Source of the DNA: an uncultured Spirochaetaceae bacterium
GTDB taxonomy: Bacteria > Spirochaetota > Spirochaetia > Sphaerochaetales > Sphaerochaetaceae
DNA: 64,000 bases
Direction: 5' to 3'
Assembly (NCBI GenBank): GCA_944389015.1
Contig: CALXKS010000074.1
Location: forward strand, 16,969 to 80,968
This document shows, piece after piece, positions 1-64,000 of the stretch; the stretch's first letter is position 1, and every line of letters starts with the position of its first letter. The notes beneath the pieces were generated by a model. It made no database searches and had not been told where the DNA came from. It saw only the letters and a program-made list of their open reading frames with translations. The translations under genes were made by a program, and so were the position numbers.

Positions 1-2308
1 CAGATGCTACTTTCGGGGCAGCAGGTGCACCATGACCTTCAAAAGAACCATCAGCAAGCGTGAAGTTTGACAGCTTATATCTCGTCTCACTTGCTACAAT
101 CTGATTGTTCTTAATCTCAGCACTGTTAAGAAGAAGCTTAACATCTTTTGGTTCAGACCAATCCGTACCAGCAAATGCTGTTACATTAACTTCCTTTGTA
201 AGCTGCTTTCCTGTCTTATCAAGATAGGAAACAACTACTTTAAGAGTATTACCAGTTGCCTTGACTTCCTGCTGCTGTGATGACTTCTTCACATCGATAA
301 TCTCAGGATCCTCAGCGCCTGTCTTTGTGGTATAACCAGCGATAGCATAATCATCCTCATTGCCACTGATTGGATCATCAATAAGAGCAATGTATGTATC
401 AGCCTTAGCTGCTGTGATGCTTGATACATCGACATATGGTACACCAGCAGGGACTGTTATGATATCAGACTCGACATCACCGATTACAACAGAGACCTTT
501 GTCTCAGCTGCTGCGACTTCTGCCGGAAGCTTCTGGCTATCACCGTTGCCATCAACCCATGCAGTGTATGTTTCAGCATTCTCGCTTACTGTTCCAATCT
601 CATTGTATGTTCTGACTGTCCAAGTGATTCCAGAATCAAGCATTGGTCTATCAGTGCCTTCAAGCTTGTAAGTGTATGTTGGTACAAGCTCGATACCTGT
701 GATAGCAGGAGCCGACTGAAGAGTGATTGTTGCAATGCACTCTGTCAGAGGATCCTCTTCGCCGTAATCATAGAGGACAAATACATACAGATAACTTGTG
801 TCAGAAAGATTCTTTCCATCTTTAAGCTCGGTGAAGGAACCCTGAGCCGTTGAGTAAGCAATCTCAACCTCAGCTGCTGTAAGAGGAACAACCTCATCAT
901 CTATCTTAACAGAGATATCACTGAGAAGAGCTGTTGTAAGAGCTTCTCTTACATCAGTATCATAGTGCTGCTTGTAAAGGACTGGTGTCTCAGTAAGCTT
1001 TGCTGTAAGATCTATTACCTTAGCAACATGTGCTGGCTGAGCAGTTCCAATGACATAGAGATCAGCAGAAGGCTGTCCGAGATACTCGGCATATACAGCT
1101 ACATACGGACCAGCTGCAGGAACCTTTCCATCAGTAATCGCTGTAAGAGCAGAAACCTCTGTCGGCATATCAGGGCCATAAGCGAATCCGAACTTGAATG
1201 CAAGACCTTCATCAGATGCTGTGAGTCTGTCGAAAACTTCCTTCTCACCGTTGTAATACTTTGTCTCAACGATGATATCATCCGTTGTGTATTCAGGAAG
1301 GGCGGTACCAGCAATAAGCTTCTCTGCAGCAAAATTCTTTGCAGGCTTGATGTTAACAGTTACATTAGAAAGCGCAACTGCTGTACTGGTTACAGCTTCA
1401 AAATCCTCATAAACAGCCTTAACCTTGACGGCAGCACCAGTAGCAAGCATATTGCCATCGAGCAGAGGAAGTCCATTTCCATCAACCCACTCTACAGATG
1501 CAGGAACGACTTTATAAGTCTTAGCATCATCTTCGACAGTAGCTTCTACCTTTACCTTGCTCATATCGATTGCAGGAAGGTCTTCTGCATCACCATAATT
1601 GAGCTTTGGAAGTCTTCCATTATATGTCACTGTGATACCAGTAACTACTGCACCCTCTGGGAGTTCCTCGGATTCAGCTTCGCCGGTAAGAGTTACATCG
1701 AATGATGTCGTAGGAGCCTTCTCCTCATCAGTGTAACCAACAAGAGCATTGACTATTACTGTTGATACAGCACTGCCATTCTCAGCTATCTCTGCAGAAA
1801 CATCTTCAACAACGAGCTCATACTCATTTGATGAAAGAACCATTGTCTTCTCTGCGTTCTTGCTGTCGAAATAATGAGCAGTAACAACAACATCAGATGC
1901 AGGAATACCTGCAGCGTTAGCATAAGTCGTGCCTTTGACTTCTGCAGTGATGTAGTTGATTCTGTATGCGACAAGAGTACCCTCTGCATAGACGTTCTCA
2001 TTATCTACATTAAGTCCTGCAATAGCCCAAAGCTTCTCACCATTCTGAGCTTTGTGATCACCATCATCCTCATAAACAGTAAGAGTATTAAGAACTTCGC
2101 TCTTGCCATTATCATAGATGACCATTACGGAAAACTTGCTTGCATCGAATGCCTGACCTTCAAGTATATCTGCAGCGCCTTCCCTTGGGATGACCTGTGC
2201 ATCATTTACCTTCTGCGGCATATCGGGCCATGCTACCTGATCGGAGCAACCAGCAAGGATTGCAATTACGATCAGAGCAGCAGTCAATAAGATTGATTTC
2301 TTTTTCAT
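1..2308 (-). CDS. Ig-like repeat surface lipoprotein (3' end outside window)
   Basis: The reading frame is open from the ATG at 2306-2308 to the window edge, about 769 codons, so the C-terminus is missing. The N-terminus is a lipoprotein signal: MKKKS, a hydrophobic stretch, then a lipobox ending LAGC, so the mature protein should be lipid-anchored. The rest is Thr/Val/Asp-rich beta-type sequence in loosely repeated units of about 100 residues, like bacterial Ig-like domains. It is a paralogue of the lipoprotein at 4611-7073: same signal peptide start, similar first domain (FDASKF versus FDSNKF) and a near-identical upstream region. AGGAGAGG upstream can serve as ribosome-binding site. A surface or adhesive role is inferred; no enzyme motif was seen. 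Confidence 0.85.
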   Translation of the reverse strand, partial: MKKKSILLTAALIVIAILAGCSDQVAWPDMPQKVNDAQVIPREGAADILEGQAFDASKFSVMVIYDNGKSEVLNTLTVYEDDGDHKAQNGEKLWAIAGLNVDNENVYAEGTLVAYRINYITAEVKGTTYANAAGIPASDVVVTAHYFDSKNAEKTMVLSSNEYELVVEDVSAEIAENGSAVSTVIVNALVGYTDEEKAPTTSFDVTLTGEAESEELPEGAVVTGITVTYNGRLPKLNYGDAEDLPAIDMSKVKVEATVEDDAKTYKVVPASVEWVDGNGLPLLDGNMLATGAAVKVKAVYEDFEAVTSTAVALSNVTVNIKPAKNFAAEKLIAGTALPEYTTDDIIVETKYYNGEKEVFDRLTASDEGLAFKFGFAYGPDMPTEVSALTAITDGKVPAAGPYVAVYAEYLGQPSADLYVIGTAQPAHVAKVIDLTAKLTETPVLYKQHYDTDVREALTTALLSDISVKIDDEVVPLTAAEVEIAYSTAQGSFTELKDGKNLSDTSYLYVFVLYDYGEEDPLTECIATITLQSAPAITGIELVPTYTYKLEGTDRPMLDSGITWTVRTYNEIGTVSENAETYTAWVDGNGDSQKLPAEVAAAETKVSVVIGDVESDIITVPAGVPYVDVSSITAAKADTYIALIDDPISGNEDDYAIAGYTTKTGAEDPEIIDVKKSSQQQEVKATGNTLKVVVSYLDKTGKQLTKEVNVTAFAGTDWSEPKDVKLLLNSAEIKNNQIVASETRYKLSNFTLADGSFEGHGAPAAPKVAS

Positions 2309-2417
2309 TCTCTCAATCCTCTCCTCTACTAAATATCTGGATTTACTCTACCCTCCCCCGGTATCGAGTTGTCAAGGGAAAGAAAGCCATTATTTCAATG
2401 AATAGGGGGGTGAAATT
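2292..2417. repeat. 126-bp repeat, copy A (lipoprotein leader/promoter)
   Basis: This stretch matches 7057-7182 over about 126 bases with only about three differences that I could find (at 2345, 2354 and near 2399). It covers the first codons, ribosome-binding site and promoter of the first lipoprotein gene. The G-run region is interrupted here (five G, A, three G on the minus strand). Confidence 0.9.
2345..2375 (-). promoter_or_regulatory. Sigma70-type promoter with G-rich spacer
   Basis: On the minus strand a perfect -35 TTGACA (2370-2375) is followed by 19 bases and a weak -10 TAGAGT (2345-2350). The part of the spacer next to the -10 reads GGGGGAGGG. The spacing is two bases longer than optimal, so changes in the G-run would alter promoter strength. 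It drives the lipoprotein starting at 2308. Confidence 0.55.
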
Positions 2418-2547
2418 TATTTTTATGCGATTAAAATGCCAAAAATATCGGAATAAGATCCTCTTTCTGGAAACATGAAGCCGGATTCTATATCGATATA
2501 GCCTTCAAAGTTAAAGCTAGTGTATACTTTCATTGGAGTAATATTTG

Positions 2548-4218
2548 ATGAATGGTATTAAGCTTCCTATCGGTTCATCCAGTTTTGAATATATCAGAGA
2601 AAACCACCTTTACTATATCGACAAGACATCGATTATCAGAGAGGTCATGAACGATGGAGCTCAATCCATTCTTTTCACTCGTCCGAGAAGATTCGGGAAG
2701 ACTACGCTTCTTACTACCCTGCTCTCCTTCTTTGATATCACAAAGGACAGCAGAAAGCTTTTTGAAGGCCTTTCGATAATGGAAGACAGGAGGTTCATCG
2801 ATGAATGGATGAACAAGATTCCTGTAATATATCTATCTCTGAGAGAGATTGATGGAGATTCCTTTGAAACAGCATTCGGCATGCTTCAGAAGGAAATCGG
2901 GAAGATCTTCAAGAAGTATCATTTCCTTCTTGATGATGACATATTCCCAGACGACAGAGAGTCATTCAGAAGACTGATGACAGCATCCTCAACTGAGATT
3001 GACATCCGTTCATCAATGGCTCTGCTTGCTAGATTGCTTAGAAACCACTATAGGAAGCCAATCTTATTCCTCGTTGATGAATATGACGTTCCTTTGGACA
3101 AAGCATATGGCAATGGCTATTATGATCCGATGCTGAAGATCATCAGGGCAATCTTCTACTCTGTCCTGAAAGATAATAATGACCTTGCAAAAGGGATTCT
3201 CACTGGCTGTCTGAGGATATCAAAGGAAAGCATTTTCACAGGACTGAACAATCTTGCAGTCTACTCAATGACTGAGCCTAAATACGCTGATGCTTTCGGC
3301 TTTACGGAAAAAGAAGTAAATGGATTCCTCTATGATATAGGCCTTGCAGAAGCTGGATCTGTAATGAAGAAATGGTATGACGGATACAGGATAGGTACTG
3401 AAAGCTTATACACTCCATGGGATGTCATAAGCTATGCCAATACCCTTCTTGCTGATAGATCCTCATCTCCAAGGAACTACTGGGCCAACAGCAGTGACAA
3501 CGGGGTTATCACAAGGATGATCACAGAAACAGGGGCTTCCATTACAGATGAATACAGCGCCCTTATAGATGGCAGGGAAATCCCTGTGCATATCACAGAG
3601 AACCTTACATATGACGATCTTTACTCCAGCAAAGACAATATCTGGAGTCTTATGTTTGAATCGGGATACCTGACATTGGCAGGAGAATACAGCTCTGATT
3701 CACAGACAATGGTACGTATTCCTAATGAAGAAATAAGGCAGCTATTCGCAACGAAAGTAAAGGAATGGTTTTCTGCTGATATAAAGAACAAGGACATGAC
3801 CAAGCTCTTTGCAGCAATATGGGCAAAAGATGCAGAGACTGTTTCAGAGATAATCTCTGATTTCATGTTCAGGACCATAAGCTATTACGATTACAGCGAA
3901 GCATACTACCATGCATTCATTGCAGGGATACTTTCCGCATCCTCGGATATCACAGGATACATCGTCAGTTCCAATGATGAATCCGGAACAGGACGCCCGG
4001 ATATAATCTTAATGGATCCAGGCAGCAGAGCTGCTGCTGTATTCGAGTTCAAGAAAGCACCCTCAGAAGACGAAATGACCGATACCGCTGATAACGCAAT
4101 CAGACAGATCAGGGAAAGGAAATATGGCCTTGATCTCCCTGGATACAGGAGAATCATAGGCTATGGCGTTGCCCTATTCCAGAAAGATGCATTTGCAAAG
4201 ACAATCAGGATACTATGA
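2548..4218 (+). CDS. AAA-ATPase with C-terminal PD-(D/E)XK nuclease-like domain
   Basis: The protein of 556 residues begins with the conserved YIDKT segment and a Walker A-like RRFGKTT (about residues 46-52). A Walker B-like ILFLVDEYD lies near 180. The C-terminus has a nuclease-like core, GRPDII followed by AVFEFKKA, matching the D...ExK pattern. This is the AAA-ATPase-like / PD-(D/E)XK family (Pfam AAA-ATPase_like plus PDDEXK_9) that is multiplied in gut Bacteroidetes, Fusobacteria and spirochaetes; its cellular role is not known. The start is set at the ATG at 2548 because GGAG at 2535-2538 is 9 bases away; a TTG three bases earlier is possible. It sits between the two paralogous lipoprotein genes on the opposite strand. 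Confidence 0.9.
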   Translation: MNGIKLPIGSSSFEYIRENHLYYIDKTSIIREVMNDGAQSILFTRPRRFGKTTLLTTLLSFFDITKDSRKLFEGLSIMEDRRFIDEWMNKIPVIYLSLREIDGDSFETAFGMLQKEIGKIFKKYHFLLDDDIFPDDRESFRRLMTASSTEIDIRSSMALLARLLRNHYRKPILFLVDEYDVPLDKAYGNGYYDPMLKIIRAIFYSVLKDNNDLAKGILTGCLRISKESIFTGLNNLAVYSMTEPKYADAFGFTEKEVNGFLYDIGLAEAGSVMKKWYDGYRIGTESLYTPWDVISYANTLLADRSSSPRNYWANSSDNGVITRMITETGASITDEYSALIDGREIPVHITENLTYDDLYSSKDNIWSLMFESGYLTLAGEYSSDSQTMVRIPNEEIRQLFATKVKEWFSADIKNKDMTKLFAAIWAKDAETVSEIISDFMFRTISYYDYSEAYYHAFIAGILSASSDITGYIVSSNDESGTGRPDIILMDPGSRAAAVFEFKKAPSEDEMTDTADNAIRQIRERKYGLDLPGYRRIIGYGVALFQKDAFAKTIRIL

Positions 4219-4308
4219 CATGAAGAAGGCCCCAAAGATAGACTCTGGAGCCAACGGATATTTTATATAGGAACGAGATTGAATCTCTGTTTCCCTCTGT
4301 TAAGGAGC

Positions 4309-4506
4309 CTATCTCGAGCCCCTGTCTGCCCAGGTAGTATCACCTGATGCATAGCGCCTCTTGTAGTCCCTGACCGTATAAGTATTCAGTCCTGCAATCT
4401 GCGCCGTCTTCTTGTAGCCATATCCCTCTTCAAACAGCTGAAGGCATTCCTGCCGCTTGTCCATTGAGATCCTTTGTTTCCGGAGGGACTCTACTTTCTC
4501 TTCCAT
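4309..4506 (-). CDS. Small helix-turn-helix protein (IS3 orfA-like HTH)
   Basis: This predicts a 65-residue protein. The start at 4506 is fixed by a strong AGGAGG (4513-4518) six bases upstream; a longer frame to 4599 has no such signal. Residues about 15-52 form a helix-turn-helix (GYGYKKTAQIAGLN then TYTVRDYKRRY) of the type found at the N-terminus of IS3-family OrfA transposase subunits and in small stand-alone proteins. It ends soon after the HTH, so it is either a truncated transposase fragment or a free-standing DNA-binding protein. Its own promoter and an adjacent palindrome favour a living gene. It lies downstream of the second lipoprotein, same strand. Confidence 0.6.
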   Translation of the reverse strand: MEEKVESLRKQRISMDKRQECLQLFEEGYGYKKTAQIAGLNTYTVRDYKRRYASGDTTWADRGSR

Positions 4507-4542
4507 AGTCGGCCTCCTAGAAAGATCGCCTGCTCCAGTCCG

Positions 4543-4589
4543 GATATAGACCGGAACAGGCTGTCTGTCACACATCGGAATTCCGATGT
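4543..4589 (-). promoter_or_regulatory. Promoter with adjacent 18-bp perfect palindrome
   Basis: On the minus strand, GTGACA (4566-4571), 17 bases, then TATATC (4543-4548) make a plausible promoter for the 65-residue HTH gene. Directly upstream of the -35 is a perfect 18-base palindrome, ACATCGGAATTCCGATGT (4572-4589), a good operator candidate. The palindrome could also fold in the lipoprotein mRNA, whose stop codon is at 4611. Confidence 0.45.
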
Positions 4590-4610
4590 TCCTTATCAAA
4601 GGATCTTGGA

Positions 4611-7073
4611 TTACTCGGTATAAACACCCAAAGTGATATCCAGTACCTTCTCTGTCTTTGTTAAGTTCGCAGTATTGTAATAAGTGAATGTGAATGTGTA
4701 ATTTGAATTCATATCACCAGTGACAGTCCCTGCATCCTCATTAACAAAAGTACCAGAGCACCATACAGCAGGATCTGCGATTACTACATCACCCTTTCCG
4801 GTAAAGGAATCTGGAGAAATAGAGAATTTCGCAATTTCGTATACTGTTCCCTGTTCGAACTTCTTGAACTCTTTTCCATCATAGAGAAGAACAGGTTCCT
4901 GCTCCAGTGTTGTGACATATGGTGTACCAACAATTGTTACATTCACAGGTGCTGTTGCATCGGTCTTGCCTTCTGCGTCAGTGTATGTGATGACAACAGG
5001 AATTACATTTTCACCAGTCTCTAGAGTCTTGCTCGCATTGACCTTTACAGCAGTAACCTTTACAAGACTGTCTTTTACTGTTTCATAATCGACACCCTGC
5101 GTAACATCATAAGACTCTGTGTCAATAGTAAAGTTCGAAGTAATGAGAGCAGTATCAATCTTTGTACCAACAGCATAAAGCTTCTCGGCATCGTTTGGCT
5201 TAAGGACAAACTCAGGTGCCGGTGAAACAAAACTCCTTCCTGCATCGATTATTACATTCGTAAATACAGCCGGATTATCTGTCACATAAAGAGTGTATGT
5301 CAGATTTTCTTTTCCAACTGTTTCAGGAATTTCTGCATATGCACCATCACTATCCAGAACAGTGTAATCGGTGAAATCCTTATCGATAGCATTTCCAGCT
5401 GCATCCTTTGCAACAACATTCACATGGACATAATTTCCAATCATCGGATTTGTTATGTCTGCACCAGAAGCTGTTGTATATGTGTCTTCCGGAGTAAGAA
5501 TTGCTATAACAGGATCTGTATCAAGCTCAATTGTTTCAAAATATGAGAGTTCCTCACCCATATATGTTGCATCAACCTTGATAAGAATATCAGCTGCATT
5601 AAGGAGAGCATCATAATCACCATCGTCCGTCGGTTCAGCTGTTGAAAGAGCTGTATCCTCATCAAGATAGTAATATGCTGCGATTGCATCTGACTTTGGA
5701 AGTACAACAGTTGATCCATCACTCATAGATACTGTTATCGATACAAGCTGTGTCTGATCGAATACTGGCAGAGCATTATAATACTGTGTTGCAGGAACAG
5801 CACTTGTATAATACGCATCAGCAAGCTTGATTCCCGTGATTGCAACAGGTTCTGCCTCTTCTGGTCCAACAAGCTCCTCTGCAGTGAATGCATATGTAGC
5901 ACTATAAATACCGTTGTAGTTTACACGTACTCCAAGTGGATCTGTTCCTTCAGGAACGGTTGTTCCCTTGTACTCCTGGCTCTTGGACATATACATGAAT
6001 GCAGAAGCATCAAGAGTAAGCTCCTCAGGATCGTTGCCATCAACAACCATTGTGACAATGTAGTCAGCTGGGTTGATTGCAGGAATTGCTTCGCCTCTTA
6101 CGAGCTTGGCATCGGATTCATATGTAACTGAAATCTCAACATCTGAATATCCTGTTACATTTCCGAATACGACAACGCCATCATACTCTGCTCTGATTGC
6201 AAGATCATCCTGATTTGCTGTCTGAGTAAGATCAAGAGATCTGATCGGGCGGTGAGTTGTTGCATCAACGAAGCTGAACTCAATACCAGGATCCTCTGTA
6301 AGAGTGACTGGGTCTGTCTCGTCTTCTACTTTAGCAGAAACATTCACATCCTCAAATGCGATCTCAGGAAGCTCTGCATAGTTGAAAGGCATGAAGTTTC
6401 CGTTCCAGGATACAGCTGTGATCTCCTCAACGACAACAGGAGTAACGGGCTTGTCTGTTACTGTAACCTGAATCGGTGCAAGGAAATCCTTACTGCCACC
6501 AACAGCGGTCTCAACCTTGAGTGTTGCGCCTACAGCCTCTGCTGCTTCTTCTGGTTTTCCTGCATCATAAGCATTGAATGTCACAGTATACTCATTTGAG
6601 CTGAGTGGCATTGTCTTGGCAACACCGTTTGCATAATAGGATGCTGTAACCACATAGTCCGTATTCTGACCGATCTTCGGATTTTCTCCTACAGTTGCAC
6701 TATAGGATTCCGGACCACCTGTTACCTCGATCTTATCAATGTCATAAACGGAGACAGAAAGCTCACGGTAGATATCATTGCCCTTAATATCTGTTGCTGT
6801 GTAAGTTACGTAGGAATTCTCTGTAACTTTACCTTCACTTGCTGAATCAAGGGATACTGAGCCTACAGTCTTTGAGCTGCTGCCATCAAGATAGGTTACC
6901 TCAACCTCGAATTTATTTGAATCGAAGTTCTGACCTGTGAGGAAATCACCTATCTGAGTGATCTTCGCATCTGTTACGGTCTTCGGGTATACTACTGAAT
7001 CCGAGCAGCCGACGAATGTCATTGCTGCAAGGATAGCAACCACGAGAGACACAAGAATTGATTTCTTTTTCAT
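4611..7073 (-). CDS. Ig-like repeat surface lipoprotein, 820 residues
   Basis: A complete paralogue of the gene at 1-2308. The N-terminus has a lipoprotein signal peptide ending FVGC (Cys near residue 23). The rest is a chain of beta-rich, Ig-like units of roughly 90-110 residues rich in Val, Thr, Asp and Ala, with recurring phrases such as SNEYTV and VTVTDKP. Cysteines are absent after the lipid-anchor Cys. No catalytic motif is visible; a surface-exposed or adhesin-like role is inferred from the architecture. The promoter upstream carries an uninterrupted run of nine G between -35 and -10, so expression may switch on and off. The sequence is more AT-rich than the housekeeping genes further on. 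Confidence 0.88.
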   Translation of the reverse strand: MKKKSILVSLVVAILAAMTFVGCSDSVVYPKTVTDAKITQIGDFLTGQNFDSNKFEVEVTYLDGSSSKTVGSVSLDSASEGKVTENSYVTYTATDIKGNDIYRELSVSVYDIDKIEVTGGPESYSATVGENPKIGQNTDYVVTASYYANGVAKTMPLSSNEYTVTFNAYDAGKPEEAAEAVGATLKVETAVGGSKDFLAPIQVTVTDKPVTPVVVEEITAVSWNGNFMPFNYAELPEIAFEDVNVSAKVEDETDPVTLTEDPGIEFSFVDATTHRPIRSLDLTQTANQDDLAIRAEYDGVVVFGNVTGYSDVEISVTYESDAKLVRGEAIPAINPADYIVTMVVDGNDPEELTLDASAFMYMSKSQEYKGTTVPEGTDPLGVRVNYNGIYSATYAFTAEELVGPEEAEPVAITGIKLADAYYTSAVPATQYYNALPVFDQTQLVSITVSMSDGSTVVLPKSDAIAAYYYLDEDTALSTAEPTDDGDYDALLNAADILIKVDATYMGEELSYFETIELDTDPVIAILTPEDTYTTASGADITNPMIGNYVHVNVVAKDAAGNAIDKDFTDYTVLDSDGAYAEIPETVGKENLTYTLYVTDNPAVFTNVIIDAGRSFVSPAPEFVLKPNDAEKLYAVGTKIDTALITSNFTIDTESYDVTQGVDYETVKDSLVKVTAVKVNASKTLETGENVIPVVITYTDAEGKTDATAPVNVTIVGTPYVTTLEQEPVLLYDGKEFKKFEQGTVYEIAKFSISPDSFTGKGDVVIADPAVWCSGTFVNEDAGTVTGDMNSNYTFTFTYYNTANLTKTEKVLDITLGVYTE

Positions 7074-7182
7074 TCTCTCAATCCTCTCCTCTACTAAATA
7101 TCTGGATTTCCTCTACCCCCCCCCGGTATCGAGTTGTCAAGGGAAAGAAAGCCATTATTTCAACGAATAGGGGGGTGAAATT
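7057..7182. repeat. 126-bp repeat, copy B (lipoprotein leader/promoter)
   Basis: Second copy of the repeat at 2292-2417, covering the first codons, ribosome-binding site and promoter of the second lipoprotein. It differs from copy A mainly in having a pure run of nine G (minus strand, 7116-7124). A second run of six G on the plus strand (7170-7175) is shared by both copies. Confidence 0.9.
7110..7140 (-). promoter_or_regulatory. Promoter with nine-G homopolymer in spacer
   Basis: Minus strand: -35 TTGACA (7135-7140), a 19-base spacer that ends in nine consecutive G (7116-7124), then -10 TAGAGG (7110-7115). Length changes in such a run by strand slippage would move the spacer toward or away from 17 bases. 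Poly-G tracts in promoters of Treponema pallidum tpr genes are known to act this way. Confidence 0.55.
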
Positions 7183-7300
7183 CCTTTTGTCTTAAACACT
7201 TTTTGGAGATTATGATGGAAAAACAGCTATAAACCAGAGTCGATTGCTCTTTTTCCTGAATATCATGAATGCTTATATGCAGACTGACTTAGGATATCAT

Positions 7301-7322
7301 GAAAAGAGCCGGATCTCCCGGC
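7301..7322 (-). terminator. Intrinsic terminator after DUF362 gene
   Basis: On the minus strand a stem GCCGG/CCGGC (7308-7322) with a five-base loop is followed by TCTTTTC (7301-7307), eleven bases past the DUF362 stop codon. Confidence 0.6.
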
Positions 7323-7333
7323 CCCTTCTGCTC

Positions 7334-8224
7334 TTAGAACTCTATCAGCTCGTAATCCCTTGTTCCATAGCCGAGAGCTGCTGCGGCTTCAATCGTGTGG
7401 ATTCCATTGCGGCTATTGACGCGCTCCATGAAGTGCTCCTTTCCTGGATCATCTGAGTTCATCACAAGATCGATGCATGCCTGATCGATCGCAACCGGAT
7501 CGAGGGATGCAAGTATTCCTATATCCTTCATGCATGGATCTTCTGCAACCTGGCAGCAATCACAGTCAACGGATAGATTCTTCATCACATTTATGAATGC
7601 GATCCTTCCCTTGAAATAATCGACAACGCTCATCGCTGCATCCGCCATGGCTTCGGCGAATTCGTCTTTTCCCGCATGCATCTTCCAGGTATCGAATCTG
7701 TCATCGGTCTTGCCAGCTGAATGGATCAGGGCCTTCCCTGCCCTGCTTGCGCATCCGATCGAAAGCTGCTTAAGAGCTCCGCCGTAACCGCCCATCGGAT
7801 GCCCCTTGAAATGGGCAAGGACAATCATGGAATCATAGTTCTCGATATTCTTTCCGACAACGTTCTGCTTCAGTATCTTCCCATGAGGTATCTGCCAGAC
7901 CGCATCAGGTCCTTCTGCATCCATTAGATCTACAGGAAAGTACTTAGTCCAACCATGCTCTTCGAGAAGCTTTCGGTGGGACTCAGTGTTATCGCGGACA
8001 CCACCTGCGGCATCGCCATATGCTGTATTGCACTCTACGATCGTGCCATCAAGCTCATCCACCATCGGCTTCCAGAACTCTGGATGGAGATAGTTCTGGT
8101 TTCCCTTCTCCCCCGAATGGATCTTCACAGCAACCTTGCCTGGAAGTTCTATACCAAGCTTATGATACGCTTCTACGACTTTGCCAGGGGTTATCTCCTT
8201 AGTGAAATATACCTTTGCCTTCAT
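7334..8224 (-). CDS. DUF362 domain-containing protein
   Basis: A 296-residue cytoplasmic protein matching the DUF362 family from end to end: the conserved VAVKIHSGEKGN near residues 31-42, FKGHPMGGYGGALKQLSIGCASR near 137-160, and DPVAIDQACIDLV near 245. The family is often fused to ferredoxin domains; none is present, though a Cys cluster, DCDCC plus nearby Cys, sits near residues 223-235 and could hold metal. Function is unknown for this family. The start at 8224 is preferred over an ATG seven codons earlier because GGAGG (8229-8233) precedes it. The gene is single, ends in a terminator, and has its own promoter with two operator-like repeats. Confidence 0.85.
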   Translation of the reverse strand: MKAKVYFTKEITPGKVVEAYHKLGIELPGKVAVKIHSGEKGNQNYLHPEFWKPMVDELDGTIVECNTAYGDAAGGVRDNTESHRKLLEEHGWTKYFPVDLMDAEGPDAVWQIPHGKILKQNVVGKNIENYDSMIVLAHFKGHPMGGYGGALKQLSIGCASRAGKALIHSAGKTDDRFDTWKMHAGKDEFAEAMADAAMSVVDYFKGRIAFINVMKNLSVDCDCCQVAEDPCMKDIGILASLDPVAIDQACIDLVMNSDDPGKEHFMERVNSRNGIHTIEAAAALGYGTRDYELIEF

Positions 8225-8238
8225 ATTGCCTCCGCATT

Positions 8239-8289
8239 CTGACATAGTGTCAGCAATAGTAATGTACAGTCATTCTGACACTGCGTCAA
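8239..8289 (-). promoter_or_regulatory. Promoter of DUF362 gene with twin operators
   Basis: Minus strand: TTGACG (8284-8289), 17 bases, TACATT (8261-8266). Two copies of the pattern ATTCTGACAnnnYGTCA occur. One is a perfect inverted repeat CTGACA-TAG-TGTCAG (8239-8253) between -10 and the ribosome-binding site. The other, TGACA-CTG-CGTCA (8276-8288), overlaps the -35. This is the arrangement expected for repression by a dimeric regulator such as a TetR-type protein. Confidence 0.55.
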
Positions 8290-8316
8290 TATCATTGCTT
8301 TGTTGCGGATCGCATC

Positions 8317-9057
8317 ATGATACTGTATCCTGTTTCCATGGATGCAGCAGAGGTCAGAGAGCTCGTTAACTTACTGGATACCCGTTCAGATTTTGATCCA
8401 GAAGCAGCAACTTCTTTCATTGAAAGACATGGCATGCCTTCCGATGCCCTTCTTATCCATGAGATGCAGAACCTTGATGATGCAGCGCTTGAGCGCATTA
8501 TCTGCAATTCAGAGAGAATCGGCTCCACCAGAGAGATCAGGAATGCAGCAGAGACAGTAATGATAATACGGAGGGAGGTCGAGGCAGCTGCCAGCAAGAT
8601 CCAGAAGGAAAGCGATGCGAGGCTGATGCGCATGGAACGGTCATACACTGCGATCTTCGCAGTATTCACCGTCATTGTCTTCGCTCTTGCAGGTGGGATA
8701 TTCCTTGCTCTTGCCGGAATCGGGATATCCTACTCTGATGGGAATATCGTGCACCTCCGCACAGCCATACTCATCATCGGAGCATTCTTCCTCACAGTGC
8801 TTTCGATAATAATCAAACTTGTATCATCGCTTGTACCGCCGATGCAGAAAAAGGAGAAGCGCAGTCTCCCTGCAAGATTCATTGCAGCGCTGAAGCAGCC
8901 GATTGCAATTGCTATGCTCTTTCTTATCGTCGGCATAGTGACATCGGAAGCGGATACAGCAAATACAGATACGGACAGTGGGCAGACCAGCTCAGCTGTC
9001 CAGAATACACTCAGCAATGTGATACCGATCGCAGAGGATATACTCATAGATCTTTAG
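8317..9057 (+). CDS. Hypothetical membrane protein
   Basis: A 246-residue protein I do not recognise. Residues 1-105 are soluble, acidic and helix-rich, with a coiled-coil-like stretch (REVEAAASKIQKESDARL). Three hydrophobic segments follow at about 112-135, 148-168 and 193-210, then a short Thr/Asp/Ser-rich tail. No family motif is visible. The start is uncertain: no good ribosome-binding site precedes the ATG at 8317, and an in-frame ATG at 8338 is an alternative. It stops eight bases before the flavoprotein gene that follows, so the two are probably co-transcribed. Confidence 0.7.
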   Translation: MILYPVSMDAAEVRELVNLLDTRSDFDPEAATSFIERHGMPSDALLIHEMQNLDDAALERIICNSERIGSTREIRNAAETVMIIRREVEAAASKIQKESDARLMRMERSYTAIFAVFTVIVFALAGGIFLALAGIGISYSDGNIVHLRTAILIIGAFFLTVLSIIIKLVSSLVPPMQKKEKRSLPARFIAALKQPIAIAMLFLIVGIVTSEADTANTDTDSGQTSSAVQNTLSNVIPIAEDILIDL

Positions 9058-9065
9058 GAGGGAAA

Positions 9066-10694
9066 ATGAGAGTTCTGATCATAGGAGGAGTCGCAGCTGG
9101 AGCAAGCGCTGCGGCAAGGCTCAGAAGGCTTGATGAGAGTGCAGAGATAATCATCATAGAGAGAAGCGGATATATATCATATGCGAACTGCGGACTGCCC
9201 TATTATGTAGGCGGTGTAATCGAAAGCAAGGCGTCTCTTACTCTTCAGACACCGGAAAGCTTCTGGAGCCGCTTCCGGATTGAGGCAAGGGTAAGAACAG
9301 AGGCTGTGAGCATAGACAGGAAGGCAAAGACTGTGCTTCTCAGGGATCTTTCATCAGGAAGGGAGTACAGCGAGAGATACGATAAGCTGATACTCTCCCC
9401 TGGAGCAGAGGCCATCGTGCCACCGTTTCCTGGAATAGATAGCAGCAGGATCTACAAGCTCAGGCATACAGAGGATGCATTCATTCTCCGGGATGCAGCT
9501 CTTGCGGCAAGGAAAGCCATCGTGATCGGAGGAGGATTCATCGGTCTTGAGACTGCCGAGAATCTCAGGCATATGGGCCTTGATGTCACTATCATCCAGC
9601 TTCTGGACCATGTTTCGAATCTGTCGCGGGATATGGCTTCCTTCATTCATAGGGAGATCAGGGAGAATGGGATAGATCTCCATCTTGAAGAAGGAGTCAA
9701 GGCATTTGAGGAGACAGGCTCAGGCATCAGCGTCATCACAGATAAAGGCTCCTATGAAGCGGACTTCGCTGTCCTTGCGATCGGGGTGCGTCCTGACTCG
9801 AAGCTTGCAGTGGAAGCAGGACTTGAGACTGACAGAAGAGGCTCCATCATCGTATCAGATACAATGAGAACCTCCGATCCTGATATCTATGCAGCAGGAG
9901 ATGCTGTGGCAGTAAGGAACTCTGTATCGGGCGAGACCGGGATGATAGCGCTTGCAGGCCCTGCGAACAAGGAAGGCCGCATAGCAGCAGACAATATCGC
10001 GGAATATGAGAGCCACTACAGAGGAGCCAGCGGGGTATCGGCGATGAAGGTATTCTCTATGACAGCGGCCTCCGCGGGAATCACGGAGGAGAATGCGAAG
10101 CGTCTTGGTCTTGATTATGATATCGCAATGACGTATCAGGCAGACCATGCATCCTACTACCCTGGAAGCCAGATGATGATGCTGAAGCTCATCTACGAGA
10201 AGACCACTGGACGTGTGCTTGGAGGAGAGGCTGCAGGAAAAGCAGGAACAGACAAGCGCATTGACAGGATATCGATGGCAGCAGCGATGGGAATGACGGT
10301 GCAGGATCTTGCCGATCTTGATTTCGCATATGCCCCACCCTACTCCTCAGCCAAGGATCCCGTGAACATCCTGGGATACATCGCTTCGAACAAGATGAAG
10401 GGAATACTTGAGGAGTTCCGTCCCGATGATGCTGACAGCATCGACTTCTCATCATCCATACTTGTCGACCTGAGGACTCCGGAAGAGGTAAAGGGCGGCA
10501 TGATAAAAGGTGCGATCAACATCCCGCTGGATGATCTGAGGGATAACCTCGATAGGCTCGACAGATCAAAGATGATATATGTCTACTGCAGGAGCGGACA
10601 GCGAAGCTACATAGGATACAGGATACTCCGAGGCCACGGTTTCAAGGCAAAGTCTCTCAGCGGGGGCTACCTGATGTACTCCTATACGCATTAA
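9066..10694 (+). CDS. CoA-disulfide reductase / NADH oxidase family with C-terminal rhodanese domain
   Basis: The 542-residue protein starts with an FAD-binding Rossmann motif (VLIIGGVAAGASAAARL). The family's single redox Cys follows in SYANCGLPY (Cys42). A NAD(P)H-binding motif, AIVIGGGFIGLETAE, is near residue 156, and a second FAD contact, DIYAAGDAV, near 278. The last 90 residues are a rhodanese domain with the active-site loop YCRSGQRS. Such CoADR-rhodanese fusions reduce CoA disulfide or persulfides and are used in thiol and sulfur redox balance; the exact substrate here is not decidable. AGGAGGG (9056-9062) is an excellent ribosome-binding site. The gene ends tail-to-tail with azlD, the two stop codons overlapping in TTAA at 10691-10694. 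Confidence 0.9.
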   Translation: MRVLIIGGVAAGASAAARLRRLDESAEIIIIERSGYISYANCGLPYYVGGVIESKASLTLQTPESFWSRFRIEARVRTEAVSIDRKAKTVLLRDLSSGREYSERYDKLILSPGAEAIVPPFPGIDSSRIYKLRHTEDAFILRDAALAARKAIVIGGGFIGLETAENLRHMGLDVTIIQLLDHVSNLSRDMASFIHREIRENGIDLHLEEGVKAFEETGSGISVITDKGSYEADFAVLAIGVRPDSKLAVEAGLETDRRGSIIVSDTMRTSDPDIYAAGDAVAVRNSVSGETGMIALAGPANKEGRIAADNIAEYESHYRGASGVSAMKVFSMTAASAGITEENAKRLGLDYDIAMTYQADHASYYPGSQMMMLKLIYEKTTGRVLGGEAAGKAGTDKRIDRISMAAAMGMTVQDLADLDFAYAPPYSSAKDPVNILGYIASNKMKGILEEFRPDDADSIDFSSSILVDLRTPEEVKGGMIKGAINIPLDDLRDNLDRLDRSKMIYVYCRSGQRSYIGYRILRGHGFKAKSLSGGYLMYSYTH

Positions 10695-11002
10695 GCTCCC
10701 ATAGCCATCAGCATTCCCGTTGTCGAGAGCAGGGCGATGACTATTGCAAGAATCATCGGTCCTTTGAGATAGGATGTGAGGAAAGCGGCGGAAACGCCAG
10801 CAAGCCCTGCGATCCACAGAGGGCCGAAGTCCGTAAGCGCAAGCGGGAATATCAGGGCACCGAGGGATGCCACAGGCAGCAGTAGCATGCACTTGCGTAT
10901 AAAGCGTGGAAGCTTCTTAAGGAATGATGATGCGAAGTATGGGATTATGCGGGGAAGAAGCGTCACTGCAGAGCATGTGAGTATAAGCACGATCTTATTC
11001 AA
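10691..11002 (-). CDS. azlD: AzlD-family branched-chain amino acid exporter small subunit
   Basis: A 103-residue membrane protein with four hydrophobic segments and the AzlD signature TLLPRIIPYF near residue 15 and GPMILAIVIALL near the end. AzlD works with AzlC to export branched-chain amino acids or their analogues. The start is a TTG at 11002: AAGGAGG lies six bases upstream, giving the usual family length. The longer frame from 11089 would run deep inside azlC. The coding region overlaps the azlC stop by eight bases (TTGAATAA), so translation is probably coupled. Confidence 0.85.
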   Translation of the reverse strand: MNKIVLILTCSAVTLLPRIIPYFASSFLKKLPRFIRKCMLLLPVASLGALIFPLALTDFGPLWIAGLAGVSAAFLTSYLKGPMILAIVIALLSTTGMLMAMGA

Positions 11003-11699
11003 TTCCAGCCTCCTTGTCGGTATAGATGAAAGCGCCGAATACGGTTGCCGCGATAAGCGAGATAAGGAATGAAAGACCTGTCGACACACCTGCAGCGATG
11101 ATCAGCACGGAGTTCAGCGCTGCAGATACCGCTGCTGTCAGGAGAGCCTTGCCATTCTTCCTTGTCTCCCCTCCGAGGAGGGATGCGAACATCGCATATA
11201 CAGTGATCACAGCAGCCTTCTGCACGACATCGGGAAGGAACGTTCCCGCCGCATATCCTACAGCAGTGCCTGACACCCATCCAGAGTAGGATGTGAAGAT
11301 AAGACCAGCCATATATGTGTATGGAAGCTTTATTCCCTTGAAGGATGCGACAGCAAAGACCTCATCGGTCGTACCGAATCCGCACATCAGCCTTCCTGGA
11401 ACGGACTTAGGCCTAGCAAGCCTTCCTGAAAGAGAAGCTGCCATGAAGATATAGCGGCTGTTTATGAAGAATACGGAGAGCGCTATGCCGAGAAGGAAAG
11501 TTCCTGCATTATAGAGATTCATCATCAGGAACTGCCCGGAACCTGCGAAGTTCGTGATGCTGACAAGAACGCCCTCCACGAATGTGAAGCCGCTTGTACG
11601 TGTCAGAAGTCCGAATGCAAGCGCTGTCGTGAAGTAACCGAGGAAGATGGGGAAGCCATCCCTGATTCCATCCCTGATCTCTTTCTTTGCACTACCCAT
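10995..11699 (-). CDS. azlC: AzlC-family branched-chain amino acid exporter large subunit
   Basis: The 234-residue protein has the AzlC hallmarks: GFPIFLGYFTTALAFGLL at residues 15-32, FAGSGQFLMMNL near 51-62, and FINSRYIFMAASLSGRL near 78-94, with about six membrane segments. It should form the export channel together with AzlD. Its ATG at 11699 overlaps the stop codon of the upstream flavoprotein gene by eight bases, so the three genes 11692-13218, azlC and azlD form one tightly coupled transcript. No regulator sits next to them. Confidence 0.88.
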   Translation of the reverse strand: MGSAKKEIRDGIRDGFPIFLGYFTTALAFGLLTRTSGFTFVEGVLVSITNFAGSGQFLMMNLYNAGTFLLGIALSVFFINSRYIFMAASLSGRLARPKSVPGRLMCGFGTTDEVFAVASFKGIKLPYTYMAGLIFTSYSGWVSGTAVGYAAGTFLPDVVQKAAVITVYAMFASLLGGETRKNGKALLTAAVSAALNSVLIIAAGVSTGLSFLISLIAATVFGAFIYTDKEAGIE

Positions 11700-13218
11700 T
11701 GAAATCCCTCCTGAGGCTCAGAGCCGCCTCAGATCCATCAATCGCAGCGGAAACTATTCCCCCTGCATACCCCGCGCCTTCTCCTGCAGGATAAAGTCCC
11801 CTGCCCTGATGCATCGAATCATCACGGAGAATGCGCACAGGAGAGGATGTCCTGGTCTCTGCCGCAATCACAGTGCCATCAGCGGTCAGGAACCGTCCTC
11901 TTGTCATATCGGAGAACGCGAGGAAACCAGCCCTCAGCGATGATACGACAACTGGGGGCAGGATGTCATCAAGACGGGAGGCCTTCAGCCCCGGTCTGTA
12001 AGTGGACTCAGCGAGAGTACCGGAAGGTCTGTCGAAGCAGAAATCCGTCATGCGCTCTGCAGGAGCTATGAAGCCCGGAATGAATGAAGATCGCTCAATC
12101 GATTCGATATACCTCATGACGCGGAAAGGATCATCTCCATCGATCTCCTCCTTCCGTATCTCGGTTATCATGCCGCTGTTGGCCCACCGGCCACGCCTTG
12201 ATGCAGGGGACATGCCATTTATGACCAACAGGCCCTCCTCCGTGGATGCGGGAACCACAGAGCCTCCTGGGCACATGCAGAATGAGTAGACTCCCCTTCC
12301 ATTGACCTGTGTCTTGAAGGAATATGATGCTGGAGGGAGAAAGGAGCTGCGTTTCCCGACTGCATGGTACTGGATCGAATCAATCAGGGACTGTGGCTGC
12401 TCAAGGCGGACCCCTACTGCAGTGCTCTTTGCCTCAAGCGCGAAACCATCCTTCAGAAGAAAGGAATATACATCCTTTGCGCTATGGCCAGCTGCAAGTA
12501 TCACAGGACCGGCAATCTCCTCTCCGCTCTCAAGGCATGCCCCCTTCACCTCATCGCCCGATCTTATCAGGCCTGTCACCCTGGATGAGAATCTGACCTC
12601 CCCGCCGCTTGCTGTTATCGTGCGTCTTATGTTCTCAATGATTCCTGGAAGCCTGTCAGAGCCTATATGCGGGTGCGAGTCATAGAGGATCGACTCATCG
12701 GCTCCATGCTGGACAAAAAGACGGAGTATCCTGCCCACGTCCCCCCTCTTCACGGATCTTGTATACAGCTTTCCATCGGAGTAAGCACCGGCTCCGCCTT
12801 CCCCGAATGCATAGTTCGACTCAGGATCAAGTATGCCCTTCTGTGAAAGCAAGGCAGTATCCATACGGCGCGAATGGACATCCTTCCCGCGCTCAAGGAC
12901 TATCGGACGGATACCGTTCTCGATCAGAGTCAGCGCGGCAAAAAGCCCTGCAGGCCCGGCTCCAACGACAACTGCAGCGGGAGAAGCGCCGACATAGGGG
13001 AATATGACAGGATTCTCCACAGCAGGATCCTCGCCTATATAAACGCGGATCCTTTCATTTATCTTTATATCCTTCCTTCTTGCATCGATGCTCTTCCTGA
13101 GGATTGTCATATGGGCAATATCATCGGAAGAGACTGAAAGCTTAACTGAAACGGCGCGCCTTCTTCCATCATCATTCTGCTCCTCGGGCCGGAGCACTAT
13201 ATCGATATCCCTGACCAT
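11692..13218 (-). CDS. COG2509-type FAD-dependent dehydrogenase
   Basis: A 508-residue flavoprotein. After about 80 N-terminal residues it has a dinucleotide-binding motif, AAVVVGAGPAGLFAAL, then GEGGAGAYSDGKLYT near 155-170 and AAGHSAKDVYSFL near 260, and near the C-terminus PAGEGAGYAGGIVSAAIDG. This is the uncharacterised FAD-dependent dehydrogenase family COG2509, widespread in anaerobes; the substrate is unknown. The start is set at 13218 (MVRDID). No ribosome-binding site is present, but a -10 box TACAAT lies six bases upstream, so the message is probably leaderless. It heads the operon with azlC and azlD. Confidence 0.85.
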   Translation of the reverse strand: MVRDIDIVLRPEEQNDDGRRRAVSVKLSVSSDDIAHMTILRKSIDARRKDIKINERIRVYIGEDPAVENPVIFPYVGASPAAVVVGAGPAGLFAALTLIENGIRPIVLERGKDVHSRRMDTALLSQKGILDPESNYAFGEGGAGAYSDGKLYTRSVKRGDVGRILRLFVQHGADESILYDSHPHIGSDRLPGIIENIRRTITASGGEVRFSSRVTGLIRSGDEVKGACLESGEEIAGPVILAAGHSAKDVYSFLLKDGFALEAKSTAVGVRLEQPQSLIDSIQYHAVGKRSSFLPPASYSFKTQVNGRGVYSFCMCPGGSVVPASTEEGLLVINGMSPASRRGRWANSGMITEIRKEEIDGDDPFRVMRYIESIERSSFIPGFIAPAERMTDFCFDRPSGTLAESTYRPGLKASRLDDILPPVVVSSLRAGFLAFSDMTRGRFLTADGTVIAAETRTSSPVRILRDDSMHQGRGLYPAGEGAGYAGGIVSAAIDGSEAALSLRRDFNG

Positions 13219-13224
13219 GCGGCG

Positions 13225-13283
13225 ATTGTACCTGATTAATGCTTGATGATGCAATTCACAGAAAGACCTGGAATATGTAGAAT
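13225..13283. promoter_or_regulatory. Divergent back-to-back promoters, both leaderless
   Basis: Minus strand: TTGCAT (13249-13254), 18 bases, TACAAT (13225-13230), then six bases to the ATG at 13218. Plus strand: TTCACA (13255-13260), 17 bases, TAGAAT (13278-13283), then six bases to the GTG at 13290. The two -35 boxes touch. Transcription should start at or next to the first base of each start codon. Confidence 0.7.
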
Positions 13284-13289
13284 CACGGT

Positions 13290-15143
13290 GTGAATATCCT
13301 ATCAATAGAGAATCTTTCCAAGACGCTTAATGATGAACCGCTCTTTGAGAATGCCACGCTGGGGCTTGAGGAGGGAGAGAAAGCCGGCATAGTCGGCAGG
13401 AACGGATCGGGGAAATCAACATTCCTCAAGGCCATTGCCGGAATCATCGTCCCGGATGATGGGAAGATATCGATGAAGAACGGCACGAACCTCTTCTATC
13501 TTCCCCAGGACATCGCTTTCAGGGATGGAGCGACAATCACCGATTTCTTCTATGACTCAGATAATCCCGTCATAAGGAAGCTTGCTGAGTACAGAGCATC
13601 CATAGAAGAGGGACGGAGCGACAGCCAGAGGCTCTTTGATGAGATCGAGAAGGACAACCTCTGGGAAGCGGAAAGAAGATTCGAAGGATACCTTGGGAAG
13701 CTCGGAATGGCAGAGCCCCTGACAAAGAGGATGTCGGAGCTCTCCGGCGGGGAGCAGAAGAAGACAGCGATAGCAAGAGCGCTCTCAGTCTCCCCTGACC
13801 TCCTGCTTCTCGATGAACCGACGAACCATCTTGATATCCCGTCGATCGAATTCCTGGAGAACTGGATATCGGAAAGCAGCGCTGCTGTGATCATCGTCAC
13901 CCATGACAGGCACATTCTCAACCAGTGCTGTTCCTCCATATGGGAGCTGGACAGAAAGCGCTTCTACCGCCATCCCGGATCGTTCTCCGAATATCTGGAA
14001 AGACGCGAAGAGCGCATAAGGATGAACGAGAAGGAGCAGGAAAGGCTTGAGACTATACTGAGAAGAGAGCGCAAGTGGCTTCTCAGAGGGCCAAAGGCCA
14101 GGACTGGTAAGGATAAGAACAGGAAGGACAGGATAGAGGAGATGGAAGACTCCCTCCACTCCGTCAGGGATCCTAAGCAGAAAGAGTTCACTTCCGGTGC
14201 GAGAAGGATGGGAAAGAAGGTTCTGGAAGCGGAGAATATAGCCAAGGGCTATGATGGGAAGATGCTCTTCTCATCATTCACATTCTCATTCCAGAAAGGA
14301 CAGAGGATCGGACTTATAGGAAGCAACGGCTCCGGAAAATCCACCCTCCTTGATATCCTCACAGGACGGACAGAACCAGATGAGGGAACTATAGACAAGG
14401 GTGTGAACACGCACTTCGGATACTATGATCAGATGGGCCGCGATCTCCGGTCCGATAAGACCATCATCGAATATGCCGAGGATATCGGGAAGACAATAAG
14501 GCTATCTGACAAGGAAGAGATGAGCGCATCATCATTTCTGGAGCGCTTCGGATTTCCTCCACGCATGCAGCGGACTCCTGTCGGCATGCTATCTGGAGGG
14601 GAAAGGCGCAGACTCTACCTCATAACAAGGCTTCTGTCCAACCCTAACTTCCTCATCCTCGATGAGCCTACCAATGATCTGGATATAGAGACGATAGAGA
14701 ACCTTGAGGACTATATCTCCTCTTTCAGCGGCACTGTGATGATAACATCCCATGACCGCACATTCCTCGATATTGCAACGGAGATGCTCCTTGTCATAAA
14801 GGATGGAAGGATAACCCTCTTTCCCGGTAACTACACAGAGTGGAAGGAAAGAGAGGATGAGGAGAGGAAAGAGGAAGCTCCGAAGGAAAAACCGAAGGCA
14901 GAACGCAGGGAAAGAGAGAGGAAGGGCCTCACATACAGAGAGAAGAAGGAGCTTGAGGAGATTGAATCGAAGATAGCGGAAACAGAGGAGCTTATCGCAA
15001 TCCTCGAAGCATCCTTCGCCTCTGCAGCCACTGATGAATACGGAACGATAGCTGAGAGGACGAAGCTATACAATGATAAGAAAGCAAAGCTTGAGGAGAT
15101 GACAGAGCGCTGGATGGAACTTGAGGAAAAGAACGAAGGATAA
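13290..15143 (+). CDS. uup: ABC-F family ATPase, Uup type
   Basis: A soluble 617-residue protein with two ATPase domains. Walker A motifs are GRNGSGKST (36-44) and GSNGSGKST (about 343-351); signature motifs are LSGGEQKK and LSGGERRR; Walker B segments are LLLLDEPTNHLD and FLILDEPTNDLD. The linker contains KWLLRGPKARTGKDKNR, typical of Uup, and the last 80 residues are a charged coiled coil that in Uup binds DNA or ribosomes. ABC-F proteins of this class act on the ribosome and affect transposon excision. The GTG start at 13290 has no ribosome-binding site but lies six bases after a good -10 box, so translation is probably leaderless. Confidence 0.9.
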   Translation: MNILSIENLSKTLNDEPLFENATLGLEEGEKAGIVGRNGSGKSTFLKAIAGIIVPDDGKISMKNGTNLFYLPQDIAFRDGATITDFFYDSDNPVIRKLAEYRASIEEGRSDSQRLFDEIEKDNLWEAERRFEGYLGKLGMAEPLTKRMSELSGGEQKKTAIARALSVSPDLLLLDEPTNHLDIPSIEFLENWISESSAAVIIVTHDRHILNQCCSSIWELDRKRFYRHPGSFSEYLERREERIRMNEKEQERLETILRRERKWLLRGPKARTGKDKNRKDRIEEMEDSLHSVRDPKQKEFTSGARRMGKKVLEAENIAKGYDGKMLFSSFTFSFQKGQRIGLIGSNGSGKSTLLDILTGRTEPDEGTIDKGVNTHFGYYDQMGRDLRSDKTIIEYAEDIGKTIRLSDKEEMSASSFLERFGFPPRMQRTPVGMLSGGERRRLYLITRLLSNPNFLILDEPTNDLDIETIENLEDYISSFSGTVMITSHDRTFLDIATEMLLVIKDGRITLFPGNYTEWKEREDEERKEEAPKEKPKAERRERERKGLTYREKKELEEIESKIAETEELIAILEASFASAATDEYGTIAERTKLYNDKKAKLEEMTERWMELEEKNEG

Positions 15144-15202
15144 TCCATCTTAACTTATCATTATCTGTTTTTCTCGTTCGTATTTTTATCTTTAATGATA
15201 AA

Positions 15203-16119
15203 ATGAAAGAAAGAGATACTTTTATGATTCTTGAAAACGCAAAGATCATACTTAATGACAAAGTCATTGATGGTTCTGTGAGGATAGATGGCACTTCTAT
15301 CGCTGAGGTATCAGAAGGATATATCAGCGGAGAGGACCGCCTTGATATCCACAGTCTGTATCTTGCCCCTGGGATCATCGAGCTCCACTCCCACGGAGGC
15401 GGGGATATGACTTCCTCGATGACGATGATGAGGCGATCATAAGAGCATCGGAAGCCCATCTTGAGTATGGCGTGACATCGATACTGCCGACGGCGGTCTC
15501 CACATCGGATGAGGCACCCTTCCGCTTCATAGACAGATATCTGGGAATCGATAAGAAGATCCACCCAACCTCATCGGAATACATCTTGAGGGGACATTCT
15601 TCTCAGCAAAGGAGAAAGGTGCGATTCATCCGCGCTGTAGACATCCCATACACTATGAGCATCCTCGAGAAGGCTGAGGGGACAGAGAGGCGCGGGTCAT
15701 TCGCCCCTGAGCTTGATGGAGCTGAAGAGTTCATGGACAGACTCAATGCAGAAGGAGTGATGCTCTCCGCGGCCCATACATCCGCTGCATATGATGATAT
15801 CTCAAGAGCATATGATCATGGACTGAAGATGCTGACACACTTCTACTCCGGGATGTCCACGATGACAAAGGACAAAGGAGAAAAGATCCTTGGAACGGTA
15901 GAGAGCGGATACCTCATCGACGATCTGTATACGGAGATCATACAAGATGGGTATCATCTTCCGCCTGAGCTACTTAAGTTCATATTCCGCTTCAAGCGCA
16001 ATGAGAGGATCACAGGCTGCTCTGACAGCATGAGAGCTGCAAGGATGGAAGAAGGTCCTTCACCACAATCACAAAGTCTGTCGATCATCGGTCCCTGCTA
16101 CGATCCTCAAGACGCATAG
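15203..16119 (+). pseudogene. nagA: N-acetylglucosamine-6-phosphate deacetylase, frameshifted remnant
   Basis: The start (MILENAKIIL at 15224 is the likely first Met) and the metal-site segment ELHSHGGG match NagA. The frame then shifts by one base at a four-G run (15401-15404): one more G would restore GYDFLDDDDEAI. The second piece from 15472 continues the family (SILPT, SAAHTSAAYDD, LTHFYSGM, GCSDSMRAARMEEG). Near 15575-15625 another pair of shifts moves the conserved GIHLEGTFFSAKEKGA into a different frame. After about 16060 similarity ends, so the C-terminal third is lost. With at least three lesions this is a true pseudogene, not a single reading error. NagA removes acetate from GlcNAc-6-phosphate; no other nag gene is in the window. 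Confidence 0.8.
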
Positions 16120-16513
16120 GGACTGGAATCTCTTCATCGACAGCCAGTCAGTATCAAGACTCACTGGTATCACAGAGTGAAAAGCAACTACATAGGAGGC
16201 GCCTGTCTCACCTCCTATGGAATGGTCAGAAAATGGCATTCCAGGAAAAGAACCTGATGCACTCAAAGAGGAGGAATAGCCTCCCACCTTCCGAGCCAGG
16301 AGCATCAGGAATCATTCCAATGCAGGTTCTCATCGAGCCATGCAATCCATCCTTTCCCAATCATTATCTTTGAAATCCTGCAATAGGAAATTGCAACATG
16401 TTGCGGAAATCTTTTCTAGATGTAGGTTTTCTGTTGTTAACAGAGAATCTTTCGGTTATTCTAGAATAGAAAATTGCAACAAGTTGCAGAAATCTTTTTC
16501 AAGAGAGGCCAAG
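16120..16513. other. Non-coding stretch between nagA remnant and AAA-ATPase
   Basis: No convincing gene is seen here. It holds a perfect 9-bp inverted repeat, CATAGGAGG at 16191-16199 and CCTCCTATG at 16211-16219 with an 11-base loop, not followed by a T-run. Two 33-base direct repeats lie further on. A frame from 16340 continues into the ATPase gene, but it crosses the repeats and has no start signal, so it is not taken as coding. Confidence 0.5.
16383..16498. repeat. Two 33-bp direct repeats with GCAAC/GTTGC cores
   Basis: Copies at 16383-16415 and 16466-16498, 83 bases apart, differ at about four positions. The core of the first is the perfect palindrome GCAACATGTTGC; the second is GCAAC-AA-GTTGC. 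They end 15 bases before the ATPase start codon, in the right place for regulatory binding sites. Confidence 0.65.
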
Positions 16514-17809
16514 ATGGAAATTCGCAGAGACTTGTATCTAAACAAATTGATAAAAAGAAAAAACAACGGATTGATCAAGGTGATCACCGGCATCCGCAGA
16601 TGCGGCAAGTCTTATCTGCTTAACAATATTTTCTATCAGCATCTCATTGAAAGCGGCGTGAATGAAGAACATATAATCCGCTTTGCATTTGATTCTGGTG
16701 ATGATCTTCATATAATTGGTGAGAACCTGATTCAGATGGAAAAGGAAAAGCGCGGAGCAGATCCTGAGAAATTCATGGCCTATATCCGCTCCAAGCTCAT
16801 TGACGATGGAATGTATTATCTGCTTCTGGATGAAATCCAGATGCTTGATTGTTTCGAAGCTGTCCTGAATGGTTATCTCCGCAACACCAATATGGATATA
16901 TATGTGACTGGAAGCAACGCAAGATTGCTGTCAAAGGATATCGCTACGGAATTTGCAGGGAGGGGCGATGAAATCCACATGCAGCCTCTGAGCTTTGCAG
17001 AGTTCATGACTGTATACAACGGGGATAGATACACAGGATTGTCAGAATATATGCTTTACGGCGGGATTCCCACAGTTGTTCTGAAAGAAGGAAGAGAAGA
17101 AAAAGCAGCTGCATTGCAGAACCTGTTCTCTGAGATTTACATCCGTGATATCACCAGGCGCTGCAAAATCAGGAATACCGGAGAGCTTGAGGATCTGCTT
17201 AACATCCTTTCATCCTCCATTGGATCTCTGACTAATCCTGAAAAGCTGAAGAACACCTTCCGGAGCGTGAAGAAATCAAGGATCACTTCCGCAACCATAA
17301 AGAAATACCTGGATTATCTCGAGGATTCCTTTCTTATCGCTGCAGCAAATAGATACGATATCCGTGGAAGATCCTATATCGAGACTCCGAAAAAGTATTA
17401 CTTCTCCGATCTTGGACTCCGCAACGCAAGAATAAATTTCCGTCAGCTGGAAGAGACCCATTCCATGGAGAACGTGATTTACAACGAACTCCTTATGCTT
17501 GGCTTCAGTGTCGATGTAGGTGTCGTGCAGGTTGCTGAAAGAGATCAGAATGACAATATTATCCGCAAGCAATTGGAAGTTGATTTCGTATGCAATCTCG
17601 GCTCATTAAGATATTACATACAATCTGCATATTCTCTTCCAGATGAGGAAAAAAGAACCCAGGAAATAAGACCTTTCAGGAAGATTGATGACTCTTTCAA
17701 GAAGATAATCATCACAAAGGATATCATACAGCCATATTATGATGACTACGGCATCCTGACTGTGAACATCTATGATTTCCTTCTGGATCCGCAGGTCATT
17801 GAGAAATAG
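16514..17809 (+). CDS. AAA ATPase with DUF4143 domain
   Basis: The 431-residue protein has a Walker A motif GIRRCGKSY (26-34), a Walker B-like YYLLLDEIQML near 111-121, and the family sentence YVTGSNARLLSKDIATEFAGRG. A C-terminal DUF4143 region follows, with YYFSDLGLRNARI and VDFVCNLG, which resembles a PD-(D/E)XK-like fold. Members of this AAA_14/DUF4143 family are abundant in anaerobes and of unknown function. The start at 16514 is chosen because GAGAGG stands five bases upstream. The gene is isolated, with a decayed nagA before it and a hairpin after it; local composition is AT-richer than the neighbours, consistent with acquisition. Confidence 0.88.
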   Translation: MEIRRDLYLNKLIKRKNNGLIKVITGIRRCGKSYLLNNIFYQHLIESGVNEEHIIRFAFDSGDDLHIIGENLIQMEKEKRGADPEKFMAYIRSKLIDDGMYYLLLDEIQMLDCFEAVLNGYLRNTNMDIYVTGSNARLLSKDIATEFAGRGDEIHMQPLSFAEFMTVYNGDRYTGLSEYMLYGGIPTVVLKEGREEKAAALQNLFSEIYIRDITRRCKIRNTGELEDLLNILSSSIGSLTNPEKLKNTFRSVKKSRITSATIKKYLDYLEDSFLIAAANRYDIRGRSYIETPKKYYFSDLGLRNARINFRQLEETHSMENVIYNELLMLGFSVDVGVVQVAERDQNDNIIRKQLEVDFVCNLGSLRYYIQSAYSLPDEEKRTQEIRPFRKIDDSFKKIIITKDIIQPYYDDYGILTVNIYDFLLDPQVIEK

Positions 17810-17846
17810 TGGAAGCATTCTGAAAAACTCTGCTGAACAGCAATGA

Positions 17847-17865
17847 CCACCGGCCTAGCCGGTGG
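17847..17865. terminator. Perfect GC-rich hairpin between convergent genes
   Basis: The sequence CCACCGGC-CTA-GCCGGTGG is a perfect 8-bp stem with a 3-base loop, located 38 bases after the ATPase stop codon and before the 3' end of the radical SAM gene. There is little T-run (CTTTG), so it is either a terminator of the ATPase transcript or a mobile-element end hairpin. Confidence 0.4.
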
Positions 17866-17955
17866 CTTTGAACCCACATATAAGAGGATATCATCCGAAA
17901 TCTGATTGCAGCCCTTGTCCGGGGCCTGTTAACAGCTTCAGAAATGGACATCTCT

Positions 17956-19302
17956 TCATTTCATTGCCTCCGCCTCACTCCATATCCCATCAGCGACAGG
18001 CGCCCACTTCTCAGCCTTATCCTCGCATTTTCCGGCAAGCCCTTCCACATTCTCCGGAGCTGCAAGATCCGTTGACTCTGCATGTATCTCATTGATGATC
18101 GTGACTATCTCCTCAGGATTATCCAGCAATGGACATGGTCTTAGATGATTGCAATTAAATGGCTGCTTTGATCTGTAGGAAGAGAAAAGAGGTGATGAAA
18201 GGACATCGATAAGGCTTTTCCCGTGGATATTGCTGTCTGAGTAATGGATGAATGCACAAGGTTCTGCATCCCAGTTTGCATTGATGTGGAAATAGTATCT
18301 TCCACCGGCGATACAGCCTTTCACATATTCTCCATCATTCCAGAAATCCATGGTGAATATCGGCTTTGTCTTCCTGAATGCCCTTATTGTGCGATACATC
18401 TCCGCTCTTTCGTCTGCAGATACCATGAGATCAGTAGGAGCGCCTTTCCCTATCGGCATATATGTGAAGAACCAGCAGAACTTGGCACCGCAGTCTATCA
18501 TCCAGTCAAAATACTCCTCCGATCCTATGCACTTCACGTTCTGCGAGGTATAGCAGCAGGAGAACCCGAATGGAAGCTTTCTTTCCCTCAGTATCGATAC
18601 AGCCTTAAGCACTCTCCGATATGTTCCCTCGCCTCGCCTTGCATCTGTCGCGTTCTCGAACCCCTCCACACTGATAGCCGGTATGAAATTCTTCACACGG
18701 AGCATGTCATCAGCGAAATCCTCATCAATCAGAGTACCATTGGTGAATGCGAGGAACTGGGCGTCTGAGTGCTTTGAGCACAGTGCTATTATGTCCTCCT
18801 TTCTCACCAGCGGTTCGCCACCAGAGAAAAGATACATATAGATGCCAAGTTTCTTGCCCTGTTCTATGATGCTATCAAGTTCATCGAAGCTCAGATTGAG
18901 CCTGTTGCCATATTCCGCGGCCCAGCATCCTGTGCAATGCAGGTTGCAGGCAGACGTCGGATCCATAAGTATTGTCCAGGGTGTTCTGAAACCATAAGCC
19001 TTCTCATTGAGTTTCTGCATCTGCGACCAGCGGAAGAATGCATTCACGATGAAGTTGCGGAAAGCTGTCTTCCTTACATCAGCATCCACATCTGTCCAGA
19101 GGGACAGAAGCAGCTTGTGCCAAGGACTCTCCTTATCGTTGATTGCCATCTCAAACAATATGAATTTGCCTTCATATTCCTCTTCAGGCATCATCTTCCT
19201 GACCAACGAGATCAGCTTCGGCAGATTCTCCTCCGGATTGCGGTCAAGATACTCATAGGCTTTGTTGAAGCCCTTCTCCACTGACATTGTCCTGATATCC
19301 AT
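17956..19302 (-). CDS. Radical SAM protein with SPASM-like C-terminus
   Basis: The 448-residue protein has an N-terminal helical region of about 105 residues, then the radical SAM cluster motif CNLHCTGC (Cys119, 123, 126), LFSGGEPL near 160, and TNGTLI near 190. C-terminal Cys in KGCIAGG, AEPCAFIH and CNHLRPCPLLDNP suggest an auxiliary iron-sulfur site. It belongs to the heme-D1/PqqE-like radical SAM group, but the substrate cannot be told and no peptide precursor gene is visible nearby. AGGAG is eight bases before the ATG. The TetR-family gene upstream on the same strand (106-base gap holding a palindrome) is the probable regulator. Confidence 0.85.
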   Translation of the reverse strand: MDIRTMSVEKGFNKAYEYLDRNPEENLPKLISLVRKMMPEEEYEGKFILFEMAINDKESPWHKLLLSLWTDVDADVRKTAFRNFIVNAFFRWSQMQKLNEKAYGFRTPWTILMDPTSACNLHCTGCWAAEYGNRLNLSFDELDSIIEQGKKLGIYMYLFSGGEPLVRKEDIIALCSKHSDAQFLAFTNGTLIDEDFADDMLRVKNFIPAISVEGFENATDARRGEGTYRRVLKAVSILRERKLPFGFSCCYTSQNVKCIGSEEYFDWMIDCGAKFCWFFTYMPIGKGAPTDLMVSADERAEMYRTIRAFRKTKPIFTMDFWNDGEYVKGCIAGGRYYFHINANWDAEPCAFIHYSDSNIHGKSLIDVLSSPLFSSYRSKQPFNCNHLRPCPLLDNPEEIVTIINEIHAESTDLAAPENVEGLAGKCEDKAEKWAPVADGIWSEAEAMK

Positions 19303-19388
19303 TCTATTTCTCCTATGCCTTTAATATTGCAAGGAGAGATGCATTCCAGATATGAACGATTGAATGGCTTTGTATTGTTTTCAGACAA

Positions 19389-19400
19389 AAAGGTACCTTT
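19389..19400. promoter_or_regulatory. 12-bp perfect palindrome, operator candidate
   Basis: AAAGGTACCTTT lies between the TetR stop and the radical SAM start, flanked by near-symmetric ACAAA/TTTGT sequence. This is a suitable site for the dimeric TetR-type protein encoded next door. Confidence 0.4.
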
Positions 19401-19408
19401 GTATAAAT

Positions 19409-19951
19409 TCATTTCTCTTCATGGAGGAATCTAATGGTGCTCTTCATATTGCATTCAAGGAGATCTGCGAAACGGGAGAATCTCTCCCTCTGTTCAGGAG
19501 CGCCAAGACCGATCCAGCGCGATGTGAACTCGGAGATCATCAATGCTGTGAATTTCACAGCGACTTCCTTATTTTCTGCGCTCAGAGGGAAATCTATGAT
19601 GACATCATCAACCATTGTCTCGGCTACGTGCTTCACTGCAGATTCAAGTCTGTGATTTATCTCCCTGATCTCTATGTGGCTATAGATATTCAAAAGCATC
19701 TGCCGGTGCCCAATGAAATAATCATATATCTTGAGCATGCATATGCTGAAATCCTTCTCACCATCTATGAGGGGCAGTAGCTCATCCTCGATCATGAAAA
19801 GCGTCAGGTCATAGATATCCCTGAAATTATAGTAGAACGTCTGCCTGTTTATCCCTGTCCTATCCGATAGATCAGCGATAGTGACCTTATTGAAAGGAAT
19901 ATCTTTCAGCATCTCCTTAAACGCGGAAAGAATTGCGCGCTGTGTAATCAA
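19409..19951 (-). CDS. TetR/AcrR family transcriptional regulator
   Basis: A 180-residue regulator. Residues 1-50 are a TetR HTH, with KVTIADLSDRTGINRQTFYYNFRDIYDL closely matching the DhaS-like subgroup. The C-terminal helical ligand domain shows no metal or known ligand motif. The start is taken as the TTG at 19951, the only usable start codon in front of the HTH; the ribosome-binding site is poor. It precedes the radical SAM gene on the same strand and probably controls it. Effector unknown. Confidence 0.82.
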   Translation of the reverse strand: MITQRAILSAFKEMLKDIPFNKVTIADLSDRTGINRQTFYYNFRDIYDLTLFMIEDELLPLIDGEKDFSICMLKIYDYFIGHRQMLLNIYSHIEIREINHRLESAVKHVAETMVDDVIIDFPLSAENKEVAVKFTALMISEFTSRWIGLGAPEQRERFSRFADLLECNMKSTIRFLHEEK

Positions 19952-20164
19952 TCTAGATATAGGAATACCTTGCAGCTCCGTATATGGCTTATGTATTGCT
20001 GACTATGGATACTGAGCATGACACCCTCATCATCTATGATTTTCCCAGTTCTGGTTCTTGTATTATAGCAATAATGTCAACCAGGGAAACAATGATTATA
20101 TGAATCTGGCAGCGGGCATTGCCTGCAACGGGTCTTTCAAAGGATCAATTCACAGAGGCAAGGA

Positions 20165-20194
20165 GAAGGACTGCCCATCGCTGAGCAGTCCTTC
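20165..20194 (-). terminator. Terminator-like hairpin after ABC permease operon
   Basis: A perfect 10-bp stem GAAGGACTGC/GCAGTCCTTC with a 10-base loop lies 25 bases past the permease stop codon (20219). The following minus-strand sequence TCCTTG is only weakly T-rich. Confidence 0.5.
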
Positions 20195-20218
20195 AGAGCA
20201 GTATAGAAAGGAGGTGTA

Positions 20219-21946
20219 TCACATTTTGAAGGATGAGGAGAAATCTCCTTTGCCCTTTCTGTGGTTCATCGCATAGACAATCACGAATACGACAACAAGG
20301 AGCACTACAGACAGAGCACTCGCCTGCCCAAGCTTTCCATCCTGCACTGCGCCATAGATCTGGATAGGAACTGTCCTTGTGCGCCCTGAGTACAGAAGGA
20401 TCGTTGTGCTGAGTTCCTGAAGAAGCGTCGTAAGCGTGAGGATCGATCCCGAGATGATTGCAGGCAGGATCAATGGAACGCTTACCTTTCTGAATGTATA
20501 GAACCAGGTCGCTCCCATAATCGTACTGGCCTCCTCCAGCGATGGATTGAGCTGGGTAAGTGATGCCGCAACGCTTCTGTATACATACGGTGTTCTCCTG
20601 ATCATGTAGGAGATGACGATGATCGTATAGGTTCCTGTAAGCCTTATGAAGCTGGAACCGGAGAATGCTGAAAGAAGCGCGATAGATACAACTGTTCCGG
20701 GAAGGATGAACGGAGCCATGACCGAAAGATCAAGAAGGGCTGCTCCCTTAGGCTTCTTCCTCTCCGTTATGTATGCCACTATGCTTCCGAGGAGAGCACA
20801 TAGCACCGTTGCAAGGAGCGAGAGATAGAATGAGTTGAAGAGCTCATGGCTGGAGTACTCAGGGATTCTCGTGTAGTTCGAGAGCGTGAAGCCTTCAGGG
20901 AAGAGCCCTGTCCACTTCTCGAAGAACGACATCACGATGATCGTGATCTGCGGCAGCAGGGATACTATGAGTATGATCGCACAGTATATCGTGGATATGA
21001 TGACCGCACCCTTTCCCTCATGCTGCTTCACATCGGTATGCGTTGCGGAGATTGTCTCGTACTCATGACGCGATACCATCCACTTCTGCAGCCAGAGCAC
21101 GAATGCTGTTATCGCGACATTGACAACTGCGATGGAGGAAGCTCCGTTTATGTTCCAGAAGCCATTGACCTCAAAGAAGATGAGGGTCGGGAGAACGTAG
21201 TTGTTTCCACCGATGATCGCTGGGATTCCGAAGTTTCCGATAGCCCTTACGAATACCAGAAGCGCAGCAGCTCCAAGAGATGGGAGAATCAGAGGGAATG
21301 TGATGGTCCTCATTATCCTCGATCTCTTCGCACCCATCAGCGCAGCAGATTCCTCAAGAAGGGAATTTGCCGATGCGAATGCTCCATAGCTGAGCTGGAA
21401 CACGAATGGATAGTATGTCAGCGTCATGCAGAGTATCATGCCGAACATTCCATAGATCGATGGAAGCTCGATATGCAGAAGGCGGAAGAAATGCCTTACT
21501 ATCCCATTCCTTCCGAGAAGGATGACCCATGTGAATGCTCCTACGAACGATGGCATGATGATCGGAAGGATCCCTAAAGAGAGTATGAGACGCTTTCCGG
21601 GCATCTTCACCCTTGCGACGCAGTATCCCATAGGAACACCTATGAGAATGCAGAGCAGCGTGACTGCAATGCTGACGATGAACGAGTTCAGAAGGCTCTT
21701 CTTGTAGAGATTGCTCGTGAAGAACTGCTTGAAGCTCTCAAGGCTGAAGCCGTGGAATGCAAGATCCTCTGCCGGTGCCATGAATGCCCTGACAAGTGTT
21801 GTGAACATCGGATAGAGAAGGAATATCGCGAGGAAGACCATCGGGATCGCGAATACGATGACCTGGCTGAAATCCTTCGAGAAGAAGCGCTTCACAGCTG
21901 AGTTCCTGTCAGCCGCGAAGTCAGTCATGGATTCATTTTTCCTCAT
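20219..21946 (-). CDS. ABC transporter permease, FbpB/AfuB type (fused double domain)
   Basis: The 575-residue protein has about twelve membrane segments in two homologous halves, each with a binding-protein-dependent permease EAA loop (EESAALMGAKRSRIMRTITFP, about residues 195-215, and EEASTIMGATWFYTFRKVSVP, about 475-495). This is the fused architecture of ferric-iron (FbpB/SfuB) and hexose-phosphate (AfuB) importers. It overlaps the ATPase stop by four bases and is the last gene of a six-gene operon that also encodes a phosphohexomutase, a DeoR regulator and a TIM-barrel isomerase. That company favours a sugar phosphate or related organic substrate rather than iron. Confidence 0.88.
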   Translation of the reverse strand: MRKNESMTDFAADRNSAVKRFFSKDFSQVIVFAIPMVFLAIFLLYPMFTTLVRAFMAPAEDLAFHGFSLESFKQFFTSNLYKKSLLNSFIVSIAVTLLCILIGVPMGYCVARVKMPGKRLILSLGILPIIMPSFVGAFTWVILLGRNGIVRHFFRLLHIELPSIYGMFGMILCMTLTYYPFVFQLSYGAFASANSLLEESAALMGAKRSRIMRTITFPLILPSLGAAALLVFVRAIGNFGIPAIIGGNNYVLPTLIFFEVNGFWNINGASSIAVVNVAITAFVLWLQKWMVSRHEYETISATHTDVKQHEGKGAVIISTIYCAIILIVSLLPQITIIVMSFFEKWTGLFPEGFTLSNYTRIPEYSSHELFNSFYLSLLATVLCALLGSIVAYITERKKPKGAALLDLSVMAPFILPGTVVSIALLSAFSGSSFIRLTGTYTIIVISYMIRRTPYVYRSVAASLTQLNPSLEEASTIMGATWFYTFRKVSVPLILPAIISGSILTLTTLLQELSTTILLYSGRTRTVPIQIYGAVQDGKLGQASALSVVLLVVVFVIVYAMNHRKGKGDFSSSFKM

Positions 21947-23064
21947 ATCTCCCTTCCTTCAGGAGAGAACAGCGACATCCTCTCCTCCTTCATGGTGACA
22001 AACACCTCATCCGATTCCTTTATATTCTTGTCAAGGAAATCCATATCGATCTCGAATGTGACAGGCGAGACACGCTCATCCATCTCCACTTCATAGCGTA
22101 TGAATGATCCGAGATGCTGGATTATCCTTACCCTTCCCTTCAGCGCATCAGAGCTCTCGCTCTTCGATACTGCAAGCTGCTCCGGTCTTCCGCCAAGGAG
22201 CACATGGTCGCCCTTTGAAGGATTGACATGGCATCTGGAAATAGGGATGCGAACGCTGAAATCCGCAGTATCAGGACGTACTGTTATCGCATCATCGCCG
22301 ACATCCGTGACAGTCGACTCGAAGAAGTTCATCTTACCGATGAAGTTGGAGACGAAGGCATTCTCAGGATAGCTATAGAGATCATCGGATGTGCCGATCT
22401 GCTCCACAACACCCTTCCTGAGGACAGCAAGCCTGTCTCCGACGGCCATAGCCTCCTCCTGGTCATGGGTTACGAAGATCGTCGTGACATTCGTCGCCTT
22501 CTGTATGCGTCTGATCTCAGCGCGCATGTAGCGCCTGAGCTTCGCATCGAGGTTTGCAAGAGGCTCATCAAGAAGAAGCACATCAGGATCATAAACAAGA
22601 GCTCTGGCTATGGCGACTCTCTGCTGCTGACCACCGGAGAGTCCTGTAGGGCTTGGATTCCTCTTCAGCTCCTCCTGCAGTCCCACAAGCTCCATAACCT
22701 CTGTGACCTTCTTCTTCACAGTCTCGTTATCGACTTTCCTGACTCTGAGGCCATATGCGACATTCTCGAATATCGTCATATGCGGATAGAGAGCAAAAGA
22801 CTGGAACACCATGCCTATATTCCTTCTGTAAGGAGGGATGGTGGAGATATCGACATCACCATAGTACATCTTTCCCGATGATATCTCCTCGAGTCCTGCA
22901 GTCGCTCTCAGGAGCGTGGTCTTTCCGCATCCGGACGGGCCGAGAAGACAGAAGAGCTCTCCCGGGTTGATCGTAAAGGAAACATCCTTGAGTGCATGGA
23001 CAGGGTTCTTTCCCTTCTCATCGTAGATCTTGTTGATTTTGTCATATGTTACGCTTTTGCTCAT
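21943..23064 (-). CDS. ABC transporter ATP-binding protein, FbpC/AfuC/PotA type
   Basis: The 373-residue ATPase has Walker A GPSGCGKTT (about 38-46), Q-loop FQSFALYPHM, signature LSGGQQQR near 141, Walker B VLLLDEPLANLD and switch His VTHDQEEA. A C-terminal TOBE domain follows from about residue 245 (MNFFESTV, GGRPEQL). It powers the importer formed with the neighbouring permease and binding protein. GGAG six bases before the ATG serves as ribosome-binding site. A GC-rich hairpin separates it from the binding-protein gene upstream. Confidence 0.92.
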   Translation of the reverse strand: MSKSVTYDKINKIYDEKGKNPVHALKDVSFTINPGELFCLLGPSGCGKTTLLRATAGLEEISSGKMYYGDVDISTIPPYRRNIGMVFQSFALYPHMTIFENVAYGLRVRKVDNETVKKKVTEVMELVGLQEELKRNPSPTGLSGGQQQRVAIARALVYDPDVLLLDEPLANLDAKLRRYMRAEIRRIQKATNVTTIFVTHDQEEAMAVGDRLAVLRKGVVEQIGTSDDLYSYPENAFVSNFIGKMNFFESTVTDVGDDAITVRPDTADFSVRIPISRCHVNPSKGDHVLLGGRPEQLAVSKSESSDALKGRVRIIQHLGSFIRYEVEMDERVSPVTFEIDMDFLDKNIKESDEVFVTMKEERMSLFSPEGREI

Positions 23065-23085
23065 TTTTCACTCCATTCAGGAAAA

Positions 23086-23105
23086 GGCCGCCGGAAGTGG
23101 CGGCC
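23086..23105 (-). terminator. Intercistronic hairpin after binding-protein gene
   Basis: Perfect 7-bp stem GGCCGCC/GGCGGCC with a 6-base loop, followed on the minus strand by TTTTCC. It sits between the binding-protein stop (23124) and the ATPase start (23064), where it can attenuate read-through or protect the upstream message. Confidence 0.6.
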
Positions 23106-23123
23106 ACCACTGAGAATTGATTA

Positions 23124-24110
23124 TCAGAGAAGTCCGTTGAACTGCTGTACAAGGTCTCTCTTTATCGATGCTGCCTCATCTGTGTCATAGATGAAGAACT
23201 TCATCTCCGAAAGCGCTGGCAGTCCTTCCGGTCCCGGAATCTCTGTCGATACAGGACGTCTGTTGCATTCATCGCGTACGATCTGGAAAGCCTCTGTGCT
23301 TGTCATGAAGTCGATGAAGAGCTTTGCTTCCTCAGGATGCTTGCAGTTTGCAAGGATTGCAGAGCCTTCGATTCTCCTTCCTGTTCCTTCCTCTGGAAGA
23401 ACGTATGCAACCGGGTCTCCAGCCTGGATCTTGTTCGCGATGTTGAACTCGCCTGTAACTGTGATAGCATACTCGCCTCTTGCTACCGAATCAGGACCTG
23501 CAGTGGATGATGCTACGAAAGTCGTGTTCTTGACGACATCGGCAACGAAGTCCATTCCATAGAGCTTGTTCATCATATAGAGCTGTGCATATGCCGATCC
23601 GCTTGATGCAGGATTTGCGAGCACGATCTCTCCCTGATACTTAGGATCCGCAAGATCTGCCCAGGATGCTGGAGCTTCTTCCGCTGTGAGAAGGTCTGTG
23701 TTGTACATTATTGCCTGAAGAGGCATCGATGTGCCGTAGTAGCGTGGCTCATCGGACTTCTGGTCCCTGTTCTCCTCATCGATCTTGTCATGATTTGCCG
23801 ATGTATATGGCATGAGCATATCGTAGATCTGATCAAGGTTCTCTGAGCCCATGAGAAGGATGACATCGCCATCCGGCTTCGGCCACTCTGTCTTGACTCT
23901 TGTGACAAGGTCTCCAGATCCAGCTCTGATGATTGTCACGTTGATATCAGGATAGAGCTCATTGAACGCCTTTGTGATGCTCTCAGCCTCTCCTTCGCTT
24001 GCTGCGCTGTAGACAACAAGTTCCCTTGAACCTGATTCACTGCTTCCGCTGGCGGATACAGAGAACATTGCAAGAAGAACGATAAGAATAAATACCAATC
24101 CTTTTTTCAT
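23124..24110 (-). CDS. ABC transporter solute-binding protein, FbpA/AfuA-like
   Basis: The 328-residue protein has an N-terminal signal peptide ending around SVSASGSSES and an extracellular solute-binding family fold: ELVVYSAASEGEAESITKAFNELYP at the start, GTSMPLQAIMYNTDLL near 125, ASSGSAYAQLYMMNKLYG near 170. The tyrosine pair that binds ferric ion in FbpA (a YY near the C-terminus) is not obvious. AfuA of Actinobacillus, once called an iron binder, is known to bind hexose phosphates. Together with the operon context, a sugar-phosphate or similar ligand is inferred. AAAGGAG five bases upstream fixes the start. Confidence 0.85.
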   Translation of the reverse strand: MKKGLVFILIVLLAMFSVSASGSSESGSRELVVYSAASEGEAESITKAFNELYPDINVTIIRAGSGDLVTRVKTEWPKPDGDVILLMGSENLDQIYDMLMPYTSANHDKIDEENRDQKSDEPRYYGTSMPLQAIMYNTDLLTAEEAPASWADLADPKYQGEIVLANPASSGSAYAQLYMMNKLYGMDFVADVVKNTTFVASSTAGPDSVARGEYAITVTGEFNIANKIQAGDPVAYVLPEEGTGRRIEGSAILANCKHPEEAKLFIDFMTSTEAFQIVRDECNRRPVSTEIPGPEGLPALSEMKFFIYDTDEAASIKRDLVQQFNGLL

Positions 24111-24130
24111 ACTGACTCCTTTCTGAGAAC

Positions 24131-24159
24131 AGTATCAATCAGGTATTTGCTTTTAGCAA
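24131..24159 (-). promoter_or_regulatory. Internal promoter upstream of binding-protein gene
   Basis: Minus strand: TTGCTA (24154-24159), 17 bases, GATACT (24131-24136), followed 20 bases later by the binding-protein start codon. It would give extra binding protein independently of the upstream genes. Confidence 0.4.
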
Positions 24160-24212
24160 GAATAATTTTTTCTTTTTTTACTAATTCTTACCAAAAGAAA
24201 AGAAAACATAAA

Positions 24213-25100
24213 TCATAAGGAAAACAAAAGCTCAAGGTTATGTACAGGATCCTCTACTGTTTCCAGTATCATATTCGCACCGCTGTCCTCTATCATCCGC
24301 AGAGCATCCTTCCATGGCATTGAGAAGCGGTCAAGGCTCTGATGGCTGTCGGAATATACTCCAGTCCTCCTGTCCGATGGATTCGAATGGAGGTGGGTTG
24401 TTACTACCCGTCCTGTTGAAAGGATCCTCTCAAGCGATGAGAGGAAATCGAGGGAAAAGCGTTCGGCAGAGACATAGAGATGTCCTATATCAAGAGTGAA
24501 GGAAAGAGAGGTCTTTGCTGAAAGCTCCACCATCTCATCGGGATGGACAAGCATATACCCTGCCCTCGGGTTGAGATTCTCGACAGCAAGCGTCATCCCC
24601 CTCTCTCTCAGGTGACTTGAAAGCTCCTCGAGCCTCGGTATCATGCGCTCGAATGCCTCTCTGTACCGGGCTTCATGGATATAGGAAGCTGTGCATATCG
24701 ATCCTCTGTCTATAGCTATGTAGTCTTTCAGCGCATCTCCTCCCATCACCTTCATCCGCTCTTCCTTATCCGAAGGAACAAGAAATGGGATGATATACCC
24801 AGGATGAAGCACAAGAATCGATGCTCCGAACGCTGCTGCGGTATCTGCATCTTCCAGCACCCCGGACAAGGACCAGGATAGAACGCTTTCGTCGCTTGAT
24901 GCGAAGTTAGGGAAGAATGCACGCCTTGGGCAGAGGGAATGGACAGAAGCAGTACGTCCTCTGCAGACATCCTTCACTTCCTCCAGAAACGATTCATTCA
25001 TTGCATATGAAAGCTCAAATGAGATCCCAGGGAAAAGAGAGAGAAGCGACTCTGCCTCCTCTCTCTTCTTTATTCCTACCAGGGATATGCCCTTTGCCAT
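24213..25100 (-). CDS. Sugar phosphate isomerase/epimerase family (TIM barrel)
   Basis: A 295-residue protein of the xylose-isomerase-like/AP endonuclease 2 fold. The four expected metal ligands are visible: Glu in LAVENLNPR (about 170), Asp in TLDIGHLYV (about 204), His in TTHLHSNP (about 239) and Glu in MILETVEDP near the C-terminus. It should isomerise or epimerise a sugar or sugar phosphate. The ATG at 25100 is chosen because GGAGG is four bases before it; an ATG three bases earlier is too close. Its first base is the last base of the DeoR stop codon, so the two are translationally coupled. Confidence 0.82.
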   Translation of the reverse strand: MAKGISLVGIKKREEAESLLSLFPGISFELSYAMNESFLEEVKDVCRGRTASVHSLCPRRAFFPNFASSDESVLSWSLSGVLEDADTAAAFGASILVLHPGYIIPFLVPSDKEERMKVMGGDALKDYIAIDRGSICTASYIHEARYREAFERMIPRLEELSSHLRERGMTLAVENLNPRAGYMLVHPDEMVELSAKTSLSFTLDIGHLYVSAERFSLDFLSSLERILSTGRVVTTHLHSNPSDRRTGVYSDSHQSLDRFSMPWKDALRMIEDSGANMILETVEDPVHNLELLFSL

Positions 25101-25861
25101 CATGCCTCCGGTGCGATTATGACCTTGACACCAGCCTCCTCAAGCTCCGATCTGAAATCATCAGGGATGCTGTCAGAGACGAAGTAGTCGATATCCTTCC
25201 ATGGAGCGATCTTTCCAAGACCTTTCATCATAAGCTTCTTGCTGTCTGCCAGGAGACATACTGTATCTGCGGCCTTGATCATGCTGCGCTTTGTATCGGC
25301 CTCGACAAGATTGGAGCTCCAGACACCATCTGAGGATATAGCAGAGGCACCCATGAAGAGTATATCGGCATGTATATCATTGAGAGTATTCTTCGTCAGT
25401 GGTCCTATAGCTCCCATCGAATAGCGCCTGAGCATCCCCGGAAGCATGATAAGCTCTACAGTGTCATCATTCATCAGGGCATTCATTGCCAGGAGCGAGC
25501 TTGTGACAGCCGTTATGTTCCTGCCCCTGAGATACTTCGCGATATGAACAGTCGTGCTGCCCGTGTCTATGATCACGGTATCACCGTCATGGAGAAGGGA
25601 TGATGCCGCCTTCGCGATGCGCTCCTTCTCCTCCGCCTCTTCCGTCATCGTATCGGTGAAGATCCTTATGAGCTTCTGGTTCTCCGCAGAGAGCGCACCT
25701 CCATGAGTCCTTATGAGAAGGCCCTTTGCCTCTAAGCTATCGAGATCCGAGCGGACTGTGACCTTTGACACTCCGAAGATGCGTGTAAGCTCTTCGACAT
25801 CGACGCTTTCCTTCTGGGTAAGGATCCTCAGGATTTCCTTCTTTCTCTCTACACCATTCAT
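25100..25861 (-). CDS. DeoR/GlpR family transcriptional regulator
   Basis: The 253-residue regulator has an N-terminal HTH (VDVEELTRIFGVSKVTVRSDLDSLEAKGLLIRTHGGA, about residues 18-55) and a C-terminal sugar-phosphate-sensing domain with DTVIIDTGSTTVHIAKYL near 95-113 and LMGASAI near 170. DeoR-family repressors respond to phosphorylated sugars and control the operons they sit in. It follows the phosphohexomutase gene by 15 bases and precedes the isomerase gene, consistent with autoregulation of the whole operon. GGAG is five bases from the ATG. Confidence 0.9.
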   Translation of the reverse strand: MNGVERKKEILRILTQKESVDVEELTRIFGVSKVTVRSDLDSLEAKGLLIRTHGGALSAENQKLIRIFTDTMTEEAEEKERIAKAASSLLHDGDTVIIDTGSTTVHIAKYLRGRNITAVTSSLLAMNALMNDDTVELIMLPGMLRRYSMGAIGPLTKNTLNDIHADILFMGASAISSDGVWSSNLVEADTKRSMIKAADTVCLLADSKKLMMKGLGKIAPWKDIDYFVSDSIPDDFRSELEEAGVKVIIAPEA

Positions 25862-25876
25862 AGATACTCCAGGCTA

Positions 25877-27415
25877 TCAATAGTATGCGGCACCCTCTTT
25901 CACATAGCCATCTGCTATGGATTTTACCATATCATTGTACTCCTGGCAAAGAACAGGATCGCTTGCAACGACCTCCCAGCGCGTCATTGCATCCTCGCTT
26001 CTCGATATCCTCTGCGCAACCTGGCACCAGGATGATGGGAAGGATGATGATGCATCGAAATGCTCAGGAAGATTGAAGCGCATCAGCGTAGCATCGAGAT
26101 CAGAGCCATCATCCATACGCTTGATCACAGTCGCCCCCTTTGCCCTCATCACATTCTCGACATCATCCATGATCCTCTCCATCTTCGAAGGATCTTTGAA
26201 GTTCAGAGGCCACTCACGATAGCGGTGTATTCCCTCCTGCATCCTGTGGATTCTGTCGTATTTCTCCCTGTTCTCCTTGTAGGCCCTAGCTGATAGAAGC
26301 GCAAAGAAGAGCGTATTCTCAGTTGCGATAAGACCCTTTGAAGGATCTGAGAGATCGACAGGGAAGTTCATATAGTAGTGGGCTGACTCCTCTTCCGATA
26401 CGACATACCCCTCGCTCTTATGCTCAAGAAGCTTCTCCTTTATGAATGAGTGTCCGTTGCGGATTATATGGGGCTCTATACCGCTTTTTGCGATCTCTAT
26501 CACAGCAAGCGGAATAGCCTTCACATCCACAAAGCACTTAAGCTCGTTCTCGTTGAAATAAGGAGCGAATATCGGCTTGATATACTCAATCAGGGCTGAC
26601 ATATTCAGGCCGGGGATTATCTGCGTTCCATCGGGGAACATCAGATCCATCCTGTCCCCATCCCCATCGAAGCAGAAGCCAAGATCGAAGTCCCCGCTTC
26701 TCATCCTTTCCCTCGCAGGAGCTATCGAGCTCTCAACGACAGGATTGGGATCGCCCGCTGGGAAGAAGCCATTTGGAACGAGGTGGGATACAGTGACATC
26801 AGCACCGGCCTCGGTAAAAGCCATGAGGAAATCAGAGCCGCTGGAGCCTGAAAGGAACTCAGCATAGATCCTCATTCCCGATAGGCTGCCCTTCCCGACT
26901 CCTGCAAGCTTCATCGAGTAATCAACGAACTCCCTCTGAAGCATAAGGTAATGGAGCCTTCCTCTCTTCCTCCCGGAAGGAATACCTGCATCGGATAGAT
27001 AGTATTCCCTGATCTTCACGATACCGCCCTCCGGTCCGCAGCCAGAGGCAATCGCAGCACAGTTTCTGCCGACGAACTTGAATCCGACATACTCAGCAGG
27101 ATTGTGGCTGGCTGTTATCATGACACCGCCGAAAGACGGATTTGACATGCACATATAGTAGAACTGGCAGGTTCCTGTCTGCAGAGGATTCACATATACA
27201 TCAACACCCGATGAAAGCAGAGCCTCAATCAGACCTTCCATGAGCTCAGGACAGTAAAGCCTAGCGTCCCGTGCAAGGATCACGGCCTCCGTGCCTGCAT
27301 CATCTGCATAGTACCTTGCTATCGATGCAAGAACACCAACCCTTGCCTTCTCGCTCAGAACCGAATGCTTTGTCCTTATATCATATGCTTTGAACATTCC
27401 AAGGTTTTCGTCCAT
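25877..27415 (-). CDS. Phosphomannomutase/phosphoglucomutase family protein
   Basis: A 512-residue alpha-D-phosphohexomutase. The catalytic serine loop is GVMITASHNPAEY (about residues 97-109), the metal loop CFDGDGDRMDL near 252-262, the sugar loop SEEESAHYY near 340-350, and a C-terminal phosphate-binding domain follows. It interconverts hexose 1- and 6-phosphates. The ATG at 27415 is chosen since GAGGAG lies seven bases before it; a frame 15 codons longer has no signal. It is the first gene of the operon that ends with the FbpABC/AfuABC-type importer. Confidence 0.88.
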   Translation of the reverse strand: MDENLGMFKAYDIRTKHSVLSEKARVGVLASIARYYADDAGTEAVILARDARLYCPELMEGLIEALLSSGVDVYVNPLQTGTCQFYYMCMSNPSFGGVMITASHNPAEYVGFKFVGRNCAAIASGCGPEGGIVKIREYYLSDAGIPSGRKRGRLHYLMLQREFVDYSMKLAGVGKGSLSGMRIYAEFLSGSSGSDFLMAFTEAGADVTVSHLVPNGFFPAGDPNPVVESSIAPARERMRSGDFDLGFCFDGDGDRMDLMFPDGTQIIPGLNMSALIEYIKPIFAPYFNENELKCFVDVKAIPLAVIEIAKSGIEPHIIRNGHSFIKEKLLEHKSEGYVVSEEESAHYYMNFPVDLSDPSKGLIATENTLFFALLSARAYKENREKYDRIHRMQEGIHRYREWPLNFKDPSKMERIMDDVENVMRAKGATVIKRMDDGSDLDATLMRFNLPEHFDASSSFPSSWCQVAQRISRSEDAMTRWEVVASDPVLCQEYNDMVKSIADGYVKEGAAYY

Positions 27416-27433
27416 TGTGTGCTCCTCAATCTG

Positions 27434-27462
27434 ATGATAACAGCGAACATCCAACCTCACAA
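27434..27462 (-). promoter_or_regulatory. Promoter of phosphohexomutase-transporter operon
   Basis: Minus strand: TTGTGA (27457-27462), 17 bases, TATCAT (27434-27439) preceded by TGT, an extended -10. The start codon is 18 bases further on behind a good ribosome-binding site. Confidence 0.5.
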
Positions 27463-27514
27463 CAGAAAAAGAAAGAAAAGGAAAATAAAAGCAAAACCAA
27501 TCATCTGCAAAGAC

Positions 27515-27544
27515 AAAAGAAATCCCCCATCCATAGATGAGGGA
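27515..27544 (-). terminator. Intrinsic terminator after tRNA-Arg
   Basis: Minus strand: TCCCTCATC-TATG-GATGGGGGA (27523-27544), a 9-bp stem with one G-U pair, followed by TTTCTTTT (27515-27522). Confidence 0.8.
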
Positions 27545-27548
27545 CCGA

Positions 27549-27622
27549 TACGCCCTATTGGATTCGAACCAATCACCTACTGCTTAGAAGGCAGTTGCTC
27601 TATCCAGGTGAGCTAAGGGCGC
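27549..27622 (-). tRNA. tRNA-Arg (anticodon TCT)
   Basis: The 74-nt cloverleaf has an acceptor stem GCGCCCT/AGGGCGT (first pair G-U), D-arm AGCTCACCTGGATAGAGC, anticodon arm ACTGC-CTTCTAA-GCAGT, and T-arm ATTGG-TTCGAAT-CCAAT. The anticodon TCT reads AGA/AGG arginine codons. The discriminator base is A and the 3' CCA is not encoded. A strong terminator follows. Confidence 0.95.
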
Positions 27623-27744
27623 ATGACTACATGAAGATACACGTTTTCAGGACTTTCTGCAATAGGATTCCAACATTCTTGTTCTATATGAAAGCAATGG
27701 CAGCAATCCGCTGAACTCAGCCATCATTATCAACATGATTCCTT

Positions 27745-28251
27745 TTACAGTTCCAGTCCGTAATGCTCACCTGAGATGTACTTGCCATCGATATAGAACA
27801 GACGGGAATCGCTTCCTTCATGGACAAAGCCATTCCTTTCATAGAAGTCCCTGGCGGTTTTGTTGTCAGAGCGAACAAGGACTCCGATCTTTGTGATCAT
27901 GCGGTCCTTTGCTTCGGCAATGGCAAATTCAAGAAGGTGCTGAGAGATGCCCATTCCCCAGTAATTCTTCCGGACAGCTATTGCCATATAAGCACGGTGC
28001 CTTATCCTTGCACCCTCCCCCTGGACCTTTATGTCGCAGCTTCCGATTATCTTCCCATCGGATATTGCAACGGCAAACACATTCCTGCCCTTGCGCATCT
28101 CCCTGATGACATACTTCTCATCCTCAGGGTCGACTGATGAGAAATCGGAGGCAGAGAAGGATAGATTATCGGTATCGCCCCCGATAACCGTCATGAATTC
28201 AATAAGAGAACTAGCATCATCTTCGCGTATGATTCTGTAATCGGTATCCAT
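27745..28251 (-). CDS. GNAT family N-acetyltransferase
   Basis: A 168-residue GNAT protein. The acetyl-CoA loop reads RKNYWGMGISQHLLEFAI (about 93-110) and the C-terminal part has the common NKTARDFYERNGFVHEG. Acceptor unknown. It resembles RimI/ribosomal-protein-type acetyltransferases only in general shape. There is no ribosome-binding site; an extended -10 (TGATATAAT) ends nine bases before the ATG, so the mRNA has at most two or three untranslated bases. Its neighbour at 28313 is divergent. Confidence 0.85.
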   Translation of the reverse strand: MDTDYRIIREDDASSLIEFMTVIGGDTDNLSFSASDFSSVDPEDEKYVIREMRKGRNVFAVAISDGKIIGSCDIKVQGEGARIRHRAYMAIAVRKNYWGMGISQHLLEFAIAEAKDRMITKIGVLVRSDNKTARDFYERNGFVHEGSDSRLFYIDGKYISGEHYGLEL

Positions 28252-28260
28252 AATGCGATT

Positions 28261-28296
28261 ATTATATCAGCTAAACTAACTCTGATGGTATATAAT
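28261..28296. promoter_or_regulatory. Divergent -10 boxes for GNAT and aldose-epimerase genes
   Basis: Minus strand: extended -10 TG-A-TATAAT, with TATAAT at 28261-28266, nine bases before the GNAT ATG. Plus strand: TATAAT at 28291-28296, with a normal leader and AGGAG before the ATG at 28313. No good -35 is seen for either. Confidence 0.5.
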
Positions 28297-28312
28297 CGTT
28301 CCAGGAGTTCAT

Positions 28313-29173
28313 ATGATTTGCGAAATAAAAAAGAATGGAACTGTGATGAAGGTATTATCGCTAGGAGCAGAGCCCCAGAGCCTGGTGAAGGACGGGGTTG
28401 AATATATCTGGAATGGGGATAAGGAGTACTGGTTCCGCCATGCCCCTCTCCTTTTCCCGATGATCGGACCAACCAAGGATGACAAGATAGCCGCCAAAGG
28501 AAGAGAGTACTCGATGCCGAACAATGGCTTTGCAAGGGATACGGAGTTCGAGCTCGTCGAGAAGACAGAGGACTCTGTGACATTCCGTCTTGAGGATTCG
28601 GAGGAGACACGGTCAAAGTACTATCCTTACGGCTTTGTCCTTACAGCAACCTATACCGTCAGGGAAGACGGCTATGAGGCAAAGGCAGAGATCAGGGCAA
28701 AGGAGGATCTCTGGTATACATTCGGCTGGCATCCTGCATTCTCGCTTGATATGAACGGAAAGGGAACAGACCTTGAGACCTACTCCGTGTCATTTGAGCA
28801 GAATGAGAAACTTGATAGAAAATATGCCAAAAACGGAGTATTTGTAGTTGAGAATGATTTCATTGTCGGAGATGAGCTCAGACTGACAAGAGCAGAGACG
28901 GACAAGGGTGCGATCATCCTTCCTGGGGTGAAAAGCCGCGAGGTGACGCTCACAAGCAGCGAAGGCGAGCATGGAATCACCGCATTCATGGGAGACATGC
29001 CGCTTCTGACTGTGTGGACATGCGCTCCAAAGCATGGCCAGTATGTCTGCATAGAGCCGATGCTCTCATTCGGCGACACTACCCGCCCTCTTGATATAGA
29101 GAAGATGGAGGAGACAAAGCTCCTCAAGGGCGGGGAAAGCGTGACATATACGAATTTCTTCAGGATTTTCTAG
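28313..29173 (+). CDS. Aldose 1-epimerase family protein (LacX/YeaD-like)
   Basis: A 286-residue galactose-mutarotase-fold protein. It has LLFPMIGPTKDDK (about 45-57), MPNNGFARD (about 68-76), FGWHPAFSLD (about 140) and CIEPMLSF (about 245). In the family the His of FGWHP and the Glu of IEP are catalytic, and both are present. The other conserved His, normally in the (P/N)HGFAR segment, is Asn here (NNGFAR), so activity may be altered. The usual role is interconversion of alpha and beta sugar anomers. AGGAG precedes the ATG. Its 3' end overlaps the hemA-like gene by 14 bases, tail to tail. Confidence 0.85.
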   Translation: MICEIKKNGTVMKVLSLGAEPQSLVKDGVEYIWNGDKEYWFRHAPLLFPMIGPTKDDKIAAKGREYSMPNNGFARDTEFELVEKTEDSVTFRLEDSEETRSKYYPYGFVLTATYTVREDGYEAKAEIRAKEDLWYTFGWHPAFSLDMNGKGTDLETYSVSFEQNEKLDRKYAKNGVFVVENDFIVGDELRLTRAETDKGAIILPGVKSREVTLTSSEGEHGITAFMGDMPLLTVWTCAPKHGQYVCIEPMLSFGDTTRPLDIEKMEETKLLKGGESVTYTNFFRIF

Positions 29174-30254
29174 CAATCAGCTCTGACACAGCAGCCTTCC
29201 GTATGTTCTCATAGAGATCCTCGCGGAGGGCTTTTTCCTTCTCTGCATCCAGGCGGAGCGATGAGATAGCATCAGCTGAACGGCGGATGGAGTTCGATGC
29301 GATGCTCTCTGCCCTTTCATGCACGCTTCCTGCAATTTCAGCTTTCTTCTTCCAGGCTCTGAACTCAGAAACAGCCCTCTCCGCACCGGCTCTGACTGCT
29401 GCAATGACTTTCTCACGCTCAGGGAGTGGGACAGAAAGATCCTCTACCCGGATTGCATTGAATGAGGAGGGAAGATCAGTTGGAGAGGAAAGATCAAAGA
29501 GAAGCTTCCTTTCCACCAGAGGCCAGTCATTCTCCTCGAGCGTATGGTACAGCCCGGATGATGCGGATACCACTGCATCGAAAGCCCCGATTGATTCCCG
29601 TCTTGAGTCATATGGTATATGCCCTGCTCCTGGAGGAATGAGGAATGTCTTTGTATCGTCGCGGAGGGTCATCGTCACAGAATTGCCAGGAAGGAGGCAC
29701 TCCGCTGCAATCCTTGCCCCCTCGCCTGATCCGATTATAAGGACGGACCTTCCCTTCCCTATCCTCCTTGCCACCTCCTCCGCGATCGTTCTATCAAAGA
29801 CCCGAGTGTTCATCTCAGTATGGATGCTTTTCGAGAAGGCCACAGCCGATGAGAAGAGCTTCCGGAGAGCCGGGGATGCGGTCCCTGAAAGAGACGCAGC
29901 CTCAGCTGCTGCTGTCATCTGGCTCTGGATCGTATCCTCGCCGAATAATGGCGAGAGAACCCCGGATGAAAGAAGGAATATCCTTGAAAGAGCTTCATCT
30001 CCCTCATACTCATACCGGAACTGCTTCACTGCGGCAGGATTGAGAGACAGGGCTCTTTCGAGAGGCTCTATCGATGGCTTCCCCTCCGCGATGACCTCTG
30101 CCCTGTCACATGTCAGAAGGAAGATGAAAGGGAACCTGAATCTTCTCAGAAGCACTGAATGGATATGCATAAGGAAGCTTCCATCCCTGTTCTGGAGATG
30201 GGAAAACAGCTCTGGGGAGAGTGTGAAATCAATGCCTGCGGAATAAAGCTCCAT
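29160..30254 (-). CDS. hemA: Glutamyl-tRNA reductase-like protein
   Basis: The 364-residue protein keeps the plan of glutamyl-tRNA reductase: catalytic Cys49 in LLTCDRAEV (usual TCNR), GEDTIQSQ near 105 (usual GEDQILGQ), the NADPH-binding motif VLIIGSGEGARIA near 172-184, and a C-terminal helical dimerisation region rich in Arg and Glu. The enzyme makes glutamate-1-semialdehyde for tetrapyrroles from Glu-tRNA. No other heme, siroheme or cobalamin gene is in the window, and the sequence is quite divergent, so whether the pathway is complete is unknown. The gene has no ribosome-binding site; its ATG is six bases after a TATACT box. Confidence 0.78.
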   Translation of the reverse strand: MELYSAGIDFTLSPELFSHLQNRDGSFLMHIHSVLLRRFRFPFIFLLTCDRAEVIAEGKPSIEPLERALSLNPAAVKQFRYEYEGDEALSRIFLLSSGVLSPLFGEDTIQSQMTAAAEAASLSGTASPALRKLFSSAVAFSKSIHTEMNTRVFDRTIAEEVARRIGKGRSVLIIGSGEGARIAAECLLPGNSVTMTLRDDTKTFLIPPGAGHIPYDSRRESIGAFDAVVSASSGLYHTLEENDWPLVERKLLFDLSSPTDLPSSFNAIRVEDLSVPLPEREKVIAAVRAGAERAVSEFRAWKKKAEIAGSVHERAESIASNSIRRSADAISSLRLDAEKEKALREDLYENIRKAAVSELIARKS

Positions 30255-30260
30255 GCCATA

Positions 30261-30301
30261 AGTATACAGATATTGCAGATTATCGAAACAGCCTGTACGA
30301 T
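30261..30301. promoter_or_regulatory. Divergent leaderless promoters, hemA-like and response regulator
   Basis: Minus strand: -10 TATACT (30261-30266), six bases to the ATG at 30254. Plus strand: TTGCAG (30273-30278), 17 bases, TACGAT (30296-30301), six bases to the ATG at 30308. Neither gene has a Shine-Dalgarno sequence. Confidence 0.65.
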
Positions 30302-30307
30302 TTTCCT

Positions 30308-30979
30308 ATGACTATTCTCATTGTCGAGGATGATAGCGATATCAGGGCACTGATGGCTTTCCACCTCAGAAACCATGGATATACCACAGAGGAGGCAAAG
30401 GATGGAGAGGAGGCACTGGAGATGCTATCTTCATCTGTTCCTGACCTGGTGCTTCTTGATCTGATGCTTCCGAAGCTCAGCGGGCTGGATGTGCTCTCAG
30501 CGATAAGAAGCGGAAGCAGCACGAAGCGCATCCCTGTCATTGTCGCATCGGCTCTGACTGGTGAGAACGATATCATAAAGGCACTTGAGGACGGGGCCGA
30601 TGACTATATAACAAAGCCATTCTCCCCGAAGATACTCTGTGCGCGCGTCCACTCGCTCCTGAGGCGCTCAGGAAGGGAGATGGATGCCGTATCCACCTCC
30701 GGCGGTCTTAGCATAGACAAGGGAACAAGGGAATGCTTTGTATCGGGAGAGAAGATAGTGCTCACAGCGACCGAGTTCGATATCCTGCTCTCTCTTGTCG
30801 AGGCTGAGGGACATGTGCTGAGGCGCGGAGAGATAATAGAGAGGATCAAGGGAGCGGAGTACCATGTCACAGAACGCGCGATCGATGTGCAGATAGCTTC
30901 TATAAGGAAGAAGCTCGGGGATATGGGGAAGAACATCGCGACAGTATGGGGAATCGGGTACAGATATGCCGAGGAGTGA
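30308..30979 (+). CDS. OmpR/PhoB family response regulator
   Basis: The 223-residue protein has a receiver domain with acidic pocket EDD (residues 7-9), phospho-acceptor Asp51 in LVLLDLMLP and Lys103 in ITKPF. A winged-helix DNA-binding domain follows (LTATEFDILLSLVEAEGHVLRR and TERAIDVQIASIRKKLGD). It resembles PhoB. The start is leaderless. Its stop overlaps the kinase gene by 14 bases, so the pair is co-expressed. Target genes are not evident from the window. Confidence 0.92.
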   Translation: MTILIVEDDSDIRALMAFHLRNHGYTTEEAKDGEEALEMLSSSVPDLVLLDLMLPKLSGLDVLSAIRSGSSTKRIPVIVASALTGENDIIKALEDGADDYITKPFSPKILCARVHSLLRRSGREMDAVSTSGGLSIDKGTRECFVSGEKIVLTATEFDILLSLVEAEGHVLRRGEIIERIKGAEYHVTERAIDVQIASIRKKLGDMGKNIATVWGIGYRYAEE

Positions 30980-32018
30980 TATAGCAAAGCACTATCAGGG
31001 GATAATCGATGCGATGGAGGAAGGTGTTCTCCTGATAAACAGGAAACAGCGGATCATGCTCCACAACAAACGCTCTGCGCTGCTGCTTTCATGGGCAGAT
31101 GAGATCGATGGGAAGGATCTGAAGAGCGTCATTGACAGCAGTGACCTCTGCAAATCCGCCTCATCTGTCTTCTCAGGGAAGAAGACGGAGAGGATCACCA
31201 TCGCGGTCTATGAAGGGGTGTGCGGAGATGAGGCATTCATAAAAGGCCATGGCAGGGAGAGGACATTCAGGATAAGGGTCACTGCTCTCGATGAGAAGCT
31301 TGCCGCTGTCACGATCGCCGACATCACGAAGATCGAGAGGCTATCGCTCGTGCGCCAGGATTTCGTATCGAATGTCTCCCATGAGCTCAAGACGCCGCTG
31401 ACGGCGATCACAGGCTTTGCGGAGACCCTGACAGATGAAGCGCTGACAAGAGAGGAGATCAGGGGATTCTCAAGGATCATACTCAAGAACAGCAGCCATA
31501 TGCAGAGGATAATCTCCGACCTGCTGCTTCTTACATCGCTGGACAGGGCTGAGATCGAGCATGTCATGTCGACGACAACGGATACGAAGATCTTCCAGGA
31601 GGTCAGATCCTATACCCAGCACAAGGCGAATGCGAAGGAGACGGAGGTCATCTACTCCCCTCTCGACAGAGAAGTGACATGCAACGAATCCCTTATAGTG
31701 CAGGCAGTTGCCAATCTGGTGCTAAATGCCATTGCATACTCTGCCGAGCGCTCCACGGTCGAGGTCAGAACAAGGGTCCGCAATGATATGATGGAGATCG
31801 CGGTCTCTGATCAGGGTGTTGGAATAAGCAAGGAGGATATCCCGAGGATCTTCGAACGCTTCTACCGCATAGACAAGGCAAGAAGCAGGGAATCCGGAGG
31901 AACGGGACTTGGGCTTTCGATTGTACGCCACATCGCGATAATCCACTCAGGAACGATCAAAGTGTCTTCCAAACCAGGGGAAGGCTCGGTATTCACACTT
32001 GCAATACCGCTCAGCTGA
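30966..32018 (+). CDS. Sensor histidine kinase, PhoR-like, soluble
   Basis: A 350-residue kinase. Residues about 10-120 form a PAS-like sensor (IIDAMEEGVLLINRKQRIMLHNK). The HisKA box has His139 in FVSNVSHELKTPLTAI. The ATPase domain has the N box (LVLNAIAYSAE), G1 (VSDQGVGI) and G2 (GGTGLGLSIV). No membrane segment is visible, so unlike PhoR it should sense a cytoplasmic signal. It is translationally coupled to the response regulator. Its 3' end overlaps that of the next gene on the other strand by eight bases. Confidence 0.9.
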   Translation: MPRSDIAKHYQGIIDAMEEGVLLINRKQRIMLHNKRSALLLSWADEIDGKDLKSVIDSSDLCKSASSVFSGKKTERITIAVYEGVCGDEAFIKGHGRERTFRIRVTALDEKLAAVTIADITKIERLSLVRQDFVSNVSHELKTPLTAITGFAETLTDEALTREEIRGFSRIILKNSSHMQRIISDLLLLTSLDRAEIEHVMSTTTDTKIFQEVRSYTQHKANAKETEVIYSPLDREVTCNESLIVQAVANLVLNAIAYSAERSTVEVRTRVRNDMMEIAVSDQGVGISKEDIPRIFERFYRIDKARSRESGGTGLGLSIVRHIAIIHSGTIKVSSKPGEGSVFTLAIPLS

Positions 32019-33024
32019 TGTACGAGAATGAGATTGTCGGAGAGATCGACGAGAAGTCCGTGGCTCTGAATACAAGACCTATGGTCCCATAGAAGCCGCT
32101 GGAGCCTCCACGGATGAAAAAGCTAACATAGCCGTTATCAGCATTGAAGGAGAACCATTCATGGTGAAGCTCGCGGTATGAGAGAGCGATCGTAAGGTCC
32201 GTATCCGGCAGGAACTGGAATGTTATGTCCCCTTCTGCCTCTATCTTCCTTGTAGAGCCATCGACAAGGCCTGTGATCGAGAACGAGAGGCGCGGCCTGA
32301 CAAGCATGAGATCCCCTTCTCTGGTGAAGCGTCCTCCCTCAAGGGCAAGGGATACAGTCGTGGACTCCGCAAGTGTATCCCATCCAAGGTAGAGATTGTT
32401 GTTCTTCAGCGTCAGCAGCTTCCCTACATAGATGCCTGCAGACACTGGGCTGAGCTCAAGGATAGCCCCGACGCCAAGATCGAAGAACTCACTTCCAGGA
32501 TCCCTGTCGAATGGGGAAAGCCAGGCATTGACAAAGACATCTCCGATATTGTCCATGGTCTTGTCGCGCCTGACCATCTGGTTTCCGCCCGATATCCTCG
32601 CACCTATAGAGAAATGGGGAAAGGCATATGCGGCATCAAGCTCTATCTTAAGAGATGAGTAGATATCATAGTTGGAAGACGAAGGACTGACCCTGTCGAA
32701 CTCCGATCCGAATGATGCGGTGAGAGCGATGTACTTGGAAATGAACGTGGCATCAATGCTCCATAGCTGATCCTGGATGAATGACATCGTGCCCTTGCCG
32801 AAATCCGCGGCATTCCATGAATCGCTTGCGCTTACCGTCAGAGCGAACAGACCGGGCTCAACCTCCATCATCGGAAGAGCTGCAGGATTGGCGAACATAT
32901 CATAGAAACGGCCGGAGTATGCAACCGACTGATACGGAGAGTCCATTGCATATCTATCATCCACAGCAGCGGAAAGCGGTAAAATGATCAGAATAGCGAC
33001 AGCAATCGCTTTTAGCCGTTTCAT
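32011..33024 (-). CDS. Secreted, probably outer-membrane beta-barrel protein
   Basis: The 337-residue protein starts with a signal peptide of about 20 residues ending SAA. The mature part alternates polar and hydrophobic residues in many short strands with aromatic ends (FDLGVGAILELS, VSLALEGGRF, FYGTIGLVFRA, ISFSYIS) and closes with an aromatic/polar strand, as outer-membrane barrels do. I do not recognise the family; spirochaetes have several such barrel proteins. The start is set at 33024: a perfect -10 TATAAT with TG extension ends seven bases upstream and there is no ribosome-binding site. A longer frame to 33186 runs into dinB and is not plausible. Confidence 0.7.
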   Translation of the reverse strand: MKRLKAIAVAILIILPLSAAVDDRYAMDSPYQSVAYSGRFYDMFANPAALPMMEVEPGLFALTVSASDSWNAADFGKGTMSFIQDQLWSIDATFISKYIALTASFGSEFDRVSPSSSNYDIYSSLKIELDAAYAFPHFSIGARISGGNQMVRRDKTMDNIGDVFVNAWLSPFDRDPGSEFFDLGVGAILELSPVSAGIYVGKLLTLKNNNLYLGWDTLAESTTVSLALEGGRFTREGDLMLVRPRLSFSITGLVDGSTRKIEAEGDITFQFLPDTDLTIALSYRELHHEWFSFNADNGYVSFFIRGGSSGFYGTIGLVFRATDFSSISPTISFSYIS

Positions 33025-33031
33025 AATGGGG

Positions 33032-33063
33032 ATTATACCAGAATAAGGGCAATGTGGTACACT
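33032..33063. promoter_or_regulatory. Divergent extended -10 promoters, both leaderless
   Basis: Minus strand: TGG-TATAAT, with TATAAT at 33032-33037, seven bases before the ATG at 33024. Plus strand: TGG-TACACT, with TACACT at 33058-33063, six bases before the GTG at 33070. No strong -35 is present on either side, as is usual with TGn-extended -10 boxes. Confidence 0.65.
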
Positions 33064-33069
33064 GACAGA

Positions 33070-34233
33070 GTGGGACAGGTATTCTTTCATATCGATCTCG
33101 ATGCCTTCTTTGCATCCGTCGAGATCCTCGACCATCCGGAATACAGAGACAAGCCCCTGATAATAGGGACACCGGGGCCGCGCCATGTCGCATCCACATG
33201 CTCATACGAAGCAAGGAAGTATGGAGTTCACAGCGCAATGCCCATGACGACAGCTCTGAGACTTTGCCCCGATGCCATATGCATAAAAGGAAGGATGGAC
33301 AGATATGCGGAGAAGAGCCGGGAGGTCATGGGTATAATCAGCTCATTCGCCCCGGGCTTCCTTCAGGTATCGATCGATGAGGCTTTCCTGGATCTCACGG
33401 GTATGGAGAGGATCTATCCGCTTCCAGGGAAAGCCGCGAAGAGTCTGAAGGAACGGATACTTTCCGAGACAGGGCTTACTGTATCCATCGGTGTCGCATC
33501 CTCACGCTTCATTGCAAAGCTTGCCTCCGACTACAGAAAGCCCGATGGGCTTACAATCGTTCCAAGGGGCAAGGAAGAGCTCTTCGTCGATACAGTGGGA
33601 TTAAGAAAACTCTGGGGCATCGGGGACTCAATGCTCAGAGCGCTTGAGAACAAGGGAATAAAGAGCACCGAGCGCCTGAGATCCTACAGCGAAGAGGATC
33701 TGAAGAGGATGTTCGGGGCCGCATCAGGCACTTATCTTTATAGCGTATCAAGAGGCATGGATCCGGGGATATATCAGGGAGAGGCGAAATCCAGATCGAT
33801 ATCCACAGAGCGCACCTACTACCCTGACCTGTACTCCACCGATGCCGTCGAGAACATACTCCTCGAGATGAGCGAGGAAGTGATGTTCCGCGCTTTTGAT
33901 GAGAAGAAGATACCCAGGACCGTATCAGTCAAGCTCCGTTACGGGGATTTTTCGACAATCACCATGCAGACTACGCCTTCCAGTGCGATATATTCATCGA
34001 TGGATGTCTACAGAATAGCGAAGGACCTTTTCTTCTCAAGATGGAAGGGCGAAGGCATAAGGCTAATAGGAGTTGCCCTCCAGAGCATCTATGATGGCGA
34101 TGATGTCGAACAGGGAGAGTTCTTCAGGGAGCGTGAAATGAAGGAGCGTGAGCTGGAGAAGACAATCCTGGAACTTGGGAGGAATGGAAGCAAGGTAATG
34201 CGCCTGAGGCACCTCGAAGATACACGGTACTGA
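33070..34233 (+). CDS. dinB: DNA polymerase IV (Y family)
   Basis: A 387-residue Y-family polymerase. It has the N-terminal FFHIDLDAFFASVE with metal-binding Asp, YEARKYGV with steric-gate neighbourhood, and the second metal motif VSIDEAFLDLT near 100. SIGVASSRFIAKLASD, the helix-hairpin-helix-like LWGIGDSML and the little-finger domain follow. It carries out translesion synthesis. The GTG at 33070 is preferred because the conserved N-terminus begins there and a TGn-extended -10 is six bases upstream. The C-terminus lacks a recognisable beta-clamp motif of classical form. Confidence 0.92.
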   Translation: MGQVFFHIDLDAFFASVEILDHPEYRDKPLIIGTPGPRHVASTCSYEARKYGVHSAMPMTTALRLCPDAICIKGRMDRYAEKSREVMGIISSFAPGFLQVSIDEAFLDLTGMERIYPLPGKAAKSLKERILSETGLTVSIGVASSRFIAKLASDYRKPDGLTIVPRGKEELFVDTVGLRKLWGIGDSMLRALENKGIKSTERLRSYSEEDLKRMFGAASGTYLYSVSRGMDPGIYQGEAKSRSISTERTYYPDLYSTDAVENILLEMSEEVMFRAFDEKKIPRTVSVKLRYGDFSTITMQTTPSSAIYSSMDVYRIAKDLFFSRWKGEGIRLIGVALQSIYDGDDVEQGEFFREREMKERELEKTILELGRNGSKVMRLRHLEDTRY

Positions 34234-34309
34234 TGAATGGGAATGACTCCATATCCCGCTGCTTTGGATGGCAGAGCGCTTCCAGCTCTGGTCAGAGCCA
34301 TGCGATTGA

Positions 34310-34318
34310 TGCTACTCT
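34310..34318 (+). promoter_or_regulatory. Extended -10 of leaderless trmL
   Basis: TGC-TACTCT, with TACTCT at 34313-34318, is followed by six bases (TCACAC) and the ATG at 34325. No Shine-Dalgarno sequence is present. Confidence 0.5.
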
Positions 34319-34324
34319 TCACAC

Positions 34325-34834
34325 ATGCTCAGCATATGCCTTTTCGAACCGGAGATACCGCAGAACACAGGGAATATAGCACGCACATGCGCAGTGACAG
34401 GAACACATCTTCACCTTGTCCGGCCTCTGGGCTTTGACATCTCGGAAAAGGCTGTGCGCCATGCCGGCCTGGACTACTGGAGCGATGTTGATATAACGGT
34501 GCATGAGAGTGTTGATGCTTTTCTGGAGAAATACAAGGATAGAAGGCTCTACTTTTTCTCAACAAAAGGCAGGAATGTCTACAGCGATGTTGTATATCCT
34601 GCCGATGAAGATGTATTCTTCATCTTCGGAAAGGAAAGCAGGGGCATCGATGAGGAGATACTTCTCCAGCATCCCGATACCACTCTCCGCATCCCGATGC
34701 TGAGCACGATGAGGAGCCTGAACCTGTCCAACAGCGCTGCGATAGCGGCATATGAATACTACAGGCAGCTTGGCTTTCCCTGTCTCGGGAAGGAAGGAGA
34801 GCTGCATGGGAAAAGGAAATGGGAGAACTTATGA
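34325..34834 (+). CDS. trmL: tRNA (cytidine/uridine-34 2'-O)-methyltransferase
   Basis: A 169-residue SPOUT methyltransferase with the three knot motifs: PEIPQNTGNIARTC (9-22), FFIFGKESRGI (about 98-108) and IPMLSTMRSLNLSNSAAIAAYEY (about 122-144). TrmL methylates the wobble ribose of tRNA-Leu isoacceptors using S-adenosylmethionine. The N-terminus fits the family exactly, and the start appears leaderless. Its stop overlaps the proC start (ATGA). Confidence 0.92.
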   Translation: MLSICLFEPEIPQNTGNIARTCAVTGTHLHLVRPLGFDISEKAVRHAGLDYWSDVDITVHESVDAFLEKYKDRRLYFFSTKGRNVYSDVVYPADEDVFFIFGKESRGIDEEILLQHPDTTLRIPMLSTMRSLNLSNSAAIAAYEYYRQLGFPCLGKEGELHGKRKWENL

Positions 34835-35625
34835 GGATCTCGGTTATCGGAACGGGAAACATGGGCGGAGCGATAGCCTCTGCGCTCTGTGAATCGGCGG
34901 AGTATGAAGTCGCTGTATATGACAAAGCCATAGAGAAGGCAGAGAAGCTGAAGGAAGAGCATGACGGGATAACAGTGCTTCCGTCCATCGAGGATGCATC
35001 GGGAAGCGATGTGATCATCATTGCGGTCAAGCCACAGGTGCTTCCATCGCTCTATCTTTCCCTCAGGGAGATCGAGGCCGGACTCTGGATCAGCATAGCA
35101 GCGGGCGTTCCCCTTTCAATCCTTGAGGACCATCTCGGCACCGATTCAATCGTTCGTTTCATGCCGAATATCGCAGCAACAGCAAGGAAGGCTGTCACGG
35201 CGATTGCAGCAGGAAGCGGCATAAGCGCAGAGAACAGGGATCTGGCTTTCAGCATTGCATCATCATTCGGATCGGCATACTTCATCCCTGAGAATCTCTT
35301 CCCTGCATTCATCGGGATATCAGGATCAGGGATCGCATATATATTCGAAGTCATGCATCAGATAGCGATGGGAGGAGTCAGGGCCGGAATCCCCTACCCT
35401 GAGGCACTTTCGATTGTACGCGATACCGCAATCAGCGCTGCAGAGACGCTCAAACTCACAGGAAAGAATGCAATAGAGCTTGAGACAATGGTATGCTCCG
35501 CAGCAGGAACTACGATCGAAGGGGTCAAGGCGCTCCATGATGGAGGGCTTCCGAGCACTCTTATGGATGCTGTTGCGAAGGCTGCAGCCAGAAGCACCGA
35601 ACTTGAGAACGAAGCACTGAGATAA
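34831..35625 (+). CDS. proC: Pyrroline-5-carboxylate reductase
   Basis: The 264-residue enzyme has the NADPH motif ISVIGTGNMGGAIASAL at the N-terminus, AVKPQVL near 62, RFMPNIAA near 110 and the ProC signature in CSAAGTTIEGVKALHDGGL near 225-243. It makes the last step of proline synthesis. The start is the ATG at 34831, four bases into the trmL stop overlap, behind GGAGAA; a frame four codons longer lacks spacing to a ribosome-binding site. Confidence 0.92.
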   Translation: MRISVIGTGNMGGAIASALCESAEYEVAVYDKAIEKAEKLKEEHDGITVLPSIEDASGSDVIIIAVKPQVLPSLYLSLREIEAGLWISIAAGVPLSILEDHLGTDSIVRFMPNIAATARKAVTAIAAGSGISAENRDLAFSIASSFGSAYFIPENLFPAFIGISGSGIAYIFEVMHQIAMGGVRAGIPYPEALSIVRDTAISAAETLKLTGKNAIELETMVCSAAGTTIEGVKALHDGGLPSTLMDAVAKAAARSTELENEALR

Positions 35626-35639
35626 GGAAAGGTGGAATC

Positions 35640-36917
35640 ATGATAGATATCAAAGACATCAGGACAAGGTACAGCGAGATCGAGAGCAACATAAAGAACA
35701 GATACATGAATGTTGACCTTCAGAAGATCGCTGCTGATATGGAAAAGAGGAGCGAGCTGCTGCAGAAGGCTGAGGCACTCAGAGCCAGAAGGAATGAGAC
35801 AGCGGCGAAGATGAAGGGGAAGCTCGATCCTGAGACACGCAATCAGCTGATTGCGGAAGGAAAGGCGATAAAGGATGAGCTTGCAGCTGCCGAGGCAGAG
35901 CTCGATGAGGTTGAGCGCACATTCCAGGCTGAGGTCAGGACGATTCCGAACTACGCCTCTCCGGAAGCTCCTGTAGGAAAGGAAGACAAGGACAGCCTTG
36001 CAGTGAAGTTCTATGGCGAGCCTACGAAGTTCAGCTTCAAGGCAAAGGATCATGTTGAGCTTGGCGAAGCCCTTGATATCCTCGACTTCGACAGCGGCGC
36101 GAAGGTCTCAGGACAGAAGTTCTACTACATAAAGAACCAGGGTGTGATCCTTCAGATGGCACTGGAGCGCTATGCGATGGATATCGTGCTCCGTCACGGA
36201 TTCACTCCCTTCATCACTCCTGATATCGCAAAGGAGGAGATCCTTCAGGGAATCGGATTCAATCCAAGAGGAGCTGAATCGAATATCTATACACTCGAGG
36301 GAACAGGGACATGCCTTGTCGGGACAGCGGAGATCACCCTCGGAGGCTACTACTCCGGGCAGATCCTTGACAAATCAAGCTTACCGATAAAGATGACAGG
36401 CCTTTCCCACTGCTTCAGGAGAGAGGCTGGAGGGGCTGGGCAGTACTCCAAGGGACTTTACCGCGTGCACCAGTTCTCGAAGCTCGAGATGTTCATCTAC
36501 TGTCTGCCTGAGGAGAGCGACAGCTTCCACAAGGAAATACTCTCGATCGAGGAGGAGATCTTCCAGGGTCTTGGCCTTCCATACCGCATCGTCGATACTG
36601 CCACTGGCGATCTCGGTGCTCCTGCATACAGGAAGTTCGATATCGAGGCATGGATGCCGGGACGCGGCGATGAGGGAGAGTACGGAGAGGTGACATCTAC
36701 CTCGAACTGCACCGACTACCAGGCAAGGTCCCTGAACATCAGATACAGGGATGACGATGGTAAGGTAAAGTTCGTTCACATGCTCAATGGCACTGCCGTA
36801 GCGCTCTCCAGGGCGATTGTCGCGATAATGGAGAACTATCAGAACGAAGATGGTACCATAACCATACCTCCGGCACTTGTGCCATACTGCGGTTTCGATA
36901 AAATAGTAAGGAAGTAA
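35640..36917 (+). CDS. serS: Seryl-tRNA synthetase
   Basis: A 425-residue class II synthetase. The N-terminal 110 residues are the long coiled-coil arm that grips tRNA-Ser. The catalytic core has the TxE motif in VGTAEITLG, motif 2 SHCFRREAGGAGQYSKGLYRVHQF, and motif 3 ALSRAIVAIMENYQ. The TSTSNCTDYQARSLNIRY stretch is typical. AAAGGTGG precedes the ATG. It follows proC by 14 bases. Confidence 0.95.
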   Translation: MIDIKDIRTRYSEIESNIKNRYMNVDLQKIAADMEKRSELLQKAEALRARRNETAAKMKGKLDPETRNQLIAEGKAIKDELAAAEAELDEVERTFQAEVRTIPNYASPEAPVGKEDKDSLAVKFYGEPTKFSFKAKDHVELGEALDILDFDSGAKVSGQKFYYIKNQGVILQMALERYAMDIVLRHGFTPFITPDIAKEEILQGIGFNPRGAESNIYTLEGTGTCLVGTAEITLGGYYSGQILDKSSLPIKMTGLSHCFRREAGGAGQYSKGLYRVHQFSKLEMFIYCLPEESDSFHKEILSIEEEIFQGLGLPYRIVDTATGDLGAPAYRKFDIEAWMPGRGDEGEYGEVTSTSNCTDYQARSLNIRYRDDDGKVKFVHMLNGTAVALSRAIVAIMENYQNEDGTITIPPALVPYCGFDKIVRK

Positions 36918-36936
36918 AGACAAAGGAGGAGAGGAT

Positions 36937-38403
36937 ATGCATAAGAGCGCTCTCATAACCGACTTCTATGAACTGACAATGATGCAGGGATACTACCTTG
37001 AGCATCATGATGGCAGGGCGGTATTCGATATGTTCTACAGAACGAACCCTTTCCAGGGCGGATACACGATATTCACCGGAGTCGAGGAGCTTATCGACAA
37101 GCTCGGATCCATATCCTTCTCCGATGATGATATCTCCTACCTCGACTCCCTCAGGATGTTCGACAGAAGCTTCCTGGAGTATCTCAGGACATACCGCTTC
37201 CATGGCGATGTATACACATTCGACGAAGGCACCCCGGCATTCCCCGGAGAGCCTCTGATAAGAGTCGAAAGCGATCTCATGGATGCACAGCTCATCGAGA
37301 CCCTTCTCCTGAATACCGTCAATTTCCAGACTCTGATCGCGACAAAGGCATCAAGGATGGTGCTTGCGACAAAGGGTCATGGAAGCATCATGGAGTTCGG
37401 ACTGAGAAGAGCGCAGGGAGAGAACGGAGGGCATGCAGCATCAAGGGCATCCTTCATCGGTGGAACTGTCTCTACAAGCAATACATATGCTGGAAAGCTC
37501 TATGGCATTCCCGTATCAGGAACGATGGCGCACTCATGGATCATGAGCTACCCCACTGAGGAGGAGGCTTTCCGCAAGTTTGTGGAGATCTACCCTGATA
37601 ACGGCATCCTGCTGATCGATACATACGACACTCTCGGATCAGGGATCGAAGCGGCCATAAAGATAGGACTCGAGCAGAAAGCAAAGGGAAAGAGAATCGG
37701 GGTCAGGATCGATTCCGGGGATCTCTCGTACCTTACGAAAGCAATAAGGCAGCGCCTCGATGATGCAGGACTCGAGGATGCAAGGATCTGTGTCTCCAAT
37801 GATATCACGGAAGATATCATCAGGAGCCTCATCTCCGATGGCGCCCCTATCGACAGCTGGGGAATCGGAACACATCTTGTGACGGGAGGAAGCCAGGCAT
37901 CGCTCAATGGCGTATACAAGCTCTCCGCAAAGGAAGAGAATGGCTCATTCACACCATGCCTCAAGGTCTCCAGCAGCTACGAGAAAACCACGAATCCAGG
38001 AATCAAGCAGGTATATAGATTCTTCGACAGATCCGGAGGAGCGCTTGCGGATCTCATAACGCTCTCCGATGAAGTGCTTGAGAGCGGAAAGGACTATACA
38101 TTCTACCATCCGTTCTCAACTGCTGACCAATTCACTATGAGAAAGAATGCATACGCCTCGTTCATGCCGCTTCTTACGAAGAAAATGGAGAATGGCAGGA
38201 GGATATCCCCAGAGAGAAGCCTCAAGGAGATCCAGGAGACATCCGCTGCCCTTCTTGGAGCGTTCGACAAATCCTACAAGAGGCTTATCAATCCGCACAT
38301 CTACAAGGTATCGCTATCTGAGAAGCTCAGGAGCCTCAAGACCGATCTCCTTGTGGAAGCGAGACAGAAGGAAAGCACTGTCAGGAACGGGCAGGACGGC
38401 TGA
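36937..38403 (+). CDS. pncB: Nicotinate phosphoribosyltransferase
   Basis: The 488-residue enzyme begins with the family's TDFYELTMMQGYY and has MEFGLRRAQG near 150 and GVRIDSGDLSYL near 250. GIGTHLVTGGSQASLNGVYKLSA lies near 310. It converts nicotinate and PRPP to nicotinate mononucleotide in NAD salvage. AGGAGAGG before the ATG is a good ribosome-binding site. It follows serS by 19 bases. The last 23 bases overlap the gene on the opposite strand. Confidence 0.93.
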   Translation: MHKSALITDFYELTMMQGYYLEHHDGRAVFDMFYRTNPFQGGYTIFTGVEELIDKLGSISFSDDDISYLDSLRMFDRSFLEYLRTYRFHGDVYTFDEGTPAFPGEPLIRVESDLMDAQLIETLLLNTVNFQTLIATKASRMVLATKGHGSIMEFGLRRAQGENGGHAASRASFIGGTVSTSNTYAGKLYGIPVSGTMAHSWIMSYPTEEEAFRKFVEIYPDNGILLIDTYDTLGSGIEAAIKIGLEQKAKGKRIGVRIDSGDLSYLTKAIRQRLDDAGLEDARICVSNDITEDIIRSLISDGAPIDSWGIGTHLVTGGSQASLNGVYKLSAKEENGSFTPCLKVSSSYEKTTNPGIKQVYRFFDRSGGALADLITLSDEVLESGKDYTFYHPFSTADQFTMRKNAYASFMPLLTKKMENGRRISPERSLKEIQETSAALLGAFDKSYKRLINPHIYKVSLSEKLRSLKTDLLVEARQKESTVRNGQDG

Positions 38404-39100
38404 AAGGCAGATACATAATAGTCCAGACAATAGCGGCGATGATGGGGAATGCGATCCTGTACCAGCCTCCTATATACCTTTCAAGGATGGTAAGAGGATT
38501 GCCCTCTGCCGGGCCGTTCATGAAGAAGAAGTTCGTCCCAAGGGCGTTGTTCACGAAGTAGATCGCGACTCCGTAGAGCACTATGAATGGCACAAGCCTT
38601 ATGAGCCTTCTGAATGAAGGCCTGAATCCTCCGGAAAGCAGCATGGCAGGATAGAGCGCGATGAGTATGTGTATCGAGAAGCTGTGGAAGCACATTATGT
38701 TGATAAGCGGAAGATTCATCCAGTCCGGGAACACGAGCGCCATAAGCGCTGTAGGCAGGGAAACCGCATAAAGATACTCGGCAAGATAGACAGAGCCGGA
38801 AACAGCATGGAAGAATGCTATGAATACGGATATCGAGCAGAGATGGAGCGGAAGGAACTCCCAGATCCACTGCCCTGTCGGTATCGTGACAGCATATTTC
38901 AGAGCCTCATCCGCAAGAAGGAGAACGGCAAGGATGATCCTTATCCTCCGTCTTGTCCCTTCATTGCTTCTGCTGTACTTCCTTCCAAGCACAAGGCACA
39001 GGACGGCCGCGAGCATGAGCCATAGAAGATGCCCTATCGAGAAAGTACCCATTCCATAACCATCAGGAATGGCCTCTGATGTATACAGCCATGGTTCCAT
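38381..39100 (-). CDS. TIGR02206-type (YwaF-like) integral membrane protein
   Basis: A 239-residue protein with about six membrane helices. The N-terminus has FSIGHLLWLML, then the family's PLHLCSISVFIAF near 110 and HSFSIHILIALYPAML near 160. Function is unknown; the family is found in Bacillus (YwaF) and many anaerobes. The start at 39100 is preferred over a frame reaching 39211 inside xseA. A TGC-extended -10 TATTAT ends eight bases upstream and there is no ribosome-binding site. Confidence 0.82.
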   Translation of the reverse strand: MEPWLYTSEAIPDGYGMGTFSIGHLLWLMLAAVLCLVLGRKYSRSNEGTRRRIRIILAVLLLADEALKYAVTIPTGQWIWEFLPLHLCSISVFIAFFHAVSGSVYLAEYLYAVSLPTALMALVFPDWMNLPLINIMCFHSFSIHILIALYPAMLLSGGFRPSFRRLIRLVPFIVLYGVAIYFVNNALGTNFFFMNGPAEGNPLTILERYIGGWYRIAFPIIAAIVWTIMYLPFSRPARS

Positions 39101-39108
39101 AGTTACTG

Positions 39109-39142
39109 ATAATAGCATCACTAAGGCGATTTCTGCTACAAT
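39109..39142. promoter_or_regulatory. Divergent extended -10 promoters for YwaF-like gene and xseA
   Basis: Minus strand: TGC-TATTAT, with TATTAT at 39109-39114, eight bases before the ATG at 39100. Plus strand: TGC-TACAAT, with TACAAT at 39137-39142, six bases before the ATG at 39149. Both genes lack ribosome-binding sites. Confidence 0.65.
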
Positions 39143-39148
39143 AACGGC

Positions 39149-40537
39149 ATGGAAAGCTACGACATCTTCGGCAGAACGCTCACTGTAAGCGAAGCAAACG
39201 GCATAATACATGATACTGTCGAGGAGATCTTCTACGAGCTGAGGATCGAAGGTGAGATCTCAGGCTTCCGTCCGGCCTCATCGGGACACTGGTATTTCAC
39301 GCTCAAGGACAGCTCAAGCGCAATCGATGCCGCGGTATTCCGTTCTGCCCAGTATGCAATGGAGTATCCGAAGAATGGAGATCTTGTCGTAGCAAAGGGC
39401 TCCCTATCCTACTACACCAGGAACGGCAGGCTCACATACGTCATCAGGGAGATGAGGAAAAAGGGAGAGGGAGACATCCTGGAGATGCTCGAGAAGCGGA
39501 AGGAATACTACCGTGGGCTCGGGTATTTCGATGAGGACAGGAAGAAGCCGATACCGGAGGAGATAAGGACTCTCGGTGTTGTCACAAGCCCTACAGGAGC
39601 AGCTATCCGCGATATCCTGAATGTGACAAAGCGCAGAGCCCCCTCCCTTGATATATTGATCTTCCCTGCGAAGGTCCAGGGTGATGGAAGCGCCGAGTCC
39701 ATAGCATCGCGCATCAGGCAGGCAGATAACTTCCAGGCATGCGATCTTCTGATAATAGGCCGTGGAGGCGGAAGCACGGAGGATCTCCTATGCTTCTCCG
39801 ATCCAGAGGTCATAGAGGCAATCCATAACTGCTCCATACCTATAATCTCAGCTGTCGGACATGAGATAGACTGGCCGATCTCAGACTATGCAGCAGACAG
39901 GCGCGCACCTACCCCATCTGCCGCTGCAGAGATAGCGACCGAGACCATATTCCGCAGACGTGAAAGACTTGGTAATGCGCTATATGGTTCGGAAAGCATA
40001 ATCCGTGGCAGGATAGCGGAGATGAGGCTGCGGCTCTCCGATGCACTCAGCAGCCTTTCCATTCTTGAGAAGAAGGTGCTCTCGCTTGAAGGCCGGATAC
40101 CCTCATCGGAGGATCTGAGGAAAATGCTTATTCTCCGTGTACAGAATGCTGAGACAAGAGTCGGATACGCAGAAGAGGATATACAGAACTGCATTGAGAA
40201 GCGGATCAGGGAAGCTTCAGCCAGGATCTCGATCAGCATTGAAAGAGAGGAGAATGCCATGAAGGAGAGGGTATCATCCGCATCAAGGCTTCTTTCCAGG
40301 CTCATCCCCTCTTCCAATGAGAGAATGAAAGCCCGGGTTGCTGTATCAAGGACAAGGGTAGATGCACTTGTCCGTGAATCGGAAGCGCTCTCCCCTCTTC
40401 TCATACTCCGACGCGGATACTCGGTGACGGAGAAGGAAGATGGAAGCATCGTCAGGCAGTCCAGCCAGCTGAAAGCCGGCGAGATTATAAGGACAAGACT
40501 TATGGACGGTACAGTGCTGTCCAGAGTGGAGGAATAG
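39149..40537 (+). CDS. xseA: Exodeoxyribonuclease VII large subunit
   Basis: The 462-residue protein has an N-terminal OB fold (SGFRPASSGHWYFTLKD, residues about 33-50). The catalytic region includes GVVTSPTGAAIRDIL near 145, IIGRGGGSTEDLLCFSDPEV near 205 and SAVGHEIDWPISDYAADRRAPTPSAAAE near 235. A long helical C-terminal part binds XseB. The complex degrades single-stranded DNA from both ends. The mRNA appears leaderless. xseB follows after one base, with GGAGGAATAG at the 3' end of xseA serving as its ribosome-binding site. Confidence 0.94.
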   Translation: MESYDIFGRTLTVSEANGIIHDTVEEIFYELRIEGEISGFRPASSGHWYFTLKDSSSAIDAAVFRSAQYAMEYPKNGDLVVAKGSLSYYTRNGRLTYVIREMRKKGEGDILEMLEKRKEYYRGLGYFDEDRKKPIPEEIRTLGVVTSPTGAAIRDILNVTKRRAPSLDILIFPAKVQGDGSAESIASRIRQADNFQACDLLIIGRGGGSTEDLLCFSDPEVIEAIHNCSIPIISAVGHEIDWPISDYAADRRAPTPSAAAEIATETIFRRRERLGNALYGSESIIRGRIAEMRLRLSDALSSLSILEKKVLSLEGRIPSSEDLRKMLILRVQNAETRVGYAEEDIQNCIEKRIREASARISISIEREENAMKERVSSASRLLSRLIPSSNERMKARVAVSRTRVDALVRESEALSPLLILRRGYSVTEKEDGSIVRQSSQLKAGEIIRTRLMDGTVLSRVEE

Positions 40538-40538
40538 A

Positions 40539-40760
40539 ATGAGCTTCGAAAGCGATCTTAAGAGAATGGAGGAGATTACGGATCTCCTGAAGAATGAAGA
40601 GACAGGACTTGAAGAGTCGATAAAGCTCTATGAGGAAGCGGCAGCTCTTGGGAAGAAGCTGACAAAGACACTGACAGAGATACAGAGAAAGGTCGAGAAG
40701 GTGACTTCCGAGAACGAGATGGAGCTCGGCACCGAGCCATTCGAGGAGGATGAAGAGTGA
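40539..40760 (+). CDS. xseB: Exodeoxyribonuclease VII small subunit
   Basis: A 73-residue acidic helical protein with the XseB pattern FESDLKRMEEITDLLKNEETGLEESIKLYEEAAALGKKL. Several copies wrap each XseA subunit. It ends four bases into the purU start (GTGA overlap), so xseA, xseB and purU form one transcript. Confidence 0.92.
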   Translation: MSFESDLKRMEEITDLLKNEETGLEESIKLYEEAAALGKKLTKTLTEIQRKVEKVTSENEMELGTEPFEEDEE

Positions 40761-41614
40761 TCAGAGCAATATTCCTGATTCAGGCTGATGACAAGAAAGG
40801 GCTTCTAGCCTCCACCGTCGGCTTCTTCTACGAGAAAGGCTACAACATCCTCAAGTGCCAGCAGCATACTGACAGCTACGAGAAGCGCTTCTACATGCGC
40901 ATTGAGATCGATGCCTCCGATATGAAGGAGACAAGGAAGGAGCTTGAGGACGGCTTCGGGGAGGTTGCGGCAAGAGAAGGGCTGAACTGGTCATGCCATT
41001 GGTCTGACTATAGGATGCGTGTCGCTATCCTTGTATCGAAAGCAAGCCACTGCCTCTATGATCTTGTATCACGCAAACTCGAGGGTGAGCTCAGCTGCGA
41101 GATACCGCTCATAATATCGAACCACCCCGATCTCGAGATTGCTGCGAACCAGTTCAGGATCCCCTATTACTGCTTCCCTGTAGGCGACAGCAAGGCAGAG
41201 CAGGAGAGGAAGATCAGGGATCTGCTGAAGCGCTTCGATATAGATCTTGTTGTCCTTGCCCGCTATATGCAGATACTTTCGCCTGAGTTCACCGATGAAT
41301 GGCAGGGAAAGATAATAAACATACACCATGCTTTCCTTCCTGCATTCCAGGGTGCTAATCCATACCTCAGAGCGTACCAGAGAGGCGTGAAGATGATCGG
41401 CGCAACCGCACACTATGCCTCAGAGGATCTCGATCAGGGACCGATCATCGAGCAGGATACGGTAAGAGTCAGCCATGAACTCACGCCAAGCGGTCTTAAA
41501 GAGGTCGGCAAGGACTGTGAGAAGAGAGTGCTTGCGAATGCTGTCAAAGCACACCTTGAGCATAGGATAATAATCAACGGAGGACGTACGATCGTATTCC
41601 CCGTCGAGCGATGA
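40757..41614 (+). CDS. purU: Formyltetrahydrofolate deformylase
   Basis: The 285-residue enzyme has an N-terminal ACT domain (LIQADDKKGLLASTVGFFYEKGYNI) and a C-terminal formyl-transferase-like domain. The catalytic Asn-His-Asp set can be seen in INIHHAFLPAF near 197 and GATAHYASEDLDQGPIIEQD near 215-235. It releases formate from 10-formyl-THF, balancing one-carbon units. It starts with GTG overlapping the xseB stop. Its stop codon abuts that of the convergent pseudouridine synthase gene. Confidence 0.92.
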   Translation: MIRAIFLIQADDKKGLLASTVGFFYEKGYNILKCQQHTDSYEKRFYMRIEIDASDMKETRKELEDGFGEVAAREGLNWSCHWSDYRMRVAILVSKASHCLYDLVSRKLEGELSCEIPLIISNHPDLEIAANQFRIPYYCFPVGDSKAEQERKIRDLLKRFDIDLVVLARYMQILSPEFTDEWQGKIINIHHAFLPAFQGANPYLRAYQRGVKMIGATAHYASEDLDQGPIIEQDTVRVSHELTPSGLKEVGKDCEKRVLANAVKAHLEHRIIINGGRTIVFPVER

Positions 41615-42298
41615 TCAGATCGTTATCGTCAGCTTGCGTCCAGAGCATGGCTCGATATAGCTTATCGATATCGCCTCCAGACCGAAATCATCAGATGCAA
41701 TCCCGCCATACTGGGTGTCCCCGAGTATCGGATGCCCAGCCCAGGCAAGGTGCGAGCGTATCTGATGGCGGAACCCTCTTGTGATCGTGCAGAGAAACTC
41801 ATCATCGGAGACAGGGATGATCTCTGTAGTATAGACCTTTCCCTTCATATGCCGCTGGTTCGCGGCTACAGGGCGGACGCTCTTCCCGCCCTTGCCGAAT
41901 GAACGGAAATATGATGTGATGCGCACCGGGCCTTCGGTTATCGGGTACTGGGTGAATGGCTCGAAGCCCTCATCGATGCTCCTTCCGGATGAAGTGATGG
42001 CTCTGTACTCCTTCACTATCATGTCCTTCTTCTGCTGCTGCATCAGCGCGTCATATGCCTTCTGCGTGCGAGCGATGAGGACAAGGCCCTTTGTGAGATT
42101 GTCAAGACGGTGCACTACCCCGCCCTCCCATGGATTATCACCATGGCAGCAGCGGATCTCAGGATAATATGCAGATGCGATGGAAAGGAGAGTCCGGCCA
42201 TCGATTGTGTTCTTCAGCGGAACGGTCGGGATGCCGCTCTCCTTCCACCAGATGAGGGTATCAGGCCCTTCGAAGACAAGGTGAGTATCAGTTGTCAC
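41615..42298 (-). CDS. RluA-family pseudouridine synthase
   Basis: The 227-residue protein has the catalytic motif GGVVHRLDNLTKGLVLIA (catalytic Asp about residue 65) and the later RGFRHQIRSHLAWAGHPILGD. There is no S4 domain. It isomerises uridine in rRNA or tRNA; the target base is not predictable. The start is GTG at 42298, four bases after AGG, and overlaps the end of the BI-1 gene upstream by 11 bases. Confidence 0.88.
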   Translation of the reverse strand: MTTDTHLVFEGPDTLIWWKESGIPTVPLKNTIDGRTLLSIASAYYPEIRCCHGDNPWEGGVVHRLDNLTKGLVLIARTQKAYDALMQQQKKDMIVKEYRAITSSGRSIDEGFEPFTQYPITEGPVRITSYFRSFGKGGKSVRPVAANQRHMKGKVYTTEIIPVSDDEFLCTITRGFRHQIRSHLAWAGHPILGDTQYGGIASDDFGLEAISISYIEPCSGRKLTITI

Positions 42299-42995
42299 TT
42301 GACCTGCCGAAGATCCTGAGGAGATAGAGGAAGATATTCAGGAAATCAAGATAGAGCTCAAGAGCGCCGAGGATTCCGATCTTCGTAAGCTCCTCATTTG
42401 TCATATCGGGACCATACTGTGCGTTGATATCAGCAACACGGCGTGCATCCCATGCTGAAAGACCAGTGAAGAGCAGCACACCGATGATCGAGATCATGAA
42501 ATCGAACCCGGAGGATCTGAGGAAGATATTCACCATCGATGCAATGAGGAGACCTATGAGTCCCATCATCAGATAGCTGCCCATGCCCCTGAGATCGCGC
42601 TTCGTAAACGTTCCGTAGATCGCTCCTGCACCGAATACAGCTGCAGCTGAGATGAATGCAAGCGATACATCGGCCATCGTATACGCGAAGAAGATGGAAG
42701 AAAGGGTTACGCCTGTAAGGGCAGAATACCCGATGAATACGCCGATCGCAGTCCCTGTCTGCATCCGCTCCACCCTTCCGGAAAGCATCATGACCATCAC
42801 AAGCTGGGCAATGAAGACTGCAAGCGTGACAAGCGGATTGAGGACAACGTATCTCATCAGCGTCACGGAATGCGAGACCGCGAATGCTGTGACTGCTGTG
42901 ATAGCGAGACCTGCGAACATCCATAAGTATACATTCCTGAGGAGAACATTCTCCCTCAGTGAGACATCATGAAGAATAAGTGATCTGTCTTTCAT
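42288..42995 (-). CDS. Bax inhibitor-1/YccA family membrane protein
   Basis: A 235-residue protein with seven membrane helices and the BI-1 signature GVTLSSIFFAYT near 97 and the C-terminal FTGLSAWDARRV plus GALELYLDFLNIFLYLLRIFG. BI-1 proteins are proton-sensitive calcium-leak channels or protease partners (YccA inhibits FtsH). AGGAG lies seven bases before the ATG, and an extended -10 TGT-TATACT lies further upstream. Confidence 0.92.
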   Translation of the reverse strand: MKDRSLILHDVSLRENVLLRNVYLWMFAGLAITAVTAFAVSHSVTLMRYVVLNPLVTLAVFIAQLVMVMMLSGRVERMQTGTAIGVFIGYSALTGVTLSSIFFAYTMADVSLAFISAAAVFGAGAIYGTFTKRDLRGMGSYLMMGLIGLLIASMVNIFLRSSGFDFMISIIGVLLFTGLSAWDARRVADINAQYGPDMTNEELTKIGILGALELYLDFLNIFLYLLRIFGRSSDN

Positions 42996-43097
42996 TCAAA
43001 ACTCCTGTACTAAGTATAACATATACAGATGGCATAACAAACAACTACACCCAAACTACGCAGAAGTACACATCAAATGACTGCAGAACATTCCCAC

Positions 43098-43127
43098 TTG
43101 CCAACACAGACGGAAAAGTGAGATGCT
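43098..43127 (+). promoter_or_regulatory. Candidate leaderless promoter of bcp
   Basis: TTGCCA (43098-43103), 18 bases, a weak -10 GATGCT (43122-43127), then six bases to the ATG at 43134. No ribosome-binding site is visible. The -10 is poor, so this is less secure than the other leaderless cases. Confidence 0.35.
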
Positions 43128-43133
43128 CAGTAT

Positions 43134-43601
43134 ATGATCGAAGAAAAGACAATCGCACCGGATTTCACTCTCCCAGACCAGAATGGCAAGGATGTAACGC
43201 TTTCCTCATTCAGAGGAAAGAAGGTGATCCTCTATTTCTATCCAAAGGACAATACCCCTGGATGCACAAAGGAGGCATGCTCTCTCAGGGACAATCTCCC
43301 CGACTTCGACAGTCTCAATGCAGTCGTGATCGGAGTCAGCCCGGACAAGAGCGAATCACATATGAAGTTCAGGGATAAGTTCACACTGCCCTTCACCCTC
43401 CTTTCAGATCCTGAGCATAAAGCGATGGAGCTCTATGGTGCATATGGAGAGAAGGTTCTCTATGGAAAGAAGACGATGGGCGTCATCAGATCGACATTCC
43501 TCATCGGGGAAGATGGAACTGTCCTTAAAGTCTGGAAGAAAGTGAACACCGCAACGCATGGTGATGATGTCAGGAAATACCTGAAGGAGCACGAGCTCTA
43601 G
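43134..43601 (+). CDS. bcp: Thiol peroxidase, Bcp/PrxQ type
   Basis: The 155-residue peroxiredoxin has APDFTLPDQNGKDVTLSSFRGKK, then the active site YPKDNTPGCTKEACSLRD with peroxidatic Cys44 and resolving Cys49, five residues apart as in PrxQ. It reduces hydroperoxides with thioredoxin-like electron donors. It is a lone gene whose 3' end faces the next gene at an 11-base distance. Confidence 0.93.
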   Translation: MIEEKTIAPDFTLPDQNGKDVTLSSFRGKKVILYFYPKDNTPGCTKEACSLRDNLPDFDSLNAVVIGVSPDKSESHMKFRDKFTLPFTLLSDPEHKAMELYGAYGEKVLYGKKTMGVIRSTFLIGEDGTVLKVWKKVNTATHGDDVRKYLKEHEL

Positions 43602-43612
43602 GATTCCGGCAC

Positions 43613-44581
43613 TCAGATGTACCGGAATTCCATCGTATCAAGACTCCTGTTCTCATCGCGGTACAGCTCTGCCTTCTCCATGAGGGCTGAGAAGAACCGT
43701 GGCGGGTTATCAGGGATAATGCAGGCAGCGCTGAGCACAGGATATGTGATCCTGCCGCCGCCTCTCTCTTCAGAGAATACCCTTGCAGCATCCTCATAAG
43801 CTCTGCAGATGATCTTTCCAGCCTCTTCTTCAGTTATTTCCGGAGGATAGCCGATGACATCGAAAAAGCGTGTTGTAAGCCCGCTTGTCTCGGTATTGAA
43901 GCTTGAGACATAGCTTCCGGGAAAGAAATGGAAGCCATCGGATCCTTCCAGAGCTGAGATCATCGTCTCCTTCATTATAAGCCGGAGCCTGATTAGCTTC
44001 CTGTCAATATCCTTCGGAATGCTTCCGGATTTCCCCTTCCTTCCATCAGGAGTGCAGAGGATGTTGCTCTCTGATAAGAGGTAACCATACCCAGCAGCAT
44101 CTGGAAGGACATCTGTATTGAGCTCGCCATCCATGAAATCCCTCTCATCATAGATGGTCTCGAACTCTTCATTTATAGCATCGCTCTGCTCTGATATCAT
44201 ATCATTGAGTTCATGGAAGAAGAGCATCGAGCCTTCGAAAGCAGAGCCCTCAAGGCTGGTAAGCTCTGCTGAAGCTATAGCCGAAACAGCGGCTTTCACA
44301 TCTCTCTTGAGAGACCTTATGAAAGCATGGTCGACGGAAGGACAATCGAAATACTCAACGGCGAAGACATCCACGGCATGCTCCTCACCTGTATCGATCA
44401 CAGCATGATAGCATGGTGCATACTGAGCTCTTCTGCCTGCGCTCTCCCTGATTGCGTTGACCATGTTCCTGCGGATACCCTCGATCTCCGAATGGAGAGC
44501 ATCAAAGCTCTCTGCAGCTTCTACCGCAGGAACCGCATTCTCCGTTTCTATCCTGAATTCTTCTATTATCTGTACAATCAT
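43613..44581 (-). CDS. Uncharacterised protein, third gene of ACT/PFL operon
   Basis: A 322-residue soluble, acidic protein that I cannot assign to a family. There is no signal peptide or membrane segment, and no recognisable catalytic motif. Two moderately conserved-looking regions are PCYHAVIDTGEEHAVDVFAVEYFDC (about 57-81) and FHFFPGSYVSSFNTETSGL (about 213-231). The start is the ATG at 44581, one base after the stop of the PFL gene and behind AGGA; this coupling suggests a function linked to that protein. Confidence 0.7.
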   Translation of the reverse strand: MIVQIIEEFRIETENAVPAVEAAESFDALHSEIEGIRRNMVNAIRESAGRRAQYAPCYHAVIDTGEEHAVDVFAVEYFDCPSVDHAFIRSLKRDVKAAVSAIASAELTSLEGSAFEGSMLFFHELNDMISEQSDAINEEFETIYDERDFMDGELNTDVLPDAAGYGYLLSESNILCTPDGRKGKSGSIPKDIDRKLIRLRLIMKETMISALEGSDGFHFFPGSYVSSFNTETSGLTTRFFDVIGYPPEITEEEAGKIICRAYEDAARVFSEERGGGRITYPVLSAACIIPDNPPRFFSALMEKAELYRDENRSLDTMEFRYI

Positions 44582-44582
44582 A

Positions 44583-45947
44583 TCAATTCCTGAAGCTGTG
44601 GACAGGTGCCGGGATACGGCCTCCACGTGCAATGAACTTCTCCGAGGAGAAGCGGCTTACCGCCATTATAGGGGCGTAGCCGAGAAGTCCGCCGAAGTAT
44701 GCTGTATCGCCGACATCCTTTCCGATGACAGGGATGATTCTTACAGCCGTCGTCTTCTGATTCACCATTCCTATCGCCATCTCATCGGCTATGATTCCTG
44801 AGATCGTGCTCTCCGGGACATCTCCCGGGATTGCGATCATATCCAGCCCCACAGAGCATATGCATGTCATCGCCTCAAGCTTCTCTATCGTAAGAGCACC
44901 GGCATTGACTGCGTTTATCATCCCCTGATCCTCGCTTACTGGAATGAAAGCACCGGAAAGCCCTCCGACATAGCTGGAAGCCATGATCCCGCCCTTCTTC
45001 ACCTGATCATTGAGAAGCGCAAGGGCTGCAGTCGTACCAGGCGCGCCTGTGCGCTCAAGGCCCATGCCTTCGAGTATGTCTGAGATGGAATCCCCGATAG
45101 CTGGAGTCGGTGCAAGCGAAAGATCGACGATCCCGAACGGTATTCCCATCCTTCTGGATGCTTCCTTCGCAACCAGCTGGCCAAGCCTCGTGACTTTGAA
45201 TGCCGTGCGCTTTATCGTCTCAGCCAGCTCTTCGAAATCAGCATCGGGAACGCTGTCTACAGCATGCTTTATCACCCCCGGCCCGCTGACACCGACATTT
45301 ATCACAGCATCGGTCTCAGTGACACCATGGAAGGCCCCGGCCATGAACGGATTGTCATCGGGAGCATTGCAGAACACCACAAGCTTAGTACATGCAGAGG
45401 AATCGGTATCCTTTGTCCTCTCAGCGCTCTCCTTGATCACCCTTCCCATCAATGCAACCGCATCCATGTTTATCCCGACCTTAGTCGATCCGAGAGCTAC
45501 GGATGAGCAGATTCTCTCCGTTGATGAGAGAGCCATAGGAATGGACTGTATAAGAAGCCGCTCCGCATCTGTCATTCCCTTGACAGGAAGCGCAGAATAG
45601 CCTCCGAGGAAATTGACACCGACCTCCTTTGCGGCTTTATCGAGAACAGCAGCGATCCTTGCAAAATCCTCAGGGGAAGATGCTGCCGCCGAGCCTACTA
45701 TCCCTATCGGTGTGACTGAGATCCTCTTGTTGACGATAGGGATAGCGTACTCCCTCTCGATATCCTCACCTGTCCTGACAAGATTCTCTGCCTTCTCTGT
45801 GATACGGTCATATATCTTCCTGCAGACTGCATCGATATCATCGGACATGCAGTCAAGAAGGGAGATACCTAGCGTTATGGTTCGGACATCGAGATTCTCC
45901 TTCTCGATCATAGCATTCGTTTCAATGACTTCCGAAAGATTTATCAT
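44583..45947 (-). CDS. PFL family protein (DUF711, UPF0210)
   Basis: The 454-residue protein fits the UPF0210/DUF711 family over its full length: [12 protein letters not shown] near 22, [19 protein letters not shown] near 68, [15 protein letters not shown] near 200 and [19 protein letters not shown] near 285. The family has a glycyl-radical-enzyme-like (PFL) fold but no known activity. The ATG at 45947 has AGGA six bases upstream, and the ACT-protein stop ends one base before it. In many bacteria this gene follows the same small ACT gene, so the pair very likely acts together. Confidence 0.9.
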
Positions 45948-45948
45948 C

Positions 45949-46221
45949 TCATATCCTCTGCATGCTGTTGAAAATCTCTTCCCTCTGCAGCTTGATGATG
46001 CAGCCCATCTTCTTTCCAAGCTCCTCAAGCTCAAGCGACAGCGCCCTGAATTCCTTTGCCGATCCATCAGCATCGGCAATCATCATCATATTGAAGAATC
46101 CATCGACGATTGTCTGGCTTATATCAAGTATATTCACATCATTATCAGCAAGGTATGTGCAGACCTTGGCGATTATCCCCACCTGGTCCTTTCCGACTAC
46201 TGTGATTATGGATTTGCTCAT
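45949..46221 (-). CDS. ACT domain protein (UPF0237)
   Basis: A 90-residue stand-alone ACT domain ([35 protein letters not shown]), a ligand-binding regulatory module, usually for amino acids. It is the first gene of the operon with the PFL protein. The ribosome-binding site GGAGG (46232-46236) lies inside a strong hairpin that ends in a T-run directly before the ATG, so expression is probably controlled by RNA folding. Confidence 0.9.
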
Positions 46222-46264
46222 AGAAAAACAGCCTCCAGCTATATTGATGATAGCTGAAAGGCTG
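46222..46264 (-). terminator. Hairpin that is both terminator-like and hides the ACT-gene RBS
   Basis: Minus strand: CAGCCT-TT-CAGCTAT, loop CATCAAT, ATAGCTG-G-AGGCTG, then TTTTTCT and the ACT ATG. The 13 pairs in two blocks with a T-run fit an intrinsic terminator for the upstream ABC operon. The 3' arm contains GGAGG, the only Shine-Dalgarno sequence of the ACT gene, ten bases from its ATG. Confidence 0.7.
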
Positions 46265-46284
46265 CCTGATGCTCAACAAAAGCC

Positions 46285-47199
46285 TCAGCTCTCCTTTATA
46301 TAAGGAACACCGAGCTTTGCAGGGACTGCGAAGTTGCGCTTCGCGATCGTAAGGACGATTGTAAGGATATATGGCAGTGCGATGACGAACTCATTCGGTA
46401 TCACAGCAATGCCGCCTGTCGACTGCAGGTATATCGATATAGCCTCCGCAAGTCCGAATACGAGAGTTCCGAACATAGCACCCCTGGGATTCCAGTTGCC
46501 CAGGAAGCATATTGAGAATGCGATCCACCCTCTTCCTCCGATGATGCCTGTAGTGAACATTCCGAGATACCCGATTGTATAGAATGAACCGGCAAGCCCT
46601 CCCATGGCGCCTGCTGCGAGGACTGTGAGGAAGCGTATCCTGTTGACATTGATTCCCGATGCATCGGCCGCCTCAGGATTCTCTCCTGCTGATCTGATGG
46701 CCAGTCCAAGGGATGTTCTGTACAGCACGATGTACGATACAGGTATCACGATATAAGCGAAATACGTGAGTATGTTCTGATTGAAAAGCATCGGCCCTAT
46801 TACAGGTATCGAAGAGAGGACAGGAACAGGGATCCTGTCGAGGACGCTTATCTGCAGAGGAGTTGTCGGGATACCGAAGAGCACACGCTGGAAGTATGCG
46901 CAGAAACCTCCTGCAAGGATGTTTATCGCAGTTCCTGTAACGATCTGTTGCTGCTTGAGCAGAACCGTTATCACAGCATATACAAGAGCAGTGGCGACAC
47001 CCGCGGCAATTGCAGCAAGCATTCCGACAGCAAGGCTTCCCGTCATATATGTACCGACAAAGCCGCCCCATGCTCCAAGAAGGAATATGCCCTCTATCGC
47101 TGTCACCATCATTCCTGTGCGCTCAGCATAGACCTCTGCAATCGATCCCATAAGAAGAGGCGTGCTCATCATGATTGCTCTGGTAAGGATACTGATCAT
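46285..47199 (-). CDS. Nucleoside ABC transporter permease (YufQ/PnrE-like)
   Basis: A 304-residue membrane protein of the ribose/nucleoside permease family with eight to ten helices. It has the signature region GENPEAADASGINVNRIRFLTVLAAGAMGGLAGSF (about 177-210). It pairs with the next permease in a PnrABCDE-type importer; the Treponema pallidum Pnr system carries purine nucleosides. AAGGAGG lies six bases from the ATG, inside the upstream gene end. Confidence 0.88.
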   Translation of the reverse strand: MISILTRAIMMSTPLLMGSIAEVYAERTGMMVTAIEGIFLLGAWGGFVGTYMTGSLAVGMLAAIAAGVATALVYAVITVLLKQQQIVTGTAINILAGGFCAYFQRVLFGIPTTPLQISVLDRIPVPVLSSIPVIGPMLFNQNILTYFAYIVIPVSYIVLYRTSLGLAIRSAGENPEAADASGINVNRIRFLTVLAAGAMGGLAGSFYTIGYLGMFTTGIIGGRGWIAFSICFLGNWNPRGAMFGTLVFGLAEAISIYLQSTGGIAVIPNEFVIALPYILTIVLTIAKRNFAVPAKLGVPYIKES

Positions 47200-48296
47200 A
47201 CACTGCCTCCTTTTGCCATGAGAAGCCTCTTCTCCCTGAGCTGCATCACATGCCCTCTGAGGAAGTAGGAGACTATTACGCAGAGCATGACGATGCCCTG
47301 TATCAGATCGATGATGCTGGCAGGGATATTTAGACCAGGGATCCTTCCCATCGTCGTACCGATGACATTCAGGAAACCGAAGAGTATCGATGCGAAGATG
47401 ATTCCGATAGGATGGCCATTCGCAAGTATCGCTATTCCGATACCGAAGGATCCGATGGATGAATTGAAGTTCTGGAGAAGCATATGCTGCACGCCATTGA
47501 TCTCTGTCAGCCCGGCCATTCCCGCTAGTCCTCCGCTGATTGCGAAGGAGATTATGAATATCCTTCTTGCCTTGATTCCTGAGTGCTCAGCCGCATCCGG
47601 ATTGTTTCCTACGGCCCTGATGCGGAATCCGAGGGAAGTCTTGTAAAGGAGGATCCAGACTCCGATTGCCGCAGCTATTGCCAGTACGGATCCAAGGTGG
47701 ATGCGTGTCCCTGGAAGTATGCCCGGAAGATAGGCTGCGGAGCTGATCGGATCGGTCTGGATATACTCAGCCTTTGTCTCCCTGAGAGAGGTCCTCAGAA
47801 GGAAATCCATCAGAGCCTGGACGACGTACGTGCTCATCATGCTCACGAGGAACTCGTTTGCATTGAACTTCGCCTTCGCAAACCCTATGAATGCACCGAC
47901 AAGAGCACCAGCGGCAAATGATAGGACAAGGACGAGTGGAATGAGGATGAATCCAGGAATCCGCCCTCCCAATGAAAGAGACAGGGAGATTGCAGCTATG
48001 CACCCTGCATAGAACTGCCCCTGCGCCCCGATATTGAAGAGATTCGCTTTATAGGTGAAGGCAAATGCCAGAGCCGTGAACACAAGAGGAGTGGCTTTGA
48101 CCATGACCTCACCGAGAGTGTACTTATCAGAGAGGATGCGCCCAAGAGCTGTCCCGAATACATCAACCGGATTCTGCTTAAGGAAGAGAAGCATCATGGC
48201 ACTGATGATCAGACCGATGATGATAGCCCCGACATTGAATGCCAGAACATCCGCATAGCCTTTCCTGACGAAGGCCGTATCACTGAGCTTTCTCAT
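47196..48296 (-). CDS. Nucleoside ABC transporter permease (YufP/PnrD-like)
   Basis: The 366-residue membrane protein resembles its partner: GNNPDAAEHSGIKARRIFIISFAISGGLAGMAG near 230-262, with about ten helices. It overlaps the ATPase gene by 17 bases and the second permease by four, so all are co-translated. Together the two permeases form the membrane channel of the PnrA-type importer. Confidence 0.9.
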   Translation of the reverse strand: MRKLSDTAFVRKGYADVLAFNVGAIIIGLIISAMMLLFLKQNPVDVFGTALGRILSDKYTLGEVMVKATPLVFTALAFAFTYKANLFNIGAQGQFYAGCIAAISLSLSLGGRIPGFILIPLVLVLSFAAGALVGAFIGFAKAKFNANEFLVSMMSTYVVQALMDFLLRTSLRETKAEYIQTDPISSAAYLPGILPGTRIHLGSVLAIAAAIGVWILLYKTSLGFRIRAVGNNPDAAEHSGIKARRIFIISFAISGGLAGMAGLTEINGVQHMLLQNFNSSIGSFGIGIAILANGHPIGIIFASILFGFLNVIGTTMGRIPGLNIPASIIDLIQGIVMLCVIVSYFLRGHVMQLREKRLLMAKGGSV

Positions 48297-49794
48297 AATC
48301 CACCCCCGCCATAAGAAGGCCTATCTCCTCCGTTGTCAGCTCGCCGTTCCTGTAGATTCCCATTATCCTTCCCTGATACATGATCGCTATGCGGTCAGAC
48401 AGGGAGAAGATCTCCGAAAGCTCTGTGGAAACAAGTATGACAGCCTTTCCTTCCCTCTTCTCATTGAGAATTGAGTGATGTATGCGTTCAACAGCACCTA
48501 CATCAAGTCCACGTGTGGGCTGATTGAAGACAACAAGATGCTTTCCGGCATCGATCTCCCTTGCAAGAACGACCTTCTGCTGGTTTCCCCCGGAGAGATT
48601 GCCGGCTGAATCATCAGGACCTGTGGCCTTTATCTGATACTGCTTTATCTTATCTGAGGTATAGCTATCGAGTTCCTTATTCCTTATGAACCCGTTATGG
48701 ACCCATTCACCGCCATAGCTTTTCTTTAGAAGCATGTTCTCAGCAAGCGTCATTGCCCCGATCATGCCATCACGATGCCTGTCAACGGGAACATATCCCA
48801 TCCCTGCATCTATCCTTTCCCTGACGCTGTCATCGGTTATATCGCGGTCCATGAAGCTTATCCTGCCCGATGAAAGACGGAGAGCCCCGCAGATAGCCTC
48901 GCAAAGCTCATCCTGCCCATTTCCGCTCACTCCTGCTATTCCGAATATCTCACCGGCATGAACGGAGAATGAGACATCATCCAGAAGCTTCAGCCCGCTT
49001 TTATCTGCTAGGGAGGCATGCTCAATGGAAAGAATCTCCCCACCCTCTGATGAATCCTCATCGCGCACTGCAGGCTCGAGGTCGGATGACATCATCATCC
49101 TGGCAAGCTCATTCTCGTCGGTATTGCTTCTGTCGACGATTCCGGCGACCTTGCCAGCCTTCATCACCACAATGCGGTCAGCGACTTCCATGACCTCCTT
49201 CATCTTGTGGGTGATGAAGATCACGGAATTGCCACGGGATGCGAAATCCTTGATGAACTGCATCAGAGTCTCTGATTCCTGGGGTGTCAGTACAGCTGTC
49301 GGCTCATCCATGATGAGGATGCGGGCATTCAGATACAGCGCCTTCAGGATCTCAACCTTCTGCTGCACTCCTACAGCGAGGCTTCCGACCTTTGCTGTCA
49401 CAGGAATATCGAAACCATAGCTGTCTGCTATAGCCTTGACACGTGTGTCATACTCCTCAAGCCTGATCCATCCATGGACGTTGCCAAGTATTATATTCTC
49501 TGTCACGGTATGGGGATATACCAATGAGAAATGCTGCTGGATCATAGCAATCCCATAAGACATCGCATCTTTGGGATTCTTTATGCGGACATTCTTTCCA
49601 TCGATGAGGATTTCACCCTCATCGGCTGAATAAAGGCCATACAGGACCTTCATTATCGTGCTTTTTCCTGCTCCATTCTCCCCAAGAAGCGCTACGACCT
49701 CTCCCTTGCCCACGGTAAAGGAAACATCGTTGTTCGCGATAACCTTTGAGAAATACTTGGAGACATGTCTGATCTCAACGACAGGTGGCTGCAT
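48280..49794 (-). CDS. Nucleoside ABC transporter ATPase (YufO/PnrC-like), double domain
   Basis: A 504-residue protein with two ATPase halves. The first has Walker A GENGAGKST (38-46) and Walker B ILIMDEPTAVL. The second keeps IAGVSGNGQDEL in place of a full Walker A and LSGGNQQKVVLAREI near 405, as in sugar/nucleoside importer ATPases (RbsA type). It energises the importer. GGGAGG is four bases before the ATG. A GC-rich hairpin separates it from the binding-protein gene. Confidence 0.92.
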   Translation of the reverse strand: MQPPVVEIRHVSKYFSKVIANNDVSFTVGKGEVVALLGENGAGKSTIMKVLYGLYSADEGEILIDGKNVRIKNPKDAMSYGIAMIQQHFSLVYPHTVTENIILGNVHGWIRLEEYDTRVKAIADSYGFDIPVTAKVGSLAVGVQQKVEILKALYLNARILIMDEPTAVLTPQESETLMQFIKDFASRGNSVIFITHKMKEVMEVADRIVVMKAGKVAGIVDRSNTDENELARMMMSSDLEPAVRDEDSSEGGEILSIEHASLADKSGLKLLDDVSFSVHAGEIFGIAGVSGNGQDELCEAICGALRLSSGRISFMDRDITDDSVRERIDAGMGYVPVDRHRDGMIGAMTLAENMLLKKSYGGEWVHNGFIRNKELDSYTSDKIKQYQIKATGPDDSAGNLSGGNQQKVVLAREIDAGKHLVVFNQPTRGLDVGAVERIHHSILNEKREGKAVILVSTELSEIFSLSDRIAIMYQGRIMGIYRNGELTTEEIGLLMAGVDYEKAQ

Positions 49795-49814
49795 TATGCC
49801 TCCCTAAATGATGC

Positions 49815-49834
49815 GGGGGCTGTTCCCAGCCCCC
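49815..49834 (-). terminator. Intercistronic hairpin after BMP gene
   Basis: Perfect 8-bp stem GGGGGCTG/CAGCCCCC with a 4-base loop (TTCC on the plus strand) between the binding-protein stop (49842) and the ATPase start (49794). The same arrangement follows the other two binding-protein genes in the window. Confidence 0.65.
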
Positions 49835-49841
49835 TGAAGGC

Positions 49842-50855
49842 TCAGAAGAGAGCTGTAAGATCCTTTTCGCCGGCCTTGTATTCTGCGATTGCCGCATCAA
49901 CGGCATCCTTTATTTCCTGAGAGATATTATCTGTATAGATAGGAACGAAGATATCCTCGTTGATTCCGACCTCATACAGCTGTCCGCCAGGAAGCTCTCC
50001 ATTGATGAATGACTCAATAGCCCACTTGTACATATTGGCGAACTGGAAGTCCACCGATGCGACGACAACATCAGGATCGATCGTTGTCTGATCCGATGAG
50101 TATCCCACGAAGTACTTGCCGCGCTCGATAGCTGCATTTATCGTTCCAAGGCCGAGCTCGTTCGCATATGCGAAGAGAACATCTGCGCCATCATCGATCA
50201 TGACCTCACCCATCTGCTTGCCAAGAGCGATATTGCTCCAGCTGTTTGCATATGCAAGGTTGTACTCTGCATCAGCAAAACCGCGCTCCTTGGCTATCTC
50301 GACAGCTGTCTGGCCATATACTCCCATGAGATTGACCATAGCCTGATTGGCCTCTCCGCCAACCATTCCGAACTTACCTGTCTCGGTGATGTATCCGGCA
50401 ATGATACCTGCGATATAGCTGGCTTCATACTCTCTCGGGAAGAGAGGGGAAAGGTTCGGAAGCGATGCATTAGCACCGTTTACGATCATATAGCGTGTAT
50501 TAGGATAGGATGCTGCGACACGTGCAGCCGGCTCATCGAACTGTGATCCTGCAGCCATTACGATATCATAGCCGCGCTCTCCATATTCGCGGAATGTCGA
50601 CTCGAAATCAGCAGGCTGGACATTCTCGACGAACTCCATGTTAGTGCCAAGTTCCTCATTGCAGATAACAACACCGGCGAAGTAGGAGGCATTCCATCCC
50701 TAATCGATCACCTGACCGGGAAGAATAAGAACAATCTTGTAATCGCCGATTGCCTTTGCTCCCCCATCCTCACTAGATGCGCTCTCTCCTGATCCCCCTG
50801 CGAAAAGGGAGATGGAAACCATCAGAACAACAAACAAAGAAAACAGCTTTTTCAT
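49842..50855 (-). pseudogene. PnrA/BMP-family nucleoside-binding protein with in-frame amber codon
   Basis: The frame from the ATG at 50855 encodes a signal peptide (ISLFAGGSGES) and the BMP-family start KIVLILPGQVID, then TAG at 50700-50702, then GWNASYFAGV and the rest of a normal BMP protein (GSQFDEPA, NTRYMIVNGA, AGYITETGKFGMVGGEA, LFAYANELGLGTINAA). Families members have D-x-GWN here, so a single base change of a codon such as CAG or AAG explains the stop. Everything else is intact and in frame, about 337 residues in total. An internal ATG at 50639 would make only a truncated protein without export signal. It heads the nucleoside importer operon. A sequencing error, a recent null mutation and suppression are all possible. 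Confidence 0.8.
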
Positions 50856-50895
50856 ATCAGGTCATTACCTCCTTAGATAATTGTTTCCTATAAAC

Positions 50896-50924
50896 AGAAT
50901 AGGATCCAAGTTCTGCGATGTCAA
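50896..50924 (-). promoter_or_regulatory. Promoter of nucleoside importer operon
   Basis: Minus strand: consensus TTGACA (50919-50924), 17 bases, TATTCT (50896-50901). An AAGGAGG follows, 12 bases before the ATG at 50855. This is one of the strongest promoters in the window. Confidence 0.7.
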
Positions 50925-51055
50925 AGAAAAAATAATAATACTGGATTATGCAAAAGCAAAAATTTCCATGCGTAATTTCATGAATAATTAAAATATGAAC
51001 ATAAATACTGAGATTTTTTCCTGATATCCTTCAGTCCAGATGGATTTTCGTTCAT

Positions 51056-51637
51056 CTACCTCATCTGGCCGACAAGAGCAGGGGCCATTCCCGCGAAGAA
51101 TGCAAGTAGGGATGCTGAAGCATAGAGCGCTGCAGCGATATAGCCGGCATCTGTGGCAGCGGAATGCTCTTTCAAGGCATACTCCCTATGCATGTTCTCT
51201 ATCTTCTCTGCATAGAATGAAGAGGATATGAGCCCAAGCTGAGAAGGATCGAACTCTATGGAGTCCACCTCCGGTTCAAGCACCCGTTCATATACCATGT
51301 GCTCCTTAAGTGTTCCATGGAAGAGATCAGGATTGTGAGGGAATGTGAATGAATCGGCAGCGTAATGGGATATCTTCCCGATCCTGTATGCCATGACAGC
51401 ATCTGAAAGACCTTCCTCTGAAAGACTATCCAGAAGGGCGGATATGCGCTTTCTTGCAGTTGAATAGCTATGGCCCCTCATCCTATCCCCAGGCTCCGTA
51501 TTCCTCACGAAAGTCGTGATTGCGATATCCGGCTGGATATTCCCGAATACAAAGGCAGCGGCAGGCATCACACCCATGAAAGGTCCAAGCATCCTAGCAA
51601 TCTTAAGTGAAACACGCAGATGGTTTATAAGTCTCAT
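51056..51637 (-). CDS. Zinc-dependent phospholipase C family-like protein
   Basis: A 193-residue protein with the metal-binding layout of the S1-P1/zinc phospholipase C family: FGNIQPDI near 31, RMRGHSYSTARK near 52 and IGKISHYAADSFTFPHN near 86-102, which supply Asp and His ligands. There is no clear signal peptide, although the C-terminus has a hydrophobic stretch (AALYASASLLAFFAGMAPAL) that could anchor it. Substrate unknown. No convincing ribosome-binding site was found; CCGGA is the nearest candidate. Confidence 0.72.
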   Translation of the reverse strand: MRLINHLRVSLKIARMLGPFMGVMPAAAFVFGNIQPDIAITTFVRNTEPGDRMRGHSYSTARKRISALLDSLSEEGLSDAVMAYRIGKISHYAADSFTFPHNPDLFHGTLKEHMVYERVLEPEVDSIEFDPSQLGLISSSFYAEKIENMHREYALKEHSAATDAGYIAAALYASASLLAFFAGMAPALVGQMR

Positions 51638-51699
51638 TCCGGAAACCGATACTAGACTAAAACTGTAAAAATATCAGCAGTTTCAATGTAAAAATTCCA

Positions 51700-52779
51700 T
51701 TAATTTCCAGCCCTGCGGTATTTTCTCAAGAGATTCCTGCCCTTCTTTGTCAGATAATACCTCTGCTGTGGGTGATTGGGCTTCTCTGGGCAGGTCATAG
51801 CTGCAATCCCTGCAGATACTGCGGGCCCTAGGTACAGCTTACGGAAAGAAGTCTTATCGGAAAGAGCCATCCGATCCATGATCGCAGCTCTGCTCAGCTC
51901 ATCGCTGCCAATAGCATTCATCAGATTGATCATATTCTCAGTTATGCATGCATCATCAGAAAGCCTTTCCGTGATATCCACAAGCATATCCCTGTTTCTG
52001 AAGCTTCCGATCATCTGATAGAGAAGACTCGTGAAAAACTTTGAGAGATACGAAATATCCGGGCAGACACCTGCAGAATGATTTGAATAGCAGGCCCTGA
52101 CCAAAGCATTCCTGAAATACCATGAATTGCTGGCGAAAAGATCATTTGAAACGGTAAAGCCAAGTGTTCTGAGATATTTCAGGATGAAAACAGCTGTTGT
52201 CCTTGTATTTCCTTCCCGGAAAGGATGGATCTGCCATATTCCTGCTGTGAATGAGGCAATATGGGAAGCAATCTCCTCTTTTGATAATCCTCTGTAGGAG
52301 AAAGCCTTCTCATTTGCAATATCATAGTTCACGCTTCTTTCTATTTCAGAAGCCAGCGAGTACATTACGCTTTCCTTTCCGCCAAGAACCCATTCACGTT
52401 TCGAAATATTCACATCCCTTATCTTCCCGGCATAAGAAAGAATACCGCTGAAAAGATCTTTGTGGATGGAACATAGCCCGGAAAAAGAGAAATCGAACTG
52501 TCCGGATATAAGACATTTGGTGATATTGATTGCAACAAGGCTTGCTTCTTCCTCATCTTCGTTATCATGGGTTTCCTTCTGCTCATAGTATTCATGAACC
52601 AGATTCTCAGCTTCAGCAAAGCTCAGATACCCATCGATATGCCGATTAGCAATATCAACAAGGTAGGAAGAAGGGGCAAGTCCATCAACATCCTGAAGCC
52701 CTATCCCAGTGCTCCAGAGTTCCTTTTTGTATTCCCGGCTGCTTCTGTCAAACTCCTCATATCCATTCCTATTTCCCAA
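51700..52779 (-). CDS. Fic family protein (AMPylator-type)
   Basis: The 359-residue protein has the Fic catalytic motif HPFREGNTR (His185 to Arg193) within a helical core, and a C-terminal winged-helix-like region ending in KGRNLLRKYRRAG. Fic enzymes transfer AMP or other nucleotide parts to protein hydroxyls. No separate antitoxin gene is beside it, and I do not find a clean inhibitory (S/T)xxxE(G/N) motif. The start is TTG at 52779 with AGGAG six bases upstream. A G-rich tandem repeat lies 69 bases upstream. Confidence 0.88.
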   Translation of the reverse strand: MGNRNGYEEFDRSSREYKKELWSTGIGLQDVDGLAPSSYLVDIANRHIDGYLSFAEAENLVHEYYEQKETHDNEDEEEASLVAINITKCLISGQFDFSFSGLCSIHKDLFSGILSYAGKIRDVNISKREWVLGGKESVMYSLASEIERSVNYDIANEKAFSYRGLSKEEIASHIASFTAGIWQIHPFREGNTRTTAVFILKYLRTLGFTVSNDLFASNSWYFRNALVRACYSNHSAGVCPDISYLSKFFTSLLYQMIGSFRNRDMLVDITERLSDDACITENMINLMNAIGSDELSRAAIMDRMALSDKTSFRKLYLGPAVSAGIAAMTCPEKPNHPQQRYYLTKKGRNLLRKYRRAGN

Positions 52780-52847
52780 ACTCTTCTCCTTTGTACTGAA
52801 ATCATATCCACGATATAGCAGATTCCGCGATTCCTCTCAAGTTAGTT

Positions 52848-52869
52848 GGTGGGTGGGTTGGTGGGTGGG
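52848..52869. repeat. Tandem TTGGTGGGTGGG repeat, G-quadruplex candidate
   Basis: Two copies of TTGGTGGGTGGG in a row give four runs of three G (52851-53, 55-57, 63-65, 67-69) with loops of 1, 5 and 1 bases on the plus strand. This meets the usual G-quadruplex pattern. It lies between the sufB-like stop and the fic start. Confidence 0.7.
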
Positions 52870-52913
52870 TAAATCCTGAAACCGCTCTGGCAATCATGCA
52901 ATTGACAGCTGCA

Positions 52914-53831
52914 TCACTTCAGGAATCCCATTATGATCTTCTCCTCAGCCTCTTCCTCCGTAAGCCCGAATGTACGGAGCTTCAAGAGCTGCTCGCCAGC
53001 GATCTTCCCTATCGCGGCTTCATGTATAAGGGATGCATCGATATTATTCGCATCAAGCTGCGGAGTCGCGCTGACAGTTCCATGCTCTGTGATTATCGCA
53101 TCGCACTCACTGTGCCCGGAGCACCTTGCGTTGCCCTTTATGACAGAGTGGTATGCCTGATGGGACTCATCCCTTGCAACCGATCTCGAGACGATATCGA
53201 CAGAGCTGTCATCACCGTTAAGATCCACAGAGAACTCAGTGATGGCCCTGTCATCACCATTTGTGAGAATGCGTTCATGGACGATGAAGGAACCGGACCG
53301 GGCAACAGCTGCCCTTGTCGTGCGCTTTGCAGAGCTCACCCCGCCAATCTGCACGGAGTCGATCTCCAGAGTGCTGCCCTCTCCTATATCAGCTGTGGTA
53401 ACAGGATCTATGCTCCGCTTCGCAATCCCATTGCCAAGACCCACATGCTTCTCTATGTACTTCACATAGCTTCTATCGCCTATGATGAAATGGTGTATGC
53501 CATTATGCCTTGCAGCTTCTCCATGCTCTGAATGTACTCCGCATCCTGCCTCTATCTCGATATTGCAGTCTGTCCCGATATGGAAATCGTTATAGACAAG
53601 ATCATCAATGCCTCCATGTGTAACGCAGGCAGGGATTGCAAGACGCTCCCCTCTGGTCCCATTGTCAACATAGATATCAAGGCCGGGCCTGTCCTTCTTT
53701 GGAACGATATGGATATGCTGGCTGCTCTTCATAGCGATGCCCTTACCATCCTCCCTGATTGAATATGCATCGCATGATGATGCCTTCCAGTCAGAGACAA
53801 TCCTCAGTATCTCCTCCGTTCTCTCATTCAT
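52914..53831 (-). CDS. sufB: SufB/SufD-type Fe-S assembly scaffold, short (SmsB-like)
   Basis: The 305-residue protein has the SufB/D beta-helix core: HIHIVPKKD, IEAGCGVHSEHGEAARHNGIHHFIIGD and the conserved C-terminal GHSECDAIITEHGTVSATPQLDANNIDASLIHEAAIGKI, where Cys, Glu and His are likely cluster ligands. Full SufB is about 480 residues; this short form with SufC alone matches the minimal SMS systems of anaerobes. The ATG at 53831 overlaps the sufC stop by eight bases. No sufS or sufU is in the window. Confidence 0.88.
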   Translation of the reverse strand: MNERTEEILRIVSDWKASSCDAYSIREDGKGIAMKSSQHIHIVPKKDRPGLDIYVDNGTRGERLAIPACVTHGGIDDLVYNDFHIGTDCNIEIEAGCGVHSEHGEAARHNGIHHFIIGDRSYVKYIEKHVGLGNGIAKRSIDPVTTADIGEGSTLEIDSVQIGGVSSAKRTTRAAVARSGSFIVHERILTNGDDRAITEFSVDLNGDDSSVDIVSRSVARDESHQAYHSVIKGNARCSGHSECDAIITEHGTVSATPQLDANNIDASLIHEAAIGKIAGEQLLKLRTFGLTEEEAEEKIIMGFLK

Positions 53832-54552
53832 TTGATGCCCCCTTCCAGCCTGCAGGACATGCCGGACAGCACTGCGGATGGAGAATATGCCCGAGAACAT
53901 CTTTTCCGGCACCGTCCTCCTTGACCCTGCCATTCTCGATTACGATTATCCTGTCGGCAATGCTCAGGATCCTCTCCTGATGCGAGATGATTATCTCGGT
54001 ATTCCCAGAGGCCTTCATCTCGGAGAATGCATCTATGAGACCTGCGAATGACCACAAGTCTATGCCAGCCTCTGGCTCATCGAATATCGAGAGCTTCGTA
54101 CCGCGCGCAAGAACAGTCGCAATCTCTATGCGCTTGATCTCTCCCCCGGAGAGAGATGCATCGACATCTCTGTCGATATAGTCCTTCGCACATAGGCCTA
54201 CCTTCGAAAGGAGCATGCAGAGCCCTTTCTCATCAAGGGCTTCCGGAGATGCTATCTCCAAGAGGTCCCTTACAGTGAGTCCCTTGAAGCGGACAGGCTG
54301 CTGGAAGGCATAGCTGATGCCCCTTCTTGCCCTCTCCGTCACATCAAGATCCGTTATATCCGAACCATCAAAGAAGATTCTTCCGCCATCTGGCTTCTCA
54401 ATACCTGCTATTATCTTCGCAAGCGTAGTCTTCCCTCCTCCATTCGGGCCTGTGATTGCTACAAGACCGCTCTCTGCAACCACGAAGCTTACGGAGTCGA
54501 TCACGCGCTTGCCATCAGGAGTGCTCCAGGAAATATCTCTCAGTTCAAGCAT
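53824..54552 (-). CDS. sufC: Fe-S assembly ATPase SufC (SmsC-like)
   Basis: The 242-residue ABC ATPase has Walker A GPNGGGKTT (35-43), Q-loop AFQQPVRFKGL, signature LSGGEIKRIEIA near 135 and Walker B LSIFDEPEAGID. The C-terminus carries a short Cys-containing tail, HPQCCPACPAG. SufC drives cluster assembly on SufB. No Shine-Dalgarno sequence precedes the ATG; a -35/-10 pair ends six bases upstream, so it is another leaderless candidate. Confidence 0.9.
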   Translation of the reverse strand: MLELRDISWSTPDGKRVIDSVSFVVAESGLVAITGPNGGGKTTLAKIIAGIEKPDGGRIFFDGSDITDLDVTERARRGISYAFQQPVRFKGLTVRDLLEIASPEALDEKGLCMLLSKVGLCAKDYIDRDVDASLSGGEIKRIEIATVLARGTKLSIFDEPEAGIDLWSFAGLIDAFSEMKASGNTEIIISHQERILSIADRIIVIENGRVKEDGAGKDVLGHILHPQCCPACPAGWKGASNE

Positions 54553-54558
54553 AGATAA

Positions 54559-54587
54559 AAGATAATGATTATGAAATCAATAGTGAA
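54559..54587 (-). promoter_or_regulatory. Leaderless promoter of sufC
   Basis: Minus strand: TTCACT (54582-54587), 17 bases, TATCTT (54559-54564), six bases, ATG at 54552. Confidence 0.5.
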
Positions 54588-54625
54588 GAGCTCCACCTTG
54601 CCAAGGAGGAACTCCTGATGCCGGG

Positions 54626-55402
54626 TCAAATGATCAGGAACCCTGAAGTGACAGGAAGCTTCCCTCCATGGATCAGATGCTCCCGGGCCTTTCCTGCAAG
54701 GGAAGTCTCAGCCTCATAATCCTCAGGATCATCATTCAGGATACCGAAGATCCTCTCCTCCGCCTGCCGTCTGGAATAATCGGAAGAGACAATAGTGAAC
54801 ATCGATGAAAAGGCTTTTATCCTTGAAGAATCATCCAGCAGCCTAGACAGCTCTTCCGAGAGAAGCCATGAGGAGCAGCAGAGCCTGATCGAATCTTCTC
54901 CGAAGAACTGCTTTGCTTTTCTGAAAGAAGAGCGCACGCTCCACTGAGAGATATCACTGCCTTTTGGAATATGGAGATTCAGAGTGTATAGATCATCAAT
55001 CTGATCCCTCAGCTGGTACTGCAGCGATCCAAGAGCGAAGATCCTTAGCTGCAGGTGGTTAGCAAGCCACCTGACCTCCACCAGTCCTGGCTCACCGTTA
55101 TGTGTTCTCTCATATTCCTCTTCCCATCTCGGGATATCAGTGAATGTAGATAATGCTATATCATCGCTTATGCCACGCTTCCTGTATTCCGGGAGGGCTA
55201 TCGAATAAGCTGCAGCTGAGACAATGGCAAGAGCCTTCCGGGGATCGGAGAATTGCTCACCATTTATGATTGCACCATATCCTCTGACGGCCTCTTCATA
55301 GGAAACATTGGCGGAAAGCACACAGCTCTTTGCCCTGCTATTCATATGGATCAGGTCAAGAAATGAAGGAAATGTGATTTCTCCTGACTGCAACATTTTC
55401 AT
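54626..55402 (-). CDS. Acyltransferase-like protein (DUF5596 / GNAT-like C-terminal domain)
   Basis: A 258-residue protein. The C-terminal 130 residues match the pattern of the GNAT-like C-terminal domain found in acyltransferase-domain proteins: LFALGSLQYQL-like (IFALGSLQYQLRDQ), LNLHIPKGSDIS, a Ser-rich helix ending AKQFFGE, CCSSWLLSEELSRLL, and a SSMFTIVSSDYS close. The N-terminal half corresponds to DUF5596. Biochemical role unknown. No ribosome-binding site is seen; TTGTAG, 18 bases, TATATT lies 11 bases before the ATG, so the leader is at most a few bases. Confidence 0.65.
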   Translation of the reverse strand: MKMLQSGEITFPSFLDLIHMNSRAKSCVLSANVSYEEAVRGYGAIINGEQFSDPRKALAIVSAAAYSIALPEYRKRGISDDIALSTFTDIPRWEEEYERTHNGEPGLVEVRWLANHLQLRIFALGSLQYQLRDQIDDLYTLNLHIPKGSDISQWSVRSSFRKAKQFFGEDSIRLCCSSWLLSEELSRLLDDSSRIKAFSSMFTIVSSDYSRRQAEERIFGILNDDPEDYEAETSLAGKAREHLIHGGKLPVTSGFLII

Positions 55403-55489
55403 ATATGTTAATCAATATAAAATATACAAGGTTGAATCTACAATATAAGTATATATACAAACTGACAAACCATCTCAGATAAAATCCTG

Positions 55490-57049
55490 TTATATTATAT
55501 TAACAACCATCTGATATATGAAATTCTGTGGATATAAAAAAGGATCCTCTTTTAATAACTCAATGATCTTTGCCTTACGGTATACTACGGTATTCCGATG
55601 AACATTGAGAACCGTTGCGGCAATTGAAATATCTGAATTACATTGTATAAGAACCTTCAATGTTCTGAGAAGTTCTCCACTTGCATCATTATCCAGAAGC
55701 CCCTCTAACTTCTTTTGACACATCTTGTGGACTTCAGGATTTGTATTCAATCCGCTAGCATATTCATATCCCCATACCTCATAATAGTGAGTGCTATGGT
55801 TCTTTCCGTATATCTTCAACCCGATATCCGCAGCACTGACAGATTGTCTGTATGCATCTGCAATCTCTGCAACAGATTCAAACCTATTGCTGATTCCAAT
55901 TGAAACAGTAAAATCGTCAATAGTAGAGAATAGGTTTTCAAGCCGCTTTCCTAGAATTGAAAGATCCTCATCCGCTTCGCAATCCGCAAGAAGATTGATT
56001 ATGCAATCCTGATACACAAATGAAATGTTTTCCCTGTTCAGAGCTTTGATCATTGATTTTATCCGGCTGATCAACCAATTGGAAATCGTCTCTTCAAGGG
56101 CTGTCTTATCATTCTTAGAGATGAATCTGACAATAAGAATATGATGAATGAGCTGTATTCTGACACCTATCCTGTTCCCCATTTCAATTGCTGAAGCATC
56201 GGAAGCAAAATCCCTATTCTCAAGATGCTTCCAGTATTCCCGGATAAACTCTCGTTTTGTCTCAGCTGCAGTGAATCTTCTTGAAAGCAATATGGAAAAC
56301 GCCACATAAAAACTTTCACCCAGCTGCGTATCAGAAATATTCTGCTTATCAATTATTGCGAATCCATTCCTCTGAAGATCATCATTTTTCACTACAATAA
56401 TCAATTGATCAGCATACTCGAATGATTCATCATTCGGAAATCGATTGCTTTCATGAAAATTTAGAAGCATCTGCTGATCACGGAATGTAATATTCTCAGA
56501 TTTGTTTGAATATAAGCAATGATATTTATAATCGAAAAAAGAAACAGCCAAATCTGAAACAGCAGAGATTTTCTTCAATGCATCATGGATCCTCGGCTCT
56601 GTAAGTGCAATTTTTATAATATCTGAGCGAACATATCTGAACTCAGGATCCCGAGGCAACCGCATCAATCTGTAATAGATAGGATTCATTATCGCCAAAT
56701 AATTAAGCGATGGATTTGCTGCAATAAGCGGAAACTGCAATTCTTCGCACAGATGCAATAACTCTGGCTTGATCTGTTTTATATGCAAACCTATATGACC
56801 AATAATCAATCCAGAACAATGGCATCCTGCAAGAGCTCTTATAATATGTTCCTGAGCTGTATAGTCATCCTTTACAGAATAGAAGGAAGAAATATACAGC
56901 TCATAGCTTGAAGCCCACTGTGATACGGACGGATCAGCAATCTCAAGTATGCTGATATTCCGGACCTCCCTATCAATATAGTCCTTCCCTGCCAGCACCT
57001 TGGCATCGCTCAATCCTCCGAAAGACAGGCATTCACGAATAGTAAGCAC
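55490..57049 (-). CDS. PucR family transcriptional regulator
   Basis: The 519-residue regulator has the PucR N-terminal domain (MLTIRECLSFGGLSDAKVLAG, GLIIGHIG near 79, FPLIAANPSLNY near 106). A GGDEF-like middle follows (about 290-400), then the C-terminal PucR HTH (LIQCNSDISIAATVLNVHRNTVVYR). Relatives control purine and organic-acid catabolism. GTG at 57049 with AGAGGA six bases upstream is the start. It is the last gene of the TRAP/dehydratase operon and is the likely activator of that operon. Confidence 0.88.
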   Translation of the reverse strand: MLTIRECLSFGGLSDAKVLAGKDYIDREVRNISILEIADPSVSQWASSYELYISSFYSVKDDYTAQEHIIRALAGCHCSGLIIGHIGLHIKQIKPELLHLCEELQFPLIAANPSLNYLAIMNPIYYRLMRLPRDPEFRYVRSDIIKIALTEPRIHDALKKISAVSDLAVSFFDYKYHCLYSNKSENITFRDQQMLLNFHESNRFPNDESFEYADQLIIVVKNDDLQRNGFAIIDKQNISDTQLGESFYVAFSILLSRRFTAAETKREFIREYWKHLENRDFASDASAIEMGNRIGVRIQLIHHILIVRFISKNDKTALEETISNWLISRIKSMIKALNRENISFVYQDCIINLLADCEADEDLSILGKRLENLFSTIDDFTVSIGISNRFESVAEIADAYRQSVSAADIGLKIYGKNHSTHYYEVWGYEYASGLNTNPEVHKMCQKKLEGLLDNDASGELLRTLKVLIQCNSDISIAATVLNVHRNTVVYRKAKIIELLKEDPFLYPQNFIYQMVVNII

Positions 57050-57078
57050 TATAATTCCTCTTACAGAGTATTATACAT

Positions 57079-57414
57079 TCAAACACCTTGGAAACCTAGC
57101 AATGTCATCATTTCATCACCGGTATTGACAAAACAGTGTCTTTCAAAAGGATCAATGTATATTAAATCCCCTTCATTCACCTCCGTGATTTTATCACCAC
57201 TGCGCAGCTGGCCATGACCACATACAATATATGTAATATGGATTCCCGCATGCTGATGATCCTTTGTATTCCCACCGGGAATAATATCGTTATATGTTAT
57301 TCCGGGAGTTTTCCCTTCAACTTTTGGGATTATCTGCCTATAAAGCATCCCCCTAGCACCACTTTCTTCAGAAATCACTCCATTTATTTTCTTGCAATTG
57401 ACTATACTCGACAT
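57079..57414 (-). CDS. Cupin domain protein
   Basis: A 111-residue single cupin. Motif 1 is GGNTKDHQHAGIHITYIVCGHG with His ligands in HQHxGxH, and motif 2 is GDLIYIDPFERHCFVN. It could be a metal-dependent isomerase, lyase or a binding protein; small cupins often accompany acid catabolic genes. It overlaps the end of the dehydratase small-subunit gene by 13 bases and has GGGGAG before its ATG. Confidence 0.88.
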   Translation of the reverse strand: MSSIVNCKKINGVISEESGARGMLYRQIIPKVEGKTPGITYNDIIPGGNTKDHQHAGIHITYIVCGHGQLRSGDKITEVNEGDLIYIDPFERHCFVNTGDEMMTLLGFQGV

Positions 57415-57935
57415 ACATTCTCCCCTTCCAGTTTTTGCCTCATATACCCGATTATTCCTCCTGCCGAGATAATACGGATTGCCATCTCAGACAAAGGTTC
57501 AATATCAATGGTTTTTCCGGTTGTGCAATTCGTCAAAACCCATTTTTCAAGATCAACATCAAGTATGTCACCTTCAGAAACAACATCAGATATATTAGGT
57601 ACTTCGAGAACAGGAAAGCCTATTGCAATTGAATTCCTTTGATACAATCTTGCAACGGAATCTGCTATAAGAATATCAAATCCCATATCCCTAATTACGG
57701 TCGTTGCTTGTTCCCTATGAGAGCCAAAGCCGAAATTCCGACCAGCAATAAGTATTGATCCAGGCTGTACCTCCTTATAAAAATCAGGACGTACAGATTC
57801 AAATGCATGAATCATAACATCTTGCTGTTCTGCTTTATCGGCATGACCGAAAGATATAGTCATTGCGGGTGCAATTACATCAGTATCAATATTATCTCCG
57901 AATTTATATGCTTTTCCATGAAATGTAGTTTTCAC
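57402..57935 (-). CDS. Aconitase-superfamily dehydratase, small subunit (LeuD-like)
   Basis: The 177-residue subunit has the swivel-domain sequence GKAYKFGDNIDTDVIAPA and the GRNFGFGSHREQA active-site loop, with ARLYQRNSIAIGFPV. The loop that fixes substrate in isopropylmalate and homoaconitate enzymes (near GRYL-T after IDTDVI) reads APAMTISFG here. That argues for a different 2-hydroxyacid. The GTG start has AAGGAGG five bases upstream. It follows the large subunit by 12 bases. Confidence 0.85.
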   Translation of the reverse strand: MKTTFHGKAYKFGDNIDTDVIAPAMTISFGHADKAEQQDVMIHAFESVRPDFYKEVQPGSILIAGRNFGFGSHREQATTVIRDMGFDILIADSVARLYQRNSIAIGFPVLEVPNISDVVSEGDILDVDLEKWVLTNCTTGKTIDIEPLSEMAIRIISAGGIIGYMRQKLEGENVCRV

Positions 57936-57947
57936 ACACGCCTCCTT

Positions 57948-59204
57948 TTATACTTCAGTTATCTCACCCGCAATTGCAGCAGCTGCTACAATCTTTGGAT
58001 TTGCGATATAAACTTTACAATTCTTTCCGCCTAGCCTTCCATTATGATTTCTAGTGGTGGAGGTAATTGCATTTTCGTTCTCACCCAATCTCCCTTGCAT
58101 TCCAAGGCACAGATGACACCCTGGCGAAAGGACTTGTACTCCAGAATCCAGCAAACCATCAATTATTCCCTCATGCATGGCAGCTTTATATACATTCCAC
58201 GATGCAGGCTGAACAAGAAACCTTGTCCTTCGATGTACATGATGTCCCTTAAGAACTTCCCAGACTGCTCTCAGATCCTCAAGTCTGCCATTTGCGCAAG
58301 ACCCAACCTGTGCCTGATGAATTGGAGTCCCCTTCACATCATCAAGCCCCGCAATATTCTCAAAATTATGAGGACAAGCAATAAGCGGTTTCAGTGTACC
58401 TAGGTCTACCTCTATTTCGCTCTCGTACATAGCATCATCATCAGGAGATACAGGGGTGTACTCAGGGATAGCCCCCTGACGGCACTCTATGAATTCTGCG
58501 GTCTTATCATCAAATTCAAAAAGCCCGAATTTTGCACCAAGTTCTACTGCATGCACAGAACAAGTAAGACGCTGGGATACAGACATTGCGGATGCACCTG
58601 GGCCACAAAATTCCAAGGATTTGTAAAGGCCTAACGAAACACTGTACTTTTTAGCTAAATAGAACATAAGATCTTTAGGATCTGTCCATTTTCCGAAGTC
58701 TCCTTTCAGAAAAATCTTAATTGTCTGGGGAACCCTGAACCACAATTCACCAAAAGTCATCGCATACGCAAGTTCATGCTCCCCCATCCCTGAACTGACA
58801 CAATTAAGTGCACCCCACGCACAGCTATGGGAATCTGAACCAAGGCTCAATTCGCCAGGAAGTGCCCAGTTTTCTACAGAATGCTGATGTATTACAGAAC
58901 ATGACATATCCTTGAAATACTTTATTCCATATTTATCTATCAGCTTTCTTATCATCTGCTGGCGAACAGCCTGCGTTTCATTAAGAGGCGGTTCAAAATG
59001 ATCAATTACAACATGTACTCTATCTAGATCCCAGATTCGGGGAAGACCATCGGTCATTCCTCCATTCACTGCAGCCGCATGAATACGATAGAATTCCTCA
59101 TCAGCAATTATCCTATCGATTTTAGCATCCACATACTGTCCTGGATGGACAATATCGAGACCGCTATTCCGTGCCAGCACTTTTTCTGCGATAGTCATTC
59201 CCAT
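57948..59204 (-). CDS. Aconitase-superfamily dehydratase, large subunit (LeuC-like)
   Basis: A 418-residue large subunit of the archaeal-type isopropylmalate/homoaconitate dehydratase group. It has HVVIDHFEPP near 66, GSDSHSCAWGALNCVSSGMG near 127 and GSCANGRLEDLRA with the first cluster Cys. SPGCHLCLGMQG follows with the other two Cys, so a [4Fe-4S] cluster is expected. The usual SCTNGR reads SCANGR. It hydrates or dehydrates a hydroxyacid together with the LeuD-like subunit. No leuA or leuB is nearby, so leucine synthesis is unlikely. GGAGG is six bases from the ATG. Confidence 0.88.
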   Translation of the reverse strand: MGMTIAEKVLARNSGLDIVHPGQYVDAKIDRIIADEEFYRIHAAAVNGGMTDGLPRIWDLDRVHVVIDHFEPPLNETQAVRQQMIRKLIDKYGIKYFKDMSCSVIHQHSVENWALPGELSLGSDSHSCAWGALNCVSSGMGEHELAYAMTFGELWFRVPQTIKIFLKGDFGKWTDPKDLMFYLAKKYSVSLGLYKSLEFCGPGASAMSVSQRLTCSVHAVELGAKFGLFEFDDKTAEFIECRQGAIPEYTPVSPDDDAMYESEIEVDLGTLKPLIACPHNFENIAGLDDVKGTPIHQAQVGSCANGRLEDLRAVWEVLKGHHVHRRTRFLVQPASWNVYKAAMHEGIIDGLLDSGVQVLSPGCHLCLGMQGRLGENENAITSTTRNHNGRLGGKNCKVYIANPKIVAAAAIAGEITEV

Positions 59205-59205
59205 A

Positions 59206-61083
59206 TTATGCCTCCATTACCTTCGTATTTTTCTTCTGTCTAAGCAGATGCTGACCAATCAGAATAGCTCCCGTGACCAATCCAATGATGTCAGTAAGAG
59301 TACCGCTGTGTATCAGACATCCGGCAGGGATCAATAGCAATATTCTCTCAACAACGCCTAGCTTTCCTTTGAAGTATCCAATCGTTGACATTGAAAGAAT
59401 GAATATGCCGATAAGGCCAGAAATTGCAGATGAAATTGTAGCCATAGCAGAAGCTTCACCGATCAGAAGAGCAGGACCATACACGAACATAAAAGGAACG
59501 ATAAATCCTGTGAGAGCCAATCGCCAGGCTTTCCATCCCGTCTTCATTGGATTACCTCCGGAAAGGCCCGCTGCAGCATATGCCGCTAATGCAACAGGAG
59601 GTGTGATTGAAGACAGGCTCGCATAATACAATACGAACATATGGCTTGCCAGAACACTTACTCCAACCTGAGTGAGCGCAGGAGCAGCAAAAGATGCTGC
59701 AACAGAATACGCCGCTGGCGTAGGGAGCCCCATTCCCAATATTATGCACAATGCAGCAACGCAAAGCATCAAAATGAAAAGCCTGCCATCCGCAAGCGCA
59801 ACAAAAGCATAGGTAAGTCTTAATGTAGAGCCTGTAAGATTCAAAGAACCAATTACAATACCTGCTGTCGCACAAGCAATTGATACAGATACCATGCTCT
59901 TTGCAAAATTCAAGGAAATTTCTTTTATAAGCTTCCAGCTTATTCTTGTTTTGGGATTTATACATGCTAAAGCAAGAGAAAGCCCTGATGCTATTATTGC
60001 AGATTTGGCACAAGACCAATTACGCATAAGCAAAATTACAAGAACAACAAAAGGAATAAACATGTAACATCTTTTCAGAATTGAAGAAACATGTCCTTTA
60101 TCAAGTTTTGTAGCTAATGGTTTTAAATCTAGCCGACGAGCCTCTAAATCCACTTCAATAAAGATCGATACAAAATAGAAAATGGCAGGGATTATTGCTG
60201 CTATTGCAATAGTAATATATGAGATACCTGTAACATAAGACATCAAGAATGCTGCAGCCCCCATGATAGGTGGCATAAACTGCCCTCCTGTTGATGCCGC
60301 AGCCTCAACTGCTCCTGCGAAATCAGGATCATAGCCAGTATCTTTCATAAGAGGAATCGTAGTGCATCCTGTCGTAACTACATTCGATGTAGATGACCCG
60401 GATACCATTCCAAACAAACCACTGGCGATAACTGCCATTTTGGCAGGACCGCCCTTGCTGTTTCTTGATACTACCATCGCGGTATCAACCATTAATTCAC
60501 CCACACCGACAACGGACAAAACAGACCCAAAGAATACGAAAGGAGCGATGGTTGTACTGAGTGTGCCAACCATTGTCCCGAATATTCCTGCATTTGTTAT
60601 ATATTGACTTGTAATGACCCTTGAGAGTGGATAACCCTTATGAGCAATTGCAGGTGGCAGATATCTTCCAAAAACCGCATATAGAATACAGACAGCGGCG
60701 ATAATAACGAGAGGCCAACCAATACACCTTCTAGTTAATTCCAGAAATACAAGAATCAGCAAACCCCCAAGAATAACCTCAAATGTCACAGGTGCAAATG
60801 AGCTTCTGTAAAGGAGATCCTTATATGAAAATATGATATATCCCAATGTTATCGTTGCTATAATAGCAATCACCGCATCAATCAGAGGACCATATTTTCC
60901 TTTCATCGGTTTTGCAAGAACCGAAATATAAACCATTGCAAGAAGGATTAGCGATCGCTGCAGCATAGGACTTAATGGACTTGTCGCAGATGTATAAACA
61001 ACGAAAGCAGCAAGCAATAAACTGATAATCAAAAATATGTTTTTTTTCAGGCTATCTCTTTTATTCTCAATATTTGTTGCCAT
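59206..61083 (-). CDS. TRAP transporter fused permease (TAXI type)
   Basis: The 625-residue membrane protein combines the small DctQ-like and large DctM-like TRAP permease parts in one chain with about 17-18 helices. The TRAP signatures are GLFGMVSGSSTSNVVTTG near 213 and AASTGGQFMPPIMGAAAFLMSYVTG near 255. The matching region in the second half is MGLPTPAAYSVAAS near 455. Such fused permeases work with TAXI-type binding proteins, as encoded at 62326. The start at 61083 is preferred (GGAGAG four bases upstream) over a frame beginning at 61143 inside the previous gene. Confidence 0.92.
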   Translation of the reverse strand: MATNIENKRDSLKKNIFLIISLLLAAFVVYTSATSPLSPMLQRSLILLAMVYISVLAKPMKGKYGPLIDAVIAIIATITLGYIIFSYKDLLYRSSFAPVTFEVILGGLLILVFLELTRRCIGWPLVIIAAVCILYAVFGRYLPPAIAHKGYPLSRVITSQYITNAGIFGTMVGTLSTTIAPFVFFGSVLSVVGVGELMVDTAMVVSRNSKGGPAKMAVIASGLFGMVSGSSTSNVVTTGCTTIPLMKDTGYDPDFAGAVEAAASTGGQFMPPIMGAAAFLMSYVTGISYITIAIAAIIPAIFYFVSIFIEVDLEARRLDLKPLATKLDKGHVSSILKRCYMFIPFVVLVILLMRNWSCAKSAIIASGLSLALACINPKTRISWKLIKEISLNFAKSMVSVSIACATAGIVIGSLNLTGSTLRLTYAFVALADGRLFILMLCVAALCIILGMGLPTPAAYSVAASFAAPALTQVGVSVLASHMFVLYYASLSSITPPVALAAYAAAGLSGGNPMKTGWKAWRLALTGFIVPFMFVYGPALLIGEASAMATISSAISGLIGIFILSMSTIGYFKGKLGVVERILLLIPAGCLIHSGTLTDIIGLVTGAILIGQHLLRQKKNTKVMEA

Positions 61084-61129
61084 AAGCTCTCCAGATAAAT
61101 TTCTTAGGAACTTAAACCTAGAAGATAGA

Positions 61130-62254
61130 TTATTCGTCAACACGATATAGCTTCAGCTTGTCTTCATCTAATTCCATTCCAAGGCCATCACCTTCCGGAA
61201 TATCAATCATGCCATCATGGATATGAAGAGGTTCCTTTACTATATCTGTCGCCAATACACCATCAATCGCATTCTGGTAATCTCCAACCATGATATGTCC
61301 TGGCCAGGAAGCTGCAAGATGAGTAACGGCAGCACATCCTACACTTGTTGTCGGGTGATTTCCAGGGAAAATGCTCATACAACCTGTAGTGGCAAGATCC
61401 CACAATTTCCTAGTATAAAAAATACCTCCATTCTTCCCTGTCTTTGTCTGAACGATACTTGCAGCTCTGCTCTTAATCACATCAAGAAGGGATTCCGGTG
61501 TACTTACAGACTCATCAACAGAAAGAGGAGTACAGACATGTCGTGCTAAATCAGCCATCCCTTCCAGATCCCACAGAGGAAGAAGCTGTTCTATCATATC
61601 AAAATCGTAATCTTCAAGTTTTTTCAGCAACCTAAGAGCTTCCGTATAATGAAGACCAGCATTAGCATCAGCCCGCAGAGTTACCTTATCACCAAAGTGC
61701 TTCCTGAATATCTCCGCATTACGTACATCTTCTTCAGGATCAATTCCGATCTTGATTCTGATATGCTTATAGCCCTTATCGAAAAATGCATCTGCTTTAT
61801 CAAGCATTATTTTCGAATCCTTGAAAATCGGAACACAGATTCCAACATCAATATGATCTCTGCACTTTCCGCCAAGGAGCTGGTAAACAGGCATGCCAAG
61901 AATTTTACCCTGCAGATCATATAATGCATCTCCTATTGCTGCCTGAGCGTAGAGACTATGATATACAGCAGCCTCGCACATTCCCATTATCTGATTAATC
62001 TGAAATGGGGATTTGCCTAGAATTAATGGCTCAAATATATCTTTTATGATCTTTACTAGGTTTGGAAGATGCTCACCACTACCTTGTCTTCTCCAAGCTT
62101 GAGTTTCTCCTATACCAAATAAACCTTCATCCGTATGAATCTTGATAATGAGAGTATCAACATAATCCCTTGAACGATCAGACGGCGAAGCTATTGTGAA
62201 AGGATCCAGGAAAGGAAGCCTCAATGGAATTGTTTCTATCTTGGTTATTTTCAT
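61130..62254 (-). CDS. Mandelate racemase/muconate lactonizing enzyme family protein
   Basis: A 374-residue enolase-superfamily enzyme. The capping domain is followed by the barrel with Arg166-Ile-Lys168 in HIRIKIG, metal ligands Asp196 (RADANAG), Glu222 (MIEQ) and Asp247 (SVDES), and Lys271 in VQTKTGKNGG. The MLE subgroup normally has Lys-x-Lys at the first site; here the first is Arg. It should abstract a proton next to a carboxylate, as in cycloisomerisation, epimerisation or dehydration. Its position between a binding protein and a permease suggests it acts on the imported acid. Confidence 0.9.
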   Translation of the reverse strand: MKITKIETIPLRLPFLDPFTIASPSDRSRDYVDTLIIKIHTDEGLFGIGETQAWRRQGSGEHLPNLVKIIKDIFEPLILGKSPFQINQIMGMCEAAVYHSLYAQAAIGDALYDLQGKILGMPVYQLLGGKCRDHIDVGICVPIFKDSKIMLDKADAFFDKGYKHIRIKIGIDPEEDVRNAEIFRKHFGDKVTLRADANAGLHYTEALRLLKKLEDYDFDMIEQLLPLWDLEGMADLARHVCTPLSVDESVSTPESLLDVIKSRAASIVQTKTGKNGGIFYTRKLWDLATTGCMSIFPGNHPTTSVGCAAVTHLAASWPGHIMVGDYQNAIDGVLATDIVKEPLHIHDGMIDIPEGDGLGMELDEDKLKLYRVDE

Positions 62255-62271
62255 TTGTTTTCCTCAGTTTT

Positions 62272-62302
62272 CCCAGCTGCTAAAGCAGAGGCCGCAGCTG
62301 GG
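62272..62302 (-). terminator. Intercistronic hairpin after TAXI binding-protein gene
   Basis: Perfect 9-bp stem CCCAGCTGC/GCAGCTGGG with a 13-base loop, followed on the minus strand by AAAACTGAGGAAAAC and the next ATG. Without a T-run it is more likely to protect the upstream message or reduce read-through than to stop all transcription. Confidence 0.6.
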
Positions 62303-62325
62303 TATTATCGTTTTGAGATGTATGA

Positions 62326-63336
62326 TTATGGCTTTACCACATCGCAGTTGTATCCTTTCTCTGTATAATATTTGACAGCTCCTGGGTGACCAGGGATTAC
62401 CCAGTTCGCTGTAAGAAGAGAAGGATCTTCAGCGAAAGGCTTGCATACATCAAACTGAGTTGCTAGAACAGGCAGGATTTCCTCAACATATGCCTTTGTG
62501 ATTATGTATGCATCATCCTCAGACAAGCCATCTATTGATGCAATAACATAGTTTGGATCTCCCAGTGTTTTCAGTGCTTCCGTCTGACCTGTATAACTAT
62601 TTGCAGGAACAGCAGAATCCCACATCCAAGCATATTTCTCTCTGACAAGCGGCATCATTTCTTCATCAATCGGGAAAACTGCAATGTCTGTTGTAAGTGC
62701 AAGTTCATATAAAGTTGGCTCGGGGAGCGGCTGAGTAGCAATAATTGCATCAATAGAACCATCGGCTAAAGCACTTGCGCCTTCGCCATAATCTATCGCA
62801 AATACATCCACATCATCGAATTCAAAAGCATCACTGCTTGTCCTATGATATCCATAAGCATCAAGAACGAAACAATTCTTTGTTTCATTTGAAGAACCTG
62901 CTGCGCCTATACATACTTTCTTACCTGCAAGATCCTGGAATCCTTTGATATCTGAATCAGCTTTAGTGAAAAGCAAAGTGACCTGATTCTGGTAACTCCA
63001 CATTATACCAGCATTAAGCTTCCCCCTCTCGGCATAACTTCCCTCGCCATTATAGGCAGCATATAGTTTTTCAGGAGAAGCAGAAGCAAAAACAGCTTCA
63101 CCTCGATATACAAGATCAAGATTTTCCGAGGTACTTGAAGTAGCTTCAGCAGTCACATTGTACTCTGGATGGATTTTCTGCAGTTCTCCAGAAAAGGCTG
63201 CTGCATACATATACTGAAATGTACCTGTATTGAATGATGCATAGGAATAAAACTCCCTTGCTCCCTCGGACGAACCTCCAGCAAAAAGACATACACTCAT
63301 CAGAATAAGCGCAATAACTAAAGCCTTTCGTTTCAT
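62326..63336 (-). CDS. TAXI family TRAP transporter solute-binding protein
   Basis: The 336-residue exported protein has a signal peptide ending CLFAGGSSEG, then the TAXI-type core: FYSYASFNTGTFQYMYAAAFSGEL, a segment ESTSSTSENLDLVYRGE-like near 67-80, DLAGKKVCIGAAGSSNETK near 135 and SIDAIIATQPLPEPTLYEL near 194. TAXI proteins bind organic acids, amino acids or similar solutes for TRAP uptake driven by ion gradients. GGAGG is six bases before the ATG. It is the first gene of a seven-gene operon extending to 55490. Confidence 0.92.
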   Translation of the reverse strand: MKRKALVIALILMSVCLFAGGSSEGAREFYSYASFNTGTFQYMYAAAFSGELQKIHPEYNVTAEATSSTSENLDLVYRGEAVFASASPEKLYAAYNGEGSYAERGKLNAGIMWSYQNQVTLLFTKADSDIKGFQDLAGKKVCIGAAGSSNETKNCFVLDAYGYHRTSSDAFEFDDVDVFAIDYGEGASALADGSIDAIIATQPLPEPTLYELALTTDIAVFPIDEEMMPLVREKYAWMWDSAVPANSYTGQTEALKTLGDPNYVIASIDGLSEDDAYIITKAYVEEILPVLATQFDVCKPFAEDPSLLTANWVIPGHPGAVKYYTEKGYNCDVVKP

Positions 63337-64000
63337 CTTCTACCTCCATTTTTCAATTATGAATTTCTGAAAACAGTATATTGGGGGGATTTCAAAGAAA
63401 CATTAGACTCCATAAACAAATCATCAAATGGTATTTGTATAAAATTACAAATCGGGAAAGTTAAATAATTTTATTTATTAAAATGAATAAAGTGGGTTTA
63501 TACTATTATTTGATTTGATTTAAATCCCTGTGAATGGTTTATAACATTTTATTGGCTCTATACAGAAATATGTGGGATGTGAGAAAAAGAAGAAATCGAT
63601 AGAATATAGAGACAGTAAAAGGTTTCATCCTATAATGTTTAGCTTGCAAAAAGAAACATGAGCAAGGAAGAAACCCTATGGAAGATAAAACATAGATTTG
63701 AAAGTTATCGTGATATTCAGTAAACACGAAACTGAACGGCTTTGGGGCCTGGCATCAGTCACTTACCTTGTTTGCATGGACATCTTCCTTAAAATCAAAT
63801 TCGCTTCACTGATAGGCCCTTATAGGTTAAATCCCACACAATTCTGTAAAGACCCATACTTGGAATCAGAGGACAAATAAAACATATATGAATCCCCGGC
63901 CTCACCACGAGGAATGAGACTTGGTCCTGAGTTTCCAAGGTATATAATTGTGATGCGGCACAAGGTCGTGCGCTTTTTGGAACGGATAAGAGTCCGGAAA
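63337..64000. other. Long non-coding stretch at window end
   Basis: No gene can be supported. Near the operon, a minus-strand -10 TATACT (63375-63380) lies three bases from a run of six C (63383-63388 are G on the plus strand). A perfect inverted repeat ATTTGTA-TAAAAT-TACAAAT is at 63433-63452. The middle is AT-rich without signals. Near the end a plus-strand promoter-like pair TTGGTC (63921-63926), 16 bases, TATAAT (63943-63948) is followed by a hairpin (GCGGCAC/GTGCGC, 63955-63973) and a T-run, so an RNA or gene may begin there. Confidence 0.5.
63433..63452. promoter_or_regulatory. Inverted repeat upstream of TAXI-TRAP operon
   Basis: ATTTGTA and TACAAAT arms of seven bases with a 6-base spacer, about 100 bases before the first start codon. 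This is a candidate site for the PucR-type regulator encoded at the end of the operon. Confidence 0.4.

Follow-up and report, generated by a model that had tools for sequence, protein, structure and literature searches.

Gene starts with a nearby -10 box in the window

Twelve gene starts were considered in the window, i.e. the whole 64,000-nt stretch of DNA analysed, which comes from an uncultured spirochaete. They belong, among others, to a Y-family DNA polymerase, xseA and a response regulator, and two pairs of them enclose very short divergent regions. All coordinates are positions in the window, and the gap is the number of bases between the -10-like hexamer and the start codon (Table 1).

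Table 1. Predicted promoter elements and leaderless assignments at the named sites, and the two short divergent regions
Start or region	Gene product or feature	Assignment	Positions	Strand	-10-like hexamer	Gap	Further elements
13218	FAD-dependent protein	leaderless head	13216..13254	-	TACAAT (13225-13230)	6	-35-like TTGCAT (13249-13254), spacer 18
13290 (GTG)	ABC-F type ATPase	leaderless head	13255..13292	+	TAGAAT (13278-13283)	6	-35-like TTCACA (13255-13260), spacer 17
28251	GNAT	head	28249..28266	-	TATAAT (28261-28266)	9 to ATG	
30254	GlutR_N domain	leaderless head	30252..30288	-	TATACT (30261-30266)	6	
30308	response regulator	leaderless head	30273..30310	+	TACGAT (30296-30301)	6	-35-like TTGCAG (30273-30278)
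33024	no Pfam match	leaderless or near-leaderless head	33022..33060	-	TATAAT (33032-33037)	7	extended -10, TGG
33070 (GTG)	Y-family DNA polymerase	leaderless head	33035..33072	+	TACACT (33058-33063)	6	extended -10, TGG
34325	SpoU methylase	probable leaderless head	34313..34327	+	TACTCT, weak (34313-34318)	6	extended -10, TGC
39100	TMEM164-family protein	leaderless or near-leaderless head	39098..39114	-	TATTAT (39109-39114)	8	
39149	xseA (exonuclease VII large subunit)	leaderless head	39137..39151	+	TACAAT (39137-39142)	6	extended -10, TGC
43134	bcp	rejected	43122..43136	+	GATGCT only		
54552	ABC ATPase	without support from relatives	54550..54564	-	TATCTT, weak (54559-54564)	6	
33024/33070	45-bp divergent region	two predicted promoters interleave	33025..33069	.			
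39100/39149	48-bp divergent region	same design	39101..39148	.			1-2-base overlaps at best-scoring spacers

The sequence-only reading had named eleven of these starts as leaderless, with bcp as a weaker twelfth. All eleven hexamers and gaps were found in the sequence as listed. At 28251, the same TATAAT has a gap of 6 to the ATT triplet immediately preceding the ATG. The -35 boxes at the twelve sites matched at just two to five of six positions each.

Frequency of the boxes and promoter marks

The gene-level survey covered 819 kb of the genome (the window and 40 stretches). The gene caller was simple, and 38 of 762 called genes were excluded due to their location at stretch edges. For the strict-box counts, starts were picked on coding potential alone.

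Strict -10-like hexamers at gaps of 6-8 preceded 66 of 399 transcription-unit heads in the 819 kb, compared with 11.5 expected. Divergent heads accounted for 41 hits (of 214; 6.6 expected from gaps of 15-54), heads 31-60 bp behind a same-strand gene for 12 (of 52) and heads more than 60 bp behind such a gene for 13 (of 133). Just six of 325 operon-internal genes had such a box. Across the whole genome, TATAAT-N6-ATG occurred 40 times and the reversed pattern 6 times; TABAAT occurred 94 times at gap 6 and 50 times at gap 12. The excess of boxes beyond chance was thus confirmed, and it was seen outside the window too.

A Shine-Dalgarno match of at least four bases was absent from 62 of the 66 strict-box heads. 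At 13218, a 4-base Shine-Dalgarno-like match is present at a spacing of 12. Genes further down the operons had been said to carry normal sites, and most do: matches of at least four bases were found in 251 of 325 internal genes vs 74 of 214 divergent heads.

The predicted leaderless class comprised 75 of 214 divergent heads. Three dinucleotide shuffles gave 11-20, and a shifted gap gave 18-23, so that the genome-wide count exceeded its controls. Among internal genes, the class comprised 9 of 323. By the shuffles, chance would account for about one-fifth of the divergent heads called leaderless and for about one-third of all 113 genes so called. After subtraction of the shuffles, the class amounts to ~10% of genes and 27% of divergent heads. 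Hence, leaderless starts are common at heads in the sense of roughly one in four divergent heads above background, but not of most heads. Moreover, there was little excess for heads separated from a preceding same-strand gene by more than 60 bp (16 of 135 with optimised starts vs 10-13 in shuffles). A near-constant gap of six had been proposed as well. Six is the commonest value (62 of 102 predicted leaderless heads), but the other 40 heads have gaps of 7 (28), 8 (8) or 9 (4).

Three marks played no part in choosing the hexamers: a -35 signal, an extended -10 (TGn) and, at base -1, a pyrimidine. The mean match to TTGACA was 2.70 at spacer 17, compared with 1.14-1.82 at other spacers from 12 to 23 and with 1.51 for 1,861 similar hexamers located within genes. 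TGn was found in 41 of the 102 predicted leaderless heads vs 7.4% of controls. In 91 boxes of relatives, the mean -35 match at spacer 17 was 2.99. From these marks, the hexamers as a set are read as belonging to promoters; this is a property of the set, and single sites are weak.

Transcription usually starts at YR. A pyrimidine was present at -1 in 60 of 62 gap-6 genes, 24 of 28 gap-7 genes and 83 of the 91 boxes of relatives, compared with 131 of 220 Shine-Dalgarno-led heads and 135 of 283 Shine-Dalgarno-led internal genes. This fits a predicted YR start with +1 on the start codon. The pyrimidine alone is not specific, because heads with neither box nor Shine-Dalgarno sequence lean the same way (57 of 77).

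At many transcription-unit heads, a sigma-70-type promoter thus appears to lie near enough to the start codon for the first base of the codon to be the predicted transcription start, which would yield leaderless mRNAs. We give this reading a probability of roughly 0.88. As the promoter-like box is just 6-8 bases upstream, messages likely start on the codon with no leader. RNA polymerase would initiate at the first base of the start codon. Leaderless mRNAs elsewhere are bound at the 5'-terminal start codon by 70S ribosomes, or by 30S subunits with IF2, and the same may apply here. Ribosomes of this lineage would need to start routinely on bare 5' start codons. They likely use both the leaderless and the Shine-Dalgarno route, since operon-internal genes mostly retain the Shine-Dalgarno sequence. 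Tools expecting that sequence likely misplace gene starts in this lineage.

The AT-rich hexamer could also be a leader element aiding Shine-Dalgarno-independent translation (e.g. by binding ribosomal protein S1), with the true transcription start further up. The AT-rich bias upstream of non-Shine-Dalgarno genes has been interpreted as a translation element, as outlined in PMC5397173. However, such an element has no need of a -35 placed exactly 17 bp away, of TGn or of a constant pyrimidine at -1. It would also be expected before operon-internal genes, where the box is rare, and we consider it improbable. A non-canonical ribosome site of the Bacteroidetes type goes with an AT-rich signal before internal genes too and with little Shine-Dalgarno use. 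The internal-gene counts given above (6 and 251 of 325) do not agree with such a site.

Conservation in relatives and spread across the class

For nine named genes (all but 39100, 54552 and bcp), relatives retain the box and its spacing though the flanks diverge. In genus loci, with the window's own copy included, boxes were found at 13218 in 9 of 10 (gap 6-8), at 13290 in 9 of 9 (all at gap 6), at 30254 in 9 of 11, at 30308 in 10 of 12, at 33024 in 13 of 15 and at 33070 in 16 of 17. For xseA, 20 of 22 relatives had a box; this count omits L022 (cut at the contig start) and L026 and L027 (other phyla, no box). At 28251, the box was found in 7 of 14 located homologues including its own. The five nearest orthologues have TACAAT or TAGAAT at gap 6 or 7 to the ATG, and the boxless homologues are 28-51% identical. 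At 34325, a better box was found at gap 6-7 in 11 of 17 genus loci, while the copy in the window did not reach the threshold; outside the genus, one of three has a box. For 39100, all three relatives with a homologue found beside xseA have a box.

Loci were skipped if the alignment started past residue 25 or if no start codon was near. This left 11 of 15 located loci for the GlutR gene, 12 of 15 for the response regulator and 14 of 16 for 28251. Partial or paralogous loci were left unscored (L151-L154, L182-L184, L197-L201 and L228-L241).

Two of the proposed starts were rejected. At 54552, one of six genus loci had a box (the window copy only), and the other five had a Shine-Dalgarno sequence. 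The bcp start has only GATGCT in the window; a box was found in 1 of 16 genus loci and a Shine-Dalgarno sequence in 14 of 16.

Misread start codons behind real promoters are a still less probable explanation. Translation would then begin at a downstream codon after an ordinary short leader. Alternative in-frame starts do exist in several reading frames, the gene caller was simple, and at 30254 and 33024 the start lies a few codons off the query's first codon in many relatives (start at that first codon in just 1 of 10 and in 7 of 14, respectively). Against this, the start codons of the other seven of the nine genes align with the query's first codon in every located relative, and for the Y-family polymerase and for xseA the frames look similar right from their beginning. 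Because the relatives' starts align in this way, translation at 33070 likely begins with the GTG, rather than with the in-frame ATG at 33052. At 33024, the base at -1 is a purine in four of the nine relatives whose box is at gap 6 or 7, and further relatives have gap 8; hence, a leader of 1-2 nt is possible there.

Chance, i.e. TAnnnT hexamers being frequent in AT-rich upstream DNA, is the least probable account: it could apply to single weak sites such as the non-conserved 54552 and 43134 and to the share of calls matched by shuffles, but for the set it is refuted by the shuffles, the gap-shifted controls, the reversed pattern and the conservation in relatives.

The promoter-at-start signal was widespread in the class. 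In a phylum scan with the same hexamer at gap 12 as the control, family f5 lacked it, and it was not seen in family f2. A reversed-pattern control had been dropped in favour of the gap-12 control because AT-rich families such as f24 looked enriched with it too. Eleven other genomes were profiled with 12-81 heads each, which is small, and they were used only summed and as a negative control. In nine other class genomes together, the 449 heads had 38 strict boxes at gaps of 6-8 (10.7 expected), and the 307 internal genes had 2. G072, an AT-rich genome outside the class, showed no excess (3 boxes vs 9.4 expected).

Outside the genus, the polymerase gene at 33070 had a box in none of ten loci and a Shine-Dalgarno sequence in seven of these. 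It thus appears leaderless in one genus and mostly Shine-Dalgarno-led in other families. The class Spirochaetia may be a place to study how genes switch between leadered and leaderless forms.

Known leaderless systems and short divergent regions

Of the features of bacterial leaderless (TA-led) genes, a box excess, promoter marks, a missing Shine-Dalgarno sequence and concentration at heads were found here. An mRNA 5' end on the start codon, with indirect support from base -1, and translation from a 5'-terminal start codon are predicted. Leptospira is on a different branch of the phylum from this spirochaete. The sequence-only reading was not aware of a general leaderless habit in this group; earlier work had predicted such genes in Spirochaetes (PMC3160421) and mapped them in Leptospira (PMC5243855). 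Leaderless genes were predicted in 6 of 18 Spirochaetes genomes by Zheng et al. 2011 (1.8-6.9% of genes, compared with ~10% here by a different method; PMC3160421). dRNA-seq of Leptospira interrogans gave ~440 mRNAs with a 5'UTR of <10 nt, half of them <2 nt (PMC5243855). The ends were measured in that member of the same phylum, whereas they are predicted here. A link to short divergent regions was not found in the available text of that account (PMC5243855). The literature search found nothing on leaderless mRNA with Treponema transcription start sites and, judged by titles, no start-site map of Borrelia burgdorferi.

In Actinobacteria and Deinococcus-Thermus, TA-led genes have TANNNT ~10-12 bp before the start codon, as described in PMC3160421 and PMC12340547. 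Shared with the spirochaete are the box near the start, the missing Shine-Dalgarno sequence and the presence of Shine-Dalgarno-led genes in the same genome. The reported leaderless shares are 19.2% (Actinobacteria) and 39.4% (Deinococcus-Thermus) on average (PMC3160421), or ~30% of ORFs in Deinococcus-Thermus (PMC12340547). The predicted share here is lower, whereas the promoter is fuller, with a -35 at 17 bp and an extended -10. Since leaderless genes are known elsewhere, including some spirochaetes, our results likely add a further group to those with this habit.

The predicted leaderless class was concentrated at divergent pairs with starts <80 bp apart. The leaderless form would be favoured there, probably because loss of the leader lets two promoters share a short stretch. 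Between 33024 and 33070, each -10 overlaps the best -35 position of the opposite gene, and the region is 45-48 bp long in 10 of 15 genus loci including its own. The region between 39100 and 39149 is 47-48 bp in three of three relatives. A genome-wide preferred spacing of 45-49 bp was dropped due to too few pairs.

Tentatively, and with less than even odds, leaderless starts might permit a divergent module of minimal size. In it, two sigma-70 promoters would be interleaved in 45-50 bp, with each -10 on the -35 of the other. The two polymerases would thereby be mutually exclusive, so that the pair would be expressed as a switch. The length of 45-48 bp would be under selection at both regions, and individual genes across the class would have gained or lost leaderless use. 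No title among the literature matches listed linked divergent promoters with leaderless mRNA. The association with short divergent regions offers a testable reason for retention of the leaderless form.

Excess of close -10 boxes at the heads of transcription units

According to the sequence-only reading, eleven genes have a -10-like box 6–9 nt before the start codon; all eleven are present in the sequence as claimed. The genome containing the window comprises 2.03 Mb in 83 contigs. The whole genome contains 40 instances of TATAAT-N6-ATG and 6 of its reversed form; TABAAT-N6-ATG was found 94 times, compared with 50 times for TABAAT at gap 12 (nucleotides between box and start codon).

For the gene level, the window and 40 stretches of the genome (819 kb) were used. 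A codon-pair model blind to upstream signals called 762 genes. The counts cover the 724 of them whose neighbour and upstream sequence could be read, and the chance expectation for boxes at gaps 6–8 was taken from gaps 15–54. With coding-only starts, such a box preceded 41 of 214 divergent heads (6.6 hits expected), 12 of 52 heads lying 31–60 bp behind a same-strand gene and 13 of 133 heads lying >60 bp behind one. All heads pooled gave 66/399 (11.5 expected), and operon-internal genes gave 6/325. As had been claimed, Shine-Dalgarno sites were usual inside operons: a match of at least 4 bases was found in 251 of 325 internal genes vs 74 of 214 divergent heads.

In a second count, the start was picked using both signals; the figures are those at the lowest threshold. 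The leaderless class then held 75/214 divergent heads, 13/52 heads at 31–60 bp, 16/135 far heads and 9/323 internal genes, and three dinucleotide shuffles gave 11–20, 3–4, 10–13 and 2–11, respectively. The genome-wide comparison with shuffles, as proposed in the sequence-only reading, bore out the excess for divergent heads, and far heads made up a small share of it. Gap-shifted controls called 18–23 divergent heads leaderless. After subtraction of the shuffle mean, ~59 of 214 divergent heads (27%) and ~75 of 724 genes (10%) were predicted to be leaderless.

The -35 match, TGn and base -1 were not used in selecting leaderless heads. For 102 predicted leaderless heads, the TTGACA match was highest with a spacer of exactly 17 bp ahead of the box; the value there was 2.70, compared with 1.51 for 1,861 similar hexamers from within genes. 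TGn stood ahead of the box in 41 of 102 (7.4% of control hexamers). Base -1 was a pyrimidine in 60/62 gap-6 and 24/28 gap-7 predicted leaderless genes; the values were 131/220 for Shine-Dalgarno-led heads, 135/283 for Shine-Dalgarno-led internal genes and 57/77 for heads with neither signal. At sigma-70 promoters, the start is usually a purine after a pyrimidine, 7–8 nt past the -10 box, which here would be the first base of the start codon. The pyrimidine at -1 and the spacing are taken as the best sequence evidence for the predicted leaderless transcripts.

Geometry of divergent pairs

Among 107 divergent pairs, 39 of 68 genes with starts <80 bp apart were called leaderless, as were 9 of 28 at 80–119 bp and 27 of 118 at ≥120 bp (short vs long spacing, Fisher p = 2.6e-6; p < 4e-4 at two stricter thresholds). 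Coding-only starts with strict boxes gave 24/64, 5/34 and 12/116. The median distance was 63 bp for the 15 pairs with both sides leaderless and 168 bp for pairs with none. Pairing of leaderless sides beyond independence was not seen (15 pairs vs 13.1 expected).

The 33024/33070 pair is absent from these counts because 33070 was missed by the gene caller due to an overlapping ORF. Its starts are 45 bp apart. The plus-strand -10 box (33058–33063) overlaps the minus-strand -35 position (33055–33060), and the minus-strand -10 box lies on the plus-strand -35 position at 33032–33040. We infer that the two polymerases would exclude each other in this region. Of 15 genus loci, the window's own among them, ten have a distance of 45–48 bp and five one of 58–70 bp. 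The distance was more variable for 13218/13290 (46–82 bp in 9 loci) and 30254/30308 (31–104 bp in 10 loci).

Spread across the phylum and earlier reports

TABAAT at gap 6 was compared with gap 12 in 296 genomes of the phylum. With family f5 set aside, the class Spirochaetia comprised 88 genomes, including that of the window, and 9169 occurrences at gap 6 stood against 6084 at gap 12; gap 6 was ahead in 85 of 88 genomes, with p < 0.01 in 46. No gap-6 excess was found in the 30 small genomes of f5 (2227 vs 2395) or in the three genomes of family f2 (134 vs 131). Outside the class (178 genomes), the counts were 28629 and 27429, with gap 6 ahead in 100 genomes and p < 0.01 in 6. At the gene level, nine other class genomes had boxes at gaps 6–8 before 38 of 449 heads (10.7 expected) and 2 of 307 internal genes; outside the class, one genome (G072) had 3 boxes vs 9.4 expected and another (G011) 2 vs 0.6.

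In published work, leaderless genes with TANNNT boxes are established in bacteria (PMC3160421; PMC12340547) and were predicted in 6 of 18 Spirochaetes genomes, on average 3.9% (PMC3160421); ~440 mRNAs of Leptospira interrogans have leaders <10 nt (PMC5243855). GeneMarkS-2 results, as cited in a 2021 paper, place 21.6% of bacterial species in the leaderless group (PMC9581028). The weak signal outside the class is no evidence that leaderless genes are lacking there, given that such mRNAs have been mapped in Leptospira and that the scan would overlook different boxes or gaps. The general habit had been described as unfamiliar in this group: its extension to this lineage is likely, but the Spirochaetes predictions and the Leptospira mapping already exist. 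Titles and abstract openings among the matches listed did not contain the link to short divergent regions. What is seen here belongs to a known kind; its promoter anatomy is clear, and it is tied to short divergent regions.

Window genes and their relatives

Of 22 relatives, 20 have a TAnnnT-type box at gap 6–8 upstream of xseA (39149), the gap being 6 in 18 of them; the flanks diverge while the box stays. Judged by the xseA protein, the nearest named relatives of the window's genome are uncultured Spirochaetaceae or Spirochaetales MAGs and Candidatus Ornithospirochaeta (Spirochaetaceae in NCBI taxonomy).

Window features and boxes in relatives (genus loci: same GTDB genus, own copy included, box at gaps 6–8)
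Position	Feature	Box	Remark
8338	additional candidate leaderless ATG	TATCCT at gap 6	alternative to ATG at 8317
13218	FAD-dependent protein	9/10 genus loci	
13290	ABC-F type ATPase	9/9 genus loci	
27549–27622	tRNA gene		minus strand
28251	GNAT	gap 6 or 7 to ATG in five nearest orthologues	
30254 (29160–30254)	sole Pfam match: glutamyl-tRNA reductase N-terminal domain (PF05201)	9/11 genus loci	divergent from response regulator in 10 genus loci
30308	response regulator	10/12 genus loci	
33024	no Pfam match	13/15 genus loci	
33070	Y-family DNA polymerase	16/17 genus loci	
34325	SpoU methylase	11/17 genus loci	window's own TACTCT failed the box test
39100 (38381–39100)	bacterial TMEM164 family member (PF14808, E 2e-43)	3/3 relatives with homologue adjoining xseA	adjoining homologue in only 3 relatives, vs 22 with xseA

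For 28251, the box was found in 7 of 14 located homologues (own included). In the window copy, where gap 6 leads to an ATT triplet and gap 9 to ATG, the mRNA may carry a leader of 3 nt, or translation may begin at the ATT.

With the window's own copies set aside, nine genes (39100 is not one of them) have 110 orthologous starts in relatives, and the box lay at gap 6 or 7 in 91. Base -1 was a pyrimidine in 83 of these 91, TGn was present in 42, and a spacer of 17 gave a -35 match of 2.99. In ten loci from outside the genus, the gene for the Y-family polymerase had no such box, and in 7 of the ten it had a Shine-Dalgarno site; genes therefore appear to shift between leaderless and Shine-Dalgarno forms.

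Two of the proposed leaderless genes did not hold up: 54552 (ABC ATPase) had the box in 1 of 6 genus loci and a Shine-Dalgarno site in 5, and bcp (43134), put forward as a weak twelfth, had the box in 1 of 16 and a Shine-Dalgarno site in 14. The window copy of bcp itself has neither a Shine-Dalgarno site nor a good -10 box. The bcp/PrxQ peroxiredoxin orthologues L250, L252 and L253 (genus loci; relatives of window 43134–43601) each contain one in-frame TGA, possibly encoding selenocysteine.
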